Below are positions 1-64,000 of a DNA stretch of 64,000 bases, piece after piece. The stretch is taken from the NCBI RefSeq assembly GCF_014698035.1, contig NZ_JACJSF010000004.1, positions 62,001 through 126,000 of the forward strand, given 5' to 3'. The position numbers were made by a program, and so were the translations under genes. This DNA comes from Desmonostoc muscorum FACHB-395 (GTDB taxonomy: Bacteria; Cyanobacteriota; Cyanobacteriia; Cyanobacteriales; Nostocaceae). Within the stretch, counting starts at the first letter, position 1; each line of letters starts with the position of its first letter. A model generated the notes under the pieces. That model saw only the letters and a list, made by a program, of their open reading frames with translations. It was not told the DNA's origin and did no database searches.

Positions 1-2
1 GC

Positions 3-686
3 CGAGTGCGTGAGGTAGCTTTGGGTGTGTACGCTCATCAAGAAATGCCCCTGATTAAGCTAATAGAAGAACTCCAGCCAGCCAGAGACCCCAGTTACAC
101 ATTAATCAATCAAGTAATGTTTGTCTTTCAAAATACTCCAGAGGATAATTTACAATTTGCAAATCTCACTTTGAAGGAGCAGTTTATTGCTAGAGATACA
201 AAAGATACCGCAGAGTTTGATTTAGAGTTAACGCTCGAAGAGACATCAACAGGTATTGAAGGTTTGCTTGTATACAGAATCGATTTATTTGAAGCTGCCA
301 CTATTACCAAGATGGTTGATAATTTCCAAACTTTGCTGGAAAAAATAACGACCAATTATAACCAACGTCTGGCGGAACTTATCTTAATATCGGAACCTCA
401 AAGTTTGCCCCCTCAAACTGTTGTCTCCCCAACATCGAAGGATTTTGTTAGACCTCAAAATTCTATCGAAGAAGTTGTGTTAACTATCTGGAAAGAAATT
501 TTAGGGATAGAGCAAATTAGCACTCAAGACAACTTTTTTGAACTGGGAGGGCATTCTGCTCAAACTCTTGAAGTTATATGCAAACTACAGTCAGCTTTCC
601 CAGTAGAACTGCCGTTGATCTACCTGTTTGAAAAACCTACTGTATTTCAGCTAGCAGCAATCATCCAAGACCAATTAAACAGTTAA
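3..686 (+). CDS. NRPS C-terminal part: end of condensation domain plus carrier domain (5' partial)
   Basis: The reading frame is open to the left edge, so this is the 3' end of a larger nonribosomal peptide synthetase. The first ~130 codons match the end of a condensation domain (the QEMPLIKLIEELQP stretch resembles the same part of the second NRPS C domain). A peptidyl-carrier domain follows, with the phosphopantetheine motif LGGHS (Ser codon 555-557) and the downstream helix ending at the stop. There is no thioesterase, reductase or epimerase after the carrier domain, so the bound intermediate must be handed to another enzyme or released in trans. A fatty-acid desaturase starts 43 bases downstream on the same strand, which suggests an operon. 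The family call is certain; the substrate is unknown. Confidence 0.93.
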   Translation, partial: RVREVALGVYAHQEMPLIKLIEELQPARDPSYTLINQVMFVFQNTPEDNLQFANLTLKEQFIARDTKDTAEFDLELTLEETSTGIEGLLVYRIDLFEAATITKMVDNFQTLLEKITTNYNQRLAELILISEPQSLPPQTVVSPTSKDFVRPQNSIEEVVLTIWKEILGIEQISTQDNFFELGGHSAQTLEVICKLQSAFPVELPLIYLFEKPTVFQLAAIIQDQLNS

Positions 687-729
687 TAGGTTGATATCTG
701 GTTTTTCAATTGTTATTGTCAACGTAGAG

Positions 730-1755
730 ATGAACAACATGGAAATTACAAAAAATAATCAAATAATTGAGAATGCCAGACCTAGTATTAGTGAAGTTAC
801 TCAAATATCTAACGAAGAACTTCGTATATTGCATGAAATTCCTACATTTAGACCGATTGTTCAAACATTCGTTGTCATTAGTACATATTTCATCGTATCA
901 GCTATTGGGTTTTGGTTGAATAACTGGGCAGTGTGGTTATTAGTCTGGTTTGTTCAAGGATTTTTATTTGTCTGTTTTTTTGCGGCAATACATTATTGCT
1001 CTCACTATAGTTTGTATAAGTCAAAAAATACTAACCGATTCATGGGGACTTTCTTATCATTAGTATTATTGATGAACTTTTCATTTCACAAATATATTCA
1101 TATTGGACATCATAGAGAAGCAAAAATTAAAGGTAAAATCGTAGGAGATACCTCAGCATGGCAAACCTTTCCTAATATTAATACCTATCTCCTGGCCTTG
1201 ACATATTTTTATCCTCTTGCCGTATGCAAGAATTGGTGGTTAGTGACCAAAGATTTATATTTAGAATCTTTGAAAACACATACTGAAGAGGAATCAGTCT
1301 TACCAACTAGCTTTTATTTGAGCTATTTTAAAACACCAGAACAACGCCAATTTGTCTTACAAAATAATTGGCTATTATTGGGTTGGGTTTTATTAATGGC
1401 AGGATTAACCGTAATTTTCCCTCGGACTTTATTCTTTGGTTACTGGATACCATTAATAACGTTTGCTTCTCCATTCGGGTTTATTTTCAGCATTACAGAT
1501 CACTATGGCTGTGAGTCTGACTTAAACCACAACCTATGGAATGATACACGAACAATGATTTCTAACCCGATAATTAGGTTTTATTACTGGAATAATAATT
1601 ACCATGTAGAGCATCATCTCTACCCAAGTATGCCACCGTGTAACTACTCCAAGATACATGAGTTAATTCAACCTCACCTGCAATATCTGGAAAAATCATA
1701 CTTGATGTTTCATCTCAAAGTAATGCGGGGTTTGATTTCGGCAAAAAGTCATTAA
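730..1755 (+). CDS. Membrane fatty-acid desaturase family protein
   Basis: Di-iron membrane desaturase/hydroxylase (PF00487 type). All three histidine boxes are visible: HxxxH at residues 88-92, HxxHH at 124-128 and HxxHH at 292-296 (counted from the ATG at 730). Hydrophobic segments lie before the first box and around residues 205-260. A TTG at 691 would give a longer product, but the ATG at 730 is preferred because the family starts with a short polar tail. The stop overlaps the next start (TAATG). Sitting between an NRPS end and an aldo/keto reductase, it may desaturate or hydroxylate a lipid or carrier-bound acyl chain of the peptide product; that role is inferred. Confidence 0.88.
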   Translation: MNNMEITKNNQIIENARPSISEVTQISNEELRILHEIPTFRPIVQTFVVISTYFIVSAIGFWLNNWAVWLLVWFVQGFLFVCFFAAIHYCSHYSLYKSKNTNRFMGTFLSLVLLMNFSFHKYIHIGHHREAKIKGKIVGDTSAWQTFPNINTYLLALTYFYPLAVCKNWWLVTKDLYLESLKTHTEEESVLPTSFYLSYFKTPEQRQFVLQNNWLLLGWVLLMAGLTVIFPRTLFFGYWIPLITFASPFGFIFSITDHYGCESDLNHNLWNDTRTMISNPIIRFYYWNNNYHVEHHLYPSMPPCNYSKIHELIQPHLQYLEKSYLMFHLKVMRGLISAKSH

Positions 1756-2954
1756 TGAATCGCTCTTATCAAAACACATTTATGATGCAATATCGTAGAT
1801 TTGGGCGTACAGAATTACCAATGCCAGTGTTTTCTTGCGGCGGAATGCGCTACATCTATACTGAATCTGAAGAACTTACTCAAGATAAAATTCCCGATGA
1901 AAATCAACGGAATCTAGAAGCTACTATTCGCCGTTCTTTAGAAGTCGGCATCAATCACATCGAAACTGCCCGAATGTATGGGACTTCTGAGATGCAATTA
2001 GGAGCGATTTTACCTAAATTGCCTAGAGAAAAAATTATTGTGCAAACTAAGGTTGCTCCTACATCTAACTCTGGAGACTTCCGCCGTTTGTTTGAGAAAT
2101 CTTTGGCTTTATTAAAGCTAGATTACGTTGATTTATTAACACTGCATGGCATTAATTATGACCAACAATTTGAAGATAGTATTCGTCCCAATGGTTGTTT
2201 TGATGTAGCGCGACAATTGCAATCTCAGGGTAAGGTAAAGTTTATTGGTTTTTCTACCCACGCGCCAACAGACTTAATTATCAAAACCATTGAAACCAAT
2301 CAATTTGATTATGTAAATCTCCATTGGTACTACATTAATCAATTTAATTGGCCTGCTATTGAAGCCGCCACACGTCACGACATGGGGGTGTTTATCATTA
2401 GCCCATCAGACAAAGGTGGTATGCTCTATAAGCCTCCACAAAAGTTATTGGACTTGTGCTATCCACTGAGTCCGATGATGTTTAACGATCTCTTTTGTTT
2501 GAGCCATCCTCAAGTACATACTCTCAGCTTGGGCGCATCTAGACCATCAGATTTTGACGAACACTTGAAGGTTATAGAACTTTTAGATCGAGCAGATGAA
2601 ATTTTACCACCAATTTTAAACCGTTTGGAAAAAGCAGCGATCGCCACATTAGGCAAAGACTGGTACTGTAACTGGCATATAGGTTTACCCAGATATCCAG
2701 AAACCCCTGGCGAGATTAATATTCCAGTTATTTTATGGTTGCGAAATTTAGCGATCGCTTTTGATATGTGGGAATATGCCACAAGGCGCTACAACCACTT
2801 AAATAATGCCGATCCTTGGTTTCCTGGCGTGACAGCAGAACGAGTTAGACAATTCGATCTGGGCGATTGTCTGCGTCATAGTCCCTATGCTGACAAAATA
2901 CCAGCTTTATTAGAAGATGCCCATAGGTTGTTAGCTAAACCTAGTCAAGAATAA
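1755..2954 (+). CDS. Aldo/keto reductase
   Basis: NADPH-dependent aldo/keto reductase of the long (about 390-residue) cyanobacterial type. It begins with YRRFGRTELPMPVFSCGGMR and continues with the TIM-barrel signatures EVGINHIETARMYGTSE (catalytic Asp replaced by Glu, Tyr kept) and YVDLLTLHG. The C-terminal part, with conserved Trp and Cys, lies beyond the usual barrel. Its start overlaps the desaturase stop by one base; an ATG at 1797 is an alternative start close to the family's usual N terminus. Translational coupling to the desaturase suggests joint action, for example reduction of an aldehyde or ketone on the peptide or lipid part. Related genes also occur outside biosynthetic clusters, so the pathway role is not certain. 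Confidence 0.88.
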   Translation: MNRSYQNTFMMQYRRFGRTELPMPVFSCGGMRYIYTESEELTQDKIPDENQRNLEATIRRSLEVGINHIETARMYGTSEMQLGAILPKLPREKIIVQTKVAPTSNSGDFRRLFEKSLALLKLDYVDLLTLHGINYDQQFEDSIRPNGCFDVARQLQSQGKVKFIGFSTHAPTDLIIKTIETNQFDYVNLHWYYINQFNWPAIEAATRHDMGVFIISPSDKGGMLYKPPQKLLDLCYPLSPMMFNDLFCLSHPQVHTLSLGASRPSDFDEHLKVIELLDRADEILPPILNRLEKAAIATLGKDWYCNWHIGLPRYPETPGEINIPVILWLRNLAIAFDMWEYATRRYNHLNNADPWFPGVTAERVRQFDLGDCLRHSPYADKIPALLEDAHRLLAKPSQE

Positions 2955-2973
2955 ATTGCGGAGTGGTTTCACG

Positions 2974-4773
2974 ATGTCATATTATAAGTTATTAAAAAAC
3001 AATAAAAAATATACTTTAATTCGTCATCGTTGGCTAGTAATTTTGCTGGCTTTAATAACTGCGATCGCAATAATTATCTACAATCAAATTAACTTAAAAA
3101 ATCAAGCAACACCAATATCTCAAGTTATTGTCTCTTTCCCAATTGAACCCACAACTTTTAATCCAGCTTTAATAGTAGAATCAGCTTATACTTTAAACTA
3201 CACTTATGAGGGACTAGTTAAAGAAAATGGACGGGGAGAAATTGAACCTAGTCTTGCCGAATCTTGGCAAACTTCTCCAGATAAAAAACAAGTAATTTAC
3301 ACCCTCAGAAAAGGCTTAAAATGGTCAGATGGAAAACCACTAACTGCTGAAGATGTGGTTTTTACCTACAATGAAATTTATACTAATCCAGCCATTCCTA
3401 CTTATGCTAAAGACTTCTTCATAATTGGCAAAAATCGTACCTTTCCTACTGTTCGGAAACTTGATGATTTGCGAGTTGAATTTAGATTACCTGAACCATT
3501 TGCGCCATTTATCCGGGCTACAAAACTGGAAATTTTACCAGCCCATATTTTCCGAGAAAGCGTCAAAATAAAAGACCAGGAAGGCAGACCTAAATTTATG
3601 TCTACTTGGGGGATTGATACTCCACCAAAAAATATTATTGTTAACGGCCCTTATACAATAGAATCTTATACTCCCAGCCAGCGAATAATTTTCCGAAAAA
3701 ATCCTTATTACTGGCGTAAAGATGCTCAAGGCAATTCGCAACCTTATATTGAGCGTGTAATTGGGCAAATTATTCCTAGTCAAGATACTTCTTTAATCCA
3801 ATTCCGTTCTGGAGGATTGGATTACGTCAGCGTTAATACCAATTACTTTTCATTATTAAAACATGAAGAAGGGAAAGGAAAGTTTACTATCTATAATGGC
3901 GGTCTTTTTATAGGGTCAACGGCTATTACTTTTAATCTCAACAAAGGTAGTAGGAATGGTCAACCACTGGTCGATCCCATCAAGTCTCGTTGGTTTAATA
4001 CAGTGGAATTTAGACAAGCAATTGCCTATGTAATTAATCGCCAACAAATACTTAACAATATCTATAAGGGATTGGGTCAACTGCAAAATTCACCGATTGC
4101 TGTACAGAGCAAGTATTATTTACCCGTCCAAGCAGGTTTAAAGGTCTATGAATACAATCTTCAAAAAGCGAAAGAATTACTGCTCAAAGCAGGTTTTAAA
4201 TACAACAACCAAGGTCAGTTATTAGACGAGCAAGAAAATCTTGTCCGCTTTAGCCTCATGACGAATGCTAACAATAATATATTGCAGGCAATGGGAGTAC
4301 TCATAAAACAAAATTTGAGTGATCTTGGCATAACTGTTGATTTCAATCCTGTAGCTACTAGTATTTTTATCAACAAACTAACTCAAACTTTCGATTGGGA
4401 GTGTCAAGTGCTTGAAGTTGCTGTCGGTCAAGAACCGAATGATTGGGCTAATGTTTGGTTGCCTGAAACTGGTTGGCACTTTTTTAATCAAAAATCCCAA
4501 GCAGGGCAAACGCCGATAACGGGGCGACAGGTAGCAGATTGGGAACAGAAAATAGGTGATTTATACATTCAAGCAGCCTCTGAGGTGGATGAAGCAAAGC
4601 GTAAAGCTATCTATGCAGAAACCCAACAAATTACTCAGGAGTATCTGCCATTTATTTATCTAGTTAACCCTTTATCAATGGTGGCAGTACGAAATCGTAT
4701 CCAGGGTATTCAACACTCTGCCCTCATAGGAACATTTTGGAACTCCTACGACCTGAAACTGACTGAAGATTAG
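2974..4773 (+). CDS. Membrane-anchored peptide ABC transporter substrate-binding protein (family 5)
   Basis: Extracytoplasmic solute-binding protein of the OppA/DppA family (SBP_bac_5). The N terminus has a positively charged stretch and one hydrophobic segment (about residues 20-40), which acts as an uncleaved signal anchor or signal peptide; no lipobox cysteine is visible. The mature part shows family landmarks: the FNPAL region, LAESWQTSPD, the LRKGLKWSDGKPLTAEDVVF motif and the lobe-closing VEFRQAIAYVINRQQI. The ATG at 2974 is chosen over an upstream TTG because a purine-rich GGAG-like site precedes it. No oppB/C/D/F genes are nearby, so it is an orphan binding protein inside the NRPS cluster, perhaps binding the exported peptide. 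Confidence 0.88.
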   Translation: MSYYKLLKNNKKYTLIRHRWLVILLALITAIAIIIYNQINLKNQATPISQVIVSFPIEPTTFNPALIVESAYTLNYTYEGLVKENGRGEIEPSLAESWQTSPDKKQVIYTLRKGLKWSDGKPLTAEDVVFTYNEIYTNPAIPTYAKDFFIIGKNRTFPTVRKLDDLRVEFRLPEPFAPFIRATKLEILPAHIFRESVKIKDQEGRPKFMSTWGIDTPPKNIIVNGPYTIESYTPSQRIIFRKNPYYWRKDAQGNSQPYIERVIGQIIPSQDTSLIQFRSGGLDYVSVNTNYFSLLKHEEGKGKFTIYNGGLFIGSTAITFNLNKGSRNGQPLVDPIKSRWFNTVEFRQAIAYVINRQQILNNIYKGLGQLQNSPIAVQSKYYLPVQAGLKVYEYNLQKAKELLLKAGFKYNNQGQLLDEQENLVRFSLMTNANNNILQAMGVLIKQNLSDLGITVDFNPVATSIFINKLTQTFDWECQVLEVAVGQEPNDWANVWLPETGWHFFNQKSQAGQTPITGRQVADWEQKIGDLYIQAASEVDEAKRKAIYAETQQITQEYLPFIYLVNPLSMVAVRNRIQGIQHSALIGTFWNSYDLKLTED

Positions 4774-4793
4774 CTAAAGAGGATATCGTTTGT

Positions 4794-5723
4794 ATGCAAA
4801 TTCCTATTATTGACTTCAATCCTTTTATTAATGGTGACACAGTTGCAAAAGAAGCTGTCGCTACACAAATTTCTCTTGCTATTCATGAGGTCGGATGTTT
4901 CTACCTCAAAAATTATGGTATTTCTAAGACTCTAATTACTCAAGTCTTTTCACAAGCCGAGTGCTTTTTTGCACTACCGGAGAATGAAAAAGAACAAGTA
5001 TCTTTCTTTCCAGATCGTAATCTTCGCGGATATCATAATTTTAAAAAGAGTGAAGATAATCACAACGCTAATGAACTAATGACTGAAGGCTTTCATTTTG
5101 GTAAAGAAATTTCTCTAGATGAAGTTGGTATTATCGAAGATCCTTTTTTTGAACCGAATAAATGGCCTCATCAGACTAATTTTCGTGAAATGATGATGGA
5201 GTTTTTCACGGCTTGTCATGAAAGCGCTTTGAGAGTATTCCAAGCTTTGGCTATTTCCCTAAAATTGCCAGAAGACTACTTTACAAATTTATATTCAGAG
5301 CAAAATCACGGTATAGTTTGGCATCATTACCCATCTATATATCAGCCTCCAGAACTTGGAAAAGTTTATCTGGCAGAACATACCGACATAGGTACTCTCA
5401 CATTTTTATTTCAAGATTCAGAAGGATTAGAAGTATATACAAATTCTGGAGAATGGGTTTTAGCGCCCTTCATTCCTGATGCAATTATTGTATTGGTTGC
5501 AGATTTAATGCAGCGATGGACGAACGATAAGTTTTGTGCCACACGACATCGAGTTGTAGTTCCAACTCAATCTCACAGTGCTAAACAAAGATACTCATGT
5601 GCCTTTTTTACAGGCCCCAATTACGATACTTCAATTAACTCCATTCAGACTTGCTTAGATATAGATGAAGTGCCTAAGTATCCACCAATTCTTGCCCATG
5701 AATATTTCAAGCAACCCAAATGA
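4794..5723 (+). CDS. 2-oxoglutarate/Fe(II) oxygenase (isopenicillin N synthase-like)
   Basis: Non-haem iron dioxygenase of the IPNS/flavonol synthase type. The N-terminal DIOX_N region starts with QIPIIDFNPF. The iron facial triad is visible as H196-x-D198 (in EHTDIGTLTFL) and H252 (in RHRVV). The 2-oxoglutarate carboxylate-binding pair is R266-x-S268 (RYS). At 309 residues it has a normal length. An AGAGGA-like ribosome-binding site precedes the ATG. Such enzymes hydroxylate, desaturate or cyclise amino acids or peptides, and the position in an NRPS cluster points to tailoring of a residue. A primary-metabolic oxygenase cannot be excluded. Confidence 0.9.
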   Translation: MQIPIIDFNPFINGDTVAKEAVATQISLAIHEVGCFYLKNYGISKTLITQVFSQAECFFALPENEKEQVSFFPDRNLRGYHNFKKSEDNHNANELMTEGFHFGKEISLDEVGIIEDPFFEPNKWPHQTNFREMMMEFFTACHESALRVFQALAISLKLPEDYFTNLYSEQNHGIVWHHYPSIYQPPELGKVYLAEHTDIGTLTFLFQDSEGLEVYTNSGEWVLAPFIPDAIIVLVADLMQRWTNDKFCATRHRVVVPTQSHSAKQRYSCAFFTGPNYDTSINSIQTCLDIDEVPKYPPILAHEYFKQPK

Positions 5724-5746
5724 TAGCCACGGATTAGAGATAATAA

Positions 5747-7390
5747 ATGGACAAATTACAATTGCTAGCAAAGTCAAAACCTCCAACATGGTTAAAAATT
5801 TTGGTAATTAGCCTGATGGGGTTAGGTATTTTCTTTCGCTTCACCCATTTGGGGCAAAAAGTATATTGGTATGACGAATTTGCGACATCACTGGCAATAT
5901 CTGGTCATACGCTAGCTGAGGTTAAACAAGAGGTTTTTAGAAATTGGAGCAATGATGGAGGCGTAATTCCTATTATTACTTTAGACAAATATCAACACAT
6001 TAACCCAGATCGAACTGTGGCTGATACAGTTCGCTACTTAATAACTTCAGACCCACAACATCCACCTTTGTATTATGTAATGGTGAGATTATGGGCGCAA
6101 GTCTTTGGAGATTTCCCTGCGGCAGTTAGGAGTTTATCAGCAGTAATTAGTCTGTTGGTGTTTCCTAGTGTGTATTGGCTGTGTTTAGAGTTGTTTGAGT
6201 CTTCACTAGTTGGGTGGGTGGGAATGGCTGTAATGGCGGTTTCTCCCTTACAGATTTTCTTCGCCCAAGATGCACGAGAATACGGTTTATGGATGGTGAC
6301 GATTCTAGTATCAAGTGCTGCTTTATTGCGAGCCATTCGCCAAGAAAGTTCCTTGAGTTGGGCTGTGTATGCTCTCACCCTAGCCTTGGGATTCTACACC
6401 CATTTATTAACGGCAATGGTTGCGATCGCTCATTTCATATATGTGGTTATTAGGCAACAATTTCGCTTCAACAAAACTCTGCGTAATTATTTACTGAGTT
6501 CCATAGTAGCTTCCTTGATGTTTTTACCTTGGCTAATGGTAATCATTACCCAGATTCATACAGCAACAAATCTCTTGTCATGGATCGCATTTAAAACAGA
6601 TAGTCATTTCGACCTAATTGGGATTTGGCTCAGTCGGATTAGCAGAATATTTTTTGATTTTAATTTGGCTTCTGATGATGCTTGGGTCAATAATTTACCT
6701 GCGGAAAGCCCTTTATCTTATAGTATTCCTACGATAATAGCTAGCTTATTTTTAATTATTTATATAATCATTTTTTTTATAAAATATCTCTCAACGAACG
6801 CTAGTTTATTTATTGCTTTATTAGGCGGATTTCCAGGGTTAACATTGCTTTTCTACGATCTAATTTTTGGGGGAATTCGCTCTATTCATTTTCGCTATCA
6901 GTTACCGTTATACCTCAGCATTCAAATTGCTGTAGTGTATATTTTATCTTTCCATCTTTTATTGGCAAAGAACTGGCAGAAAAACCTTTGGCAAGTCATT
7001 ATGGTAGGGTTACTCATCTCTGGGCTAGTTTCTGATGTCAGATTTTTTCAGTCTGAAACTTGGTGGCCACAAATAGGTGCTAAGAATTTGCTAGCAATGA
7101 GTCAACTTATTAATCAATCTAATAATAATATTTTATTGGTAAGTAGCAAAAATGATTATAACTTGGGAGTTATTCTCACCTTAAGTCATAATTTAGAGCC
7201 AAAAGTTCGCTTACTTACCATACAAAATGACCAGTTACCAATAATGATTCAAGACTATAAATCTATCTTCTTTGTTGACGACCTTGAAAATAGTTTAGCC
7301 CATCAACTTCAGCAGGATAAAACTAATTCCCTGAAATTAATCTACCCACTTGAAGGATTTTGGCAACTCGACAAAAATCAGAAAACGTGA
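5747..7390 (+). CDS. GT-C family membrane glycosyltransferase (PMT_2/ArnT-like)
   Basis: Polytopic inner-membrane protein of 547 residues with about 10-12 hydrophobic segments. The first extracytoplasmic loop contains the acidic pair D43-E44 (VYWYDEFATS), typical of GT-C transferases that use polyprenyl-phosphate sugars. A second conserved region, AQDAREYGLW, occurs near residue 178. This architecture matches the dolichyl-phosphate-mannose/ArnT superfamily (PF13231). The soluble C-terminal tail is short. It is followed by a GtrA-like gene, and the pair is typical of lipid-linked sugar transfer outside the membrane. It may glycosylate the peptide or a cell-surface lipid; the acceptor is unknown. 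Confidence 0.85.
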   Translation: MDKLQLLAKSKPPTWLKILVISLMGLGIFFRFTHLGQKVYWYDEFATSLAISGHTLAEVKQEVFRNWSNDGGVIPIITLDKYQHINPDRTVADTVRYLITSDPQHPPLYYVMVRLWAQVFGDFPAAVRSLSAVISLLVFPSVYWLCLELFESSLVGWVGMAVMAVSPLQIFFAQDAREYGLWMVTILVSSAALLRAIRQESSLSWAVYALTLALGFYTHLLTAMVAIAHFIYVVIRQQFRFNKTLRNYLLSSIVASLMFLPWLMVIITQIHTATNLLSWIAFKTDSHFDLIGIWLSRISRIFFDFNLASDDAWVNNLPAESPLSYSIPTIIASLFLIIYIIIFFIKYLSTNASLFIALLGGFPGLTLLFYDLIFGGIRSIHFRYQLPLYLSIQIAVVYILSFHLLLAKNWQKNLWQVIMVGLLISGLVSDVRFFQSETWWPQIGAKNLLAMSQLINQSNNNILLVSSKNDYNLGVILTLSHNLEPKVRLLTIQNDQLPIMIQDYKSIFFVDDLENSLAHQLQQDKTNSLKLIYPLEGFWQLDKNQKT

Positions 7391-7444
7391 AGATTACTGA
7401 TTGTAGCAGTCTCAAATAAAAAACATTAATAGAGTAGAAACTGA

Positions 7445-7939
7445 ATGAAGCAATATCTTGAATATTTTAATATTATTTTTCTGATAGATAAAATCTACTT
7501 TTATCTTCATTCGGCGCTTTTTAGTCGGTTTATTCGCTTTGCTGTAGTTGGTTTGAGTGGAGTATTTGTAGACTTGGGGGCATTCTATTTTTTACATAGC
7601 TCATTATGTTTGGCGTTAACTATGAGTGCAATGCTTTCCACAGAAATAGCAATTATTAATAATTTTCTGTGGAATGATTTATGGACGTTTGGTGATGTGT
7701 CTTTTCAGCAAAAAATCAGTCAAAAGTTAGAACGTTTCGTCAAGTTTAATCTCATTTGTTTGGTTGGGCTTATTTTCAATAGTCTAATTGTAAATTGGCT
7801 ATTTTATCAATTCCAAGTGAATGAATACATAGCTAAATTAGTAGCGATCGCTTGTGTAACACTTTGGAATTTCTGGCTCAACCTGAAGATGAACTGGCAA
7901 TTAACAAAGACAGAAGTAGATGTAGTTGTAGATATTTAA
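7445..7939 (+). CDS. GtrA-like membrane protein
   Basis: Small four-helix membrane protein of the GtrA family (PF04138), 164 residues. The typical first segment FIRFAVVGLSGVFVDLGAFYFL, the charged loop NNFLWNDLWTFGD and a last helix ending in WNFWLNLKMNW are visible. GtrA proteins are thought to flip undecaprenyl-phosphate-linked monosaccharides across the membrane. It lies 54 bases after the GT-C glycosyltransferase, and the two plausibly act together: GtrA presents a lipid-linked sugar and the GT-C enzyme transfers it. Confidence 0.85.
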   Translation: MKQYLEYFNIIFLIDKIYFYLHSALFSRFIRFAVVGLSGVFVDLGAFYFLHSSLCLALTMSAMLSTEIAIINNFLWNDLWTFGDVSFQQKISQKLERFVKFNLICLVGLIFNSLIVNWLFYQFQVNEYIAKLVAIACVTLWNFWLNLKMNWQLTKTEVDVVVDI

Positions 7940-7948
7940 GAAAAAATC

Positions 7949-9085
7949 ATGTTAAGACCACTAGTTATGTTTGGTTATAGTTTAATTTTTATAATTACTA
8001 TAATTTTTTCTTCAGGATTCTTGAATGTAATTTTACCCTATTACAAGACTATCCAAAATCTTGGAGAAATCAGTGTTAAATGGCAATACTTGACTGAACA
8101 CAAGGATGATTATGATGCTATTTTTCTGGGGCCAAGTACTACTTATTTTGGCGTGATCCCGAAATTGTTTGATGAATACCTGACGACAGAGGGGAAGAGT
8201 GTAAAATCTTTCAACTTTGGTATAGCAGGTGCAAACGTATCAGAAGTGGATTTTTACTTACAAAAAATTCTGGAGTTAGAACCAGCAAACTTAAAGTGGA
8301 TATTTCTAGACTGTTCAGTTGACTTATTTACAAACATTGGCTCTACTTCCGCTCAAGAGATATATTGGCATACTCCTCGTAAAACGTTAGAAAATTTCCA
8401 ATTAATTCTGGAATCATCAATCGATAGTTGGAAAGTCAAAGTTCCATATATATATGCTAACTTTCAAAGCTTTATTTACCGATGGCTAGGAATTGGTCAG
8501 CTTTCTACTTTCTGGCAGGAAGCAATATTAAATTTGGATCTATCAAATTCAGATCCATTAGCAAAAGTATCTGAGGATAGGCTCATACAAGAATCGGGAT
8601 ATTACGCAATAGATTGGCAAGAAAAAGCTGAGAAGTGGAAGACTATATTTAGAGCAAATGGTTTGGATACTTATCAAAAGAATCTCAAAAATGAACAAAC
8701 AAAATTAGCAAATTTAAATTCAGAAAATGCGTTTAACGAGCCATCCACAATATATGGAGCGAAAATGATGAAAAATATTGCTGCCCGGATTGAACAACAG
8801 CAAATTAACAACAAGAAAATGGAAGCTATATTTTTTATTCCTCCAATTCTAGAAGCAGATTCCAACCCATCCGCTATTTACAGAGCATACAAATCAGGAG
8901 ATATCGATACTTTATTTACTTTTAATAATCCCAATGATTTTACTAATTTATATGAACTAGATCGTAGAATTGATAGCGCACATCTAAATTATCAAGGCGC
9001 TGAAGAATTCACACTTTTACTGGCATCACAATTTTCCCAGTATTTGAATAATTCTGGAGAAAAACTTATCAGTGGTAAACTTTGA
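7949..9085 (+). CDS. SGNH-hydrolase-like protein with N-terminal membrane anchor
   Basis: A 378-residue protein with one N-terminal hydrophobic helix (residues 7-30) and a soluble, presumably extracytoplasmic domain. The block after the first strand (AIFLGPSTTYFGV, Ser63) resembles the GDSL/SGNH nucleophile block. A D342-x-x-H345 pair near the C terminus (RIDSAHLNYQG) fits the SGNH catalytic Asp-His. It lies directly before an MBOAT gene, as AlgJ/AlgX- and DltD-type partners do in exopolysaccharide acylation systems. I infer that it transfers an acyl group supplied by the MBOAT protein. The family call is moderate; the substrate is unknown. Confidence 0.68.
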   Translation: MLRPLVMFGYSLIFIITIIFSSGFLNVILPYYKTIQNLGEISVKWQYLTEHKDDYDAIFLGPSTTYFGVIPKLFDEYLTTEGKSVKSFNFGIAGANVSEVDFYLQKILELEPANLKWIFLDCSVDLFTNIGSTSAQEIYWHTPRKTLENFQLILESSIDSWKVKVPYIYANFQSFIYRWLGIGQLSTFWQEAILNLDLSNSDPLAKVSEDRLIQESGYYAIDWQEKAEKWKTIFRANGLDTYQKNLKNEQTKLANLNSENAFNEPSTIYGAKMMKNIAARIEQQQINNKKMEAIFFIPPILEADSNPSAIYRAYKSGDIDTLFTFNNPNDFTNLYELDRRIDSAHLNYQGAEEFTLLLASQFSQYLNNSGEKLISGKL

Positions 9086-9130
9086 ATACCCAGTCACTAT
9101 TACCTAATCACTAATTAAATATAAATAAAT

Positions 9131-10666
9131 ATGGTATTCACAGAATTTCGATTTGTATTTTTCTTCTTGATTGTTTTCTGCATTTATTGGGCTTTGGAGA
9201 AACACAATCATCGAAAAATGTGGCTGCTAGTCTGTAGTTATATATTCTATAGTGCTTGGGATTGGCGCTTCCTTTCTTTGCTCTTGCTATCGACAGTTAT
9301 TGATTACTTTGTCGGTCTAATGCTGTCTAGACCACAGGTTAATGATTTGCAGAGCGCCATATCAGAGCCGGCAATCCTAACAACCGATAATATAGTCGAG
9401 AAGAAAAAAAATACAAGTTTTTGGAATTTGGATGCCTTGCTGAATAAGCCACAAAATCAGCAGCAACGCCAAGCATGGTTAATACTTAGTTTAGTAGCAA
9501 ATCTAGGAATATTAGGGTTTTTTAAGTACTATAATTTCTTCACTGAGTCTGCTGCAAACTTATTAGCTTTTTTGGGTTTACCTATAAACCTGCAAACCCT
9601 CAAAATTATTCTGCCAGCAGGCATTAGTTTTTATACTTTTCAAACTTTAAGTTACTCCCTTGATGTCTATCTAGGTAAACTCAAACCTGTTCGGAATTTT
9701 TGGGATTTTTCTCTATTTGTAACTTTTTTTCCTCAACTGGTTGCAGGGCCAATTGTCCGTGCATCTACCTTTTTACCTCAACTACTAACCCCAAAAAACT
9801 TAAGCGAGGTTGATTTTCGCGGATGTTTAATACTTTTTTTCGTAGGGTATTTCAAGAAAGCCTGCATTTCGGATAATCTTTCGCCTTTAGTAGAACAGTA
9901 TTTCACGAATCCAGAAAATTATACTTTCTTGAGTTGTTGGATTGCTGTTATTTCTTTCGTCATCCAGGTATACTGCGACTTTTCTGGCTATTCAGATATG
10001 GCGATCGCTTCAGCCGGTTTACTTGGATACAAACTACCTCTGAACTTTAATTTTCCCTACCTTTCCGGCAATATCACTGATTTGTGGCAACGTTGGCACA
10101 TTACCCTCTACAGTTGGTTGCGAGATTATGTTTATATTCCTCTAATGAGAAAGCGACCAAAAGCTGAACGAACAGAACTATTTGGGTATAAAAATCTTCT
10201 CATTTTGATGCTTCTGTCAGGACTCTGGCATGGAGCTGCTTGGCACTTTGTAGTTTGGGGTGGATTAAATGGATTCGCTTTAGTTGTTCACAAGCAATGG
10301 TTATCTCGGATCGCTCCCTATAAGGGATTGCTAACACTGAGAAAGATGCTAGGTATTCCCTTAACAATGTATTGGTTTTGTGCGTCTGCCGTCTTCTTTC
10401 GGAGTAACGATCTCAGCAGTGCCATACAAATAGAAAAATCCTTTTTATTCTTGAATTCTCTTGGCTCTCAAAACCTAAATCTCCAAGTTGCATGGATTTT
10501 TGTACCTTTAATTATACTCCATTGGGCGACTTATAAAGGTTGGTTTGCCGATTGGTGGCGTAAAATTCCTAGTTGGAGTTTTGCTGTTTGCTTTGGGGTT
10601 TTAGTTTCAGCAATATTTCGGCTGACAGCAATCAATCCTCAACCTTTTGTCTACTTTCAGTTTTAG
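9131..10666 (+). CDS. MBOAT family O-acyltransferase (AlgI/DltB-like)
   Basis: Polytopic membrane-bound O-acyltransferase, 511 residues. Family signatures are clear: FFPQLVAGPIVR (about residue 200), WQRWHITLYSWLRDYVYIPL with the conserved His (about 325), and LLSGLWHGAAWHF containing the probable catalytic His367. About 10 hydrophobic helices are present, and a short hydrophilic insertion lies near residues 72-115. In AlgI and PatA systems such proteins move acetyl groups across the membrane to an SGNH partner, and the preceding gene supplies such a partner. Here the pair sits between sugar-transfer genes and an NRPS gene, so the acceptor could be a sugar on the product or a cell-surface glycan. 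Confidence 0.92.
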   Translation: MVFTEFRFVFFFLIVFCIYWALEKHNHRKMWLLVCSYIFYSAWDWRFLSLLLLSTVIDYFVGLMLSRPQVNDLQSAISEPAILTTDNIVEKKKNTSFWNLDALLNKPQNQQQRQAWLILSLVANLGILGFFKYYNFFTESAANLLAFLGLPINLQTLKIILPAGISFYTFQTLSYSLDVYLGKLKPVRNFWDFSLFVTFFPQLVAGPIVRASTFLPQLLTPKNLSEVDFRGCLILFFVGYFKKACISDNLSPLVEQYFTNPENYTFLSCWIAVISFVIQVYCDFSGYSDMAIASAGLLGYKLPLNFNFPYLSGNITDLWQRWHITLYSWLRDYVYIPLMRKRPKAERTELFGYKNLLILMLLSGLWHGAAWHFVVWGGLNGFALVVHKQWLSRIAPYKGLLTLRKMLGIPLTMYWFCASAVFFRSNDLSSAIQIEKSFLFLNSLGSQNLNLQVAWIFVPLIILHWATYKGWFADWWRKIPSWSFAVCFGVLVSAIFRLTAINPQPFVYFQF

Positions 10667-10711
10667 TGTTTGATTATTCTTTTACTGTCAAAAGAGTAGT
10701 TAATTTTTAAC

Positions 10712-10740
10712 GAACCACAGAGGCACAGAGAACACAGAGG
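10712..10740 (+). repeat. Short CACAGAG-type repeat upstream of the second NRPS
   Basis: The spacer between the MBOAT and NRPS genes contains the imperfect direct repeat CACAGAGG / CACAGAGA / CACAGAGG. This resembles a dispersed low-complexity repeat common in filamentous cyanobacteria. No promoter elements could be assigned with confidence. Confidence 0.5.
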
Positions 10741-10775
10741 AAGAGAGAAGATAGGTAGTTTATTAATTACGAATT

Positions 10776-13700
10776 ATGAGCAAGCTGCAAATAATTAAAA
10801 ATAAAAATATTGAATCTATTTATCCTCTTTCTCCTATGCAGCAGGGTATGCTTTTTCATACTTTGTATGAGCCAGAATCAGGGGTGTATCTTGAGCAGTT
10901 CTGTCTAACGCTCTCTGGAAATCTAGATATTACAGTGCTTCAGCAGGCCTGTGTGCGAGTAATGAAGCGTCACCCAGTTCTGCGTACCCTTGTGGTTTGG
11001 GAAAAACAAGAAAAGCCTCTCCAGGTAGTATGTAAACAAGTGGAGTTGCCTTGGCAGAACTATGATTGGCGTTCCTTATCTTTAGCAGAACAAGAAGAGC
11101 ATTTAAAAGCTTTCTTACAAGCAGATCGAGTTCAAGGCTTCGTTCTTGACAAAGCTCCACTTATGCGATTTAGCTTAATTCAAATCGCTGATGATATTTA
11201 CGAATTTGTCTGGAGCTTTCATCACCTGCTGATTGATGGTTGGAGTTGGCCAATTCTCTGCAAAGAAGTCTTTGCTTTTTACAATGCTTTAGTTAAAGGC
11301 AAATATTTATATTTAAATACCCCTCGTCCTTACCGATATTACATCAATTGGTTACAGCAACAAGATTTAAGAGCAGCAGAAATATTTTGGCGGCAACAAC
11401 TTCAAGGTTTTACTAACCCTACCCGTTTGCAACTAAATCAGGATGAGGTACAACATTTTCCCCAGTCAAAAACTTACTACGATCAGCAGTGCTGTTTATC
11501 GGCAACTATAACTGCTGCTTTACAATCCCAGGCACAGCAGTATCATCTGACACTTTCAACTTTCGTCCAAGCTGCTTGGGCACTTTTACTTAGTCGCTAC
11601 ACTGATGAGTCTGAGGTAGTGTTTGGAGCAACTGTGTCCGGTCGTCCTCCCACTTTATCGGGGGTGGAATCTATGGTGGGACTATTCATTAATACTTTAC
11701 CAGTCAGGGTGAAAGTACCAACAGCAACTCCTTTATGGCAATGGCTGAGGGAATTGCAGGCTCAACAGGTAGAGCGATCGCAATATTCTTGGTTTCCATT
11801 AGTAGAAATTCAAGCTCTTAGTGAAATTCCCCAAGAATTACCCCTGTTTGAAAGCATCGTGGTGTTTGAGAACTACCCACAAGATCCGTCTTTATCAAAT
11901 CTAGGTAGCACCATCCAGATTACCAAACGGCGAGTCATTGAACAAACCAATTATCCGCTCACAGTCATCGCTGTACCAGGACAAGAATTATCCCTACGCA
12001 TTCTTTATGATGGTAGCCGCTTTGATAACGAAACAATTAACCGGATGATGGGACATCTTGTAACTTTGTTAGAGGGTATGGTTACAAATGTCGAGCAGAC
12101 AGTAGGAGAGATACCCATGCTAACTGCTGCTGAACAGTACCAATTAGTCGAGTGGAATGACACCCAAACAGATTATCCCAATAAATGTATCGCTCAGTTG
12201 TTTGAAGAACAGGTGGAACGGACACCGGATGCAGTAGCAGTTTCGTTTCAATCCCAACACCTGACTTACCAGCAGTTAAATTGTCAGGCTAACAAGTTAG
12301 CGCACCATCTACAAAAACTTGGGGTAAAACCAGAAGTGCGGGTAGGGATTTGCGTAGAGCGTTCTTTATCGATGGTAGTAGGACTTTTGGCAATCCTCAA
12401 AGCTGGTGGTGCTTACGTACCTTTAGATCCGCGATCGCCCCAAGAACGCTTAACTTATATGTTGAGTGATTCTCAAGCGTCGATGTTGCTGACAGATTCA
12501 TCAATTACTTTATCTGAGCAACCATTAACAGTAGTTTGCTTAGATACATCGGATTTCTGCCAAAACAGTCAGGAAAATCCTGTTAATGGAGTGATACCAG
12601 GGAACTTGGCTTATGTCATGTATACTTCTGGCTCAACCGACAAACCCAAAGGTGTAGCCATGAGTCACCGTTCTCTGGTGAATCTTTTATATTGGCAAAT
12701 GGACGAAAGTTCTTTAAGTTGTGCTAAAACTTTGCAATTTGCTTCCATCAGTTTCGATGTCTCTTTTCAAGAAATCTTCTCTACCTGGTGTAACGGCGGA
12801 ACCTTAGTTTTAATCACCGAAAAACTACAAAAAGATGGGTTCGCATTATTACAGTTAATTGCCCAAGAAAAGGTGGAAAGACTGTTTTTGCCCTTTGTCG
12901 CCCTTCAGCAATTAGCCCATGCTGCCTCTATTACTCAATTATATCCTGCATCTTTGCGTCAGATTATGACGGCAGGAGAACAGCTACATATTACCCCTGT
13001 TTTAGTCAACTTTTTTAAGGAGCTTTCTGGTTGTACGCTACAAAATCAGTATGGGCCGACGGAGAGCCATGTGGTAACAAGTTTTACCTTAAAAGATGTG
13101 GTAAGCAGTTGGTCGCCACTTCCGCCTATTGGTCGGGCGATCGCAAATACGCAAATCTACATCCTTGACCGCCATCTGCAACCATTACCAATTGGAGTTC
13201 CTGGAGAACTGTATATCGGCGGTGTTGCGATCGCTAGAAGTTATATTAATTCCCCGGAATTGACGGCTGAGAAATTCATTGTGAAGGATGGGAATCGTTT
13301 GTATAAGACAGGCGATCGCGCTCGATATTTATCTGATGGCAACATCGAATTTCTCGGTCGAATTGACAATCAAGTGAAGGTGCGGGGTTTTCGCATTGAA
13401 CTGGGAGAAATTGAAACCGTACTCGCCGCACACCCCCAGGTAAAAGAAGCAGTAGTTATCGCCAGAGAAGATGAACCAGGAAACAAGCGTCTAGTCGCCT
13501 ACATTGTCCCCAAACAACACTTAGACACCAGCGAACTGCTTTGTTACCTCAAACAAAAGTTACCCGAATATATGCTACCTTCTGCTTTTGTAAAGTTGCT
13601 GGATGCTCTACCTCTAACCCCCAGTGGTAAAATAGAGCGCCGCGCTTTACCAGCACCTTTGAGTCGGGAAACACGGAACATCTCTACAGACTTGATTCCA

Positions 13701-15419
13701 CCCCGTACTGTTACTGAAGAGGTTCTGGCAGGAATCTGGAGCGATGTTTTAGGACTAGAAAAAGTTGGTATCCATGACAACTTCTTTGCATTAGGAGGGC
13801 ATTCCCTATCAGCAATGCAAGTCATTGCTCGGTTGCGAGAAACTTTCAAAATAGAGTTACCTATAAGCTGTCTGTTTGATTACCCGACAGTAGTTGAGCT
13901 AAATCGGCAAATTTCAGAATACCGCCAAAAAGAGGCAGGGGAGCAGGGGAGCAGGGGAGCAGGGGAGCGGGGGAGCAGGGGAGAAATAATCATTCTTTCT
14001 CATCCCCCTCTGCCCTCTTGTAAAAATGACTTGACCCCATCTCTTAAACCAGTACCTCGAAATACAAAAGAGTTGCCAATTTCTTTGACTCAGCTTGAGT
14101 TTTGGATATTAGCTCAATTGCATCCGGGTATTCCCGTCTATAATATTCCACTGGCTTATCGCTTGACGGGTTTACTCAACGTCACTGCTTTAGCACAAAG
14201 CCTCGTGGAAATTGTCCGTCGTCACGAAGCTTTGCGAACTACTTTTGCGATCGCAGATAAGCAAGTAGTTCAGAAAATTGCTCAACAGCCCATATTGCCA
14301 TTTTCGGTGGTAGATTTGCGAAAACTTTCTGAATCTAAAACTGAGCGAAAGGCTCTGGCTCAAAAATTTATCACTGAGGAAAAAAACCAGCCTTTTGATC
14401 TAGAACAAGAACCTTTGTTACGCATCAAGCTACTGCGGCTCTCTGATGCCGAGCATTTACTAATAATAACTATCCATCATCTGGTTTGTGATGGTTGGTC
14501 TGTGGGTGTGTTTTTACAGGAGCTAACAAAATTATACGCAGCATTTTGTCATGGTCAGCCTTCACCGCTTCCTGATTTACCCATCCAATATGCTGACTTT
14601 GCCCATTGGCAACAGCAGTGGGTTGCTCGTCCTGCTTTTGTGTCTGACCTTAACTACTGGAAGCAGCAACTAGGCAATAGCAAACTTTTACTACAGTTAC
14701 CTACTGACCGTCCGCGTTTACCAGTACGAACTTTTGAGGGTGCAAGTCAAACTTTCATCATCCCTAAGAGCCTAACAAATGCTCTTAAACATCTGAGCCA
14801 ACAGCACAATGTAACTCTATTCGTGACTCTGTTAACAGCCTTTAAAATAGTGCTATTTTATTACACCGGGCAGTCAGATATTATTGTGGGCACTCCCTTT
14901 GCCAATCGCCAACAAGTGGAAACTAAAGGACTTATTGGATGCTTCATTAACACATTACCAATACGTACACATTTGGGAGGCGATCCAAGTCTGAGAGAGT
15001 TGCTGTATCAGGTGCGTGGCTCTTTCTTAGCAGCCTCCGATCAACAACAAATTCCCTTCGTAAAGTTAGTAGAAGCACTACAGCCAAAACTAGAACCAAG
15101 CCATTCTTTGCTATATCAAGTGATGTTTAACTTCTTGCCTCCATCAGATTTAAAACTGGCAAATTTGACTGTTCATCCCTGGTCAGTTGAAAGTCAAACA
15201 GCAGAATTTGATTGGGATATTTATCTTCAACAAACAACATTAGGAAGTATTGAAGGGAAATGGTGCTACAAAATCGATTTGTTTGATGCTACTACTATTA
15301 GTCGTGCGATAACTCAGTTTCTAGTGTTGCTTGAGTTGCTAATTACTAATCCAGAATGTCGTCTGACTGACCTTTCCTTACTATTTCAGCGCCATAATTC
15401 TCAATGCCGTGCAATGTAG
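10776..15419 (+). CDS. Nonribosomal peptide synthetase, C-A-PCP-C
   Basis: A 1547-residue NRPS. Domains in order: condensation (about 12-440; HHxxxDG at H149-D154), adenylation (about 455-960; TSGST P-loop near 617, YGPTE, the A7-A8 block, catalytic Lys of SGK near 952), carrier protein (about 975-1045; LGGHS with Ser1010), a repeat-rich linker (about 1053-1070), then a second condensation domain (about 1085-1540; HHxxxDG at H1234-D1239). It ends just after this C domain with no carrier or thioesterase. The residues I read at the Stachelhaus positions are D-V-Q-F-M-A-Q-V-V plus the invariant Lys, closest to proline-type codes, so proline or a methyl- or hydroxyproline is a weak prediction. 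The terminal C domain may accept another carrier in trans (compare the C-PCP protein at the left edge) or act in release. Confidence 0.95.
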   Translation: MSKLQIIKNKNIESIYPLSPMQQGMLFHTLYEPESGVYLEQFCLTLSGNLDITVLQQACVRVMKRHPVLRTLVVWEKQEKPLQVVCKQVELPWQNYDWRSLSLAEQEEHLKAFLQADRVQGFVLDKAPLMRFSLIQIADDIYEFVWSFHHLLIDGWSWPILCKEVFAFYNALVKGKYLYLNTPRPYRYYINWLQQQDLRAAEIFWRQQLQGFTNPTRLQLNQDEVQHFPQSKTYYDQQCCLSATITAALQSQAQQYHLTLSTFVQAAWALLLSRYTDESEVVFGATVSGRPPTLSGVESMVGLFINTLPVRVKVPTATPLWQWLRELQAQQVERSQYSWFPLVEIQALSEIPQELPLFESIVVFENYPQDPSLSNLGSTIQITKRRVIEQTNYPLTVIAVPGQELSLRILYDGSRFDNETINRMMGHLVTLLEGMVTNVEQTVGEIPMLTAAEQYQLVEWNDTQTDYPNKCIAQLFEEQVERTPDAVAVSFQSQHLTYQQLNCQANKLAHHLQKLGVKPEVRVGICVERSLSMVVGLLAILKAGGAYVPLDPRSPQERLTYMLSDSQASMLLTDSSITLSEQPLTVVCLDTSDFCQNSQENPVNGVIPGNLAYVMYTSGSTDKPKGVAMSHRSLVNLLYWQMDESSLSCAKTLQFASISFDVSFQEIFSTWCNGGTLVLITEKLQKDGFALLQLIAQEKVERLFLPFVALQQLAHAASITQLYPASLRQIMTAGEQLHITPVLVNFFKELSGCTLQNQYGPTESHVVTSFTLKDVVSSWSPLPPIGRAIANTQIYILDRHLQPLPIGVPGELYIGGVAIARSYINSPELTAEKFIVKDGNRLYKTGDRARYLSDGNIEFLGRIDNQVKVRGFRIELGEIETVLAAHPQVKEAVVIAREDEPGNKRLVAYIVPKQHLDTSELLCYLKQKLPEYMLPSAFVKLLDALPLTPSGKIERRALPAPLSRETRNISTDLIPPRTVTEEVLAGIWSDVLGLEKVGIHDNFFALGGHSLSAMQVIARLRETFKIELPISCLFDYPTVVELNRQISEYRQKEAGEQGSRGAGERGSRGEIIILSHPPLPSCKNDLTPSLKPVPRNTKELPISLTQLEFWILAQLHPGIPVYNIPLAYRLTGLLNVTALAQSLVEIVRRHEALRTTFAIADKQVVQKIAQQPILPFSVVDLRKLSESKTERKALAQKFITEEKNQPFDLEQEPLLRIKLLRLSDAEHLLIITIHHLVCDGWSVGVFLQELTKLYAAFCHGQPSPLPDLPIQYADFAHWQQQWVARPAFVSDLNYWKQQLGNSKLLLQLPTDRPRLPVRTFEGASQTFIIPKSLTNALKHLSQQHNVTLFVTLLTAFKIVLFYYTGQSDIIVGTPFANRQQVETKGLIGCFINTLPIRTHLGGDPSLRELLYQVRGSFLAASDQQQIPFVKLVEALQPKLEPSHSLLYQVMFNFLPPSDLKLANLTVHPWSVESQTAEFDWDIYLQQTTLGSIEGKWCYKIDLFDATTISRAITQFLVLLELLITNPECRLTDLSLLFQRHNSQCRAM
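13935..13982 (+). repeat. Intragenic 8-bp tandem repeat in NRPS linker
   Basis: About six copies of GCAGGGGA (one with GCGGGGGA) run in tandem within the coding sequence, between the carrier and second condensation domains. Because the unit is 8 bp, the peptide cycles through three frames and yields a Gly/Ser/Arg/Glu-rich flexible linker. Copy-number change by a single unit would break the frame. Confidence 0.9.
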
Positions 15420-15428
15420 GTACATATA

Positions 15429-15590
15429 AGAGGTTGTTTGAAAAGTGTTTCGCTGTGACTTTAGGCACTTTTAGATCCCCCCTAGCCCTTAAAAAGGGAG
15501 GAACCGGAATCAAAGTCCCCCTTTTTAAGGGGGATTTAGGGGGATCTAAAACTTTTGATATCGGCAATAGAACTTTTCAAACATCCTCTA
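15429..15590. mobile_element. MITE family 1, copy A
   Basis: A non-coding element of about 162 bp with terminal inverted repeats: 5' AGAGGTTGTTTGAAAAGT and 3' ACTTTTCAAACATCCTCT (one mismatch). The interior holds two C-rich/G-rich inverted stretches around TTTTTAAGGGGGATTTAGGG that can fold into long hairpins. It lies just after the NRPS stop. A small frame through it is a repeat artefact. Related copies are at 29583-30002 and 34823-34960, with a fragment near 42417. Confidence 0.85.
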
Positions 15591-15657
15591 AGAGCAGGGA
15601 GCAGGGAGAACAAAACAAGAATAGGTGTAATTAATTCTGTTTAGGTACTTAACTTAT

Positions 15658-17049
15658 ATGTCAGACATACAGATTATGGAAAAAACAAGACTGACTATTT
15701 TACGGGAAATGCGGCTGTTTATCATTGTTTGGGTAGGACAATTGATCGCCTTGATTGGTTCGAGTACCACTGCCTTTGCCTTAGATATCTGGGTTTATAA
15801 TCGCACCGGTTCAGTTACCCAGTTTGCTTTAGTCTCTCTGTTCAATACTCTCCCGCTAATCTTAATTTCCCCGATCGCTGGGCCTCTGGTAGATAAGTGG
15901 GATCGCCGAAAGACAATGATTATCGCTGATGTCTTGGCGTGTTTGGGAACGATCGCGATCGGCGTTTTATTTGTCATCGGTCGGTTAGAAGTCTGGCACA
16001 TTTACCTAGCCAATACCTTCACTGCTGTTTTCATGGCTTTTCACACACCTGCTTATACAGCATCAACAGTCTTACTAGTGCCGAAACAGCACCTTAATCG
16101 TGCCAATGGGCTAATGAGTCTGATGTTTGGTATTTCCCTAATCATTGCACCAACTCTCGGAGGCGTTTTACTAACCATTGTGCATTTGCAAGGGATTATT
16201 TTGTTTCACGTAACGGCTATATTTATTGCTGTTGTTTCCCTGATGCTGGTTCGGTTCCCGGAAGTCAACACAAGTGCTGTTGCAACTGTAAAAAGTTCAT
16301 TCCTAAGTGAAGCAACTTACGGATTGACATATTTGATCGCTCGACCAGGACTGCTGGGACTAGTATTATTCTCAGCTTCCAGCTTTTATATTGTGGGAGG
16401 TATTAATGTCATCACTATCCCGCTAGTCTTAAATTTCGTTTCAGTAAGCTTTCTGGGAACTATTCTTTCGCTATTTGGCATTGCGATCGTAGCAGGTGGC
16501 TTGCTTGTCAGCATCTGGGGAGGGCTAGAACGCAACATATATGCCATATACGGGTGTATGCTTTTGAGTGGCGTATTTATTTTCGTCGCCGGTTTGCAAC
16601 CCTCTCTTGTCATTTTCACTGTTGGTATCTTCTTATTTTTCCTAACACAACCGATCGTTTCCAGTTCCACGCAAGCTGTCATGCAAAATAAAGTAGAACC
16701 TAATGTACAAGGTAGAGTTTTTGCGATCAAAGGAGCGATTGAAGCAGCCGCTTTCCCTTTAGGCTACATCACGATTGGGCCTTTAGCCGAGAAAGTTTTT
16801 GAACCCTTAATGGCTACTAACGGTTTTTTAGCAGGAAGCATCGGACAAATCATCGGTGTTGGGTCAGGTCGTGGGATGGGACTTCTACTGATGATTATGG
16901 GAGTCTTGACCATTTTAGAAACCTCTATTGCCTACTTGTACCCTCGCTTACGGTTTGTGGAAGATGAACTGCCTAATGTTAGTAATGCAGTTGCAATGGC
17001 TGCTGATACAGCTTCTAGTAAGAATGACGCAGTTTCTTTGATATCCTAA
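15658..17049 (+). CDS. MFS exporter (DHA3/EntS-like)
   Basis: Major facilitator superfamily transporter of 463 residues with about 12 hydrophobic helices. The loop after helix 2 carries the MFS motif A variant GPLVDKWDRRKTMII (about residues 75-90), and the N terminus resembles EntS and macrolide-efflux proteins (FIIVWVGQLIALIGSSTTAFALDIWVY). It lies directly downstream of the NRPS on the same strand, a usual place for a siderophore or peptide exporter. Likely role: proton-driven export of the cluster product or resistance to it. Confidence 0.9.
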   Translation: MSDIQIMEKTRLTILREMRLFIIVWVGQLIALIGSSTTAFALDIWVYNRTGSVTQFALVSLFNTLPLILISPIAGPLVDKWDRRKTMIIADVLACLGTIAIGVLFVIGRLEVWHIYLANTFTAVFMAFHTPAYTASTVLLVPKQHLNRANGLMSLMFGISLIIAPTLGGVLLTIVHLQGIILFHVTAIFIAVVSLMLVRFPEVNTSAVATVKSSFLSEATYGLTYLIARPGLLGLVLFSASSFYIVGGINVITIPLVLNFVSVSFLGTILSLFGIAIVAGGLLVSIWGGLERNIYAIYGCMLLSGVFIFVAGLQPSLVIFTVGIFLFFLTQPIVSSSTQAVMQNKVEPNVQGRVFAIKGAIEAAAFPLGYITIGPLAEKVFEPLMATNGFLAGSIGQIIGVGSGRGMGLLLMIMGVLTILETSIAYLYPRLRFVEDELPNVSNAVAMAADTASSKNDAVSLIS

Positions 17050-17278
17050 ATTTGGCGTTGCATAGTGGTGGTTGATTAAAAACTCTACTAATTTGCAATT
17101 ATTATTTTATTTTCGGAATTTTCGATTTTTGAAAATTGGTCATTGTTAACTTAGTCTATAAATCGGAAAAATTTTGTATCTAGATTCAACATTTCTACTC
17201 TAGATTAAATCCTGTGTTTTTTCATCAGTTAGTATTTTTTTATTTCAATCAAAAAAGATGTTCAACTTATTTTAGAAT

Positions 17279-19291
17279 ATGCAAACCAAAGTTTCTCGCG
17301 GTCAATCCTTAAAGAATGATCCTTCTCCTCCGGCCTCTAATAATTTTTGGGAGAATGTAAGAGCGATCGTTCAGCCTTACTGGTACCCAACAGAGTCAGG
17401 GGAAAGAGTATTTCCAGACGTGATTCGGATATGGGGGATGCTGATTCTCCTGATTTTATTAATAATAGCGCTAGTCGGGGTAACTGCCTTTAATAGCTTC
17501 GTTACTCGCTATATAACCGATGTCATTGAAGAGAAAGATTATCCTAACTTTATTAATACGATAGTAGTTTTCGGCGCTGCTCTTGTCTGCATAACACTCT
17601 TAAACGGATTTTCTAAACTTGTCAGAAAAAAAATCGCTCTTGATTGGTACAAATGGTTAAATAATCACATATTATCAAAATATTTGAGCAATCGTTCCTA
17701 TTATAAAATTAACTTTAGAGCTGATGTTGATAACCCAGATCAACGAATATCCCAAGAAATCGAACCCATTACCAGTAATGCTCTGAGTTTTTCAGCTACT
17801 TTCCTAGAAAAAGTGCTGGAAATGATTACTTTTTTAGTAATTCTTTGGTCAATTTCCCAATTTATTGCAATTGTTTTGGTTGTTTATACAATCGTAGGCA
17901 ACTTGATTGCTATTTACTTAGGTCAACAATTAAATAAAATTAATCAAGAAGAATTAGAACTGAAAGCAGAATACAGTTATTCTCTGACTCATGTTCGTAA
18001 TCACGCTGAATCGATAGCTTTTTTTCAGGGAGAAAAGCAAGAATTTAATATAATTCAACGAAGATTTATTAATCTCCTGAAAAATGTCGAACGCAAGATT
18101 AATTGGGAGAACAATCAAGAACTTTTTGACGGAGCATATAAGTCTGCTATCCAAATATTCCCATATCTGGTACTCGCACCTTTATATATGAGCGGTCAAG
18201 CTGATTTCGGAGAAGTTGTCCAAGCCAGTGTAGCTTGTAATCAGTTTGCCTCGGCTATGGCAACATTAATTAGAGAATTTGGGACTTCTGGACGATTTTC
18301 CAGTTATGTTGAGCGTTTATCTGAGTTTTCAGATGCATTAGAAGCAGTTACCAAACAACCAGAGAATGTCAGTACTATTAAAACAATAGAAGAAAACCGT
18401 TTAGCTTTCGAGAATGTCACCTTACAAACGCCAAACTATGAACAGGTAATCGTTGAAAATTTATCACTTTCTGTTCAACCAGGAGAAGGCTTATTGATTG
18501 TTGGGCCGAGTGGACGAGGTAAAAGTTCTCTGTTGAGAGCGATCGCAGGTTTGTGGAATGCGGGAACGGGTCGCTTGGTACGACCTCCCTTAAAAGAAGT
18601 ATTATTCTTACCCCAACGGCCTTATATCATTTTAGGGACTTTGCGCGAACAGTTACTTTATCCTAATACGAATCGTCAAATGACCGACGCAGAACTCAAA
18701 GACGTTTTGCAACAAGTAAACTTGCAAAACTTACTAAGTCGAGTTGAAGGCTTTGACACTGAAGTTCCTTGGGAAAATATATTATCGATAGGAGAACAAC
18801 AACGTCTTGCTTTCGCACGACTGTTAGTTACTCATCCGAGCTTTACTATATTGGATGAAGCAACAAGTGCTTTAGATTTGAAAAATGAAGGAAGTTTATA
18901 TCAACAGTTACAATCAACGAAAACAACATTTATTAGTGTTGGGCACCGGGAAAGCCTGTTTGATTACCATCAATGGGTTTTAGAACTTGCACAAGATTCC
19001 AGTTGGCAACTTGTAACTGTCCAGGATTATCGAAATCAAAAAGCAAGTATAACTAAATTTCCGTCAAATACTCAAATCAAAATAAATGATTCGCCTGAAG
19101 ACAAAGCGCAAAATGAGTCAAAAATCAGCACAAGCGAAAAACTTACTCATAAGGCAATGAATGAATTAACATCCTATTCACTTAGCACTATTAGAAGCAA
19201 GGCAAGCAAAGGAGAATTTATCACTACTAAGGACGGCATTATTTATCGCTATGATAAAGATCCCAATGTTTTGAAATGGGTTTTAGTTTAG
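17279..19291 (+). CDS. ABC exporter, fused permease-ATPase (ABC_membrane_2/SbmA-like permease)
   Basis: A 670-residue half-transporter. The N-terminal membrane part (about 50-330) resembles the ABC_membrane_2/SbmA-BacA group more than the MsbA group, with the NFRADVDNPDQRISQEIEP region typical of it. The nucleotide-binding domain has Walker A GPSGRGKSS (about residue 415), signature LSIGEQQRLAFAR and Walker B FTILDEATSALD. A polar tail of about 80 residues ends with DGIIYRYDKDPNVLKWVLV, an addition beyond the standard domain. The gene follows the MFS exporter after a 229-base AT-rich spacer, which may hold its own promoter. Probable exporter for the peptide product. Confidence 0.9.
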   Translation: MQTKVSRGQSLKNDPSPPASNNFWENVRAIVQPYWYPTESGERVFPDVIRIWGMLILLILLIIALVGVTAFNSFVTRYITDVIEEKDYPNFINTIVVFGAALVCITLLNGFSKLVRKKIALDWYKWLNNHILSKYLSNRSYYKINFRADVDNPDQRISQEIEPITSNALSFSATFLEKVLEMITFLVILWSISQFIAIVLVVYTIVGNLIAIYLGQQLNKINQEELELKAEYSYSLTHVRNHAESIAFFQGEKQEFNIIQRRFINLLKNVERKINWENNQELFDGAYKSAIQIFPYLVLAPLYMSGQADFGEVVQASVACNQFASAMATLIREFGTSGRFSSYVERLSEFSDALEAVTKQPENVSTIKTIEENRLAFENVTLQTPNYEQVIVENLSLSVQPGEGLLIVGPSGRGKSSLLRAIAGLWNAGTGRLVRPPLKEVLFLPQRPYIILGTLREQLLYPNTNRQMTDAELKDVLQQVNLQNLLSRVEGFDTEVPWENILSIGEQQRLAFARLLVTHPSFTILDEATSALDLKNEGSLYQQLQSTKTTFISVGHRESLFDYHQWVLELAQDSSWQLVTVQDYRNQKASITKFPSNTQIKINDSPEDKAQNESKISTSEKLTHKAMNELTSYSLSTIRSKASKGEFITTKDGIIYRYDKDPNVLKWVLV

Positions 19292-19545
19292 CCGTCACTC
19301 ATACTTTTTGAAATTGTAAATTATTTCCATTGGGAGATTAAAGCGTCCTAGTCCAAGCTGCGACTGTAAATCCCAAGTAAAAGAAAGTGACAAAGAAGCA
19401 GAGCGAAAAGTCTGCCAACATTCAAACTACCCAACCAAAGGGTGAGAATGCTGAAACAACCCAAACTCAGGAAAGCAAAGTTTCAGCCAATATCCAAAAG
19501 CGGGAACAACCGCGAACATAAACTCAGGAGCGATCGCTAAAAACT

Positions 19546-19662
19546 ATGAATACGAAAGCTAATGCCAAATATAAAATCCTTGCTATAGATGGTGGTGAGA
19601 GTCGGGGCATCATCTCAGCACTAGTACTAGCAGAAATTGAAAAGAGTATTAATTTTATGTGA
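19546..19662 (+). pseudogene. Patatin-like phospholipase N-terminal remnant
   Basis: A 38-codon reading frame starting at ATG 19546 encodes YKILAIDGGESRGIISALVL, clearly the oxyanion-hole start of a patatin-like lipase (normally DGGGxRGxxxA; here GGES). It hits a stop right after the first helix, and the GxSxG nucleophile and Asp-Gly dyad are absent. This is therefore a decayed or truncated gene. The surrounding 19292-19682 spacer shows no other gene or clear repeat. Confidence 0.75.
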
Positions 19663-19682
19663 GTCTCCAACGGAGGCGCACG

Positions 19683-22490
19683 TTAATTTTTGGGGTGAAA
19701 TGTTTTGATATCGATTTCGGTTTTCAGTACAGTTGGATCATCTGTGTGTTGAATACGAAAGCCTAGTTTTTCACAAACTTTTTGCATACCATAATTGTCA
19801 ACCAAAATATCAGCAGTGATAGTGCTGAGTTGCTCATCTCGACTAACTTGCAGTAACCTTTGTAGTAACTCGGTTCCTATACCTTGGCACTGAGAGCGAT
19901 CGCACACCACAATAGCAAATTCTGCTTCATTCGTACCATGTATTTTACTTAACCGCCCGACTGCCAATATTTGCCGTGTCTGCGTTTCGGGGTTTTGATA
20001 TTCTACAACTAGGGCTATTTCGCGATCGTAATCAATAAAGCAGATACGTGTTAGGCGTTCATGGGCTACTCTCGATTGGAGCTTAATTAAGTGAAAATAC
20101 CTGAAATAAACGCTTTGCTCTGAGAGTGTCTTATGAAATTGCACCATCAACGGCTCATCTTCTGGACGGATGGGACGTATGGTAACTGGAGTGCCATCTT
20201 TCATCGTCCATTTGCTGACATATTGTGTAGGATATGGTCGAATTGCTAACTTTGGTAGTTGGTCTTTTTTAACATCTGGTTCATGAAGGATAATCCGCGC
20301 ATCGAGGGCAATTAATTGTTCAGATGAAGCCAGCAACGGGTTAATATCGATTTCCTTAATCCAACGCTGTTCTACAACTAATTGACTAAATACCACCATT
20401 AATTGTTCAAGGGCAGCCATATCAACACTTTTGCGTCCCCGGACTCCTTTCAGCGCTTTGTAAATCTGCGTTTGCTCCATCATGCGCCGCGCTAAAGTTG
20501 TATTCAGGGGTGGAAGTGCGATCGCGCGATCGTGAAAAACTTCGACTAGTTGTCCCCCTGTGCCAAAAAGCAACACCGGGCCAAACTGTGCATCAAGACT
20601 ACTGCCGATAATCAATTCATAACCGGCCATTTTTACCATCGGCTGCACGGTTACACCTAAGAAGAGTGCTGAGTGCTGAGTGCTAAGTGCTGAGTAATGA
20701 GGGTCGTGTTGTAGTTTATCGTGTAAGGATAATTTAATAGTGTTGTAAGCGTGTCGTACAGCTTCAGCATCTCTCAGATTTAACTGCACACCGCCAACAT
20801 CAGTTTTATGAGTGATTATCTCAGAAAACAGCTTTAAAACAACTGGATAACCAATTTTTTCAGCACATTGAACTGCTTCATCCTCGCTTTTAGAAACGCA
20901 AGTTGCAACCACCGGAATCCCATAAGCAGCTAAAATTTGCTTCGATTCAAACTCTGTAAGAATAGTTCGCTGTGTCTGACGTGCTGATTGGATAATTTTT
21001 TCCACACAGTTACGGTCTGGTATCCCTGATGAAGAATCAAGTGCAGGCATTATGGGAGTTTCGTAGATACCGCGCAGGTTATAACTAGACTGCCACATAT
21101 AACTAAATATTCGAGCAGCAGTATCAGGATAAGGATATGTGGGAATATGGTTGCGATTGAGAATCATCTCACCTGCTGCAATATCTGCTCCTCCCATCCA
21201 ACTAGCAAGGATGGGTTTACCAGCTATCTGTGCATAAGGTTTCAATTGCTCGGCTGTTTGGGTAGGGTCTGTCATCGCTTGAGGCGTGAGAATCACCAAT
21301 AACCCGTCGCTATTTGGGTCTTTAGCAGCAATTTGCAACGCTTTGGTATATCGCTGTGGGTCAGCGTCGCCCAGAATATCAATCGGGTTGCCGTGACTCC
21401 AATGTGCTGGTAATAGTTGATTCAGAGATGCGCTAGTTTCTTCAGAAATTGGTGCAACTTCTCCACCCGCAGCAATCAAAGCATCAATGGCAAGGACTCC
21501 AGGCCCACCTGCGTTAGTTAAAATTGTCAGGCGTGGCCCTTGGGGACGGGGTTGTTTTGCCAGCACCTCTGCCATATCGAACAAGTCAGAGATGCTGTTG
21601 ACGCGCAACACCCCACAACGCCGGAAAGCTGCATCCAGAACTTCATCACTTCCTGTAAGTGCGCCAGTATGGGAAGCTGCCGCTTTAGCTGCGGCTTCAG
21701 TGCGACCTGCTTTGATGACAATAATCGGTTTAGTTAAAGCAACTTCTCGCGCTGCTGACAAAAAAGATCGCGCATTCCCAATTGATTCCATGTAAATGAC
21801 AATACTTTTGGTGTGCGGGTCATCACCCAGGTAGTAAATCAAATCTCCCCAACCCACATCCAGCATTGAGCCAAGAGAAACAAAGGCGCTAAAACCAACG
21901 TTTTCCCGAAAACTCCAATCAAGAATAGCCGTACAAAGCGCTCCACTTTGACTAATGAAGCCGACATTTCCAGGACGCGCCATTGTGCTGGCAAAAGTTG
22001 CATTTAAACCTGTGCGTGGACTCATTACACCCAAGCAATTAGGGCCAATAATCCGCATTTTGCCACGCTGCGCTTGCTCAAGTATTTGCTGTTCTAAAGC
22101 TACACCCTCAGCACCAGCTTCTTTAAAACCAGCACTAAGGATAATTGCACCTTTGACACCTGCATCCACGCACTCGGCAATAATACCTGGAACTGTTGTT
22201 GCGGGGGTGGCAATAACTGCTAAATCCACTTTTTCGGGTACATCAAAGATAGTCGGGTATGCTTTGATTCCTAGGATGCTGTGCCGCTTGGGATTAACAG
22301 GGAAAACAGTTCCACCAAAAGGATTGCTAATCAAGTTCCATAATAGAGTACGCCCAACACTACCAGCTTTTTCACTAGCACCAATTACAGCAACACTTTT
22401 TGGTACAAAGATCGCATCAAGGGGATTTGCTTTCTCGGTTCGCAAAATATCATAGGCGCGATTGCTGGATGATTGGATAGGCTTTTGCAT
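19683..22490 (-). CDS. ADP-forming acyl-CoA synthetase / GNAT acetyltransferase fusion (Pat/PatZ-like)
   Basis: A 935-residue multidomain protein. In order: CoA-binding Rossmann domain (about 25-150, [18 protein letters not shown]), ligase-CoA domain with the phospho-His motif [18 protein letters not shown] (about 270-285), ATP-grasp domain (about 490-720, with [16 protein letters not shown] and EIDINPLLA motifs), and a C-terminal GNAT acetyltransferase (about 770-925, [18 protein letters not shown] binding acetyl-CoA). This layout matches bacterial protein-lysine acetyltransferases of the PatZ type, where the synthetase part is often inactive; here the His motif is kept. A heptamer repeat adds a short Ser/His-rich insert near residues 597-610. 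It lies 31 bases after hoxW on the same strand. Confidence 0.9.
20664..20700. repeat. Heptamer (GAGTGCT)n repeat inside the ACS/GNAT gene
   Basis: Four to five head-to-tail copies of GAGTGCT or AAGTGCT lie in the coding strand's reverse complement and encode a [10 protein letters not shown] insert in the ATP-grasp region. This is a short tandemly repeated repetitive (STRR) sequence of the kind usually found between cyanobacterial genes. Confidence 0.9.
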
Positions 22491-22521
22491 GAGTTGCTGT
22501 TACCTGTGGTGGAAATATATT

Positions 22522-23016
22522 TTAAAGAAGTAAGCTGAAATTTTCGTCTATAATTCGGGTAATTTTTTGTAAAGCGATCGCTACTCCAATTTCAGCAAAT
22601 GGTGATAAGCTGTACCCTAATTCAAAGTTTACGCCTGGTACTTTTATCCACCAAGCTGGTGGACAACGATTATAAAGGGCTTGAGTGAGAGCTAAGAGCG
22701 ATCGCGGATCGGCTGTATGTCCGGCAATAATATTGAAAGATTCAGATGAAAGCGATTGTACTTGCACTTGAGAACTTTCAGAGGTGAAACAAGCATCGAT
22801 AAAGATTGCCAAATCAGCATGGGCTAAAGCTTCAGCAAGTTCAGGGGTGAGTTGATGGACAGCCAGAGATTTCACGTTTGATAGATGCAACGCCTTAGCT
22901 ACTCGTTGCCCAATGCCATCATCACTACGCAACTCATTACCGTAACCAATGGCGTAGGCGTAGCCCGTCGTAGACATCGCTTCCGGCAAAGCGTAGCCCA
23001 TCGCATTAGAATTCAT
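22522..23016 (-). CDS. hoxW: Hydrogenase maturation endopeptidase HoxW
   Basis: HybD/HoxW-family protease that removes the C-terminal peptide of the hydrogenase large subunit after nickel insertion. The metal-sensing positions are visible: Glu in GYGNELRSDDGIGQ, Asp in IFIDACF, and His in AGHTADPRSL. The C-terminal substrate region WWIKVPGVNFELGYSLSP is present. The N terminus carries about 20 extra residues (GYALPEAMSTTGYAYA) derived from a dispersed GGCTACGCC repeat; typical family members start just before IGYGN. In-frame ATGs at 23001 and 22977 are alternative starts. It lies downstream of hoxH with several genes between, and hoxH here carries the cleavable tail it needs. Confidence 0.88.
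   Translation of the reverse strand: MNSNAMGYALPEAMSTTGYAYAIGYGNELRSDDGIGQRVAKALHLSNVKSLAVHQLTPELAEALAHADLAIFIDACFTSESSQVQVQSLSSESFNIIAGHTADPRSLLALTQALYNRCPPAWWIKVPGVNFELGYSLSPFAEIGVAIALQKITRIIDENFSLLL
22940..23005. repeat. Dispersed palindromic repeat (GGGCTACGCC/GCGATGTCTACGA) overlapping hoxW start
   Basis: Contains GGCGTAGGCGTAGCCCGTCG, GTAGACATCGC and CGTAGCCCATCGC, inverted partial copies of a repeat seen again near 58780 (GATATCTACGATGGGCTACG) and, decayed, near 26347. Part of it is translated as the HoxW N terminus. Confidence 0.7.
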
Positions 23017-23168
23017 ATCTTTAGCTGTCCAACACTATTTTAAAGTTAGATAAAAAACTTGAGAAACTTGTGAGGAGATAGAGAAACTTGGAAGTAATAC
23101 TCACAATTTCCTCAGATTGTTGACATATAAATAAAACTGTGAGGCAATATTACATTCCCTAATATGAC

Positions 23169-23333
23169 TTAACCTGAAGTGAATTCGACGGCTCATATAG
23201 TATCTGTCTACTTAGCTGAATCAAAAGACCTCTCCCTGATTTTACTACGCAAAACCTTCCCTCTCCGAGTCGGAGAGGGACAGACTTGAACTTTAGTTCA
23301 AGGCAGGGAGAGGTTCATTGCAAGCTCACGTTA
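23169..23333. mobile_element. MITE family 2, degenerate copy upstream of rogue psbA
   Basis: Within the 600-base hoxW-psbA spacer. The 5' end TTAACCTGAAGTGAATTCGAC and 3' end AGCTCACGTTA are decayed versions of the TAACGTGAGTTCGA ends of the element at 31601-31748. Between them is the same hairpin theme, CCCTCTCCGAGTCGGAGAGGG flanked by ACCTCTCCCT and GGGAGAGGTT. The rest of the spacer (23334-23600) shows no gene; the psbA promoter must lie there. Confidence 0.65.
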
Positions 23334-23603
23334 GCCTGAGATTTTTGACGCAACATCCCCCAGTTCCCTGATACTTCCTGCTTTTTTGCGGATATGTGAA
23401 TCTGAGTCCTGAAAAAATTTAAGTTGTAATAAACACTGTATTTCCTCACAAGTTCCTCAAATTCTTTTTCTAACTTCAAGATAAAGATGCCCAACTATTG
23501 CATTAAATTAGCTTGAAAATTTGTGAGCCAAAAAACACAGGTCAAGCAAAATAAATAGGCATCTGCCAAAAGTAGTGAGAATTTTTTGAACTTGGAGTTA
23601 CTT

Positions 23604-23608
23604 AGGAG
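23604..23608 (+). promoter_or_regulatory. Ribosome-binding site of rogue psbA
   Basis: AGGAG lies 9 bases before the ATG at 23618 and supports this start. Confidence 0.75.
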
Positions 23609-23617
23609 ATACACACC

Positions 23618-24688
23618 ATGAGTACCATTGTTCAACCTCAAAGAGAATTTAATTTTTTTGATTTCTGGGATAGTTTTTGTCGCTGGATTACTAGTACAGA
23701 AAATCGGATTTACATCGGCTGGTTTGGTGTGTTGGCGATTCCCACCTTATTGGCTGCCACCACGTGTTTTATTTTGGCTTTTATTGCCGCTCCCGGCGTA
23801 GATATGGATGGCATTCGTGAGCCAATCATGGGTTCACTGATGGATGGTAATAACTTAATTACAGCCGCAGTTGTACCGACCTCTGCTGCCATTGGTTTGC
23901 ACTTTTATCCGATCTGGGACGCGGCATCAATGGATGAATGGCTCTACAATGGTGGGCCATATCAATTAATTGTGCTGCATTTTCTTATTGGTATTTGGTG
24001 CTATCTAGGGCGATTTTGGGAACTAAGCTATCGTTTGGGAATGCGCGCCTGGATAGCAATTGCCTATTCTGCACCCGTCATCGCTGCTACTTCCGTTTTG
24101 CTAGTTTATCCCATTGGTCAAGGTAGTTTTTCTGATGGTTTACCTTTGGGAATCACTGGAACTTTCCACTTTATGTTGGCTTTCCAAGGTGATCACAATA
24201 TCCTTATGCACCCGTTTCACATGTTGGGTGTAGCAGGTATATTCAGTGGCGCACTATTTAGTTCTTTGCATGGTTCTTTGGTGACTTCAACACTCATTCG
24301 TAAGACCGATGAAAATGAATCAATTAATGCCGGATATAAGTTGGGTCAGAAGAAATTTACCTACAAGTACTTAGCAGGACACTCTAGCTTTTTGGGACGG
24401 TTGTTGATTCCTATCTTTGCTAGTAAAAATCATCGTGCTTTCCATTTATTATTAGCAGCATTTCCAACGATAGGTATTTGGTTTGCAGCGATGGGTGTAT
24501 GTTCGATGGCGTTTAATATCAATGGGTTGAACTTTAATCATTCCATCTTAGATAGTCGGGGTGAAGTAATTAGAACCAACGCTGATATCCTGAACCGTGC
24601 CAATCTGGGTATAAATGCAATGCACGCTCCTAACGTCCATAATTTCCCTTTAGTTTTGTCTAGTGGTCAACCTATTCCAGTTAGTTAA
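23618..24688 (+). CDS. psbA: Divergent ('rogue'/sentinel-type) photosystem II D1 protein
   Basis: A full-length D1 homologue of 356 residues, but clearly not a standard D1. In canonical numbering, Tyr161, Asp170, His190, His198, His215, His272, His332 and His337 are kept. Mn-cluster or water-oxidation residues are changed: E189D, E333A, D342V and A344S; also N87A, N181H, and Phe at position 130, where Gln or Glu normally bonds the pheophytin. The C-terminal extension after position 344 is only 8 residues. This pattern fits rogue/sentinel D1 (group 2), described in nitrogen-fixing cyanobacteria as giving PSII that cannot evolve oxygen. The Phe at 130 argues against ChlF (chlorophyll f synthase). 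It lies inside the hydrogenase region, consistent with dark or microoxic expression. A terminator follows. Confidence 0.9.
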
Positions 24689-24719
24689 AGATTGCATCCA
24701 TCCATTTTTATAGTGGTTT

Positions 24720-24768
24720 TAAACCTGCCTGTAATTCTGGTATTAGTCAATATTGCAGGCAGGTTTTT
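24720..24768 (+). terminator. Rho-independent terminator of rogue psbA
   Basis: The 10-bp stem AACCTGCCTG / CAGGCAGGTT is followed by a T-run, 35 bases after the psbA stop. Confidence 0.85.
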
Positions 24769-24849
24769 CATCAGAAGAATTTTGAATGAGGTACTAAAAA
24801 GTCAAGTGTTCTTTTTCCTTGCTTTCTTGTCTTGGTGAATTTTAGGTAT

Positions 24850-25605
24850 TTATTTCTCCAGAGGTTTTAGTTTTAAAGGATACAATGGCTCAGATCCATT
24901 TAATTGCCAAATTCTAAATACCAATACAGCAGCTACAGTTAGCCATACACAAGAAAATGATAAAGTCATTCCCGCTACAGGATTAGTTTGCCAATAAATT
25001 GCCGTCACTACTACAGCAGATAACCAAGGGCCTAAAATAACTACAGGAACAGCAGCACCTAATCTCCGTTCTACAGTAAAAATCGTATTCCAAGTATCCC
25101 CTAAAGCCAGATGTACCACAAACAAAATTAAAGGCAGCACTAAAAATTGATGATTCATTTGCTGCCAAACCAATACAGAAGAAATTACCCGCAAAACGGC
25201 AATTATCATCCAAACAATGGGAAATACTAAAGGTGGAGGAGACCATCTTGGTCTAATTACCTGGTCATAAGTCTGACGAGAACGGGTATTATCTAAAAGA
25301 GAAAAAATTCGGGAACGGATACTTAAGAGAGCAAAAAATAATCCAGTCAATAAAGTGCTAAACCAACTGGGAAAAGAAGAATTACTATCAATTAACATTA
25401 CTATTTTTTCCATTCCCAGTAAGACGAGAATCATAACTACTATTTGTAGGATAGTTCCTAGTGTATAAACTAAAATTGCTCTGATATCTAGTTCTTGTGT
25501 AGTAGCTATTGATGTATCTCGATACTGTTGTTGATTCCCAGCTTTTACTCCCATCACTGTATTGACAAACTGTTCAAGTATTCCACTATTATTGGATTGA
25601 TTCAT
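24850..25605 (-). CDS. TspO/MBR-like (tryptophan-rich sensory) membrane protein
   Basis: A 251-residue membrane protein. The C-terminal ~150 residues carry the TspO/MBR pattern: WSPPPLVFPIVWMIIAVL, ALGDTWNTIFTVERRLGAAV and WLTVAAVLVFRIWQLN, with about five helices. The N-terminal ~95 residues add two more hydrophobic segments not found in short TspO proteins. TspO proteins bind porphyrins or bilins and act in oxygen- or light-dependent tetrapyrrole regulation. The neighbouring rogue D1 and hydrogenase genes fit a low-oxygen role, but that is inference. The sequence is divergent from classical TspO, so the family call is moderate. Confidence 0.7.
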   Translation of the reverse strand: MNQSNNSGILEQFVNTVMGVKAGNQQQYRDTSIATTQELDIRAILVYTLGTILQIVVMILVLLGMEKIVMLIDSNSSFPSWFSTLLTGLFFALLSIRSRIFSLLDNTRSRQTYDQVIRPRWSPPPLVFPIVWMIIAVLRVISSVLVWQQMNHQFLVLPLILFVVHLALGDTWNTIFTVERRLGAAVPVVILGPWLSAVVVTAIYWQTNPVAGMTLSFSCVWLTVAAVLVFRIWQLNGSEPLYPLKLKPLEK

Positions 25606-25991
25606 AATTAAGAGATTGTGCCTAGTTTGTAATTAGTAACAATAGGTGATTATATCGCTATTCCATTACTCTAGGCAGAGGAAAATAAGAAATCTTTAGA
25701 TTCAGAGGTATCTGGAATAGAATCTCGCATTCGATTCATTAATTCAGTTATTGGTTAGTAATCCAATCGATACCAGCCGTAGTATTAATTCATAATTTTG
25801 CACTAGAACTTAGTGGCAAAAATTTCCAGTTTGTTTCTCTGGGGATTGATTGAATGAAGCGGCATTAAAACTTAATAACGCGTTTCTTGTTTTTTCTTTA
25901 ACTGTCTTATCTGTCCTTGCATTCTCGCTTTAATCCTGAGAATATATTCAAATTGATATACCAACTTGTAATTTACAAGTAAAAAGAAACC
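25606..25991. other. Intergenic spacer between TspO-like and CBM14 genes
   Basis: 386 bases, AT-rich, with no recognisable gene or long repeat. The right end contains an inverted repeat (25964-25980) just before the CBM14 start. Promoters for the two divergent genes must lie here. Confidence 0.6.
25964..25980. promoter_or_regulatory. Inverted repeat upstream of CBM14 gene
   Basis: ACTTGTAA-T-TTACAAGT, a perfect 8-bp inverted repeat with one central base, ends 11 bases before the ATG at 25992. It could be an operator or an mRNA hairpin covering the translation start. The binding protein is unknown. Confidence 0.5.
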
Positions 25992-26330
25992 ATGAAAAAA
26001 ATACTATTGTGCTGTTGTGCAATGATTTTAGCAATGTGGGTCGCCATCAACCCTGCACTCGCTGCTGATAGCAAAAGTCCTGCACCTGCTACGGATAGCA
26101 ACAGCACTGCACTGGCTGGCGATTGTACTGAGGTGGGATTTTTTCCCAATGAGCAGGACTGCACCAAATTCTTCCGTTGCGTAGATTTTGGCGATGGTAG
26201 AGACTTAACAAAGTTCGACTTTGACTGTGGGCCGGGGACTGTTTTCGATGACCGATACGATACCTGTAACCATGCTTGGGCGCTCCCTTCCGATTCTACA
26301 TGCTACAAGCCTATGGAAAGCATGAAATAG
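25992..26330 (+). CDS. Small secreted protein with a chitin-binding type-2 (CBM14/peritrophin-A-like) domain
   Basis: A 112-residue protein with a clear signal peptide (positive start, hydrophobic core, cleavage probably after ALA at residue 24) and a short Ser/Ala/Pro linker. The mature domain has six cysteines at 45, 57, 63, 79, 92 and 104. Their spacing, with the intervening FFPNEQDCTKFFRCVDFG and CGPGTVFDDRYDTC motifs, is that of the peritrophin-A/CBM14 fold. That fold is common in arthropod and fungal chitin-binding proteins and rare in bacteria. Predicted to be exported to the periplasm or outside and to bind a GlcNAc polymer. Lateral acquisition is possible but untested. The function in this organism is unknown. 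Confidence 0.82.
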   Translation: MKKILLCCCAMILAMWVAINPALAADSKSPAPATDSNSTALAGDCTEVGFFPNEQDCTKFFRCVDFGDGRDLTKFDFDCGPGTVFDDRYDTCNHAWALPSDSTCYKPMESMK

Positions 26331-26418
26331 TAAGAAACGGAGTCCGCGATGTCTACTGCGTACTACACCTATGCCCAGGGAAAATACACCTAAAATCGGT
26401 TCGTTAACTATCTGAAGC

Positions 26419-26649
26419 TCACATTACTCTACTATCAATAGGTAGTGATAAGTTGCGCGACCATTCATTCCAAGAGCCAAAATAATTTCTGGCAGAAATC
26501 CCTGCTTCTTCAAGGGCTATTAATGTATTCGCAGCCCTTGAACCCTTAAAGCAGTAAATATACACAATGGACTCTGAAGTAATATCTACTGAGTTACAAA
26601 TTTCTCGGATTTCATCTGGCGATCGCAACGTGGGGATTTTGGAATACAA
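26419..26649 (-). pseudogene. Rhodanese-like sulfurtransferase, C-terminal remnant
   Basis: 76 codons from a TTG encode only the second half of a rhodanese domain: the active-site loop YCFKGSRAA with the catalytic Cys, and the end motif RNYFGSWNEWSRN. The N-terminal half is missing. The same frame is open up to the hoxH stop but has no ATG, so this looks like a 5'-truncated gene just downstream of hoxH rather than an intact enzyme. Translation from TTG cannot be excluded. Confidence 0.6.
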
Positions 26650-26727
26650 ATTACAGAAGAAGAAATGTTGAATGTTACGAGATAATTTTTGTGGTTGTGT
26701 TGTTTTAAAGGAAGAATTCAGAATAGA

Positions 26728-28176
26728 TTAATCTCGCCAAACTTCATTTACAATATTCCCATCTGTCCCAATTAATTGAATATGCAAAGGCATTTGTCCT
26801 GCCGCATGAGTTGAACAACTCAAACAAGGGTCAAAAGCTCTGATTCCCGCCTCAACGCGGTTTAACATCCCTTCAGCAATTTCTGAACCGTGAATAAAAT
26901 GTCGGGCAATTTGCGCGACTGTGCGATTCATTGCCAAATTGTTCTGACCTGTGGCAATTACTAAATTTACTTTCTGAAGTAACCCATTTTCATCAACTTG
27001 ATAATGGTGAAATAATGTACCGCGTGGTGCTTCACTTACACCTACTCCTTCTAATTGGTTGATGCCAGCATCAGCACGTAATTTTTTAGACATTAAATCT
27101 GGGTCATCTATTATAATTTCTATGCGTTCAATGCAAGCCAGAATTTCAATTAACCGGGCGTAGTGGTAGAAAAATGATGAAGTGACAGTGCCTTTACCTC
27201 TGTCTCTAAATTCTCTCAATTCTGCATCAGCTAAAGGCGTACCAATATGACTGCAAATATTCAGGCGTGCTAGCGGCCCTACCCGATAAATACCACTATC
27301 TAAACGACAATGGTCGCTCTGGTCAGGATAACCTAAAGGGCGATAGTAAGGAGACTTTAAATAGGAATCTGGTTGAACCGCTTCACCAATAAATTCTTGA
27401 TAATGAGTTGGATCAAGTTTATCAGCAATAATATTTCCCGCGCTATCTACAAAACGAATATGTCCGTCGTAGTTCTCCCACAAACCATCAGGAGTGACTA
27501 AACCCATAAATAAGCTAGGAAAATTCCCGAAGGTTTGCACTTCTCTTTGATACTCATTGAGTAAGTCTTTAAATCTACCCAGTGCATCTAATATTATGGT
27601 GCGTGCTTCCGGGATGCGGTTTTGAATATGGGTGCGTCCTTCTATCGATAAGGGTTCGCGGACACCACCAGGAACCGCCCATGATGGATGTATCTTTCGC
27701 CCTCCCAATTGTTCAATAATCTCTTGTCCAAATTGACGCAAGCGAATTCCGCCACGCGCTAGTTCTGGTTCGGCTGCAATTAACCCAAATATATTGCGTT
27801 TTTCGGGTTCGCTATCCATTCCTAATAATAAATCTGGGGCGCTGAGGTGGAAGAAACTTAGGGCGTGGGATTGGATAATTTGTCCCAAGTTCATCAAACG
27901 GCGCAATTTTTCCGCAGCTTTGGGAATTATAACAGCAAGGATGCGATCGCCTGCCTTTGCTGATGCTAACAAATGGCTTACCGGACAAATGCCACAAATT
28001 CGCGCCGTAATTCCTGGCATTTCCCACAAAGGGCGACCCTCGCAGAACTTTTCAAAACCACGAAATTCTGTGACATGAAAGCGAGCATCGCTCACTTGTC
28101 CTGTATCATCCAGATAAATACTGATTTTGGCGTGTCCTTCAATTCGGGTAACTGGGTTGATGATTACTTTTTTCAT
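26728..28176 (-). CDS. hoxH: Bidirectional [NiFe]-hydrogenase large subunit HoxH
   Basis: Catalytic large subunit of the NAD(P)-linked hydrogenase, 482 residues. The N-terminal Ni-Fe ligand motif [10 protein letters not shown] gives C61 and C64; the C-terminal motif DPCLSCSTH gives C451 and C454, with H457 at the cleavage site. The 25 residues after H457 are the maturation peptide removed by HoxW. Cytoplasmic; partners are HoxY (electron-transfer small subunit) and the HoxEFU diaphorase. It lies downstream of a CBS-domain gene in a hoxU-DUF3122-hoxY-CBS-hoxH order that resembles the arrangement reported for Nostoc/Anabaena. All catalytic ligands are kept, so the subunit should be functional. 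Confidence 0.97.
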
Positions 28177-28299
28177 AACTATCTCAGGTCAACCACTAGT
28201 AGTTCGCTTTCGTGACTTGGCGGGGTAAAGGGTAAGGGGGAAGGGGGAAAGGGTTTAAATCCCTTACCCTTTCCCCTTTCCCCTTTCCCCAGTCCTCAC

Positions 28300-28938
28300 T
28301 TAGCATTTTTGGGTTGGCAGACTACTAGACCAGTTGTCATAAATTCCTTTAGCTTCTGGATATTCGTCGCAGTATTCTTCAAAGGCTGTTTTCACGACTT
28401 TCTCGGCCCTTTGATGTGCGATCTCGGCTTGTAATTCCTCGATCGCATCCCAAACAACAGCACATTCTTCTGAATGGATACCTTGGCGATCGCAAATGAC
28501 ACGAGCTTTTTGAATTTCGTCCTGAAGTTGTTGTTCTAGCAGGAAAGTATGGGGTTGCTCAAGAAAGCTACTATTAGCTAGAATGTCAACCAGGGAAATG
28601 ATACCCAGTAGTTCGCCCTGAATAACGGGCGCTCTCTGCAAATTATGGTCAGCAAATAACCGCGCTACGTATTCTAAGGCAAGTTCAGGATTGACAACGA
28701 TACAAGGCTTGGTCATCACTTCATGAACACGCACACTAAAGGGATCTTTACCATAAGCAATCACTTTATATACAATATCCTTTTCAGTAATCATGCCGTA
28801 GGCATCGTGTTCATGGCGGCGATCTACAACCAGCGCTTTCCAGTCCCTTGCTCTCAAGAGTCTAACTGCTTCAGCCACTGTTGCTGAACTGTGAATTGTA
28901 GCAACATCTCTAGTCATAATGTCAGATGCTTTCAACAT
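28300..28938 (-). CDS. Tandem CBS-domain protein in hox operon
   Basis: A 212-residue soluble protein with two CBS domains: residues about 4-65 (DIMTRDVATIHSSATVAEAV ... GMITEKDIVYKV) and about 72-130 (EVMTKPCIVV ... LLGIISLVDIL). A C-terminal acidic helical tail follows (ECAVVWDAIEELQAEIAHQRAEK). Paired CBS domains sense adenine nucleotides or NAD(P)H-type ligands. Position between hoxY and hoxH suggests energy-state control or assembly of the hydrogenase; a CBS gene at this place is also known from other Nostocales hox clusters. The direct role is unproven. Confidence 0.88.
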   Translation of the reverse strand: MLKASDIMTRDVATIHSSATVAEAVRLLRARDWKALVVDRRHEHDAYGMITEKDIVYKVIAYGKDPFSVRVHEVMTKPCIVVNPELALEYVARLFADHNLQRAPVIQGELLGIISLVDILANSSFLEQPHTFLLEQQLQDEIQKARVICDRQGIHSEECAVVWDAIEELQAEIAHQRAEKVVKTAFEEYCDEYPEAKGIYDNWSSSLPTQKC

Positions 28939-29009
28939 AATTGCTTCTAAAATTATTTTGTGATTGCCTCTCTTTCAACTTAGATAAAGAATCTGAGTAA
29001 CTTGTGAAG

Positions 29010-29555
29010 TTAACCAAACTTGATAAATTCACGTCCTTTTAACCGTGGTTTTTCTCCCCTTAAGAGTGCCTCTAACACTGCTTTAATCTGAGTTGCTGAG
29101 GGTGGGCAACCTGGTAAATAAATATCAACTGGCACTACTGTATGCACTGGTATCACCCGATCTAGTAAGGTTGGTACAATGCCAGGCTCATGGGGAATTG
29201 TGCCGTGAATATCTGCTGCTTCGATGTAACAACGTTGCAGAACAGGTTCGGCACTACCTAAAGGATTGCGTAAAGCAGTAACATTACCAGTAACAGCACA
29301 ATCACCAAAAGAGACAAGAATGTGCGATCGCTCTCTGACTATCTGAATCATTTGCAGGTGATCTTCATTTGCAATTGCACCCTCAACCAACACCACATCT
29401 ACCCCTGGGGGATATTCTTTAGCATCAGCAAAGGGACTATAAACTAAATCTACTTGTGCTGCTAAATCAATCAGCCATTCATCCAAATCGAGAAAAGACA
29501 TGTGACAGCCAGAACAGCCGCCTAACCAAACCGTTGCTAATTTTAAACGAGTCAT
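29010..29555 (-). CDS. hoxY: Bidirectional [NiFe]-hydrogenase small subunit HoxY
   Basis: A 181-residue small subunit carrying the proximal [4Fe-4S] cluster that passes electrons between HoxH and the diaphorase. The cluster cysteines are visible: C14 and C17 in GGCSGCHMSFLD, C86 in SFGDCAV, and C150 in YLPGCPPS. There is no Tat signal and the protein is short, as expected for the cytoplasmic bidirectional enzyme rather than an uptake hydrogenase. The 453-base gap upstream to the DUF3122 gene is filled by a composite mobile element, which may weaken co-transcription with hoxU. Confidence 0.96.
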   Translation of the reverse strand: MTRLKLATVWLGGCSGCHMSFLDLDEWLIDLAAQVDLVYSPFADAKEYPPGVDVVLVEGAIANEDHLQMIQIVRERSHILVSFGDCAVTGNVTALRNPLGSAEPVLQRCYIEAADIHGTIPHEPGIVPTLLDRVIPVHTVVPVDIYLPGCPPSATQIKAVLEALLRGEKPRLKGREFIKFG

Positions 29556-29653
29556 TTTATTTTTTAAATGAATTTTGACCTTAGAGGTTGTTTGAAAAGC
29601 ATTTCGCTGTGACTTTAGACACTTTTAGATCCCCCCTAACCCCCCTTAAAAAA

Positions 29654-29855
29654 GCTACGGTGTATACACAAGTCCTAAAATCCTTGCCTGGCAAGATGCA
29701 AGCCTTAGTAGGCAAGGTTTTGAGTTTATCAAGCTGATTATCAATAGTGTCAGCTTATTGATATAGAATTAACGAAAAATCAAGGATTTTAAAAATAATT
29801 TTCCGTTCTTTTCCCTCTATTTGATTCTCAACCCGACTTGTGTATACACGGTAGC
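29654..29855. mobile_element. Nested MITE family 3 with 9-bp target-site duplication
   Basis: A 202-bp non-coding element with near-perfect inverted ends: GCTACGGTGTATACACAAGT at the left and ACTTGTGTATACACGGTAGC at the right (one mismatch). It is flanked by direct copies of CTTAAAAAA at 29645-29653 and 29856-29864. Removing the element plus one copy restores the CCCTTAAAAAAGGGGG hairpin of the host MITE, as seen in copy C. No transposase is present, so it must be moved in trans. Confidence 0.9.
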
Positions 29856-29900
29856 CTTAAAAAAGGGGGAACCGGAGTCAAAGTCCCCCTTTTTAAGGGG

Positions 29901-29944
29901 AGCCAGTGCGGTCTTGGGGGTTTCCCCCATGAGCAACTGGCGTG
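29901..29944. repeat. Palindromic insert (GCCAGT...ACTGGC) in MITE copy B
   Basis: Relative to copies A and C, about 44 extra bases lie between TTTTTAAGGGG and GATTTAGGGGG. The insert has the inverted halves GCCAGTGCGGTCTTGGGGG and CCCCCATGAGCAACTGGC. It resembles a small dispersed palindromic repeat of filamentous cyanobacteria; family membership is from memory only. Confidence 0.75.
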
Positions 29945-30008
29945 GATTTAGGGGGATCTAGAATGTTTTGCTACCAAGAAGAGGACTTTTCAAATATCCT
30001 CTTAGCAC

Positions 30009-30533
30009 TCAGGACTTTAATGCAATTTCTTGCCATTCCTGCACGACATATTTTGGGATTGAAAGATTGATGAAGTGTTGTTTACCTACAGGTATACCAA
30101 TCAACAATTCTTGAGTTGATAATTGAGGCAAAACATCCTTGAAGTCATACTGAGCGATGGTTGGTGCTGGTGCTTCATCTAGGAATATATCGGGAGCAGT
30201 TAATACTTTACCTGTATCTGTAGTAATCTTTAGGGGTAAGGGATGGGGCAATTCCTGAGAACCAGGAAATCCCACCAATCGGAGATTTATTGAAGATATT
30301 TTATTGCTATTAGAATTAACTCGCTTAAACAAAATAACTTGCCAATAATTTCCTAATTCATCATTTAATTTTTCTTGTGAGCGATAAAGGATTTCTTCTG
30401 GCGTATCTTCTAATTGCATAACAGCAGCAATTACCTGTTGAGATGTGAAGCTTGCTAAACCCAGGTATATATATATTGTTAATATTGCCAGCAATAGGAG
30501 CCACCAAAAAATTTTTAGGATGCGGCGTAACAT
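30009..30533 (-). CDS. Membrane-anchored DUF3122-like protein in hox cluster
   Basis: A 174-residue protein with one N-terminal hydrophobic helix (residues 8-28, probable uncleaved anchor or signal) and an extracytoplasmic domain with the blocks EEILYRSQEKLNDELGNYWQ, LRLVGFPGS and PKYVVQEWQ. It resembles the cyanobacterial DUF3122 family. No catalytic motif is visible. It lies between hoxU and hoxY, where other Nostocales also have an unrelated-looking extra gene. Its 5' end is 36 bases from the hoxU stop, so the two are likely co-transcribed. Function unknown. Confidence 0.65.
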   Translation of the reverse strand: MLRRILKIFWWLLLLAILTIYIYLGLASFTSQQVIAAVMQLEDTPEEILYRSQEKLNDELGNYWQVILFKRVNSNSNKISSINLRLVGFPGSQELPHPLPLKITTDTGKVLTAPDIFLDEAPAPTIAQYDFKDVLPQLSTQELLIGIPVGKQHFINLSIPKYVVQEWQEIALKS

Positions 30534-30569
30534 TAGGTTTACCTCGTTGTGCTAATTTATGAACAGTAG

Positions 30570-31286
30570 CTAAACAAGCCATTGCTGCTTTTCTCTTGCT
30601 GTAAGTAGGAAATCAAGCTTGGCGCGATCGTGTTTCATTTCCCCGACGCTCGAACCTTTGTCAAAAAGCGCACCTGTAGGGCAAGCATTAACGCATTTGC
30701 CGCAAGAAGTACAAGTATTTGAGGTTCCCCAAGGCTGATTTAAATCAGTGATCACATGAGAATTTGTCCCTCTACCCGCCATATCCCAAGTGTGCGCTCC
30801 TTCGATTTCGTCACAAACACGGATGCAACGAGTGCAAAGAACACAACGGTTATGGTCAACGCCAAAGCGAGCGTGAGAAATATCGACTTTGCGATCAGGG
30901 AAATGATAATCTAAACGCACATGATCCATACCCATCTCAATTGCCAAGTCTTGCAATTCGCAATTACCGTTAGCTACGCAGACCGAGCAAATGTGATTAC
31001 CTTCAGCAAATAGCATTTCTATAATGGTGCGACGATATTTTTGCAGGCGATCGCTATTTGTTTGGACTTCCATACCCTCAGCAACTTTTGTTACACAAGC
31101 AGGTTGGAGTTTATTACTCCCAGCAATTTCTACTAAACAAAGCCGACAAGCGCCAACATCTTCGACTCCTTGCAAGTGGCACAAAGTAGGAATGTGAATC
31201 CCTGCATCTTGCACCGCTTGGAGAATAGTTTCTTCCTCACGGGCGCTAATAAGTTTGTCGTTGACTGTTAAAGTTTTGACTGACAT
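30570..31286 (-). CDS. hoxU: Bidirectional hydrogenase diaphorase subunit HoxU
   Basis: Iron-sulfur subunit of the NAD(P)H diaphorase part, related to the N terminus of complex I NuoG. The N-terminal [2Fe-2S] domain has C36, C47, C50 and C64 (counted from MSVKTL). A NuoG-type His-Cys [4Fe-4S] motif follows ([13 protein letters not shown]), then two ferredoxin-type clusters ([11 protein letters not shown] and [14 protein letters not shown]). The ATG at 31286 is preferred over a TTG at 31301 because the family starts at this position. It is the first hox gene here; hoxE and hoxF are not upstream within the window. A MITE lies about 315 bases upstream. Confidence 0.95.
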
Positions 31287-31600
31287 TGCCTCTAGCCTCA
31301 ATCAGAATAAGCCTTTCGCTTCTGAAATGCCCTGAGTCTTGAATTGTAGACAAATAGTTTGAGGAACTTGTGAATAGCTTGGATAGTTTTATCATCAATT
31401 ACTTTCCAAGCTATAGGAATCCGCTTTGATTTTTGTATCCCTCACGGGAGCGTAGCCATACTTACTTGCGTGGGAAGGAAAGAGGCAAGAGGGCTTTTTA
31501 AGTTGTAGGGAGTTTTTGCAAAAATCAAATATGAGTCTATGCAAAGCAGAAAGTAGCCAGAAAATTTACATATCTGCAATTATTTTGAATTGAATTAAAT

Positions 31601-31748
31601 TAACGTGAGTTCGATGAACCTCTCCCTCCCAGCCTCCCTCTCCGAAACGGAAAGGGAGGTGCAACGAAAAATTCAGCTTTTTGCTCCCCTCTCCGTGTCG
31701 GAGAGGGGTTGGGGGAGAGGTCAAATAAGACTTGTCGAACTCACGTTA
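31601..31748. mobile_element. MITE family 2, intact copy
   Basis: A 148-bp element with 14-bp perfect inverted ends TAACGTGAGTTCGA / TCGAACTCACGTTA. The interior has two hairpin-forming blocks, CCCTCTCCGAAACGGAAAGGG and CCCCTCTCCGTGTCGGAGAGGGG. It occupies much of the 494-base spacer upstream of hoxU; the hoxU-proximal part (31287-31600) contains no gene. A related decayed copy is at 23169-23333. Confidence 0.88.
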
Positions 31749-31780
31749 AATTATGTCCACTAAGAAATTATTTCCAGGAA

Positions 31781-32431
31781 TTATTCATTAGCGGCACGTT
31801 CAAACACTACTGAAAGATTATTGGCTGGCATTTGGTAAATTTGTTTCAAGATGAAATGTTCTGCCCTAGCTTCTGCCACTACATCATCCAAGTTCCGCAC
31901 GCCCCACTCCTGGTTTTGGGTGTGTAAATATTCGTCAAAAGCTGCATTACTCGCTGCTGTATGTTCTCCACCTTGTTTGAAGGGCCCATACAAATAGAGG
32001 ATACCTCCTGCTTTTAGGATACGGCCTGCCCCTGCCATTAGCCCCAAACAAGCTGACCACGGTGAAATGTGAATCATATTAATATTGACTATCGCAACTA
32101 TTGGCTCCCTATTAAGCCACTCAGTTACTTCCCCTTTCTCCACTGCCCAAACTGGCTCTCTAACATCTAGCTCAAGCGGTGGATAAACATTATCAGAGGC
32201 ATTGTGTTCAGTCCATGCACTAATGCTGGCTCGTAACTCTAAATTTGCATCTGTTGGTAGCCACAGGCGAGGACTTAGCCTGGATGCAAAAAAGACTGCG
32301 TGTTCACCAGTACCACTTGCTATTTCTAAAATAGTGCCACTTTCGGGTAATACCTGCAAAAGTATTTCTAGAATTGCTTCTCGGTTGCGCTCAGTTGCTG
32401 GTGCGTATTGTCGTGCGTCTTGTGGTGTCAT
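31781..32431 (-). CDS. DUF938 SAM-dependent methyltransferase
   Basis: A 216-residue soluble methyltransferase-like protein. It starts with the DUF938 signature RQYAPATERNREAILEIL, then the SAM-binding motif I TILEIASGTGEHAVFFA (about residues 33-50) and a motif II acidic residue in WLPTDAN. The family is widespread and its substrate unknown. It is not clearly linked to the hox genes: they are separated by a MITE-containing spacer. Confidence 0.85.
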   Translation of the reverse strand: MTPQDARQYAPATERNREAILEILLQVLPESGTILEIASGTGEHAVFFASRLSPRLWLPTDANLELRASISAWTEHNASDNVYPPLELDVREPVWAVEKGEVTEWLNREPIVAIVNINMIHISPWSACLGLMAGAGRILKAGGILYLYGPFKQGGEHTAASNAAFDEYLHTQNQEWGVRNLDDVVAEARAEHFILKQIYQMPANNLSVVFERAANE

Positions 32432-32635
32432 TCTTATCGTGATATTTTATAATTTTTATCGCATAGTGCGCTTTCCGATAGTAACAATATAGATGATGTG
32501 GCTTATGTCCATTACAGTAATTATTGACAAAAAAAGTATCCATAGTTCATGTATTATCACTAGATACGTTCTTTTCGCATTGACGAAACAACTTTGGCAA
32601 TTACATTTTAAACCTTAAACTTACATACGTGTTTC

Positions 32636-33685
32636 ATGGCTCGCAAAAAATCACTTCCATTACAATCAACTGAAGTAACTCCATTAGCCCTCTCTCAATT
32701 ACATATCCGCTTGGAGTTTTTAGAAGCAGAACATAAATCGCTACTTAAACAGATTAAGAGAAAGCGAACGGAATTGAATAATTTTGTCGAGCAAATGCGA
32801 ACTTTTGCCACAGAAATATTTCATCAAGCTAGTCCCCATGTTCAAAAAATGGCTGAGTTAGACCGAGATATCCATGCTCTATTTGATGAAATTTTTACCA
32901 CTAGAAAGTTTGGCAAACAAACCATCAAAAATATAGAGGCAGTTTACCTTGAACTCCAGTTGACAGGGATTATTAGTCCAAATGCGAATCGCAAACAATT
33001 CAATACGGAGTTAAACGAACTATTTAATAATTCCGAATCCGAATCAGATTTTTCAGAGGAAGCGGCTGAAGATAGTCATCAATATTGGCAAGCACAACAG
33101 TCTGTGGAATCTCCCTCTGTAGCGAGAACAGAAGATAAGAGAAAAATTCGGGAAACATTTCTCAGATTAGCTGAAATCTTTCACCCTGATAAGACAAGAG
33201 ACAGCGAGACACAGATATATCATACAGAAATCATGAAATCAATTAATAAAGCTTACCAAGAAGGAGATTTAGCAAGACTTTTAGAAATTGAGCGAATTCA
33301 GCAGGTGGGAGAAGTTATTGATCTTAATAACGAGGATGATTTAACTCGCAAATGTCGAACTATAGAACAGCAAAATCAAATTCTCGTCACTCAATATGAA
33401 AACTTGAAACTGGAACTACGTTTAGTAAAAAATACTCCAGAAGGAACTATGGTAAGTGATTCTCGTAAAGCTGCTAAAAAAGGCATTGACTCTATGTCTT
33501 TGATGCTAAAAACAATAGAATCTCAAATGAATGTTATTTCTCAAATCCGCGATTTTGTCAAGGACTTTAGAGAGCAGAAGATTACTATCAAAGAATTTCT
33601 CGGTGGGCCACCAACTCCACACTCCTTAGACGAAGAAATTATGGAGGATATTCTTGAACAGATGTTATCAGAATTAATGAGATAG
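32636..33685 (+). CDS. Coiled-coil protein with internal J-domain
   Basis: A 349-residue protein. The N-terminal third is charged and predicted coiled coil (LEFLEAEHKSLLKQIKRKRTE), followed by an acidic region (about 135-155). A DnaJ-like segment occurs at about 166-215: RETFLRLAEIFHPDKTRD with HPD at 183-185, and MKSINKAYQEGDLARLLEIER as helix III. The C-terminal part is again helical. HPD is needed to stimulate DnaK ATPase, so this is probably a specialised DnaK co-chaperone without Gly/Phe or zinc-finger regions. Its client is unknown. Confidence 0.82.
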   Translation: MARKKSLPLQSTEVTPLALSQLHIRLEFLEAEHKSLLKQIKRKRTELNNFVEQMRTFATEIFHQASPHVQKMAELDRDIHALFDEIFTTRKFGKQTIKNIEAVYLELQLTGIISPNANRKQFNTELNELFNNSESESDFSEEAAEDSHQYWQAQQSVESPSVARTEDKRKIRETFLRLAEIFHPDKTRDSETQIYHTEIMKSINKAYQEGDLARLLEIERIQQVGEVIDLNNEDDLTRKCRTIEQQNQILVTQYENLKLELRLVKNTPEGTMVSDSRKAAKKGIDSMSLMLKTIESQMNVISQIRDFVKDFREQKITIKEFLGGPPTPHSLDEEIMEDILEQMLSELMR

Positions 33686-33691
33686 TACAGT

Positions 33692-34813
33692 TTAACTTAA
33701 CTGACTCCGAAACTTATGAACACTAATAGTTAATAAAACAACGGCAAAACCAAGCAATGCTAGAACATTCAACCACAGCATATCTAAACCAACTCCTTTG
33801 AGTAAAATACCTCTAACAATAGTAATGTAATGACGAAGTGGATTAAAGAGAGAGAGAAATTGAAATAAAGGAGGCATGGATTCAATAGGAGATATTGCCC
33901 CAGAAGTTTGGATCATTGGTAAATTTATAAAAAAAGATGTGAGTAATACTTGTTGTTGAGAACCGCAAATAGTTGCTAACATAATGCCTAAACTAATTCC
34001 CACAAATACATACATACTTGATAAAGCAAGAAAGAGCAGGAAACTCCCACGAAAGGGTAGACTAAATACGACTGTTCCCAAAGTTAAAGCTAGTAGTACA
34101 TCTCCCATGAGCAGGAATGCTAACGGGATAATTTTAGCTAATAAAATTTCCCAGTTGCTAGAGGGAGTCATTAACAGTTGCTCTAAAGTTCCTGTATCTT
34201 TCTCGCGTACAACGGTTACTGCTGATACTAATGTACCGATTAATGTCAGGACTAAACCCATAACTCCTGGTACGAAAAACCAACTACTTGTAAGTCCAGG
34301 ATTGTAAAGAAAAACGACTTCGGTTGAAACTGGCGGACTGACTTGACCCTGTACCAAACTGAAATTATATTGTTGGATAATCTGATTAACATAGTTAGCA
34401 GCAATTCCGGCTGTATTTGCATTCACTCCATCGATAAATACTTGAATTTCTGCTGATTTTTTGGCTAGTTGGCGGGGAAAATTTGGTGGAATTATTAGTC
34501 CTACATCTAGCTTACCTTCTTCTACTTGGCGGCTTAAATCTTTTTCACTTGTTGGTACACTTTCTAAGTTAAAAGTGTGATTGGATGTCATTGCTGAAAC
34601 TAGTTCTCGACTGGCGGAGACATTAGCATAGTCAATTACACCCAGTCGTAAATTATGGACATCCGGGTTAAGTGCAAATCCGTAAAGCAATAATTGTACT
34701 GTTGGTGGCACAATTAATAAAACAATCAATTGCCTGTTTCGCAGAATTTGATTAATTTCTTTACGCACTAATGACCACAATGGACTATCAAATAATTGCC
34801 AAATATATTTCAT
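33692..34813 (-). CDS. ABC-2 type permease (YbhR-like)
   Basis: A 373-residue membrane permease with one N-terminal helix, a large extracytoplasmic domain (about 45-185, ABC2_membrane_3 type) and five C-terminal helices. Landmarks are NRQLIVLLIVPPTVQLLLYGFAL near the start, REKDTGTLEQLLMTPSS before the second helix bundle, and FNPLRHYITIVRGILLKG near the end. It is the last gene of a HlyD-ATPase-permease-permease operon that matches E. coli YbhGFSR. It forms a heterodimer with the upstream permease. A MITE lies between the two permease genes. Confidence 0.9.
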   Translation of the reverse strand: MKYIWQLFDSPLWSLVRKEINQILRNRQLIVLLIVPPTVQLLLYGFALNPDVHNLRLGVIDYANVSASRELVSAMTSNHTFNLESVPTSEKDLSRQVEEGKLDVGLIIPPNFPRQLAKKSAEIQVFIDGVNANTAGIAANYVNQIIQQYNFSLVQGQVSPPVSTEVVFLYNPGLTSSWFFVPGVMGLVLTLIGTLVSAVTVVREKDTGTLEQLLMTPSSNWEILLAKIIPLAFLLMGDVLLALTLGTVVFSLPFRGSFLLFLALSSMYVFVGISLGIMLATICGSQQQVLLTSFFINLPMIQTSGAISPIESMPPLFQFLSLFNPLRHYITIVRGILLKGVGLDMLWLNVLALLGFAVVLLTISVHKFRSQLS

Positions 34814-34822
34814 ATATGATTA

Positions 34823-34960
34823 AGAGGTTGTTTGAAAAGTGGTTAGCTGTGGTTTTAGGCACTTATTGCTCCCCCCTAACCCCCCTTAAAAAAGGGGGGA
34901 ACCGGAATCAAAGTCACCCTTTTTAAGGGGGATTTAGGGGGATCTAAAACGTTTTGCTAA
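34823..34960. mobile_element. MITE family 1, copy C (3'-truncated)
   Basis: The left end AGAGGTTGTTTGAAAAGT and the interior CCCCCCTAACCCCCCTTAAAAAAGG hairpin are present, and the element can be followed to ATCTAAAACGTTTTGCTAA. The right inverted end is missing. It lies in the 157-base gap between two permease genes of the exporter operon and shows the empty form of the site where copy B carries its nested element. Confidence 0.85.
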
Positions 34961-34970
34961 TGACCAATGA

Positions 34971-36077
34971 CTATTGACTAATTTGCATTCGACTTAAAAG
35001 CCGACGCGATACGTTGAAAAATACAAATCCCAAAACTGCAAGCATGAGTAAGTCAAACCAAACTCCTGTCCATCCTGTACCACGCACAAAAGCATCACGA
35101 GTGATATCAATGTAATAACGGGCAGGAAATACGTTAGGTGTTAGTGAAAGGGGAAAAGGAATATTACTCAGGGGATAAATAAAACCAGATAGCAATAAAG
35201 ATGTAATAAAACCGACAAGAGAAACAATTTGTACTGCGGAATTTTGGTTACTGCTACGTACCCCTATAAGTAAACCAAAGGAAACACTATCTATTAAAAA
35301 GAGTAGAGTTCCTATTAATAAAGTAATCGGGTTACTAATTACCCCGATATGAAAAATTATTGACCCTAATCCCATGACTATTAAAGCTTCTGTAATCGCA
35401 ATTAGCAGGTAAGCCAATCCTTTGCCAAGTAACAGTTCTGTTGCACTAATGCTAGAAGCATAAACTTGTAAAATTGTACCTTTTTCTTTTTCACGCACCA
35501 TTGCGATCGCTGTTAGCAATGAGGGAAAAATCCACAATACTACAGCATAGGCTCCTGGCACAATGTACAGCGACTCCAATCTACCAGGGTTAAACCACAA
35601 GCGAATTCGCGGTGTAATAATACTTTTATCTGGTAGTAGTCCTTGGTCTTGTATGAAGAAATTAGTGACTCTTTGAATGTTACCTCTAATTACACGAGCA
35701 TTATTAACATCTGTGGCATCAATTAATACTTGCAACTTTGCATTTCTACCAGCTTGAATATCTCGGCTAAATTGGGGAGGAATAACCACTGCTGCTTTAG
35801 CAATACCTCTGTCAATTGCATCGCGTACCGGATTACCACCTGACCATTGTTTAGGTACAAATTGATTGGTGGCATACAACCGCTCAATATAGCTGCTACT
35901 CAGGTTTGTACGGTCAAAATCCTGCACAATCAGGGGAATATCTTTACTTTCTAAACGAATCGCAAACCCAAAAATCAATAGAGTTAAAAATGGCAATAAA
36001 AATGCTAAACCTAAAGTTAAGCGATCGCGCCGAAATTGCGCTATTTCTTTCACACATTGGGAAAAAATTCTTTTCAT
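34971..36077 (-). CDS. ABC-2 type permease (YbhS-like)
   Basis: A 368-residue paralogue of the downstream permease, with the same layout: N-terminal helix (FLLPFLTLLIFGFAIRLESKD), extracytoplasmic domain, and five-helix C-terminal bundle with REKEKGTILQVYASSISATELL and FPARYYIDITRDAFVRG. It starts 24 bases after the double ATPase gene and should be co-translated with it. Together with the second permease it forms the membrane channel of a YbhFSR-type exporter. Confidence 0.9.
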   Translation of the reverse strand: MKRIFSQCVKEIAQFRRDRLTLGLAFLLPFLTLLIFGFAIRLESKDIPLIVQDFDRTNLSSSYIERLYATNQFVPKQWSGGNPVRDAIDRGIAKAAVVIPPQFSRDIQAGRNAKLQVLIDATDVNNARVIRGNIQRVTNFFIQDQGLLPDKSIITPRIRLWFNPGRLESLYIVPGAYAVVLWIFPSLLTAIAMVREKEKGTILQVYASSISATELLLGKGLAYLLIAITEALIVMGLGSIIFHIGVISNPITLLIGTLLFLIDSVSFGLLIGVRSSNQNSAVQIVSLVGFITSLLLSGFIYPLSNIPFPLSLTPNVFPARYYIDITRDAFVRGTGWTGVWFDLLMLAVLGFVFFNVSRRLLSRMQISQ

Positions 36078-36101
36078 TATTTATTCTCAGTTTTCATGTT
36101 C

Positions 36102-38150
36102 CTAATCCCCTACTGCACGTTCAACGATACCAATAAAAGCATCTTCCAAAGAGAAAGGAATCGGACGTAGAGATTCAATAGTCAGGTGTGCAGATTTTAA
36201 AAGCTGAGTTATTTCGGGAATTTCTGCTTCCGGGTGATCAAGAACAACGTGTAAACTATTGGCGAAAATCGAGACGCGCCACGAATCAAGATGTTGTTTA
36301 AGTATCTTGGAAGCGGCTTGATTTTGGTTAACGATAATCTCTATAAGTTGTCCTGGTTGAGAAGCTTTGATAGAACTAGGTGAACCTTCGGCGGCGATTT
36401 CCCCGGCTACCATAAAACTCATACGGTTACACTGTTCAGCTTCTTCTAAGTAGTGCGTTGTCACCAAAATAGCTGTACCATTGCGGGCAAAGTCATTAAT
36501 CAGCTTCCAAAACTGACGACGGGCTAAAGGATCTACCCCGGATGTCGGTTCATCTAGAAATAAAATATCTGGTTCGTGCATTACAGAAGCGCCAAAAGCT
36601 ACTCGCTGCTTCCAGCCACCAGGTAATTGTCCGGTAAGCATCTGTTCTTGTCCCTCTAAGCCACAGGTCGCAATTACCCAATCAATCTTTTCTCGCCTAA
36701 GTTTGCGGGGTACGCTGTAAATCCCGCTATAAAACTCTAGGTTTTGCAGAATAGTCAGATCGTCGTAAAGAGTGAATTTCTGGCTCATATAACCGATACG
36801 TCGCCGTAAGTCACGACTACGCAGATTTCCTGTTTCACCACCAAGGGAAATTTCACCGCCACTAGCTGCTAGTAATCCACACAGCATTTTGATGGTAGTC
36901 GTTTTTCCGGCTCCATTGGCACCTAAAAGCCCGAATATTTCGCCATAGCGGACTTCGATATTGACGTTTTTAACTGCTTGGAAGTTACCAAATACACGGT
37001 TGAGATTGTGGGCGTAAATAGCGATTTGAGAGGAAGAAGGTGACAGGTGATAGGTAACAGGTGACAGTGTAGAAGAATTTTCTCTTATTTCTTCCTTCTT
37101 CCTTTCTTTTCTTTTCCCTCTGTCACCTGTTACCTCTTCCCTGTAACCTTCTTTCTTATTTCCTCCACGAGAACGAGGAAAGGACAAAAATGCTGGTGCT
37201 GAACCTTGTTGTCGTAGACGGGTGACAAAGACGTTTTCTAGAGTGGGTTCGCCACGTTCAATACTGGGGTGATGCTGTTGTAGTAGTTGATTTACCTGGG
37301 TTTCACCAAGAGTTACATCTTGAACGAGAACATCTAAGCGATCGCCAAATGTCTGCACATCGACTATATTTGTCTGCACATTCTGCAAAAGAAGTTTCTC
37401 GGCTATCTCTAGATTTGCTGTTCTGACTTCTAGGCGATGTAAGCCCAAATTGGCGCGTAATGCTGCGGGTGTACCAATTTCGTGAATTTGACCACTATAC
37501 ATCAGTGCGACGCGATCGCAGCGTTCAGCTTCATCTAGATAGGGTGTAGCGACAACAATGGTCATCCCGTCGGCAGAAAGTTCTGCTAATACATCCCAAA
37601 ATTCCCGTCGGGAAACTGGATCAACCCCTGTGGTAGGTTCATCTAATAACAGTACTTCCGGTTGGGAAACCAAGGCACAACACAGCGCCAGCTTTTGTTT
37701 CATCCCACCGGAAAGTTGACCCGCCAAGCGATCGCCAAACTGTTCCAAACTCATTAATTTTAAGTATTTCTGGCGGCGTTCCCGCAATAAATCATCACTC
37801 ACTTGGCGCAATCCCGCCGCATAACGCAAGTTTTCATCAATGCTGAGATCCAAGTACAAGGAAAACTGTTGTGTGAGATATCCCGTCCTTAAACGTGCGT
37901 CTCTTGCCGGCTGACCAAATACTTGCACTTCTCCCGCCGTCGCTTCCATTACCCCACCTAAGATGTGAAAGGTAGTAGTTTTACCTGCACCATCAGGGCC
38001 AATTAACCCAAACATCTCACCCTGATTGACAGTAAAATCAATTCCCCGGACAGCGATTAGTTGTCCATAATGTTTATGTAAATTACTAACTTTAATAGTA
38101 GTGGTTGAGTGATTAGATAATTGCAGTGGTTTAGGAGTTGATAATTTCAT
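36102..38150 (-). CDS. Double ATP-binding ABC transporter subunit (YbhF-like)
   Basis: A 682-residue protein with two fused nucleotide-binding domains. NBD1 (about 15-300): Walker A GPDGAGKTTT, signature LSGGMKQKLAL, Walker B LLLDEPTTGVDP. NBD2 (about 380-675): Walker A GANGAGKTTT, degenerate signature LPGGWKQRVAF, Walker B LFLDEPTSGVDP. The linker at about 325-375 is rich in Lys, Arg, Glu and Ser and is encoded by heptamer repeats, so it is longer than in YbhF (578 residues in E. coli). It overlaps the HlyD gene by 4 bases (ATGA), showing translational coupling. It powers the two ABC-2 permeases. Confidence 0.93.
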   Translation of the reverse strand: MKLSTPKPLQLSNHSTTTIKVSNLHKHYGQLIAVRGIDFTVNQGEMFGLIGPDGAGKTTTFHILGGVMEATAGEVQVFGQPARDARLRTGYLTQQFSLYLDLSIDENLRYAAGLRQVSDDLLRERRQKYLKLMSLEQFGDRLAGQLSGGMKQKLALCCALVSQPEVLLLDEPTTGVDPVSRREFWDVLAELSADGMTIVVATPYLDEAERCDRVALMYSGQIHEIGTPAALRANLGLHRLEVRTANLEIAEKLLLQNVQTNIVDVQTFGDRLDVLVQDVTLGETQVNQLLQQHHPSIERGEPTLENVFVTRLRQQGSAPAFLSFPRSRGGNKKEGYREEVTGDRGKRKERKKEEIRENSSTLSPVTYHLSPSSSQIAIYAHNLNRVFGNFQAVKNVNIEVRYGEIFGLLGANGAGKTTTIKMLCGLLAASGGEISLGGETGNLRSRDLRRRIGYMSQKFTLYDDLTILQNLEFYSGIYSVPRKLRREKIDWVIATCGLEGQEQMLTGQLPGGWKQRVAFGASVMHEPDILFLDEPTSGVDPLARRQFWKLINDFARNGTAILVTTHYLEEAEQCNRMSFMVAGEIAAEGSPSSIKASQPGQLIEIIVNQNQAASKILKQHLDSWRVSIFANSLHVVLDHPEAEIPEITQLLKSAHLTIESLRPIPFSLEDAFIGIVERAVGD
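37039..37149. repeat. Heptamer repeats encoding the linker of the double ATPase
   Basis: GGTGACA/GGTGATA/GGTAACA/GGTGACA runs from 37039 and is mirrored by the inverted TGTCACCTGTTACCTC and CCTGTAACC near 37121-37149. These intergenic-type repeats are translated in frame within the ABC ATPase gene. Confidence 0.8.
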
Positions 38151-39526
38151 TTGCTGACCTCTTTACCCTGCAACGCAATCTCTGCATCTGCTGGCATTCC
38201 AATTTTGGCACAGGGCAAATCTGAACCAGAGTAGGGATTTTCTGGGTTAAAGCAGCCAGGAGGGTTTTGTAACAGAATACGCACGCCTACTACTTGCCTA
38301 ACCCGATCTTTTTGGAAGTAGATATTCTCTGGGGTAAAAGAGGCTTGAGGATCAACAGAAATAACTTTGCCCATAAGGGGTTTTTCCGGCGCAGAATCAA
38401 GAAAAATTTTGGTGGTTTGTCCTAAGCGCACTTTACCAATATCACCTTCGGGAATAAAACCCCGCAAATACACTGTATTAGGGTCAACTACTGTCAAAAT
38501 TTTAGTTTGACTACTCACTACAGTCCCGATCTCTGCACTGCGGGCAGTTACTACCCCATCTAAAGGACTAACAACATTTAAATCTTTTTTCGAATCTTCT
38601 ATTTGGGTCAGAATTTGCTGTTTTGATGCTAAGGCATCTTTTACTTTGGCGTGAGCAGATTTTACCTTTGCTTGGGCAGATTTTAGTTGAGCAAAACTCT
38701 GATCTTTTTTTCTGTTTAATGCTTCTATTTGGGCATTGCGAATACCAGGATTGAAACTTGTAGTTTTAGCTTGGGTTAATGCCCCAACAACAGCGCGTAA
38801 TTGTTCTTGTCCAGCATTTACTGCTGCTTTTCGTGCTTCTAACGTGGCTACTGCTGTGTCAAAGGTGGTTTGTGCTTGGTCAAATTGTTGTTGATTAATA
38901 GCACCTTCTGTTACGAGTTTGGCATAGCGATCGCGATTCATTTTCGCTAATTTTACTTCTGCTAGTGCCTGCTTTGTCTGTGCCTGCGCTTGTAATAATT
39001 GTGCCTTGGCTGTTGCTACGTTAGATACTGCCTGTTGAACTCGTCCTTGGGTATCTCCTTGGGATTGGTGATAATTAAGTTTTGCTTCACTGATTTGGCT
39101 ATCAATTTGTTCAATCCCACTTTCTACTTGAGTAGCATCGGAAATTGCTTGCTGTTCATCAGATTGAGCAGATGCAACCCTAGCCTCAGCACCCCGCAGT
39201 TGTTCTTTTAGCAGTTGGTCGTTACTGTCATCCAACTTGATTAATTCTTGCCCCTTTTTTACTGCTGCCCCTTCCCGGACTGCAATTGAAACAATTCTTC
39301 CCGAACGCTTCACTCCAATTTCAGTTTCGTAACCCTCAATCCTTCCACTCACCTTCAGTACATTTGCTGCTCCTTGTTGTTGACTATGCCACAGGAAATA
39401 ACTGATACCACCTGCTATAACCAGCAACCCTAGGAACAAAAAAATCAGTTTCTTCCGTTCCTGCTTAGATGGTGGCACTGGAACATTTATAATCCCTTCT
39501 GGAGATGTCGAGGCAGTCTGAGACAT
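38147..39526 (-). CDS. HlyD/YbhG-type membrane fusion protein
   Basis: A 459-residue periplasmic adaptor. A single N-terminal transmembrane helix (about 28-46) is followed by a lipoyl half (VLKVSGRIEGYETEIGVKRSGRIV), a very long Ala/Gln-rich coiled coil (about 105-310), the second lipoyl half (LNVVSPLDGVVTARSAEIG) and a beta-barrel region. It bridges the inner-membrane ABC exporter and an outer-membrane channel. It is the first gene of the exporter operon, transcribed away from the TetR gene 109 bases upstream. Confidence 0.92.
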   Translation of the reverse strand: MSQTASTSPEGIINVPVPPSKQERKKLIFLFLGLLVIAGGISYFLWHSQQQGAANVLKVSGRIEGYETEIGVKRSGRIVSIAVREGAAVKKGQELIKLDDSNDQLLKEQLRGAEARVASAQSDEQQAISDATQVESGIEQIDSQISEAKLNYHQSQGDTQGRVQQAVSNVATAKAQLLQAQAQTKQALAEVKLAKMNRDRYAKLVTEGAINQQQFDQAQTTFDTAVATLEARKAAVNAGQEQLRAVVGALTQAKTTSFNPGIRNAQIEALNRKKDQSFAQLKSAQAKVKSAHAKVKDALASKQQILTQIEDSKKDLNVVSPLDGVVTARSAEIGTVVSSQTKILTVVDPNTVYLRGFIPEGDIGKVRLGQTTKIFLDSAPEKPLMGKVISVDPQASFTPENIYFQKDRVRQVVGVRILLQNPPGCFNPENPYSGSDLPCAKIGMPADAEIALQGKEVSK

Positions 39527-39568
39527 GGTAACAGCCTATATTTTTATCATTAAATATTTACTGGAACT

Positions 39569-39593
39569 ATCATACTAGACTGTATGGTATGAT
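39569..39593. promoter_or_regulatory. Candidate TetR operator between hlyD and tetR
   Basis: ATCATAC at 39569-39575 and GTATGAT at 39587-39593 form a 7-bp inverted repeat separated by 11 bases, and an inner CATAC/GTATG pair overlaps it. The site lies in the 109-base divergent intergenic region, where a TetR regulator would control both directions. Assignment by position and symmetry only. Confidence 0.6.
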
Positions 39594-39635
39594 TCTCCAA
39601 GAGACAAGAAATATGTAAAAAAATTTACGTCAAGT

Positions 39636-40274
39636 ATGCCCAAAACCTCTGGTTCCCAACCTGAAACTTTATCTCGTTTAAGAGCTTTGACTCAAAAACA
39701 GGAGCAAATTTTGCAAGGAGCCATGCAGGTATTTTTGAGGGATGGCTATGCTGGAACCAGTATGGATCGGGTAAGTGCGGAAGCTGGAGTATCTAAGCAG
39801 ACAATATACAGTCACTTTCAAGATAAAGAAAGATTATTTAAGGCGTTGATCGAAAGGGTAACAATTGCTAGCTTTCAGGGAATTTTTTGTACAGAAGATT
39901 TGTATGGTGAGCCAGCGATATTATTGCGTGAAATTGCTGAAGCCTATCTGATAAAAGTTGCCGATAATCCTGACTACTTAGGACTATTCCGCTTGATTAT
40001 CACCGAGTCGCAACGCTTTCCAGAATTGGCAAAATTATATACTCAAACCGTGATTCAACGGGGACGGCTATTACTGAGCCAGTATTTAGCTTCTCACCCA
40101 GAATTAGGCATTACTGACCCAGAAGCAACAGCGCAAATCTTTTTTGGCTCACTGGTATCCTATGTGATGGTGCAGGAAATGCTATATGGCAAAGAAATGA
40201 TGCCATTGTCACGCGATCGCATTTTAGATAGTTTAATGAGTTTGGTACTCGCCCATACAAGCAAAGATCACTAA
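39636..40274 (+). CDS. TetR/AcrR family regulator (CecR-like)
   Basis: A 212-residue repressor. The N-terminal helix-turn-helix (about 20-65) reads GAMQVFLRDGYAGTSMDRVSAEAGVSKQTIYSHFQDKERLF, a canonical TetR pattern. The C-terminal ligand domain belongs to the type with a FRLIITESQRFPELAKLY motif. It is divergent from the HlyD-ABC operon, and the candidate palindromic operator lies between. In E. coli the regulator CecR is likewise linked to ybhGFSR. The inducer is unknown. Confidence 0.92.
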   Translation: MPKTSGSQPETLSRLRALTQKQEQILQGAMQVFLRDGYAGTSMDRVSAEAGVSKQTIYSHFQDKERLFKALIERVTIASFQGIFCTEDLYGEPAILLREIAEAYLIKVADNPDYLGLFRLIITESQRFPELAKLYTQTVIQRGRLLLSQYLASHPELGITDPEATAQIFFGSLVSYVMVQEMLYGKEMMPLSRDRILDSLMSLVLAHTSKDH

Positions 40275-40407
40275 AAGAATTGAAATTGAACTTAGTTTTG
40301 AAGTGGCGCAGTCAGTTCAATAAAGAAAAGTGGGAGCGCTGGGACAACCGTTTAGGTAAAACAAAGTAAAGCTTAGTGTTAAAGCAAATCCCCTTTAACA
40401 GCTATTA

Positions 40408-40421
40408 TTCGGTTTACCGAA
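40408..40421. promoter_or_regulatory. Palindrome upstream of hsp20
   Basis: TTCGG-TTTA-CCGAA, a perfect 5-bp inverted repeat, lies in the 335-base tetR-hsp20 spacer, with a half-like AACCGAAT-type copy near 40500. It may be a stress-regulator site; no CIRCE element (TTAGCACTC) is visible. Nothing else was recognised in this spacer. Confidence 0.4.
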
Positions 40422-40609
40422 CCGAGAAATGCGAGTAACCCGTAATATCTTTTTTACCGCCTAATCTGGTGCGGGAATCATCCATTGTTTGGTGAGAATA
40501 ACCGAATTTACAAACTTGTTATTTCTCAATATTATGGAAATCAAAGCAAGGATTTAAATCCAAAGTTGGTTGAGTCAAAAACTACTACTGATACAAGGGA
40601 TAACTTAAT

Positions 40610-41059
40610 ATGTTATTTCGTTACAACTCTGCACAAGATTTCAACACTTTAGAAAGTTACATCAACGGTCTATTGGGAGACACTAAAGTCCCATCTGCAC
40701 AGTTTGAAAAAGGCTCTGTCAAAGTTCCGGCTGCTGAACTGCAAGAAACTGATGATGCAATTTATCTGAAGCTAGAACTGCCAGGGCTGGAAGCTAAAGA
40801 CCTAGATATTCAAGTTACAGAAGATACTGTTCACATTAGCGGTGAACGCAAGTCTGAAACCAAAACCCAAAACAATGGCACTACCAAGAGTGAATTCTAC
40901 TATGGTAAATTCCAACGTGTAATTCCTTTATCGGCTCGGGTTCAAAATACTAATGTCACCGCAGATTATAAAAACGGTATTTTGAATTTGACACTGCCCA
41001 AGTCCGAGCGAGAAAAGAACAAAGTTGTCAAGATTAATCTAGAGCAAACTGCTGTTTAA
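40610..41059 (+). CDS. hspA: Small heat-shock protein Hsp20/HspA
   Basis: A 149-residue alpha-crystallin chaperone. The alpha-crystallin domain covers about 45-140, with VPAAELQETDDAIYLKLELPGLEAKDLDIQV at its start and the conserved end GILNLTLPKSE. It binds unfolding proteins without ATP in the cytoplasm or at thylakoids. The N terminus (MLFRYNSAQDFNTLESYINGLL) is typical of cyanobacterial HspA relatives. A strong terminator follows. Confidence 0.94.
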   Translation: MLFRYNSAQDFNTLESYINGLLGDTKVPSAQFEKGSVKVPAAELQETDDAIYLKLELPGLEAKDLDIQVTEDTVHISGERKSETKTQNNGTTKSEFYYGKFQRVIPLSARVQNTNVTADYKNGILNLTLPKSEREKNKVVKINLEQTAV

Positions 41060-41108
41060 TTGATGTTGAGGAAACTACTCTATCTCCAATAATTGATTGA
41101 GATAGCTA

Positions 41109-41140
41109 AAAGCCCAGTTAAAATATGACTGGGCTTTTTT
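41109..41140 (+). terminator. Rho-independent terminator of hsp20
   Basis: The 7-bp stem AGCCCAG / CTGGGCT is followed by TTTTT, about 50 bases after the hspA stop. Confidence 0.88.
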
Positions 41141-41206
41141 ATGGAGAAAAAGTCTGGATTTAATTTTTGTTCGCGCAGCCTGGCGTAGCCATTGAATGAA
41201 ATCAGA

Positions 41207-41332
41207 TTAAATGTAAAGAATATTTACACAATTAATCTTATTAAATTTAACAGGCTCAAGACCAGCACAACTTAGGGCAAGCGCAGTTTCAGCACCGCCA
41301 ATTCCAGCATAGATAATAATTACTTTTTTCAT
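41207..41332 (-). pseudogene. FAD-dependent oxidoreductase N-terminal fragment
   Basis: A 41-codon frame encodes MKKVIIIYAGIGGAETALAL and continues to LSCAGLEPV, matching the dinucleotide-binding start of FAD monooxygenases (normally GAGIGG, here YAGIGG). It then runs into unrelated sequence and a stop. It begins 4 bases after the stop of the upstream membrane-protein gene, so it was probably the second gene of an operon and is now truncated. Confidence 0.7.
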
Positions 41333-41335
41333 AAG

Positions 41336-42043
41336 TTACCTGTTTATCAACAGACTTTCCCTTATACTTTTTTGTTTCATTTTTTGGGAAAACTCCTCAG
41401 TTAACAGTAAACCTATAGCCATAACAAATTCAGATGCACTACCAGCAAGTGTACCTACTGTATCTGATGGCAAAGCATTACCAAAAAAGGAAAGCAATGT
41501 TCCTAAAAATAACCAAGGCCATTTCAGTCGGAACCAAATACCAATGCCAATTAGTAGGACAAATATATTAACTACAATCGTGATAATTGGCGGGCCACTC
41601 AAGTTGGCAACATGATAGCGTAGAATTCCCGCAAACTCTATTGGAACTAGTTCCAACCCTATATAATGGGTGGCAATATCTATCGCTGCAAGTCCCAATG
41701 CAACGATCGCAGATAAAACCCGCATTACTCCATTGGCCCAACCAGCTCCGGCACGGTGAGCGAGTTCAACACCAATCACAATGAATAGCGGTACAACTAA
41801 ATAATGTAATAGAAAGCGCAGCATACTGAGAGTTTTCAAAAGCTCTCCTGCACCAATCAGACTTCCTATTGAAAGAATGAGATTGTCATAGCTAATGCTC
41901 AATAGCACTATAGGCAACACTATCATTGCGAAGCTCGTTGATTGCTGCCACAGACGAATTGCCCAGCCTATTAACACCCATTCGATCAAGGCAAGACTTA
42001 GATGTGTTAGGGGATAAATTATTGACATAAGTAATGTATTCAT
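41336..42043 (-). CDS. Polytopic membrane protein of unknown function
   Basis: 235 residues with about seven hydrophobic helices and short loops. I do not recognise a family. Features are a charged loop near residue 85-100 (VIGVELAHRAGAGWANG), a motif HYIGLELVPIEFAGILRYH in the middle, and a basic C-terminal tail. It is followed 3 bases later by a truncated flavoprotein gene, so the pair may once have been an operon. No signal for localisation beyond the inner or thylakoid membrane. Confidence 0.7.
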   Translation of the reverse strand: MNTLLMSIIYPLTHLSLALIEWVLIGWAIRLWQQSTSFAMIVLPIVLLSISYDNLILSIGSLIGAGELLKTLSMLRFLLHYLVVPLFIVIGVELAHRAGAGWANGVMRVLSAIVALGLAAIDIATHYIGLELVPIEFAGILRYHVANLSGPPIITIVVNIFVLLIGIGIWFRLKWPWLFLGTLLSFFGNALPSDTVGTLAGSASEFVMAIGLLLTEEFSQKMKQKSIRESLLINR

Positions 42044-42253
42044 ATAGCTTCATATATTCAAAGCACAAATATTGAGTTCTGAAGCTGATTAAAGATAATT
42101 TGTACCTGGAATAAAAGCTAGAGCCACTTATTCACAAGATTTGTGGCTGTAATTACGCTTGAAACTGGTTATTTTGTTGAACCTGTAATTTTTAATGCTA
42201 ATTAGAGAAAAGATTGCCTCCATCGCTGTGCTTCAAAGCTACGATATCAACTA

Positions 42254-42301
42254 AAAACTCAACTTAATAGTACCCTTGAGGGTACTATTAAGTTGAGTTT
42301 T
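42254..42301. terminator. Perfect 22-bp stem hairpin with T-run
   Basis: A 22-bp perfect inverted repeat with a 4-base TTGA loop: left arm AAAACTCAACTTAATAGTAC (continuing CC), right arm the exact complement ending in GAGTTTT. It could act as a bidirectional terminator or be a small mobile repeat. It lies in the 515-base spacer 42044-42557, which contains no gene upstream of it on either strand that obviously needs termination. Confidence 0.6.
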
Positions 42302-42416
42302 ATTTCATGACAGCTTCGATTTTTCTCTTTTCTCTACAAAAAGCTTTCTTACGAAACGCTATATATGCGCTTGAATGCAGTTGTTATACCAATTTAATAT
42401 GAAGTTGCACATATCT

Positions 42417-42450
42417 TGATCCCCCTAAATCCCCCTTAAAAAGCAGGGTG
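42417..42450. repeat. MITE family 1 fragment (inverted)
   Basis: TGATCCCCCTAAATCCCCCT followed by TAAAAAG is the reverse complement of the 3' half of MITE family 1. The ends are missing. It belongs to the otherwise gene-free 42044-42557 spacer. Confidence 0.65.
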
Positions 42451-42542
42451 GATTAATTGTCGAGAGAGAAAATATAACATAGAAGGATGATTCCTTAAGA
42501 AAAAGACTAAAACCAGAGGAAAGTTAGGAATGAATTTAATAT

Positions 42543-42869
42543 CGTGAAGTACGCTCTTTGCGACTAACAGATGATACTTGGAAGGCTCTTGATATTGCTT
42601 CGGAATGCTTAGGCTTAACCCGTGCTGACTATTTAGAACACATTGTTAGGCATAACACCAGCCCTTGTATTACACGGGAGAGGGATTTGCATCAGACATC
42701 TGATAGTGCAAACGTAAAAGATTCTGTTGGGTTGCTAACGGTAAGAGAACTTGAAATTTTACGTGACCATGTTTTGTTTGAACTGAAGTTAGGTAAGCAA
42801 GCTACTGGGTATAAAACTGCTCAGAAGGTTCTCAACCGTTTCATTGCTGAACTAATCGGTTCAGTTTAG
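42543..42869 (+). CDS. Small RHH-like protein, start uncertain or lost
   Basis: About 100 residues with REVRSLRLTDDTWKALDIAS near the start, a pattern of short cyanobacterial proteins that look like ribbon-helix-helix DNA binders. The C terminus (LTVRELEILRDHVLFELKLG) is helical. The frame has no ATG: a TTG at 42558 is possible. A nearby ATG at 42530 is in a different frame and stops after five codons, suggesting a frameshift or lost start. Function unknown; possibly a pseudogene. Confidence 0.5.
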   Translation, partial: REVRSLRLTDDTWKALDIASECLGLTRADYLEHIVRHNTSPCITRERDLHQTSDSANVKDSVGLLTVRELEILRDHVLFELKLGKQATGYKTAQKVLNRFIAELIGSV

Positions 42870-43033
42870 CTGTTTGGGGAATTCGCCAACGGTATCCGGT
42901 GGGCGGGTACGCCATCGCACTGTAAACCTTGACACTCCTTAAGGGAGTTGTTAGGCGATCGCAAATAAACGCAAATAAACCAGTAATCTGTTTTCAGATA
43001 GCAGTTTCCACAGGTTATTAAAGGACATATCGC

Positions 43034-43945
43034 TCAGTTACTCCCACCCACCATGTATACATAGGAACCCAAATTCTCATCATCCGTACCAATAATCACA
43101 CCGCCTTCTGCACCGGGAACAAGTTCCATACCTTCAATTTTGTGATAATCAGAGCGGTAAAGAGGAACAAGTTGAGAATTTTGCTGCCATACAATTTTGT
43201 GATCACGCAATCCCAGATAACCAGCGACATACACAGCTGACTGAAATGGGCCATCGTCTCCGGCATCATTTGCTGAGGTGATGTACACAATTCCTACAGG
43301 GTCTACCTTAATGTCTGATATATGACGTACATTACCAGATGGAAACGGTACTTTCAGATTGGCAGAACCTGCGAGAGTAATTTGATATTTAGCCAAGTCA
43401 AACACTCCCCAAAATATAGTTGCTGGTTGTTCACCTTCGCCTCGATGTGCCCAAATAGCAACTAATTTTCCGTCTATATTTTGTAATCCAAATCCTTCAA
43501 AATTATTTCCTTGAATAATTTCTGGTAGATTGAATTCTTTGAGAACCAAGATAGTTTGATTGGCAGGGTTTAACCTGATAAAATAAGCTTTGCCAGAACT
43601 GCTTAAAGCGATAAAAGAGAATTTTGTTTTCTCAGGAATAGATGTTAAAGCTTCTAAGTCGATGGGCAATTCTATGTTACTTGGCCACTTTAATGGGAAA
43701 TATTCAGGTTGGTTTTTTCCTTTAATACTAATAATTGCTAAACGGGTTTGATTGGGTTTTTTGTTGTCATGGACGATCAGAAAATCTAGGGTATTGCTTT
43801 GCTGCTTTATCAAAGCCATACCACTGATCCCGAAAGGGATACCACCGCGAACTGGTCGCCAATCTTGCGCCCAAACTTGCACAGATATGAGTAACAATGC
43901 ACTCAAGACTACTATATTTATAATTAACTTGAGAAACCGAGGCAT
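43034..43945 (-). CDS. Secreted protein of unknown function (possible beta-propeller)
   Basis: About 303 residues from the ATG at 43945. The signal peptide FLKLIINIVVLSALLLISVQ is followed by VWAQ, cleavage probably after WAQ. The mature protein is rich in short beta-strand-like blocks (LDFLIVHDNKKPNQTRLAII, FEGFGLQNIDGKLVAIWAHR, IEGMELVPGAEGGVIIGTDDE) spaced like propeller blades. No catalytic motif is recognised. A longer reading frame exists upstream, but its extra residues come from a TTGGGCATGGGG-type intergenic repeat, so I reject that start. Confidence 0.72.
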   Translation of the reverse strand: MPRFLKLIINIVVLSALLLISVQVWAQDWRPVRGGIPFGISGMALIKQQSNTLDFLIVHDNKKPNQTRLAIISIKGKNQPEYFPLKWPSNIELPIDLEALTSIPEKTKFSFIALSSSGKAYFIRLNPANQTILVLKEFNLPEIIQGNNFEGFGLQNIDGKLVAIWAHRGEGEQPATIFWGVFDLAKYQITLAGSANLKVPFPSGNVRHISDIKVDPVGIVYITSANDAGDDGPFQSAVYVAGYLGLRDHKIVWQQNSQLVPLYRSDYHKIEGMELVPGAEGGVIIGTDDENLGSYVYMVGGSN

Positions 43946-44127
43946 ATTAAAAGGGATTGGGCATGGGGTATTGAGCATTGGGTGTGGGGTTAAAAAAACT
44001 CTTCCCACTCGCTACACTCCGTAATAGAAGTGTGTTGGTCGATGCCCAATCATATCAAATCCGAAAAATTTTCACCTGCACAAGCAAGTAGTATTTTATC
44101 CCTATATTTAGCAGTGTGATTACGTAT

Positions 44128-46416
44128 TTAGTTGGCTCCCGATAGTACTTTCTGTAAAGAAACCAATAATTCGTTGACAGTATAGGGCTTGACCAAAAAT
44201 GTATTGACACCAATAGCAGCTACTGAACTGAGCTTATTTTCAGACATAAGTCCACTGCTGGCAATAATTCTGACTTTGGGGTTAATTTTTTGCAGGGTAC
44301 GGATGGCAGTTAAACCATCGAGTGAAGGTAGCATAATATCCATCAGTACGGCACTAATTTTATCCCGGTTTTGAGCGTATACCGCGATCGCTTCAATGCC
44401 ATCATTGGCAATTAGGGTTTTGTAGTTATGAGTTTCCAGTGATGTTTTGGTAATCTCCTGAATGGCAACTTCATCATCCACAATCAAAATCAATTCTCCA
44501 TGTCCCGTCTGTGGTGGCAATTCTTCGGGAGTAAATGTTTCCATTCCCTCCACTGCTGGCAAGTAAACCTTAAAGCTAGTGCCACTTCCCACTTCGCTAT
44601 AGACATTCACAAAACCACCGTGGCTTTTAATAATTCCCAGCACGGTGGAAAGTCCTAACCCTGTGCCTTTTCCAACATCTTTTGTGGTAAAGAATGGCTC
44701 GAAAATTCTATCTAAGATTTCTTTAGGAATCCCAACTCCCGTATCGGAGACAGTAATTACTATGTAAGGCCCCTCTTTGGCTTCCAGGTTCATGCGGGCA
44801 TAATTTTCATCAATCAACAGATTTTCAGCAATAATACTCAAATTACCGCCATTTGGCATTGCATCGCGGGCATTAACGCAGAGGTTCATCAATACTTGGT
44901 GCAGTTGGGTGCTATCTCCAGAAACCATCCATAAATCTTGCAGGACATCAGTGCTGATTTGTATGGATCTGGGAAATGTCTCTTTAAGAATCTTGGCAAC
45001 TTCCACAATCAGATGTCTGAGTTGCAAAGTGATACGTTTCCCTTCTACACCCCGTGCAAAGGACAGCACCTGTTTGACTAAATCAGCCCCGCGTCTAGCG
45101 TTGATTTCCAAAATTTCTAGTAGATGGCGAGTCCGCTCATCTGCATCGGGAAATTTGAGTGGTAAGAGTTGCGCTCCTGCCAAAATCGGTGTCAGGATAT
45201 TGTTGAGGTCGTGAGCAATGCCACTAGCTAAGGTGCCAATACTTTCCAAGCGTTGGGCGCGAAATAATTGGGCTTCTAGATGTTTTTTATCGGTAATATC
45301 TGTGTCAACGGTGAGAATCGCTTTAGGTTTTCCTTGTTCGCTGCACACCAAACTCCAGCGACTAGCAACAAGGATTTCCTTACCCATTTTAGTCAGTTTA
45401 GTTAACTCGCCCTGCCACTTACCTTTACTAGTAGCTTGTAAAAGAGCCGCTTCGATTTCTGGTGAAGGTTCGTCAAACAAAAGCTCAGTAGCATTTTTGC
45501 CCCAAGCTTCTGTAGCTTTCCAGCCGTAAAGTGTTTCTGCGCCTTTGTTCCAGAAAATAATTTGATTGTTTAAATCTCGCACACAAATGGCATCTGTGGT
45601 GACATCTAGTAATGCTGCTTGTTCGCGGATTTTTTCTTCTGCCAATTTGCGTTCGCGTAGCGCAGCTTGTCGTTCGCTAATATCAATACTCGCGCATGTC
45701 ACGCCGAGAATTTCTTGCGACTCATTCCGCAATGGCTCAACTGTCAAATCGTAATATCGAGTTATATCTTTGATTGTAATTGATACTTCCTCTCGCGTTC
45801 CTATACCAGTGGTTAGCACCCCACGTTTAATTGTGGTAAGACGTTGAGCATCTTCACCTGGCATAATATCCAAGTCTTGTTTCCCTAATATTTCTTCAAC
45901 TGTCAATCCAGATGGCGGATTATAAACCCAGGTGTAGCGTAACTCTATATCTTGGTTGTAGACAAAGATGGGAGAATTTTTGAGGGCCACCCGAAATCGC
46001 TCCTCACTATGGCGCAATGCGTCGTCTGCCCGTTGACGTTCGATGGCATAACGCATGGAACGTACCAGCAAGTCGCCAGTTACTTGCCCTTTCACCAAAT
46101 AATCCTGCGCTCCTTCTTGCATCGCCCTAATTGCTAGGGTTTCATCATTTATACCCGTCAGCACAATTATGGGAGTAGCTTTAGCCTGATGGTGAGCGAT
46201 GACAAAGGTTTCTAGCCCCTGGCTATCTGGCAGCGAGAGGTCTAGTAGAATCACATCAAAAATTTCCTTTGCTAAGTAGTTAATTGCTTCCGAAAGCCGC
46301 TCAACGGGCATCAAATCAACTACAACTGTGGTAACTTCCTTTAAAAGCTCCTGTAATAAAAAAACATCACCAGGGTTATCTTCTACTAACAAGACTTTAA
46401 TATTTTTACCTGCCAT
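44128..46416 (-). CDS. Hybrid histidine kinase (REC-PAS-PAS-HisKA-HATPase-REC)
   Basis: About 762 residues from the ATG at 46416; a longer upstream reading overlaps the preceding gene and is not needed. An N-terminal receiver (KVLLVEDNPGDVF ... ILLDLSLPDS) is followed by two PAS domains, a HisKA domain with the phospho-His in ASGIAHDLNNILTPIL, an HATPase (NLCVNARDAM, DTGVGIP, GTGLGLSTV) and a C-terminal receiver (VDDEVAIQE ... VLMDIMLPSLDG). The HDLNN H-box type is typical of hybrid kinases with terminal receivers. It is the third gene after the cyanobacteriochrome kinase and response regulator, likely a light-signalling relay. Confidence 0.92.
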   Translation of the reverse strand: MAGKNIKVLLVEDNPGDVFLLQELLKEVTTVVVDLMPVERLSEAINYLAKEIFDVILLDLSLPDSQGLETFVIAHHQAKATPIIVLTGINDETLAIRAMQEGAQDYLVKGQVTGDLLVRSMRYAIERQRADDALRHSEERFRVALKNSPIFVYNQDIELRYTWVYNPPSGLTVEEILGKQDLDIMPGEDAQRLTTIKRGVLTTGIGTREEVSITIKDITRYYDLTVEPLRNESQEILGVTCASIDISERQAALRERKLAEEKIREQAALLDVTTDAICVRDLNNQIIFWNKGAETLYGWKATEAWGKNATELLFDEPSPEIEAALLQATSKGKWQGELTKLTKMGKEILVASRWSLVCSEQGKPKAILTVDTDITDKKHLEAQLFRAQRLESIGTLASGIAHDLNNILTPILAGAQLLPLKFPDADERTRHLLEILEINARRGADLVKQVLSFARGVEGKRITLQLRHLIVEVAKILKETFPRSIQISTDVLQDLWMVSGDSTQLHQVLMNLCVNARDAMPNGGNLSIIAENLLIDENYARMNLEAKEGPYIVITVSDTGVGIPKEILDRIFEPFFTTKDVGKGTGLGLSTVLGIIKSHGGFVNVYSEVGSGTSFKVYLPAVEGMETFTPEELPPQTGHGELILIVDDEVAIQEITKTSLETHNYKTLIANDGIEAIAVYAQNRDKISAVLMDIMLPSLDGLTAIRTLQKINPKVRIIASSGLMSENKLSSVAAIGVNTFLVKPYTVNELLVSLQKVLSGAN

Positions 46417-46421
46417 TTCCA

Positions 46422-46868
46422 CTACTCCGGTGGCAGTTTTACGATCGCAAACCAAAAATTTTCTATTGATTGTACAATTTTAACGAATTGATCGAAATCT
46501 ACTGGCTTAGTTATATAACAGTTTGCACATAAATTATATGCTTTGAGGATGTCTTCTTCAGCTTGGGAAGTCGTCAGAATTACCACAGGAATTCGCTTGA
46601 GCTTTTCATCTCCTTTGATTTCTGCCAGTACCTCCCGCCCATCTTTTCTGGGGAGATTTAAATCGAGCAACACAATATCGGGATGGACTGCTTTAACATA
46701 TTTTTCTTGTTTTCGCAAGAATGCCATCGCCTCCACACCATCTTCGACGACGTTGAGGTTAATCGAGATTTTACTATCTTCTAGGGCGATGCGTGTAAGT
46801 TGGGCATCGCCAGGATTGTCCTCTACTAACAAAACCTCAATAGGCATAATCGCTGTTATAACGCTCAC
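46422..46868 (-). CDS. Single-domain response regulator (RcpA/RcpB-like)
   Basis: 148 residues, a stand-alone receiver domain: acidic pocket LLVEDNPGDAQ, phospho-Asp in DIVLLDLNLPRKDG, Thr/Ser in VILTTSQAEED and Lys in YITKPVDFDQF. Such short regulators are partners of cyanobacterial phytochromes. Its start overlaps the stop of the cyanobacteriochrome kinase gene (ATGA), and the hybrid kinase starts 5 bases after its stop. It probably shuttles phosphate between the two kinases or acts on a target protein, since it has no output domain. Confidence 0.93.
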   Translation of the reverse strand: MSVITAIMPIEVLLVEDNPGDAQLTRIALEDSKISINLNVVEDGVEAMAFLRKQEKYVKAVHPDIVLLDLNLPRKDGREVLAEIKGDEKLKRIPVVILTTSQAEEDILKAYNLCANCYITKPVDFDQFVKIVQSIENFWFAIVKLPPE

Positions 46869-49426
46869 GATTGCTTACCTGCTCTATCTGGAATTGTGAA
46901 GTAGAAAGTCGAGCCTTGACCCGGTTTCGATTCAACCCAGATCCTGCCGCCGTGACGTTCTATAATTTTTTTACAAATTGCCAGACCAATTCCAGTACCA
47001 GGATACTTGTCTCTACCGTGCAAGCGCTGAAAAATTATAAAAATCCGTTCTGCATACTGGGATTCCAAACCAATGCCATTATCACGTATCCAGAATAACC
47101 ATTCATCTGCCAATGGTATAGAATTTAAACTTTCTTCGTCTGAGTTTGGATTTGGCTTGGCTACCCCAATGTGAATTTGTGGCTGCTGATTCTGGCAAAA
47201 TTTGATCGCGTTGCCAATCAGGTTTTGAAATACTTGTGTGAGTTGGGTAGTATCAGCCATCACTTCAGGAAGAGAATCGTAAGTGACAATTGCCTGATTA
47301 TCTGCGATCGCAATTTGGAGATTAGCGATCGCCCGTTGTAAGATTACATCACAATCAACTAATTTAAAGGGCTGTCCACGGGTGCTAACGCGGGAATAGT
47401 TCAACAAATCGTTGATTAGGGTCTGCATTCGCCGCGCCCCATCTACTGCGTAGGTGATAAACTGATCGGCATTGGCATCAAGTTGATTTTTGTATCTTCG
47501 CTCTAGTAGCTGTAAATAACTTGTTACCATCCGTAACGGCTCTTGTAAGTCATGGGAAGCCACATAAGCAAACTGTTCCAATTCCGCATTAGAACGGACT
47601 AGTTCTTGACTTTGCTGGGTTTCTTTTTCTAATAGTTGCGCTTGAGATAAAGCAATGCCAATTTGATTAGCTAATTGCTGTAACAACTCCGTCTCAAAGT
47701 TATTCCACTTTCGAGGTGCGGCACACTGATGAGCCAGCAACAAGCCCCAAATGCCATCTCTGACGAGAATTGGTACTACGAGATTAGCTCTGACAGCAAA
47801 CTGCTGAAGAAATTCTCGATGGCATGGTTGAATGTGAGCAGTTTCAATGTCTTCCATAGCACTGACTCTGCCCTGGCGATATCTTTCTATGTATTCTTCT
47901 TTAAAGCAGGGGTCAAAAAGATTTTTTCTCAGAATTACGGGCCAACCAGGTAGCACCGCCTCTTGTACTACTGTTCCCGAACCATCAGACTCTAGTCGAA
48001 AAATTAAAACTCGGTCAGCGTTTAATAATTTTTGTACCTCTGTCACTGTGGTTTCGAGAATTTCATCTATTTGTAAAGATTCTCGAATTTTCAGGGTGAT
48101 TTCTGCAAATAATTGCGATCGCAAATTCTGCCGCTTTAATTCTTCATCTGCCTGCTTGCGATCTGTGATATCTGTATAAGAACCCACCATGCGAACTATA
48201 TCACCCAATGCGTCCCAAAGTGCTTGTCCTCGATCTAGAATCCATTTATAGCTGCCGTCTTGGCACTGGACTCGATATTCACAGACATAAAACGGTGTTT
48301 TCTTGGCAAAGTGGTCTTGGAAGGCTTGAAGTACCCAATCTCGCTCATCGGGGTGGATTCGTTTTATCCATTCGTCCCAACCGTTGGAAACTTCGTGGTC
48401 TTTATAACCGAGTATTTCCTTCCACCGAGTTGAGAAGAACACTTCATTAGTCTTAAGGTTCCAATCCCAAATGTCATCATTATTACCATGTAATGCTAAT
48501 TGCCAACGTTCTTCACTTTCTCGTAGTGCTTCTACTGTTCGCCGCCGTTCAGTAATGTCTTGAAAATAAATAGACAAGCCGTCTTTTGCAGGATAGGCAT
48601 GGACTTGAAGCCAGCAGTTTAGTGGTGGATAAAACTCCTCAAATTCCACACTCACCTGTTCTAAGATTGCCCTGTGATACTCACGGTAAAATGTTGTGCC
48701 GATGATTTCTGGAAACACTTCCCAGATGTTTTTACCCAGAAGCTCATTTTGTTTTTTTCGCAACAGCCGTTCTGCTTGACCATTAATGTAGGTGAATCGC
48801 GACTTTTTATCCAGGGCAAAAAACCCATCAGTGATGCTTTCAAGAAGATTATTGATGCGGGTTCTCGCAGCTTCCGACTGGACGCGGGCTGCTTGCTCCT
48901 GTGCCATGAGCTTTTCAGTAACTTCAGATACTTCAGTTACATAACGCCTAAGTTCTAGTTGGTCGATTACCAAGCGACTCAGAGCCACAAGCGCCTCTAC
49001 TTGTTTTTGGCTCAATTCTTTTGGAACTTGGTCAATTACACACAGAGTTCCCAGCATATCTCCCTTGGGAGTAATTAAGGGTACACCTGCATAAAACCGT
49101 ATGTATGGATAGCCAGTTACTACCGGATTATTTGCTAATTTTTCGTCAGCTAGGGTATCAGGAACCACCACAACGTTACGCCGCTCTTGGCAAAGGTAAG
49201 ATAACCCAATACTCCGGGGCATTTCTGATACATCTAAACCTACTTTTGCCTTAAACCATTGACGGTTTTCATCAATGAAATTTACCAAAGAGATAGAAGT
49301 ACCACAAATAAATGCTGCTAACTGAGCAAGATTGTCGTAAGCTTCTTCGGGTTCAGTGTCAAGAATTTGATACTGGCGGAGGGCTTCTAGCCGCGCTATT
49401 TCTGTATCAATTTGTCCAGCTTTCAT
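46865..49426 (-). CDS. DXCF-type cyanobacteriochrome histidine kinase (GAF-PAS-PAS-GAF-HisKA-HATPase)
   Basis: 853 residues. Domains: GAF (about 5-170), PAS (about 190-300), PAS (about 305-425), bilin-type GAF (about 440-605), HisKA (H-box VASHDLQEPLR, about 635) and HATPase (NAIKF, GTGIGLAICKKI). The second GAF has both cysteines of DXCF cyanobacteriochromes: Cys507 in the DPCF motif and Cys535-His536 in QPCHREF, 28 residues apart, as in TePixJ-type proteins. The following VRANLVVPIL and WGLLLAHQCAAPRKW blocks match the bilin pocket. It should bind phycocyanobilin or phycoviolobilin covalently and switch between a blue-absorbing and a longer-wavelength state. It leads the three-gene operon. 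Confidence 0.93.
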   Translation of the reverse strand: MKAGQIDTEIARLEALRQYQILDTEPEEAYDNLAQLAAFICGTSISLVNFIDENRQWFKAKVGLDVSEMPRSIGLSYLCQERRNVVVVPDTLADEKLANNPVVTGYPYIRFYAGVPLITPKGDMLGTLCVIDQVPKELSQKQVEALVALSRLVIDQLELRRYVTEVSEVTEKLMAQEQAARVQSEAARTRINNLLESITDGFFALDKKSRFTYINGQAERLLRKKQNELLGKNIWEVFPEIIGTTFYREYHRAILEQVSVEFEEFYPPLNCWLQVHAYPAKDGLSIYFQDITERRRTVEALRESEERWQLALHGNNDDIWDWNLKTNEVFFSTRWKEILGYKDHEVSNGWDEWIKRIHPDERDWVLQAFQDHFAKKTPFYVCEYRVQCQDGSYKWILDRGQALWDALGDIVRMVGSYTDITDRKQADEELKRQNLRSQLFAEITLKIRESLQIDEILETTVTEVQKLLNADRVLIFRLESDGSGTVVQEAVLPGWPVILRKNLFDPCFKEEYIERYRQGRVSAMEDIETAHIQPCHREFLQQFAVRANLVVPILVRDGIWGLLLAHQCAAPRKWNNFETELLQQLANQIGIALSQAQLLEKETQQSQELVRSNAELEQFAYVASHDLQEPLRMVTSYLQLLERRYKNQLDANADQFITYAVDGARRMQTLINDLLNYSRVSTRGQPFKLVDCDVILQRAIANLQIAIADNQAIVTYDSLPEVMADTTQLTQVFQNLIGNAIKFCQNQQPQIHIGVAKPNPNSDEESLNSIPLADEWLFWIRDNGIGLESQYAERIFIIFQRLHGRDKYPGTGIGLAICKKIIERHGGRIWVESKPGQGSTFYFTIPDRAGKQS

Positions 49427-49884
49427 TAATTTTTATGAAAAATCTAAATGTAATATTTCAGTCAACAGGATGACTGTCTCAAGAGTAGCTTAACTTTTGT
49501 TAACAATTATTAGTCATTTCCCCGCCTTTGGCTGTTCAGGGAATTCTGTTTCAATTTTGTCGTACTTCTACGGCAGGCGGGTACGCCATCGCACTAATCC
49601 TAGTGTAAACAAATTTTCTCCGTATTTGACATACTCCCTGGCGTGTTCGCCCTTGGCGTTCCCGTTCGCGCAGCGTCTCCGTCAGGAGAAGGGTACGCAC
49701 GGTAATTCTGGAGTAATGAGTAATAAGTAATAAGTAAATACCCATTTTTCATCCACTCATTACTCATTACTCATTACTCCTTACTCATTACTTTAAAGCA
49801 TTGCGTGAAGCACGGGGTTTCAGACCCATATTTTTGATGACAGCCTTAGCCAGTTAGCTTTAATTGCGCCGACCAACTTAACTG
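49427..49884. repeat. Repeat-rich spacer with IS605-like end and (TAATGAG)n block, copy 1
   Basis: 458-base spacer without a gene. From about 49618 it holds TTTGACATACTCCCTGGCG ... CACGGTAATTCTGG, resembling IS200/IS605-type ends with a degenerate dispersed repeat inside. It continues with TAATGAG/TAATAAG heptamers (about 49713-49795) around ACCCATTTTTCATCCACTC, then TTTAAAGCATTGCGTGAAG and CACGGGGTTTCAGACCC. The same arrangement occurs at 58988-59172. Confidence 0.7.
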
Positions 49885-50529
49885 TTAAACCTCTACCAAA
49901 ACAGCTTCCCGCAGCTTGGCAATTACATCACTCACATTACCTGTGTTCATACGGTAACTCAGAGGATGGGCAATCAACCGCGCCGTGCTTTCATACAGGG
50001 TAGCGATTTCAATTAAACCATTTTCGCGCATAGTCCGTCCTGTAGAAACCAAATCCACGATCGCTTCTGACATTCCAGTAATCGGGCCTAATTCCACTGA
50101 ACCATACAACGGTACGATTTCCACGGGTAAATCTAGACTGTGGAAATATTCACGAGCGCAATTCACATATTTTGAAGCAACTCTACCATGCGGTGGTAAA
50201 TCTAAAGGCGATCGGTAAGAACTTGATGCTTGTACCGCCACTGACATCCGACAATACCCAAACTGCAAATCCACCAAGTGGGCAACTTGCGGCTGCTTCT
50301 CCCGCAGCACATCGTAACCAACAACACCCAGTTGTGCTTGACCATATTCCACATAAACAGGCACATCCTGCGCCCTCACCAACAAAGCTTTTGCAATTCC
50401 CTTAGTATCAGGAATTTGAAGTTGGCGAGTTCCTGAATCTAAAAAAGCGCTAAAATCTAATCCCACAGATTGTAGCAAGCGGATGCTATTTTTAAGGAGT
50501 TCCCCTTTTGGCAATGCAACAGTCAGCAT
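49885..50529 (-). CDS. hisG: ATP phosphoribosyltransferase, short form (HisG)
   Basis: First enzyme of histidine biosynthesis, joining ATP and PRPP. 214 residues with no C-terminal ACT-like domain, so it is the short form that needs the regulatory subunit HisZ, which is not in the window. Motifs: [18 protein letters not shown] at the start, [27 protein letters not shown], and the PRPP-binding loop [14 protein letters not shown]. Divergent from the rppA-like gene, with a 66-base intergenic region. Confidence 0.95.
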
Positions 50530-50595
50530 TCTTTTTCTTAATATCCTTGGCGATCCAGCAGTTGAATAATATCTCTATATGCTTACCACAGCAGC

Positions 50596-51294
50596 ATGAG
50601 AATTTTATTAGTTGATGATGAAGTTGAACTAACTGAACCCTTGAGTCGCTTGTTGACTCGTGAGGGTTATATTGTGGATGCCGCTTTCGATGGCACAATT
50701 GGCAGCGAATATGCACAAGTAGGCAGTTATGACCTACTAATTTTAGATTGGATGCTGCCAGGAAAAACGGGGTTAGAGATTTGTCAGCAATTGCGACGAC
50801 AAGGCAAAACCACTCCCGTGTTGTTTCTCACAGCTAAAGATACTCTCGATGACCGCGTACAAGGTTTAGATGCTGGCGCTGATGACTATTTAGTTAAACC
50901 TTTTGAACTACGTGAGTTACTAGCTAGAGTCCGGGCTTTATTGCGTCGTTCTGGTTCCCAAACCTATGAAACCACCACCGGACGTTTAACCGTCGCTGAT
51001 TTAGAACTAGATTGTGAAAATCAAGTCGCCTATCGCCAAGGACGAATAATTGAGCTATCGCAAAAAGAAAGCCAGTTGCTGCAATATTTTATGGAACACA
51101 CTGGACAACTAATGACTCATGCCCAAATTATGGAAAATTTATGGCAAGAGTCAGAACAACCCAGTAGTAATGTGATTGCAGCATTAATTCGTTTGCTGCG
51201 TCGTAAGATTGAGGTAGGTAGAGAAACTGCACTGATTCACACAGTCTACGGCAAAGGCTATCGTTTCGGTGCTTCCTCTGTGGAGTCTGTTTAG
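50596..51294 (+). CDS. rppA: OmpR-family response regulator (RppA-like)
   Basis: 232 residues: receiver domain (acidic pocket VDDEVE, phospho-Asp51 in LLILDWMLPGK, Thr in FLTAKD, Lys in YLVKPFEL) followed by a winged-helix DNA-binding domain (about 130-225, ELSQKESQLLQYFMEHTGQ and SSNVIAALIRLLRRKIE). It most resembles RppA of unicellular cyanobacteria, which takes part in redox/metal response; the symbol is by similarity. No partner kinase (rppB) follows: the next gene is on the other strand. A long inverted repeat follows the stop. Confidence 0.85.
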   Translation: MRILLVDDEVELTEPLSRLLTREGYIVDAAFDGTIGSEYAQVGSYDLLILDWMLPGKTGLEICQQLRRQGKTTPVLFLTAKDTLDDRVQGLDAGADDYLVKPFELRELLARVRALLRRSGSQTYETTTGRLTVADLELDCENQVAYRQGRIIELSQKESQLLQYFMEHTGQLMTHAQIMENLWQESEQPSSNVIAALIRLLRRKIEVGRETALIHTVYGKGYRFGASSVESV

Positions 51295-51296
51295 CC

Positions 51297-51322
51297 TGGA
51301 TTTCTCACAAGTGAGAAATCCA
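51297..51322 (+). terminator. Hairpin after rppA-like gene
   Basis: TGGATTTCTCAC-AA-GTGAGAAATCCA, a perfect 12-bp stem with a 2-base loop, lies right after the stop codon. There is no T-run, so it may be an RNA-stabilising structure or operator rather than a classical terminator. Confidence 0.6.
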
Positions 51323-51323
51323 A

Positions 51324-51354
51324 TGGGTGTGGGAGGTGTGGGAGGTGTGGGAGG
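51324..51354. repeat. GTGTGGGAG tandem repeat
   Basis: Three copies of GGTGTGGGA run head to tail. They resemble the low-complexity repeats found between other genes here. Confidence 0.8.
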
Positions 51355-51456
51355 ATGGGGAAGAAATCTGACCCCGCACACTCCCCACACTCCTCTGCCT
51401 ACACTATGCGTGACAAATCCGGGTTAGCTGTTTGTTTCCAACTCATCTCCAGAAAT

Positions 51457-51606
51457 TATAGCGGTTCTCAGTTGTATGCAATATACTTTGACCTCTCTCC
51501 AAACCTCTCTCCTTTTAGGAGAGAGGCTTTGAATCATACTCCCCTTCCCTGCAAGGGAAGGGGCTGGGGGTTAGGTCTGTATTTAACTCAACCCAGAAGC
51601 GCTATA
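51457..51606. mobile_element. MITE family 4
   Basis: A 150-bp element with imperfect inverted ends TATAGCGGTTCT / AGAAGCGCTATA. The interior hairpins are formed by CTCTCTCCTTTTAGGAGAGAG and CCCCTTCCCTGCAAGGGAAGGGG. It lies in the 326-base spacer after rppA. Only one copy was seen in the window. Confidence 0.75.
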
Positions 51607-51620
51607 ACTTAGTAGGAAAA

Positions 51621-52346
51621 TCATAGTTTTGCCAAAATTTCTTCCCACTCAGAGGGCGATAGGGGTTGTAACTCTATCTGCATATTAAAACAATCACTAG
51701 CTGCGGTGACTAAATCTGCAATAATCTTTTCCACACTCAGACTTTGAGGTAGTTGTACAGTCGTAAAAGATTCTGCACCAAATACTTGAGCAAACAATTC
51801 AGCATCGGGTTGCAAACGGATGGAACCATGTTGCAAAATTGCTCCATTACGTCGCAGTTGAGCGCTACCAATGAGTTTGGCCCCATCTGGCAAAACTAAA
51901 TCTGCACTGGTTGCTGTGCCAAAACAGTTAGGGTTGTGGATGTAACCTCGCCCTTCTTTACCGTAATGTAATTCTACGCCGAGCGATCGCCATCCTTGAA
52001 TCAAAAACTCACAAATTTTTTCATACACCTGGAGGCGATTACCCATAATTCCAGATGTGATTACGGCGTAAGTTAAATCACCTTGGTGTAATACCGCCCG
52101 TCCACCAGTAGGACGTTGCACTAAATCCAATTTCTGCCCTTTCCAAGTCAAATTTTGCCAATATTCAGGGTATTGGCGTTGATGATAGCCAAGAGAAATG
52201 GCAGATGGCGACCAGGTATAAAAGCGCAGAGTTGACGGATGCTTTCCAGACTGGTGCTGTTCTAGTAACCAGTTGTCAATGGCCATTTGCACATTACCAG
52301 CCGCCTCTAGCAAAGGAATTAGTCGCCACACCAGCTTGCTATACAT
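51621..52346 (-). CDS. Lipoate/octanoate-protein ligase family protein (LplA/LipM-like)
   Basis: 241 residues of the BPL/LplA/LipB fold. Key parts are WSPSAISLGYHQRQYPEYW, the substrate/AMP-binding RPTGGRAVLHQGDLTYAVI (about residues 79-97), and a conserved lysine region GAKLIGSAQLRRNGAILQHGSI. It transfers lipoyl or octanoyl groups to E2/H proteins. Whether it is a ligase or an octanoyltransferase (LipM type) cannot be told from motifs alone; there is no separate C-terminal LplA domain, which favours the transferase type. Confidence 0.85.
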   Translation of the reverse strand: MYSKLVWRLIPLLEAAGNVQMAIDNWLLEQHQSGKHPSTLRFYTWSPSAISLGYHQRQYPEYWQNLTWKGQKLDLVQRPTGGRAVLHQGDLTYAVITSGIMGNRLQVYEKICEFLIQGWRSLGVELHYGKEGRGYIHNPNCFGTATSADLVLPDGAKLIGSAQLRRNGAILQHGSIRLQPDAELFAQVFGAESFTTVQLPQSLSVEKIIADLVTAASDCFNMQIELQPLSPSEWEEILAKL

Positions 52347-52384
52347 CTAATACAGTATTAGCCCAATCCAAAATCTAAAATTCC

Positions 52385-52864
52385 TTAAGTTGCACCAAAT
52401 TCAGTTTGTAAGGCTTCATCGTTGTTATCAGCGATTGTTGCCACAATGGTAATGAGCCGAGACACTTCGCCAGGAGATAATTCTGCTAAGGTGCGTGTTG
52501 AGATCACAACCACTCTGTTTTCTATAATACCAAAACGCGCTTCAAAAGTGCTGGAGCAGTTCAACTCCAACAGATAACGCAGCAATCTGGGTTCATCTTT
52601 AGCAGGTAAATTTAGCACCGCAGACCAAACCGTTATGGTGTCTTCATCGGTTGTACCGTTGAGTTGGACATATACCTGCACACTTCCATACTTAAACTTC
52701 CAGAGATAGCCACCCTCTGGAGTATGGCTAACCATCGCACTATCATCTTGTTCCAAAGAGTCGATGACATTTTCAATTACCTCCAAATGGTTAATGCCTG
52801 TTGTCTCGGCGATTAGCTCATTAATGGATTCGTCACTAGTTACGGTTTCTTGGTAGCTTGCCAT
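52385..52864 (-). CDS. YbjN-domain protein
   Basis: 159 residues resembling the YbjN family (bacterial type III secretion-chaperone-like fold). Visible core: NHLEVIENVIDSLEQDD, TITVWSAVLNLPAKDEPRLLRYLLELN and GEVSRLITIVATIADNNDE. It is probably soluble and cytoplasmic. The role in cyanobacteria is unknown. It may be transcribed with the ligase gene 38 bases downstream. Confidence 0.82.
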   Translation of the reverse strand: MASYQETVTSDESINELIAETTGINHLEVIENVIDSLEQDDSAMVSHTPEGGYLWKFKYGSVQVYVQLNGTTDEDTITVWSAVLNLPAKDEPRLLRYLLELNCSSTFEARFGIIENRVVVISTRTLAELSPGEVSRLITIVATIADNNDEALQTEFGAT

Positions 52865-52989
52865 ACAGATTTTTTTCTCGATATACTCGCTGTTTCATCT
52901 ACACATACTTTATAACTTGTGGAGGCAGTTAGTTTGAGCTTACTTTTGGGTCTACTTTCCAAATAGCGTTGAATATAGCAAGAATTTTT

Positions 52990-53940
52990 TCACCTTGGAA
53001 CTGGTACTTGATTAATTACCGACGCAATTACCGCATCCATTTGTAAACCATCCAGCATTGCTTCTGGTTTCAAAATGAGGCGATGACGCAGCAGTGGCGA
53101 TGCAACTGCTTTCACATCATCTGGCGTGACAAAATCTCTTCCAGCTAACCATGCTAAGGCTTGAGATGTCTGCAACCAAGCACCGGCGGCGCGAGGTGAT
53201 GCACCCAAGGTTAAATCGGGATATTGACGCGATATTCTCACCAAGGCTAACAAATAATCAACGATCGCTTCTGATACTTTAACTTCTTTAACTGCTTGTC
53301 GTGCTTGTAAAATGTCGGCTACTGTTGCTATCGGTTTCAAACGGCTAATATCCAAACGCCTTGCTGAAAACCCAGCCTGACGATTGAGTAACATTTGCTT
53401 TTCCGCAGCTTGATCTGGGTAATCTACCACTAACTTAAATAAAAATCTATCCAATTGCGCTTCTGGTAAGGGATAAGTTCCCTCAAATTCCAGGGGGTTT
53501 TGGGTTGCAATCACCCAAAATAAATCTGGTAGGGGCAAACTTTCACCATCCAATGTTACCTGCATCTCTTCCATCGCTTCCAGCAACGCCGCTTGTGTCT
53601 TGGGAGGAGTACGATTGATTTCATCTGCTAGCAGGACTTCAGTAAATATTGGCCCTTTTTTCAAAGTGAAATTGCGGCTATTCAAGTCAAAAATATTCGT
53701 CCCAGTAATGTCTGAAGGTAAGACATCTGGTGTTAATTGAATTCTGCGAAAATCCCCTTGGATTAACTGCGCTAACACTTTTACTAACAGAGTTTTACCA
53801 GTTCCCGGTACTCCTTCTAAAATTACATGCCCACCCGCTAGTAGTGCTACTAAAAGTTGTTGTATTAGGCTCGATTGTCCAACAATTACTTGATTAAGAC
53901 CTTGACCAAGGCGAATTAAGATAGGATGAGTTTCGCTCAT
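52990..53940 (-). CDS. MoxR-family AAA+ ATPase
   Basis: 316 residues. Walker A GVPGTGKTLLVK (about 40-51), Walker B VLLADEINRTPPKTQAALLEAMEE, sensor 1 ATQNPLEFEGTYPLPEAQLDRF, and the lid domain with SPRAAGAWLQTSQALAWL. MoxR proteins act with DUF58/VWA and DUF4350 proteins in envelope or stress functions. The DUF4350 gene lies 72 bases upstream on the same strand, which supports this link; no DUF58 gene is seen. Confidence 0.93.
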   Translation of the reverse strand: MSETHPILIRLGQGLNQVIVGQSSLIQQLLVALLAGGHVILEGVPGTGKTLLVKVLAQLIQGDFRRIQLTPDVLPSDITGTNIFDLNSRNFTLKKGPIFTEVLLADEINRTPPKTQAALLEAMEEMQVTLDGESLPLPDLFWVIATQNPLEFEGTYPLPEAQLDRFLFKLVVDYPDQAAEKQMLLNRQAGFSARRLDISRLKPIATVADILQARQAVKEVKVSEAIVDYLLALVRISRQYPDLTLGASPRAAGAWLQTSQALAWLAGRDFVTPDDVKAVASPLLRHRLILKPEAMLDGLQMDAVIASVINQVPVPR

Positions 53941-54012
53941 TTTTTTGCTTATAAATAATTTACTCAGAAATACTCAGGCACAGAAATATTATGCACATTT
54001 TCAAAAAATTAA

Positions 54013-55107
54013 TTACGAATTACGAATTTCCCTAATGCTTCGCCATTTGCCCAACCAGCTTAACAGTTCTCGCTCACTGATGGGTTGTTTGTGGGATTGT
54101 AGCTTTAAAACTGCATCTAGTTCTGCTGCACTTGTGCCTGTTTTTTCTTTCCAGAAATTGATTAAAGCTTGACGTTCTAAAAGTACTTGTCCTAATCCCA
54201 AGGCTTTTTGTAGTTGGAGTTGTTCTTGTTTACCCACCATCTCGACAACAAAGTCGGTGGTATCCGCTTTCTGCAAGACTCCCGCTAAAGCTTGGATATA
54301 TGCTTCGCTATTATCTGTAACTGGTGTATCTAAAGCCACTGACTTACCAAAGCGGCGATTCTGGGCCCAAGTTAGCACAAATAGCATAATACCTACCTGC
54401 ACTAATATTGGAAATAAAGGAGTTTTAGCAAAAAAGCTAGATAAATCACTTTCGCTTTCTTTTTTTCTGACATCAGCATCTTTATAGCCGTGGATGTATT
54501 CATCAACAATTACTGTGTTACTATTTTCGGTTACTAAACTAGCTAAATACTTGAAATTACTTAAATAATCTTGGTAAGCGTTGGCAGCCAAATAAGGAGT
54601 AGTAGAAAAAATTACCTTTCCCTGGTTGTAAGTTTTTTCCCAGACAACAGCACCAAAGCGATCGCCTAAATCAACTTGCTTGGAGTTGGCTTTCTGATAT
54701 CGTCTACGTGTATTAATTTTGATATCACCTTGAGGAGATTTTTGCATAGTGCTAAACTCCGCTTCTGTAACCCGCGCTCCTGCACCCAAAATTACCAAAG
54801 TATTCCCTTTTTCTACCCATTCCCGCTCTTGACCATTCAATGCTGTCTCCCTTGGATAGGCGCTTACCTGTAGAAAGGTAATTGGGCTATTTTCTGGCTG
54901 AATATCACTAAAAGGTTTTTGCCAACGCTTGATAGAAATTCCTTTCTGTTGCATAAAAGCATACCAAGCACCATATCCATCAGAGGCGCGGTTATAAGTA
55001 GAGCCTGTGCTAATTTTTGTATTATTGGGAGCCACTAACAAAGTAAGCAAAACGATCGCACTAGCTGCGATCGCTCCCATCCAAGCAAGGCGATTTGAAC
55101 GTTTCAT
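54013..55107 (-). CDS. DUF4350-domain membrane protein
   Basis: 364 residues. N-terminal helix (about 9-26), then the DUF4350 signature STYNRASDGYGAWYAFMQQKGISIKRW, an extracytoplasmic Rossmann-like part, a second membrane helix (about 233-247, LFPILVQVGIMLFVLTWAQ), and a cytoplasmic helical tail rich in Leu/Gln. Usually found with MoxR and DUF58 genes; here it precedes moxR. It may form a membrane complex with the MoxR ATPase. Confidence 0.87.
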   Translation of the reverse strand: MKRSNRLAWMGAIAASAIVLLTLLVAPNNTKISTGSTYNRASDGYGAWYAFMQQKGISIKRWQKPFSDIQPENSPITFLQVSAYPRETALNGQEREWVEKGNTLVILGAGARVTEAEFSTMQKSPQGDIKINTRRRYQKANSKQVDLGDRFGAVVWEKTYNQGKVIFSTTPYLAANAYQDYLSNFKYLASLVTENSNTVIVDEYIHGYKDADVRKKESESDLSSFFAKTPLFPILVQVGIMLFVLTWAQNRRFGKSVALDTPVTDNSEAYIQALAGVLQKADTTDFVVEMVGKQEQLQLQKALGLGQVLLERQALINFWKEKTGTSAAELDAVLKLQSHKQPISERELLSWLGKWRSIREIRNS

Positions 55108-55274
55108 CTTCGACTTTCACAATCATCACTTTGTTTCTGTATCACAAGTGTTAATACTTACTTATTTTTCCGGGAAAGTCAAAAATATTATTACTTTTCT
55201 TAAACCTGCATTAAAACACTTGGAGTAATAAAAAATACAAGCTATTTAAATAAAAATACTTTTATTTGGAAGTC

Positions 55275-55308
55275 ATAAAAAACCCCACCTCTTTTACCGG
55301 GTGGGGTT
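55275..55308 (-). terminator. Rho-independent terminator downstream of SNF2 helicase gene
   Basis: Read on the minus strand, AACCCCACC and GGTGGGGTT pair in a 9-bp stem followed by TTTTT. It lies about 37 bases after the stop of the SNF2 gene. Confidence 0.88.
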
Positions 55309-55344
55309 AGTATACTGACTAAGGCTATTTAACCTCACATAATA

Positions 55345-58300
55345 TCATTCAAATTGCACGAGCGATCGCCCCGATACAACAATAAAACCGACAGAATCAA
55401 GCCTAATCTGGGGTTGGCTAATTCCTTGGAGAATGGCTGCATTTAAAGCAGTTTCTATCTTCAATTCTTCTGCGAGGGCATTATCCCAACTTTGTTGGTT
55501 CAAACGCAGGCGTAATTGTTCTACTCGATTGGCTAATTTCTTTTCGGCGACCTTAGCACAACTTTGGCACAAGTCAATAAAATCGGGACGATTTGAAAGT
55601 AATTCCGCAGAAGTGTTACGTACTTGATAGCAGAAATTTTGCCATTTACTAGGGTCAACAAAATCGTCAATAATTCCTAAGCGCTCTTTTGCCAGATTGT
55701 AATCTCGTCCTTGATTATTGTTTTTATCTTTATATGAACGTTGCAGAATACTTAAGAGAGCTTTGTCTTCAACAACGCGGATTGGCTCATTGCGACCATC
55801 AACATAGATAGTTTCTATAATTGGCGGAAATAGAGCATCAACACGTCGTTGCAAGTTTTTGAATTGAGAACTATCGAGTTTGTTATCTAGTAAAACTTGT
55901 TTGGCAATTCTTAAATTTGCCTCGACTACATAATTGCATTGAAAACCAAACCACTCTTTCCCTTCTTTTGCATCCCAAGATGAATCAGTGCGCCACATTG
56001 CAAAGGCTTCACCTCGGTCATCCCAGTTTATATAGTTCCAGAGTGCTTCGACAAATCCTTCCCCAACTCGAAAGAGTTTAATACCAGGATTCTGGTTTGC
56101 CACCCTGCGATTATAAGTACCAAATTGGTCTAGGTAACTATCAGCAAAACGGTTTTTTAACTCATTTATGGGAACTAATGTCCGCGTTGAGGGTTGATAA
56201 CGTCGCATCTCTGATGAGTCGGGGTTATTGAGTCCTCTAAATCCCAGTGCCTCACAAATCCAGCCTTCAATTGCTCGTTTCATTTCTAGATGACAAGCAT
56301 CGTAATTATCGAGGTCTTGAAAATACTCGGTGGCAATTTCATCGTTAGCGTCAATTTCATCTAGAGCATTTTGTTCGCTAATTTTTGCGATTTCGGCTTC
56401 AATTTGCTCTTGAATTGGTGAAATCATTTCTAACAATCCAGTAGCACTTGATTGAAACAAAGCTGTTTCTAATTCTGCAAGTTTATCATCCACATAAAAC
56501 TGTAAACTTGCGATTGATTGCTGGAAAATACCAAATCCATCTTTTAATACTTGATACCAAGCATTGTGAGGGCTATCTTCCAAATAGGGGCCAATCAAAA
56601 CACAAGATTGAACTCCAATTTTGCTGCCAATGCGGTCAAGTCTGCCAAGTCTTTGCTCTAATTGATTAGGCGACCAAGGAAGGTCAAAATGAATTAACCA
56701 ATCGGCAAATTGGAGGTTCAGCCCTTCTTCTCCTGAGCGATCGCATACTAGAATAAAGCAGTTTGGGTTATTCCTAAACTTATTTAAGCCTTCCTCAACT
56801 TTGTCTGGTGATTCTCCAAATTGATGTTTGACGATTGTCTCTGCACCAAAGGTATCAGACAAATACCGGACTATTTCGCCACAACTTTGGACAAAACTGG
56901 TGAATACAATAAATTTGGGCAGAATATCGCCTGTAATTGGTCTTTTGATTCTCTGCTGTATTCTCGTGATGAATTCCTTTTGATTCTTCCGAACGTTTGC
57001 GGGAATTTTGAAGTATGTACCTAGCTGATTCAGCAGTACAGTTTTCAAATTTTCCGTCCGTCCTCCGTCTTCTTGGGGTTGACGAATAATTTTAAGGAAG
57101 GATTGCAGAATCTCTTCTTCCCCTGAGAATTTGGGGGTTGTAGTTAAAATGCGAAGATCATCTTCTTTAAACTCCTGGATGAGTTTAGCATGAGGCTTAC
57201 CAGTTAAGCGGGCGGTAATTACCTGCTCTAAAATGCCTAACCAAGTACCAGCCGCGAGAAATAACAGCAGAAAAATTCGCTGATATGGCTTTTCAGCAGG
57301 AGCAACACTACGCCATTGATTCAGCAGTTCGTGGATATCAGGCGATCGCTCGTCTAAATCGTACTCTTCTTTGGGTGTAAAATTGCGGTCAAATATCACA
57401 TCTTCTACCGCCGCGCGACGGTTGCGAAGCATTCGGCGGTGTAGTCGATAGATATCGCTGACGTGAGTCCGAATCCCTTGGACGATTTGGTCTTGCTCTG
57501 GAGAATTTGTTTGTAAACAATTTTCTAAATCATCCGCCAGCTTCAGGAAATACTCATCCTCAGCTAAGAGGTTTCGTAGTTGCTGCAAGTTGCTTTTGAG
57601 AACAACAGGTTCAGCATCTTCTTTGAAAGAAAGCAGAAGTCTACCAATTTCCTGACGGCTTTCAACTTTGGCACGAAAACCTTCTAAATCACCAATTTTA
57701 TAGGTTGCTGGGTCGAGCAAGTGCAACATTGCCAAGAAATCTTGCTCATGATTGAGAACAGGAGTGGCAGATAATAAAAGTAAGCGATCGCTTTTATGAG
57801 CAAGTTCTTTACAAGTCTGAAAACGCTGGCGCACTGTTGCATCCTTGGAAGTCGCCATTGCTGCGATATGATGAGCTTCATCTAAAATTAAGCAGCCTAT
57901 CCTCGCTTTCAGGTTGATTTTATGGATATCTTCAACCGCCAGCACCGCTACCCGTTTGCCAAAATGGGAAATGTAAAACTTGTTTTCTAACTCAGTCCGC
58001 CATTGTTTGAGCAAGTATTGCGGAACTAATACCACCGCACCCCTTTTCGGCTCATCTAAGAGGAATTGCCGCAGAATCGCACCCGCTTCGATGGTTTTTC
58101 CGAGTCCCACCTCGTCTGCTAGCAAGTAGCGTTGAATTGGGTCTTCCAGTACCCGCCGCACTACTTCAACTTGGTGAGGATAAAGATTAATATTTGCCGA
58201 AATCAGTCCTGTCATCCCGCGACTGACAGCGCGTTGCTTAATCAAGGATTTGACGAAAGCCAATCTTTTGTCGTGGAAGTAGGGCGTTTCGTGACCCTTC

Positions 58301-58656
58301 ATCGCTAGAGTTTCGATAGGGTCTGTGTTTGGCAGATTACAACGAACGTAAATGTCTTCTTCAGTAGCGATCGCAGTTTTCTTATCTGGTAAATCAATTT
58401 GATACATTTCTGTATCTTCATCCCAAATGAAAACTCTCCCAACTATCCATTTATCCTGAGTTTGGTACTTAATATAGCATCGAGCCTGTGGTTCAAGTCT
58501 GACCTCAGAGAGCGAACTTAAAGGTAAAGTTTTTTGAAGACGTTGCCCTATAGAGCAAAAATACTCAACGTTTGCATTGGTATCAGATATTTCCGTAACT
58601 TTGCCGATACCCAAAGAGTTATTCTGGGACTGTACCAATAAACCGAGCTTAATCAT
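55345..58656 (-). CDS. Large SNF2-family helicase, DpdE-like
   Basis: 1103 residues. The N-terminal ~150 residues (LGIGKVTEISDTNANVEYF, RCYIKYQTQDKWIVGRVF) form a family-specific beta-rich part. The SNF2 ATPase core follows: Walker A DEVGLGKTIEAG (about 181-192), DEAH at 259-262, LLLLSATPVLN (about 300), the C-terminal helicase lobe with RSGEEGLNLQFADWLIHFDL and QRLGRLDRIGS (about 640-680). A long C-terminal region (to 1103) is not a known domain to me. The length and N terminus most resemble DpdE of the 7-deazaguanine DNA modification system, but no other dpd genes are near. The DpdE assignment is from family memory and moderate; the helicase call is certain. Confidence 0.8.
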   Translation of the reverse strand: MIKLGLLVQSQNNSLGIGKVTEISDTNANVEYFCSIGQRLQKTLPLSSLSEVRLEPQARCYIKYQTQDKWIVGRVFIWDEDTEMYQIDLPDKKTAIATEEDIYVRCNLPNTDPIETLAMKGHETPYFHDKRLAFVKSLIKQRAVSRGMTGLISANINLYPHQVEVVRRVLEDPIQRYLLADEVGLGKTIEAGAILRQFLLDEPKRGAVVLVPQYLLKQWRTELENKFYISHFGKRVAVLAVEDIHKINLKARIGCLILDEAHHIAAMATSKDATVRQRFQTCKELAHKSDRLLLLSATPVLNHEQDFLAMLHLLDPATYKIGDLEGFRAKVESRQEIGRLLLSFKEDAEPVVLKSNLQQLRNLLAEDEYFLKLADDLENCLQTNSPEQDQIVQGIRTHVSDIYRLHRRMLRNRRAAVEDVIFDRNFTPKEEYDLDERSPDIHELLNQWRSVAPAEKPYQRIFLLLFLAAGTWLGILEQVITARLTGKPHAKLIQEFKEDDLRILTTTPKFSGEEEILQSFLKIIRQPQEDGGRTENLKTVLLNQLGTYFKIPANVRKNQKEFITRIQQRIKRPITGDILPKFIVFTSFVQSCGEIVRYLSDTFGAETIVKHQFGESPDKVEEGLNKFRNNPNCFILVCDRSGEEGLNLQFADWLIHFDLPWSPNQLEQRLGRLDRIGSKIGVQSCVLIGPYLEDSPHNAWYQVLKDGFGIFQQSIASLQFYVDDKLAELETALFQSSATGLLEMISPIQEQIEAEIAKISEQNALDEIDANDEIATEYFQDLDNYDACHLEMKRAIEGWICEALGFRGLNNPDSSEMRRYQPSTRTLVPINELKNRFADSYLDQFGTYNRRVANQNPGIKLFRVGEGFVEALWNYINWDDRGEAFAMWRTDSSWDAKEGKEWFGFQCNYVVEANLRIAKQVLLDNKLDSSQFKNLQRRVDALFPPIIETIYVDGRNEPIRVVEDKALLSILQRSYKDKNNNQGRDYNLAKERLGIIDDFVDPSKWQNFCYQVRNTSAELLSNRPDFIDLCQSCAKVAEKKLANRVEQLRLRLNQQSWDNALAEELKIETALNAAILQGISQPQIRLDSVGFIVVSGRSLVQFE

Positions 58657-59363
58657 AGATCCAGTCCCCTGAACACACTAAAAGAACCTTCCAGACTAGT
58701 TTTTTCACCTATATCTGGTAGTTTTGTCGATCAACATTATAGATAATAAACTGGCATTACTGTTTTTCGTTTTAGCGATATCTACGATGGGCTACGCCTA
58801 CGCTCCACCACACCTAACTAGTAAAATCAGCCTAAAGGTTGATTTGCGTTTTAAATGCATCAGGACGGATTAGCATTGTCAGCCGACGCATTGGCATTGT
58901 CAGCCGATGCATTGGCATTGCATTGCAGGGTATTAAGTATCTAGGCATAAATAAATTTATTGTTTGTAGTAAGGACTTTAGTCCTGTTGACATCCTCACC
59001 GCCGTGAACGCACTCTTAAGAAGGAGTAATGAGTAATAAGTAACAAGTAATGAGTAAATACCCATTTTTCATCCACTCATTACTCCTTACTCATTACTTT
59101 AAAGCCGTGCTGGATGGTTACTGAGCGTAGCCGAAGTAAACACGGGGTTTTACCCATTTTTCTGATAATCCTTGCTCTGAGCGATAAATCGCTCACTCCA
59201 AACTAAGAGTTTATTTTATATTTAATTATGTCTACCTACTTACCAAATTAATTCGCTACGAATTCAATGAAATACTGTACTTAGGTGATTATGTGGCGCA
59301 ATAGATTCACGCTTTGCCTTGATAACACCAGGGTACAATTAAGATGATGTAGTTTTATTTAGT
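58657..59363. repeat. Repeat-rich spacer (copy 2 of the IS605-like/heptamer unit)
   Basis: 707 bases without a gene. It contains the palindromic repeat near 58780 (ATCTACGATGGGCTACGCC), a 20-bp tandem repeat (GCATTGGCATTGTCAGCCGA) at about 58864-58925, and AGGACTTTAGTCCT followed by GTTGACATCCTCACCGCC (about 58971-59004, like an IS200/IS605 end). The TAATGAG heptamer block is at about 59024-59100 and CACGGGGTTTTACCCAT near 59140. Downstream is AT-rich sequence up to the S4 gene. Confidence 0.72.
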
Positions 59364-59618
59364 ATGAAGAAAATCCGAGACAACACAATTAAGTTAAACC
59401 AATATTTAAAGTTGATGGGTATAGTGCCAACTGGAGGACAAGCCAAGCTAATGATTCAAGGTGGCGATGTCCAAGTAAACGGTATGCTGGAAACCCGGCG
59501 AGGGCGGCGACTAGTACCGGGTGATAAAGTGACAATAGAAGGAAAGACTTTAGAGGTGAATTTGGATAACAATGAAGACCGAAATGTAGTAATAGATTTT
59601 CCCGAACAAACCGAGTAA
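59364..59618 (+). CDS. Small S4-domain RNA-binding protein
   Basis: 84 residues, almost entirely one S4 domain: IKLNQYLKLMGIVPTGGQAKLMIQGGDVQVNG with the conserved Gly-Asp-Val-Gln turn, and RRGRRLVPGDKVTIEG. It resembles YaaA/YbcJ-type proteins thought to bind ribosomal or transfer RNA. ArfB follows 45 bases later on the same strand, so both may act on ribosomes. Confidence 0.88.
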   Translation: MKKIRDNTIKLNQYLKLMGIVPTGGQAKLMIQGGDVQVNGMLETRRGRRLVPGDKVTIEGKTLEVNLDNNEDRNVVIDFPEQTE

Positions 59619-59663
59619 AAATTTTATCCCAAATTGAAAAGTTCCTCTTTTGCCTTGTGAGCG

Positions 59664-60080
59664 ATGCTGCAAATTTCCAACAAAGTTATAATCCCCCAGA
59701 GTGATATTGAAATTAGTGCGATTCGTTCGCAAGGAGCAGGAGGCCAGAATGTAAATAAGGTTTCCACGGCGATTCACTTACGCTTCGATATTGTCGCTTC
59801 ATCATTACCAGATTATTATAAAGAACAGCTTTTAAAGCTGAACGATCGCCGCATCACCCAAGAAGGAGTTGTTGTCATCAAAGCACAGGAACACCGAAGC
59901 CAAGAAAACAATCGGGAATCAGCTTTAAAACGACTTCAAGAACTCATTCAAAGTGCAGTTGTCGTGACGATAAAACGCAAACCCACGAAACCAACTCGCA
60001 GTTCTCAAAGAAAGCGCCTTGACTACAAAACTAAGCGCGGACAGGTTAAGTCTAACAGAGGGCAGGTGACAGAATTTTAG
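59664..60080 (+). CDS. arfB: Alternative ribosome-rescue factor ArfB (YaeJ)
   Basis: 138 residues. The GGQ peptidyl-tRNA hydrolysis motif (SQGAGGQNVNKVSTAIHLRFD) is intact, and the C-terminal tail (IKRKPTKPTRSSQRKRLDYKTKRGQVKSNRGQ) is the long basic tail that enters the empty mRNA channel of stalled ribosomes. No codon-recognition domain is present, which separates it from release factors. Releases nascent chains from ribosomes stalled at mRNA ends. Confidence 0.94.
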   Translation: MLQISNKVIIPQSDIEISAIRSQGAGGQNVNKVSTAIHLRFDIVASSLPDYYKEQLLKLNDRRITQEGVVVIKAQEHRSQENNRESALKRLQELIQSAVVVTIKRKPTKPTRSSQRKRLDYKTKRGQVKSNRGQVTEF

Positions 60081-60111
60081 ATTTTAGGCTTAGTGTTATC
60101 AGAAATCAGTC

Positions 60112-61431
60112 TTAACGTTTAATTCCCTTAAAGCGTTCTTGCGCCGCCTGAAACGCTTCTTGCATTACTAACTGAATTCTCTGGGGATCGGGTTTCTTAC
60201 CTCCCATTAAATCACCAAAATAAACGCAGGCTGCTTCCCCTAGTGCCCAGGTGTAGGCGGCTGCCCAAGATGCAGCGATCGCACTCCCAAAACCTGGTAT
60301 AAATTTAATTAATTCCCGTGCAATTGCCTGTGCTAAGAAACCACCTGCGATCGCACTGACAACACCCCCTGCCTGTGATGGTGTAATTGTCTGTCCATAT
60401 AATTTACCCAACAGACCCACCATTGATACTTGCAAGGCAGTTAGTACAGGCATTGTGGCAAATGGTAGAGGTACAGCCGCAAGAGTTGCAGACATAATCG
60501 CAAATGGCAAAATATAACGGCGTGCGGCATCTCTATAAAGGTTGCCAAGTTGCTTTCCGGCTTCTTCTCGATCTAATAGCTGATAAATCGCCTGCGCTTC
60601 TGCTTGTGGGAGTAGTTCTGCTAAAGAATCTCGTAGTGCTTCTAAGCCATAAAATACAAGATTGTAGCCATCTTCTTCTAGGGTAAAGTCAATGAGTACA
60701 GAGCGGTCAGTTATCCCGGCGAAGGCTTGCTGCATTGCCGCAAATGCGCGGTTGACTTCTTGATAATCTGGCGGATAGGCAGGATGATCGACAACATCAG
60801 CAGGATAAACCTCATGCAAGCAAGTAACTACTAGCAGACAGGGAATATTTGGATACTGCTGGCGTAACTTTTGAGCAATTTGTCGGAGTGTGTCAGTTGC
60901 AAAATCATTGATTTTGACCGTCAACAGGAGGATTCTGGCGGAACCAGTTTCCTTTTGTAAATCGCCAACTAACTCCTGAATGATTGTTTGGGTATCTTGG
61001 TTGACATCACCTAGCCCTACCGTATCAGTAAAAACTAGTAACGGCAGGTCATTGGAAGGATAGGCATAGCGCTGCGTGTGTTGCGTGTGAGGACGAAAAC
61101 CCTGACCAATAATCTCAGCCGAAACTCCTGTTAATCCCCGCACAATTGAACTTTTTCCGGCTTGGGGTTTACCAATCAGCAGTGCTTCTGTGGTTGGCAG
61201 TTCGGCTCGAATTTTCTCTAAAATCTCTGCAACTTGAGTTTCACTGACGCTAAACCATCCAACAACCGTTTGTGCCAGTTGTTCTACGGGTAGGAGTTTG
61301 GTTAAACGTGTTGTTGCTGTGTTCCAGACACCACCAATGCGGTTTGTCCAAGAATTATCGACCGACTTGGTAGTTGCTCCATCGGTCGGTTCACTCAATT
61401 GCTGAGAATCATCTTGCTCAGTCATTCCCAT
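60112..61431 (-). CDS. GTPase with C-terminal DUF697-like membrane segment
   Basis: 439 residues. N-terminal GTPase domain (about 75-285): G1 LLIGKPQAGKSSIV (87-95), G3 FTDTVGLGD. The G4 motif NKxD is replaced by VTCLHEV, so guanine specificity is uncertain. The C-terminal half has hydrophobic, Ala/Gly-rich helices (AVPLPFATMPVLTALQVSMVG ... AGGVVSAIAGGFLAQAIARELI) like DUF697/YcjF-type proteins. Likely membrane-associated; a role in envelope, cell-division or vesicle processes is inferred. The first Met at 61431 or the second at 61425 may start the protein. Confidence 0.85.
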   Translation of the reverse strand: MGMTEQDDSQQLSEPTDGATTKSVDNSWTNRIGGVWNTATTRLTKLLPVEQLAQTVVGWFSVSETQVAEILEKIRAELPTTEALLIGKPQAGKSSIVRGLTGVSAEIIGQGFRPHTQHTQRYAYPSNDLPLLVFTDTVGLGDVNQDTQTIIQELVGDLQKETGSARILLLTVKINDFATDTLRQIAQKLRQQYPNIPCLLVVTCLHEVYPADVVDHPAYPPDYQEVNRAFAAMQQAFAGITDRSVLIDFTLEEDGYNLVFYGLEALRDSLAELLPQAEAQAIYQLLDREEAGKQLGNLYRDAARRYILPFAIMSATLAAVPLPFATMPVLTALQVSMVGLLGKLYGQTITPSQAGGVVSAIAGGFLAQAIARELIKFIPGFGSAIAASWAAAYTWALGEAACVYFGDLMGGKKPDPQRIQLVMQEAFQAAQERFKGIKR

Positions 61432-61517
61432 GAAAACGGTAGATAGAATTCAAACTACATCTTGTCTATCTTTATCGTACTGTTAAACTTGGCTCAGTTT
61501 AGGTTAATTTACTCATC

Positions 61518-61841
61518 CTAAAGTTCAGTTTCTTCACCCGATGGTTGCTCTTTAACACGCTCTTTCCAATATCCTGGTTCGCGGCTACAGTGCATCACCG
61601 CCAAAATCAAAATGTAATCTTCCTCAATGGTGTATAAAATTCCATAGGGAAATTTACGCGTTAAACATCGACGAATATCTTCGTCAATAACAGCCCAGCG
61701 AGTCGGTGACTGAATGATTCGGAAAATTGTATCCTCAACCGTATTTATAAATGCCTGTGCTAATTCAACTCGACGCTCTGCATAAAACTTGACCGCTTCG
61801 CCATATTCAGTTAATGCTGTTGGATGAAAAACGTATTTCAT
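61518..61841 (-). CDS. RelE/ParE-family toxin
   Basis: 107 residues of the ParE/RelE fold: FHPTALTEYGEAVKFYAERRVELAQAF at the N terminus, CLTRKFPYGILYTIEEDYILILAVMHCSREPGYW at the C terminus. It overlaps the antitoxin gene by one base. ParE toxins poison gyrase and RelE toxins cut mRNA; the Arg-rich C terminus of RelE is weak here, so ParE-like is more likely. Confidence 0.88.
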   Translation of the reverse strand: MKYVFHPTALTEYGEAVKFYAERRVELAQAFINTVEDTIFRIIQSPTRWAVIDEDIRRCLTRKFPYGILYTIEEDYILILAVMHCSREPGYWKERVKEQPSGEETEL

Positions 61842-62068
61842 TACTCCAAAAGTTGTTTCACCCTAGCTAAGGCTTCCTCTCCAGGAATGGGTATAACTGT
61901 ACCACTTCGGACTTCATCTCTACGCTTCTTAGCTTCATCCGTCCAAAGCATTTGAAGTGTTTCATCTACATCAAATTCAAGACTTTCAACCAGTTTTTCT
62001 GCCAACAATGCTCTTGATGCACTGGGCAAAGCTAAGGCTTCTTTCATGATCTGCTCAACAGATGACAT
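61841..62068 (-). CDS. Antitoxin of ParE-type module (addiction module protein)
   Basis: About 75 residues from MSSVEQIM; an upstream ATG at 62083 would add five residues. The sequence EALALPSASRALLAEKLVESLE resembles the helical putative-addiction-module family (PF09720), and the C-terminal tail would wrap the toxin. It is directly followed by, and one base overlapping, the ParE-like toxin gene: the standard antitoxin-first arrangement with translational coupling. Confidence 0.88.
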   Translation of the reverse strand: MSSVEQIMKEALALPSASRALLAEKLVESLEFDVDETLQMLWTDEAKKRRDEVRSGTVIPIPGEEALARVKQLLE

Positions 62069-62157
62069 AATTCCTGAAAGCATAGGACTATCCAGAGTCT
62101 AGCAGGAAAGTAGTAGACGTGGTAGCTTATGGAAAGCCCCTCAGACGCTTACCTGTA

Positions 62158-64000
62158 TCAGCTTGGCTCGATCAAATCAACGATCGCTTTCACCAATACA
62201 TCTGGATCTACTGGTTTAGAAATATGCATTTGAAATCCGGCTGCTAGTGCTTGCTGCTGATTCATTTCGCCTGCATAAGCTGTCAGAGCGATCGCTGGTA
62301 CGTGTCCTCCTTCTTGCGGCGATCGCGATCGCACTTCCCGCATCAGCATATAACCGTCTGTCTTTGGCATTCCAATATCACTGATTAAAACATCTGGTAT
62401 CGACTCAGACAGCGCTTGTAATGCTTCTTGTGCTGAGGCTACAGAGGTTACTTGTATACCGTAGTCTTGCAAAATGAAGCTCACTAAGTCGCGGATATCT
62501 GGTTCATCGTCCACCACTAAAACTTGAGTGTCCGAAAGAAGTGAGGGTTCAGGCTGAGAATCTAAAGACTCATTCTCTTCCCGCCGAACTTGTTCACTTC
62601 TCACCAAAAGCGGTAGTTCAACAGTGAAGGTTGCACCCGATCCTTCTCCAGGACTTTCGGCTTGAACTTTTCCCCCGTGCATTTCTACAACCTTACGCAC
62701 GATCGCTAATCCTAAACCTAGTCCGCCAAATGTGCGTGTAGTTGTGCCATCAGCTTGGCGAAAGTAATCAAACACGAATGGTAAAAAGTCTGGGTTAATT
62801 CCCTTACCTGTATCGCTGACTTGAATTTGAATCTGATTACTAGCTTCCATGAGTCGAATTCCTACTCGTCCTCCGGTTGGTGTAAATTTTACCGCATTAG
62901 AAAGCAGATTCCACACAACTTGCTGGAGCCGATTTGGATCGCCCATAACTTGTCCTAAACTGGCATCAAATATGGTCTGAATTTGAATTGACTTAGCTTC
63001 TGCTGCTAGCCGTACCGTTTCTAATGCTGCCTCAACTACCATTACCAAGTTCACTGGACAGATATTTAAGTTTAATTTTCCTTGGAGAATGCGAGACACA
63101 TCCAACAAATCTTCGATTAACTGGGTTTGTAACTTGGCGTTGCGTTCAATGGTTTCTAAGGCGCGGTTAGTGGTTTGTTCATCAAACTTGCGACTCCGTA
63201 ACATTTTCGACCATCCCAGGATAGGGTTGAGTGGGGTTCGCAGTTCATGAGAGAGAACCGCCAGAAACTCATCTTTAATTTGGTTGGCGATCTCTGCTTC
63301 TTGGCGTGCTGTTCTTTCGCATTGGAGGAGGCGATCGCATTCGTTTTCGGCCAATTTGCGATCAGTAATATCTAGTACAAAAGCAACACCATGATCTTGG
63401 GAGTCATTCAGCAAGGCTATCCCCAAAACAATTGGTACTCGCTTACCATTGCGGTGGATGTACTCTTTCTCGTAAATTTTTGAAACTCCAGTGGTTTGCA
63501 CCTCTAAAATGGCGCGATCGTCTAAATACTTGTATTCAATAGGAGTGAGTTCTCGCCAATTAACTTTACCTAAAAGAGTAAACTCCTCATGAGTGTAGCC
63601 AGCTAGTTGAAGAAAGGCATCATTGGCATCAATAACGAAGCCATTTACATTCCAAAAAGCAACCCCGATTAGGTTAGACTCAAACAAACGCCGAAATCGA
63701 GCTTCACTTTCGCGTAATGATTTTTCTGCCCGTTTGTGTTCGGTAATATCACGAGAAACAGTAATTACACCTTCAATACTTTGGTTTAAATTCCGTAATG
63801 GTGTCAGAATATATTCATAATAATGTACCCCATCAGCAGTTACATACTTACACTCATCCTTGATTGGCTGCCCAGTTTTTATCACAGCTTTTAGTTGATT
63901 ATCTACCTGTTCTACAAGGTCTTTGGGTAAATCCAGTTCTTGCAAAGTTTTTCCGACAATATCCTGGGGTTTAAAACCTAATATAGTAGCTGCATCACGA
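62158..64000 (-). CDS. Hybrid histidine kinase (PAS-PAS-HisKA-HATPase-REC), 5' partial
   Basis: The reading frame continues open to the right edge (residues before the first possible start read ATILGFKPQDIVGKTLQEL, a PAS core), so the start lies outside the window. Visible: a partial PAS and two further PAS regions (about the first 220 residues), HisKA (ELRTPLNPILGWSKML with the phospho-His in LSHEL), HATPase (NLLSNAVKFTP, DTGKGI, GGLGLGLAIVRKV) and a C-terminal receiver (VVDDEPDIRDL ... LISDIGMPKTDG). The predicted input signal is unknown. Confidence 0.92.
   Translation of the reverse strand, partial: RDAATILGFKPQDIVGKTLQELDLPKDLVEQVDNQLKAVIKTGQPIKDECKYVTADGVHYYEYILTPLRNLNQSIEGVITVSRDITEHKRAEKSLRESEARFRRLFESNLIGVAFWNVNGFVIDANDAFLQLAGYTHEEFTLLGKVNWRELTPIEYKYLDDRAILEVQTTGVSKIYEKEYIHRNGKRVPIVLGIALLNDSQDHGVAFVLDITDRKLAENECDRLLQCERTARQEAEIANQIKDEFLAVLSHELRTPLNPILGWSKMLRSRKFDEQTTNRALETIERNAKLQTQLIEDLLDVSRILQGKLNLNICPVNLVMVVEAALETVRLAAEAKSIQIQTIFDASLGQVMGDPNRLQQVVWNLLSNAVKFTPTGGRVGIRLMEASNQIQIQVSDTGKGINPDFLPFVFDYFRQADGTTTRTFGGLGLGLAIVRKVVEMHGGKVQAESPGEGSGATFTVELPLLVRSEQVRREENESLDSQPEPSLLSDTQVLVVDDEPDIRDLVSFILQDYGIQVTSVASAQEALQALSESIPDVLISDIGMPKTDGYMLMREVRSRSPQEGGHVPAIALTAYAGEMNQQQALAAGFQMHISKPVDPDVLVKAIVDLIEPS

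Follow-up and report, generated by a model that had tools for sequence, protein, structure and literature searches.

Aeruginosins are known trypsin-blocking peptides. A published survey is reported to have found AerB, AerG, AerD, AerE, and AerF in every cluster covered (103/103; PMC8609519). In the aeruginosin 865 cluster of Nostoc UIC 10630 (May et al. 2020), compared here by review description only, aerA, B, D, E, F, G, and N are accompanied by glycoside-modifying and acyltransferase genes, and the product is described as carrying a sugar and a hexanoyl group on dihydroxy-Choi, plus agmatine (PMC10143770, PMC10744761). The aeruginoside 126/Planktothrix clusters, with a single AerG, are likewise described with AerA, AerB, AerD-F, and an aldo/keto reductase (AKR) (PMC10744761). 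According to published accounts, the suomilide clusters (suo, Nodularia sphaerocarpa; bsl, Nostoc KVJ20) load glycerate (FkbH), and their MBOAT has been assigned to hexanoyl transfer.

The window analyzed here is a stretch of 64,000 nucleotides from Desmonostoc muscorum FACHB-395. A first-pass annotation had described its left part as an apparently undescribed NRPS cluster carrying glycosyl- and acyl-tailoring genes; the same-strand gene list (3..19291) was correct (Table 1), and the predicted tailoring is represented by GT-C/GtrA and MBOAT/SGNH genes. Extending the sequence to the left, as had been advised for the missing NRPS modules, added 15.6 kb in which AerA-like and AerB-like genes, AerD/E/F-like genes for Choi, and the first part of AerG are found, the "C-PCP end" of the first-pass list being the tail of this AerG. 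The whole Nostoc-like cluster spans C195:46363-81291, with window positions 1-19291 as its downstream part. Because this flank supplies AerA, AerB, AerD, AerE, AerF, and AerG, and with them the full set of common proteins, the cluster can be placed in the aeruginosin family. Identity to seven Nostoc relatives is 91-100% for AerD, 81-98% for AerE, and 93-99% for AerF. The cluster also has the A-KR-PCP loading, Leu module, AerG with a second C domain, and glycosyl- and acyltransferase genes of the 865 type, and this gene content suggests, with a probability of roughly 85%, that it makes a sugar- and fatty-acid-decorated aeruginosin of that type.

Table 1. Features of the downstream part of the cluster (window coordinates)
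Feature	Position	Strand	Remarks
AerG-like NRPS, 3' end (end of second C domain, terminal PCP)	3..686	+	Gene start C195:57812, 4188 bp left of window
Des, membrane di-iron desaturase/hydroxylase-like, three His boxes	691..1755	+	In 7/14 AKR-bearing clusters
AKR, aldo/keto reductase	1755..2954	+	Mutually exclusive with SDR2 (an SDR) in clusters examined
SBP, family-5 solute-binding protein, one N-terminal hydrophobic stretch	2956..4773	+	Homologs also in suomilide-type clusters
2OG, 2-oxoglutarate/Fe(II) oxygenase	4794..5723	+	Candidate Choi 5-hydroxylase
GT-C (PMT_2) polytopic glycosyltransferase	5747..7390	+	Candidate for Choi 6-O sugar
GtrA-like membrane protein	7445..7939	+	Candidate lipid-sugar flippase or GT-C partner
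SGNH protein, N-anchored	7949..9085	+	Weakly DltD-like predicted fold; likely MBOAT partner
MBOAT O-acyltransferase	9131..10666	+	Candidate for hexanoyl ester
NRPSx, AerG paralog, C-A-PCP-C	10776..15419	+	Proline-type A domain; no terminal PCP
MFS exporter	15658..17049	+	
ABC exporter, AerN-like (ABC_membrane_2 type)	17279..19291	+	

Dendronalium phyllosphericum CENA369 has an ortholog of each of the 17 cluster genes (63-88%), with gene order conserved. Strain CENA369 is reported to make compounds 6 and 7, as seen by LC-MS/MS, with 7 being aeruginosin 865 (PMC4483662 Table 2), given there as Hpla-Leu-(sugar, hexanoyl)-OH-Choi-agmatine (PMC4483662). Equating this genome with Nostoc sp. CENA369 by strain number, we infer that a cluster of the same type sits in an aeruginosin 865 producer. 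The left flank, the CENA369 cluster, and the published aeruginosin 865 cluster (PMC10143770) speak against the earlier view of the locus as apparently undescribed, with no known product recognized; a close match to a characterized cluster, named in the annotation as grounds for its refutation, is largely established, with the published cluster known by description only. Unlike the present locus, review descriptions of the UIC 10630 cluster name no second AerG-like NRPS, Des, or SGNH protein, although the original paper may. The cluster type is therefore already described, whereas NRPSx is the part for which no description was found in the literature searched. What was first an unknown cluster can now be assigned to a known class of product, which provides masses to search for.

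The suomilide clusters share AerB/D/E/F/G, SBP, SGNH, and MBOAT homologs with the present cluster, but they have no AerA match, four 2OG homologs in most cases, SDR2 in place of the AKR, and no GT-C, GtrA, or NRPSx ortholog in the stretches examined. The present cluster has AerA, and its AerB gave no match to FkbH, the mark of suomilide-type glycerate loading. Genome G148 has the aeruginoside 126/Planktothrix layout, with a single AerG and an AKR (75%), but has neither GT-C, GtrA, MBOAT, and SGNH genes nor an NRPSx ortholog.

Within the core assembly line, the AerA-like protein has the order A-KR-PCP, the AerB-like protein TubC dock-C-A-PCP-E, and the complete AerG (1624 aa) C-A-PCP-C-PCP. The A-domain code of AerB, DAWFLGNVV, we take to be a Leu code, while that of AerG, DVHFICFLV, follows a pattern shared by other AerG A domains, with distant ones differing at single positions. 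Following the roles given in the literature, AerA would load and reduce an aryl-pyruvate, AerB would add and epimerize Leu, AerD/E/F, here possibly joined by the AKR, would make Choi (the match of AerD to the Pfam prephenate dehydratase family fell below the cut-off), and AerG would add Choi, after which free agmatine would take up the chain at the second C domain of AerG. Conservation within the cluster is lowest for AerA (63% to CENA369 over residues 185-1429), and its A domain scores nearest to fatty-acyl-AMP ligases in NCBIfam; for these reasons, the starter could differ from Hpla.

The absence of a thioesterase, pointed out in the first-pass annotation, was confirmed and is to be expected if, as has been proposed in the literature, a free amine condenses with the chain on AerG and so releases it. 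If the second C domain of AerG passes the chain to agmatine, neither a thioesterase nor a reductase would be needed, and the earlier suggestion that a C domain could act in release agrees with this model. A domain search of the cluster proteins found no AerM-type C-terminal reductase domain. Among further clusters in which AerG carries a second C domain, all 28 (30 rows, two genomes being repeated) keep the serine of the AerG terminal PCP; this PCP therefore probably serves a function for which the free-agmatine model gives no reason. Decay of the terminal PCP, considered as support for free-agmatine release, was dropped in view of the same conservation.

NRPSx is a full-length AerG paralog (50%), and its A-domain code, DVQFMAQVV, lies 1-3 residues from the best 25 other matches, all of which read DVQFIA[HQ][VI][VI]. 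The best PDB matches to its pocket stretch are GrsB and TycB, presumably Pro modules, and the A domain looks built to use proline or a proline analogue. A plasmid search with NRPSx returned at best 49.7% identity and general NRPS likeness only. The reading that we tentatively prefer, at slightly short of even odds, is a forked line in which the product of AerA-AerB would go to AerG, for Choi, or to NRPSx, for proline or a near analogue, with both releasing onto agmatine. At the same odds, as part of the fork, the decorated aeruginosin would be accompanied by an undecorated, spumigin-like Hpla-D-Leu-Pro-agmatine (computed C25H40N6O5, [M+H]+ 505.313). The spumigin and pseudoaeruginosin synthetases of Nodularia are reported to have a proline-type residue at position 3 (PMC10744761, PMC3765200), as predicted for NRPSx, but are described from separate or combined clusters, whereas the present line would supply two alternative third modules. 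In the literature listings searched, no proline analogue was described. If true, the fork would be a natural assembly line branching through a duplicate of AerG whose adenylation domain differs, and it would bear on the aeruginosin-spumigin relationship and on NRPS engineering.

Alternatively, NRPSx might act in series after AerG, adding proline before release, so that the main product would be longer than a normal aeruginosin. On the same strand, NRPSx does follow AerG and brings its own C-A-PCP-C, and the terminal PCP of AerG could hand on a chain. However, in a tree of 282 C domains, NRPSx C1 groups as sister to AerG C1, the domain that accepts the AerB product (support 0.982), and NRPSx C2 is sister to AerG C2 (support 1.0), with no outsiders in either case, which favors a parallel AerG copy over the terminal part of a single line that the second NRPS had been thought to be. 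Furthermore, CENA369 has NRPSx, yet its two reported aeruginosins end in Choi-agmatine, and both sequenced Brasilonema have an NRPSx remnant only, while other Brasilonema strains are reported to make the same compounds (PMC4483662). Action in series is therefore improbable.

Somewhat less improbable, but still unlikely, is that NRPSx is an AerG duplicate being lost, without a product. The Brasilonema remnants, a CCCryo 231-06 match without the C2 region, the lack of an NRPSx ortholog in Iningainema, and the lack of any proline product in the literature searched are consistent with decay, as is a dN/dS against the two nearest relatives (0.27 and 0.26) above that of AerG (0.15 and 0.15). In contrast, dN/dS is 0.13-0.14 against two more distant orthologs, similar to AerG, none of four orthologs compared has internal stops, and at least 12 orthologs of 1511-1568 aa occur among the 120 matches listed, all with DVQFMAQVV; NRPSx is under purifying selection. 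A Brasilonema row (dN 0.40) was dropped from the dN/dS set as a match to another NRPS gene. That the cluster as a whole makes a different, non-aeruginosin glycolipopeptide is very improbable: few of the other aeruginosin clusters examined have GT-C and GtrA homologs and the AerA starter is uncertain, but the complete AerA/B/D/E/F/G set and the gene-for-gene synteny with the CENA369 cluster argue against it.

For the decorated aeruginosin, we infer each tailoring role and a site outside the membrane. The 2OG oxygenase would hydroxylate C5 of Choi, and 5-OH-Choi is present in products as reported. Decoration would take place at the membrane, where GT-C with GtrA would add the sugar and MBOAT with its SGNH partner the hexanoyl group, while the anchored SBP may hold the peptide on the outer side. 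The MBOAT is accompanied by the SGNH protein in 22/22 clusters, in keeping with the O-acylation pair suspected earlier, and the SGNH protein is likely its partner. This protein has no Pfam match, a weak NCBIfam match, and nothing meaningful in a PDB sequence search; its predicted structure, of moderate confidence, shows an SGNH fold with a catalytic Ser and Asp-x-x-His and a weak likeness to DltD (E 0.006).

Two gene swaps were seen across clusters, namely Des alternating with an APS kinase and its accompanying sulfotransferase-like ORF, and AKR alternating with SDR2. Repeated genomes (G016 = G253, a 34,038-base contig) and clusters split over two contigs were counted once. SDR2 queries found no match in the source genome or G404, where AerF-like matches of 21% were not counted as SDR2. 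The AKR possibly performs a late Choi reduction. The Planktothrix ORF8 is likewise described as an AKR (PMC10744761); the release role proposed for it is not favored here because suomilide-type clusters have an AerG with a second C domain but no AKR. Des, without a match in a PDB sequence search, may convert the hexose to a uronic acid, a role assigned by elimination alone. As an arginine hydroxylase for Aaep it was rejected, given a weak GntB match (31.7 bits; CrtR 45.8) and the assignment of Aaep to other enzymes as reported in a 2026 paper. The G404 ORF is labeled "sulfotransferase-like" because its start, on visual reading, resembles a P-loop and because an APS kinase is encoded in its cluster; the ORF had no Pfam match above the cut-off and no meaningful PDB match. 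One idea is that the product gains a negative charge either through Des or through the APS kinase/sulfotransferase-like pair, and the two swaps suggest testable roles for genes that the literature, as far as covered, leaves open or assigns otherwise.

Extending the DNA leftward, as the first-pass annotation had advised for finding the remaining NRPS modules, yielded two further NRPSs and the 5' part of a third, AerG-like one, whose final 227 codons form the "C-PCP end" at window 3-686. The window corresponds to bases 62001-126000 of contig 195 in a genome of 9.43 Mb, which its relatives place in Nostoc, and holds 19.3 kb of the 34.9-kb cluster. Profile searches confirmed every gene named from the sequence alone, and the reported lack of a thioesterase, MbtH, or release reductase held across the entire cluster, left flank included.

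Positions of cluster genes and other features (C195, contig 195; L, fetched DNA stretches; left-flank genes, from DNA fetched beyond the window, all lie on the same strand as the window's cluster genes)
Feature	Position	Strand	Remarks
AerA-like NRPS, 1429 aa	C195:46363-50652	same	Pfam AMP-binding/KR/PCP
AerB-like NRPS, 1603 aa	C195:50653-55464	same	Pfam TubC dock/C/A/PCP and second Condensation match, which is an E domain (TIGR01720)
AerD-like protein, 198 aa	left flank	same	Pfam prephenate-dehydratase match below threshold
Cupin, 232 aa	left flank, between AerB- and AerG-like NRPSs	same	
SDR, 264 aa	left flank, between AerB- and AerG-like NRPSs	same	
AerG-like NRPS, 1624 aa	C195:57812-62686	same	Pfam C-A-PCP-C-PCP
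APS kinase of G404, Des slot / sulfotransferase-like ORF, MBOAT-NRPSx interval	L068 7908-8886 and L067 18365-18959		
Second AKR-like stretch	G000:C168:13238-14279		70% identical DNA; ~1 kb from thioesterase match at 11956-12273
164-aa ORF	window 22522-23016		
Photosystem II D1 gene	window 23618-24688	+	psbA-like (by eye)
[NiFe]-hydrogenase large subunit, small-subunit-like, iron-sulfur (HoxU-like) genes	window 26728-31301	-	
ABC transporter set	window 33692-39526	-	HlyD-type adaptor, double ATPase, two permease-like ORFs (latter by eye)
SNF2-type helicase, 1103 aa	window 55345-58656	-	matches DpdE, 807.9 bits

The cluster had been called apparently undescribed, a view that does not stand: its type is already known, and we read it as an aeruginosin-865-type cluster with a probability of about 85%. 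Relatives were located with AerD as the query (22 loci), and the DNA around the clusters was then fetched; the closest are those of Nostoc UCD121, the Peltigera cyanobiont 210A, Nostoc CCCryo 231-06, Nostoc NOS, CHAB 5836, Dendronalium CENA369, two Brasilonema, and genomes G404 and G494. The A-domain code of AerB is DAWFLGNVV, which we take to specify Leu. CENA369 has orthologs of all 17 cluster genes in identical order (63-88% identity). Table 2 of PMC4483662 lists two aeruginosins detected by LC-MS/MS in a strain numbered CENA369, Hpla-Leu-(hexose, hexanoyl)-OHChoi-Agma and its uronic-acid form, aeruginosin 865, both also from four Brasilonema strains other than the sequenced ones. Given this gene complement, the aeruginosins reported for CENA369, and the Leu-type AerB code, aeruginosin 865 or a close congener is the most likely product. 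Less certain is the starter: over residues 185-1429, AerA shares just 63% identity with its CENA369 counterpart, and NCBIfam places its A domain closest to fatty-acyl-AMP ligases, although the full length of AerA aligns with those of distant aeruginosin clusters at 53-56%.

The AerB A domains of CCCryo, G361, and CHAB 5836 (L036-L037, L069, L104) have a pocket unlike the window's Leu-type, beginning DAF and including FVTTALF and FGGEA stretches, similar to the Ile code DAFFLGVTFK given in PMC13122637. In genome G295 (L081-L082), one cluster combines AerB/D/E/F-like, SBP, and GT-C genes with two genes for SDR2, AerG not being found within the 40 kb fetched, and a plasmid of Cylindrospermum sp. 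NIES-4074 (L032) encodes homologs of AerB, AerD-G, SDR2, GT-C, and GtrA.

Over residues 8-1536, NRPSx, the second NRPS of the window, aligns end to end with AerG at 50%, the final PCP being the one domain it lacks; by domain, identity is 57% (C1), 47% (A), 61% (PCP), and 50% (C2). A tree was built from 282 C domains, taken from the fetched clusters and 120 listed proteins, of which 12 are NRPSx orthologs. In it, C1 of NRPSx forms the sister of 16 AerG C1 domains (support 0.982) and C2 that of 14 AerG C2 domains (support 1.0), with no outsiders in either clade among the domains sampled. Smaller trees (79 and 246 domains) grouped them alike, C1 being nested within the AerG C1 clade in the 79-domain tree. 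By raw identity, some other C domains are at least as near to NRPSx C2 as AerG C2 is, so its kinship with AerG C2 depends on the trees and on which domains they sampled. The 12 orthologs among the 120 listed matches (92-98%, residues 640-1060) all have the code DVQFMAQVV, and the nine with named sources are every one Nostoc. The best 25 other matches listed, all with codes DVQFIA[HQ][VI][VI], are 61-64% identical to the NRPSx A domain versus 48% for AerG, and a PDB search with the pocket stretch gave gramicidin S synthase 2 and tyrocidine synthase 2 as top matches. Together, the trees, A-domain matches, and pocket matches show that NRPSx carries AerG-type input and output domains flanking an A domain that is probably of proline type.

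On the simplest reading of these sequences, NRPSx would be a competing third module beside AerG, its release activity, without a last PCP, being putative. A forked assembly line, with AerA-AerB feeding either AerG or NRPSx, is a tentative proposal to which we give slightly under even odds. That NRPSx is a decaying AerG duplicate seems unlikely to us. In favor of decay, NRPSx is reduced to a remnant in both Brasilonema (CT11 sequence read) and has no C2 region in CCCryo 231-06, and a search for an ortholog in Iningainema found none. Its dN/dS is 0.27 and 0.26 against the two nearest orthologs (AerG, 0.15 and 0.15), and 0.14 and 0.13 against two more distant ones (AerG, 0.15 and 0.13). NRPSx also occurs in G361 and CHAB 5836, in whose clusters the sugar/acyl cassette was not found; it therefore seems to travel with the backbone genes.

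For related clusters, PMC13122637 proposes that, as for aeruginoside 126, a free amine is joined to the chain by the second C domain of AerG. Both the HHxxxDG motif of this domain and the serine of the last AerG PCP are retained in 28 clusters whose AerG has it. Among 39 clusters, 14 have only the aldo/keto reductase AKR, 24 only its SDR alternative SDR2, none both, and one (G288) neither. Although a release role was proposed for the Planktothrix AKR (PMC10744761), suomilide-type clusters pair SDR2 with a full AerG, so a common late step in Choi formation fits AKR/SDR2 better. A second AKR-like stretch lies near a thioesterase match (see the table).

The desaturase-like Des is present without an APS kinase or sulfotransferase-like ORF in 7 of the 14 AKR clusters (the source genome, UCD121, NOS, two Brasilonema, Dendronalium, and G494), the latter two genes occur without Des in five (Peltigera, CCCryo, G404, G361, and CHAB 5836), and neither state is seen in two (G148 and, in partial view, Iningainema). 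Neither these counts nor those for AKR and SDR2 are independent, because the clusters share descent. For NOS, the MBOAT-NRPSx gap was assessed by contig positions. The window has neither the APS kinase nor the sulfotransferase-like ORF, whereas in G404, of the same species, an APS kinase occupies the Des slot, indicating a switch within one species. Des relatives are scarce: of the 939 candidates from a word-based search, six entries reached E <= 1e-20. Des may convert the hexose to a uronic acid, a guess by elimination, as it is the sole oxidase remaining once the other steps are assigned. No earlier description of NRPSx or of the Des/APS-kinase swap was found in the available portions of the aeruginosin literature, and the original aeruginosin 865 report possibly contains one.

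Elsewhere in the window, the hydrogenase genes are probably a bidirectional hydrogenase operon; the 164-aa ORF, for which a Pfam match at 1e-8 was not found, may by eye be the protease of that hydrogenase. The DpdE matched by the SNF2-type helicase belongs to the Dpd DNA-modification defence system.
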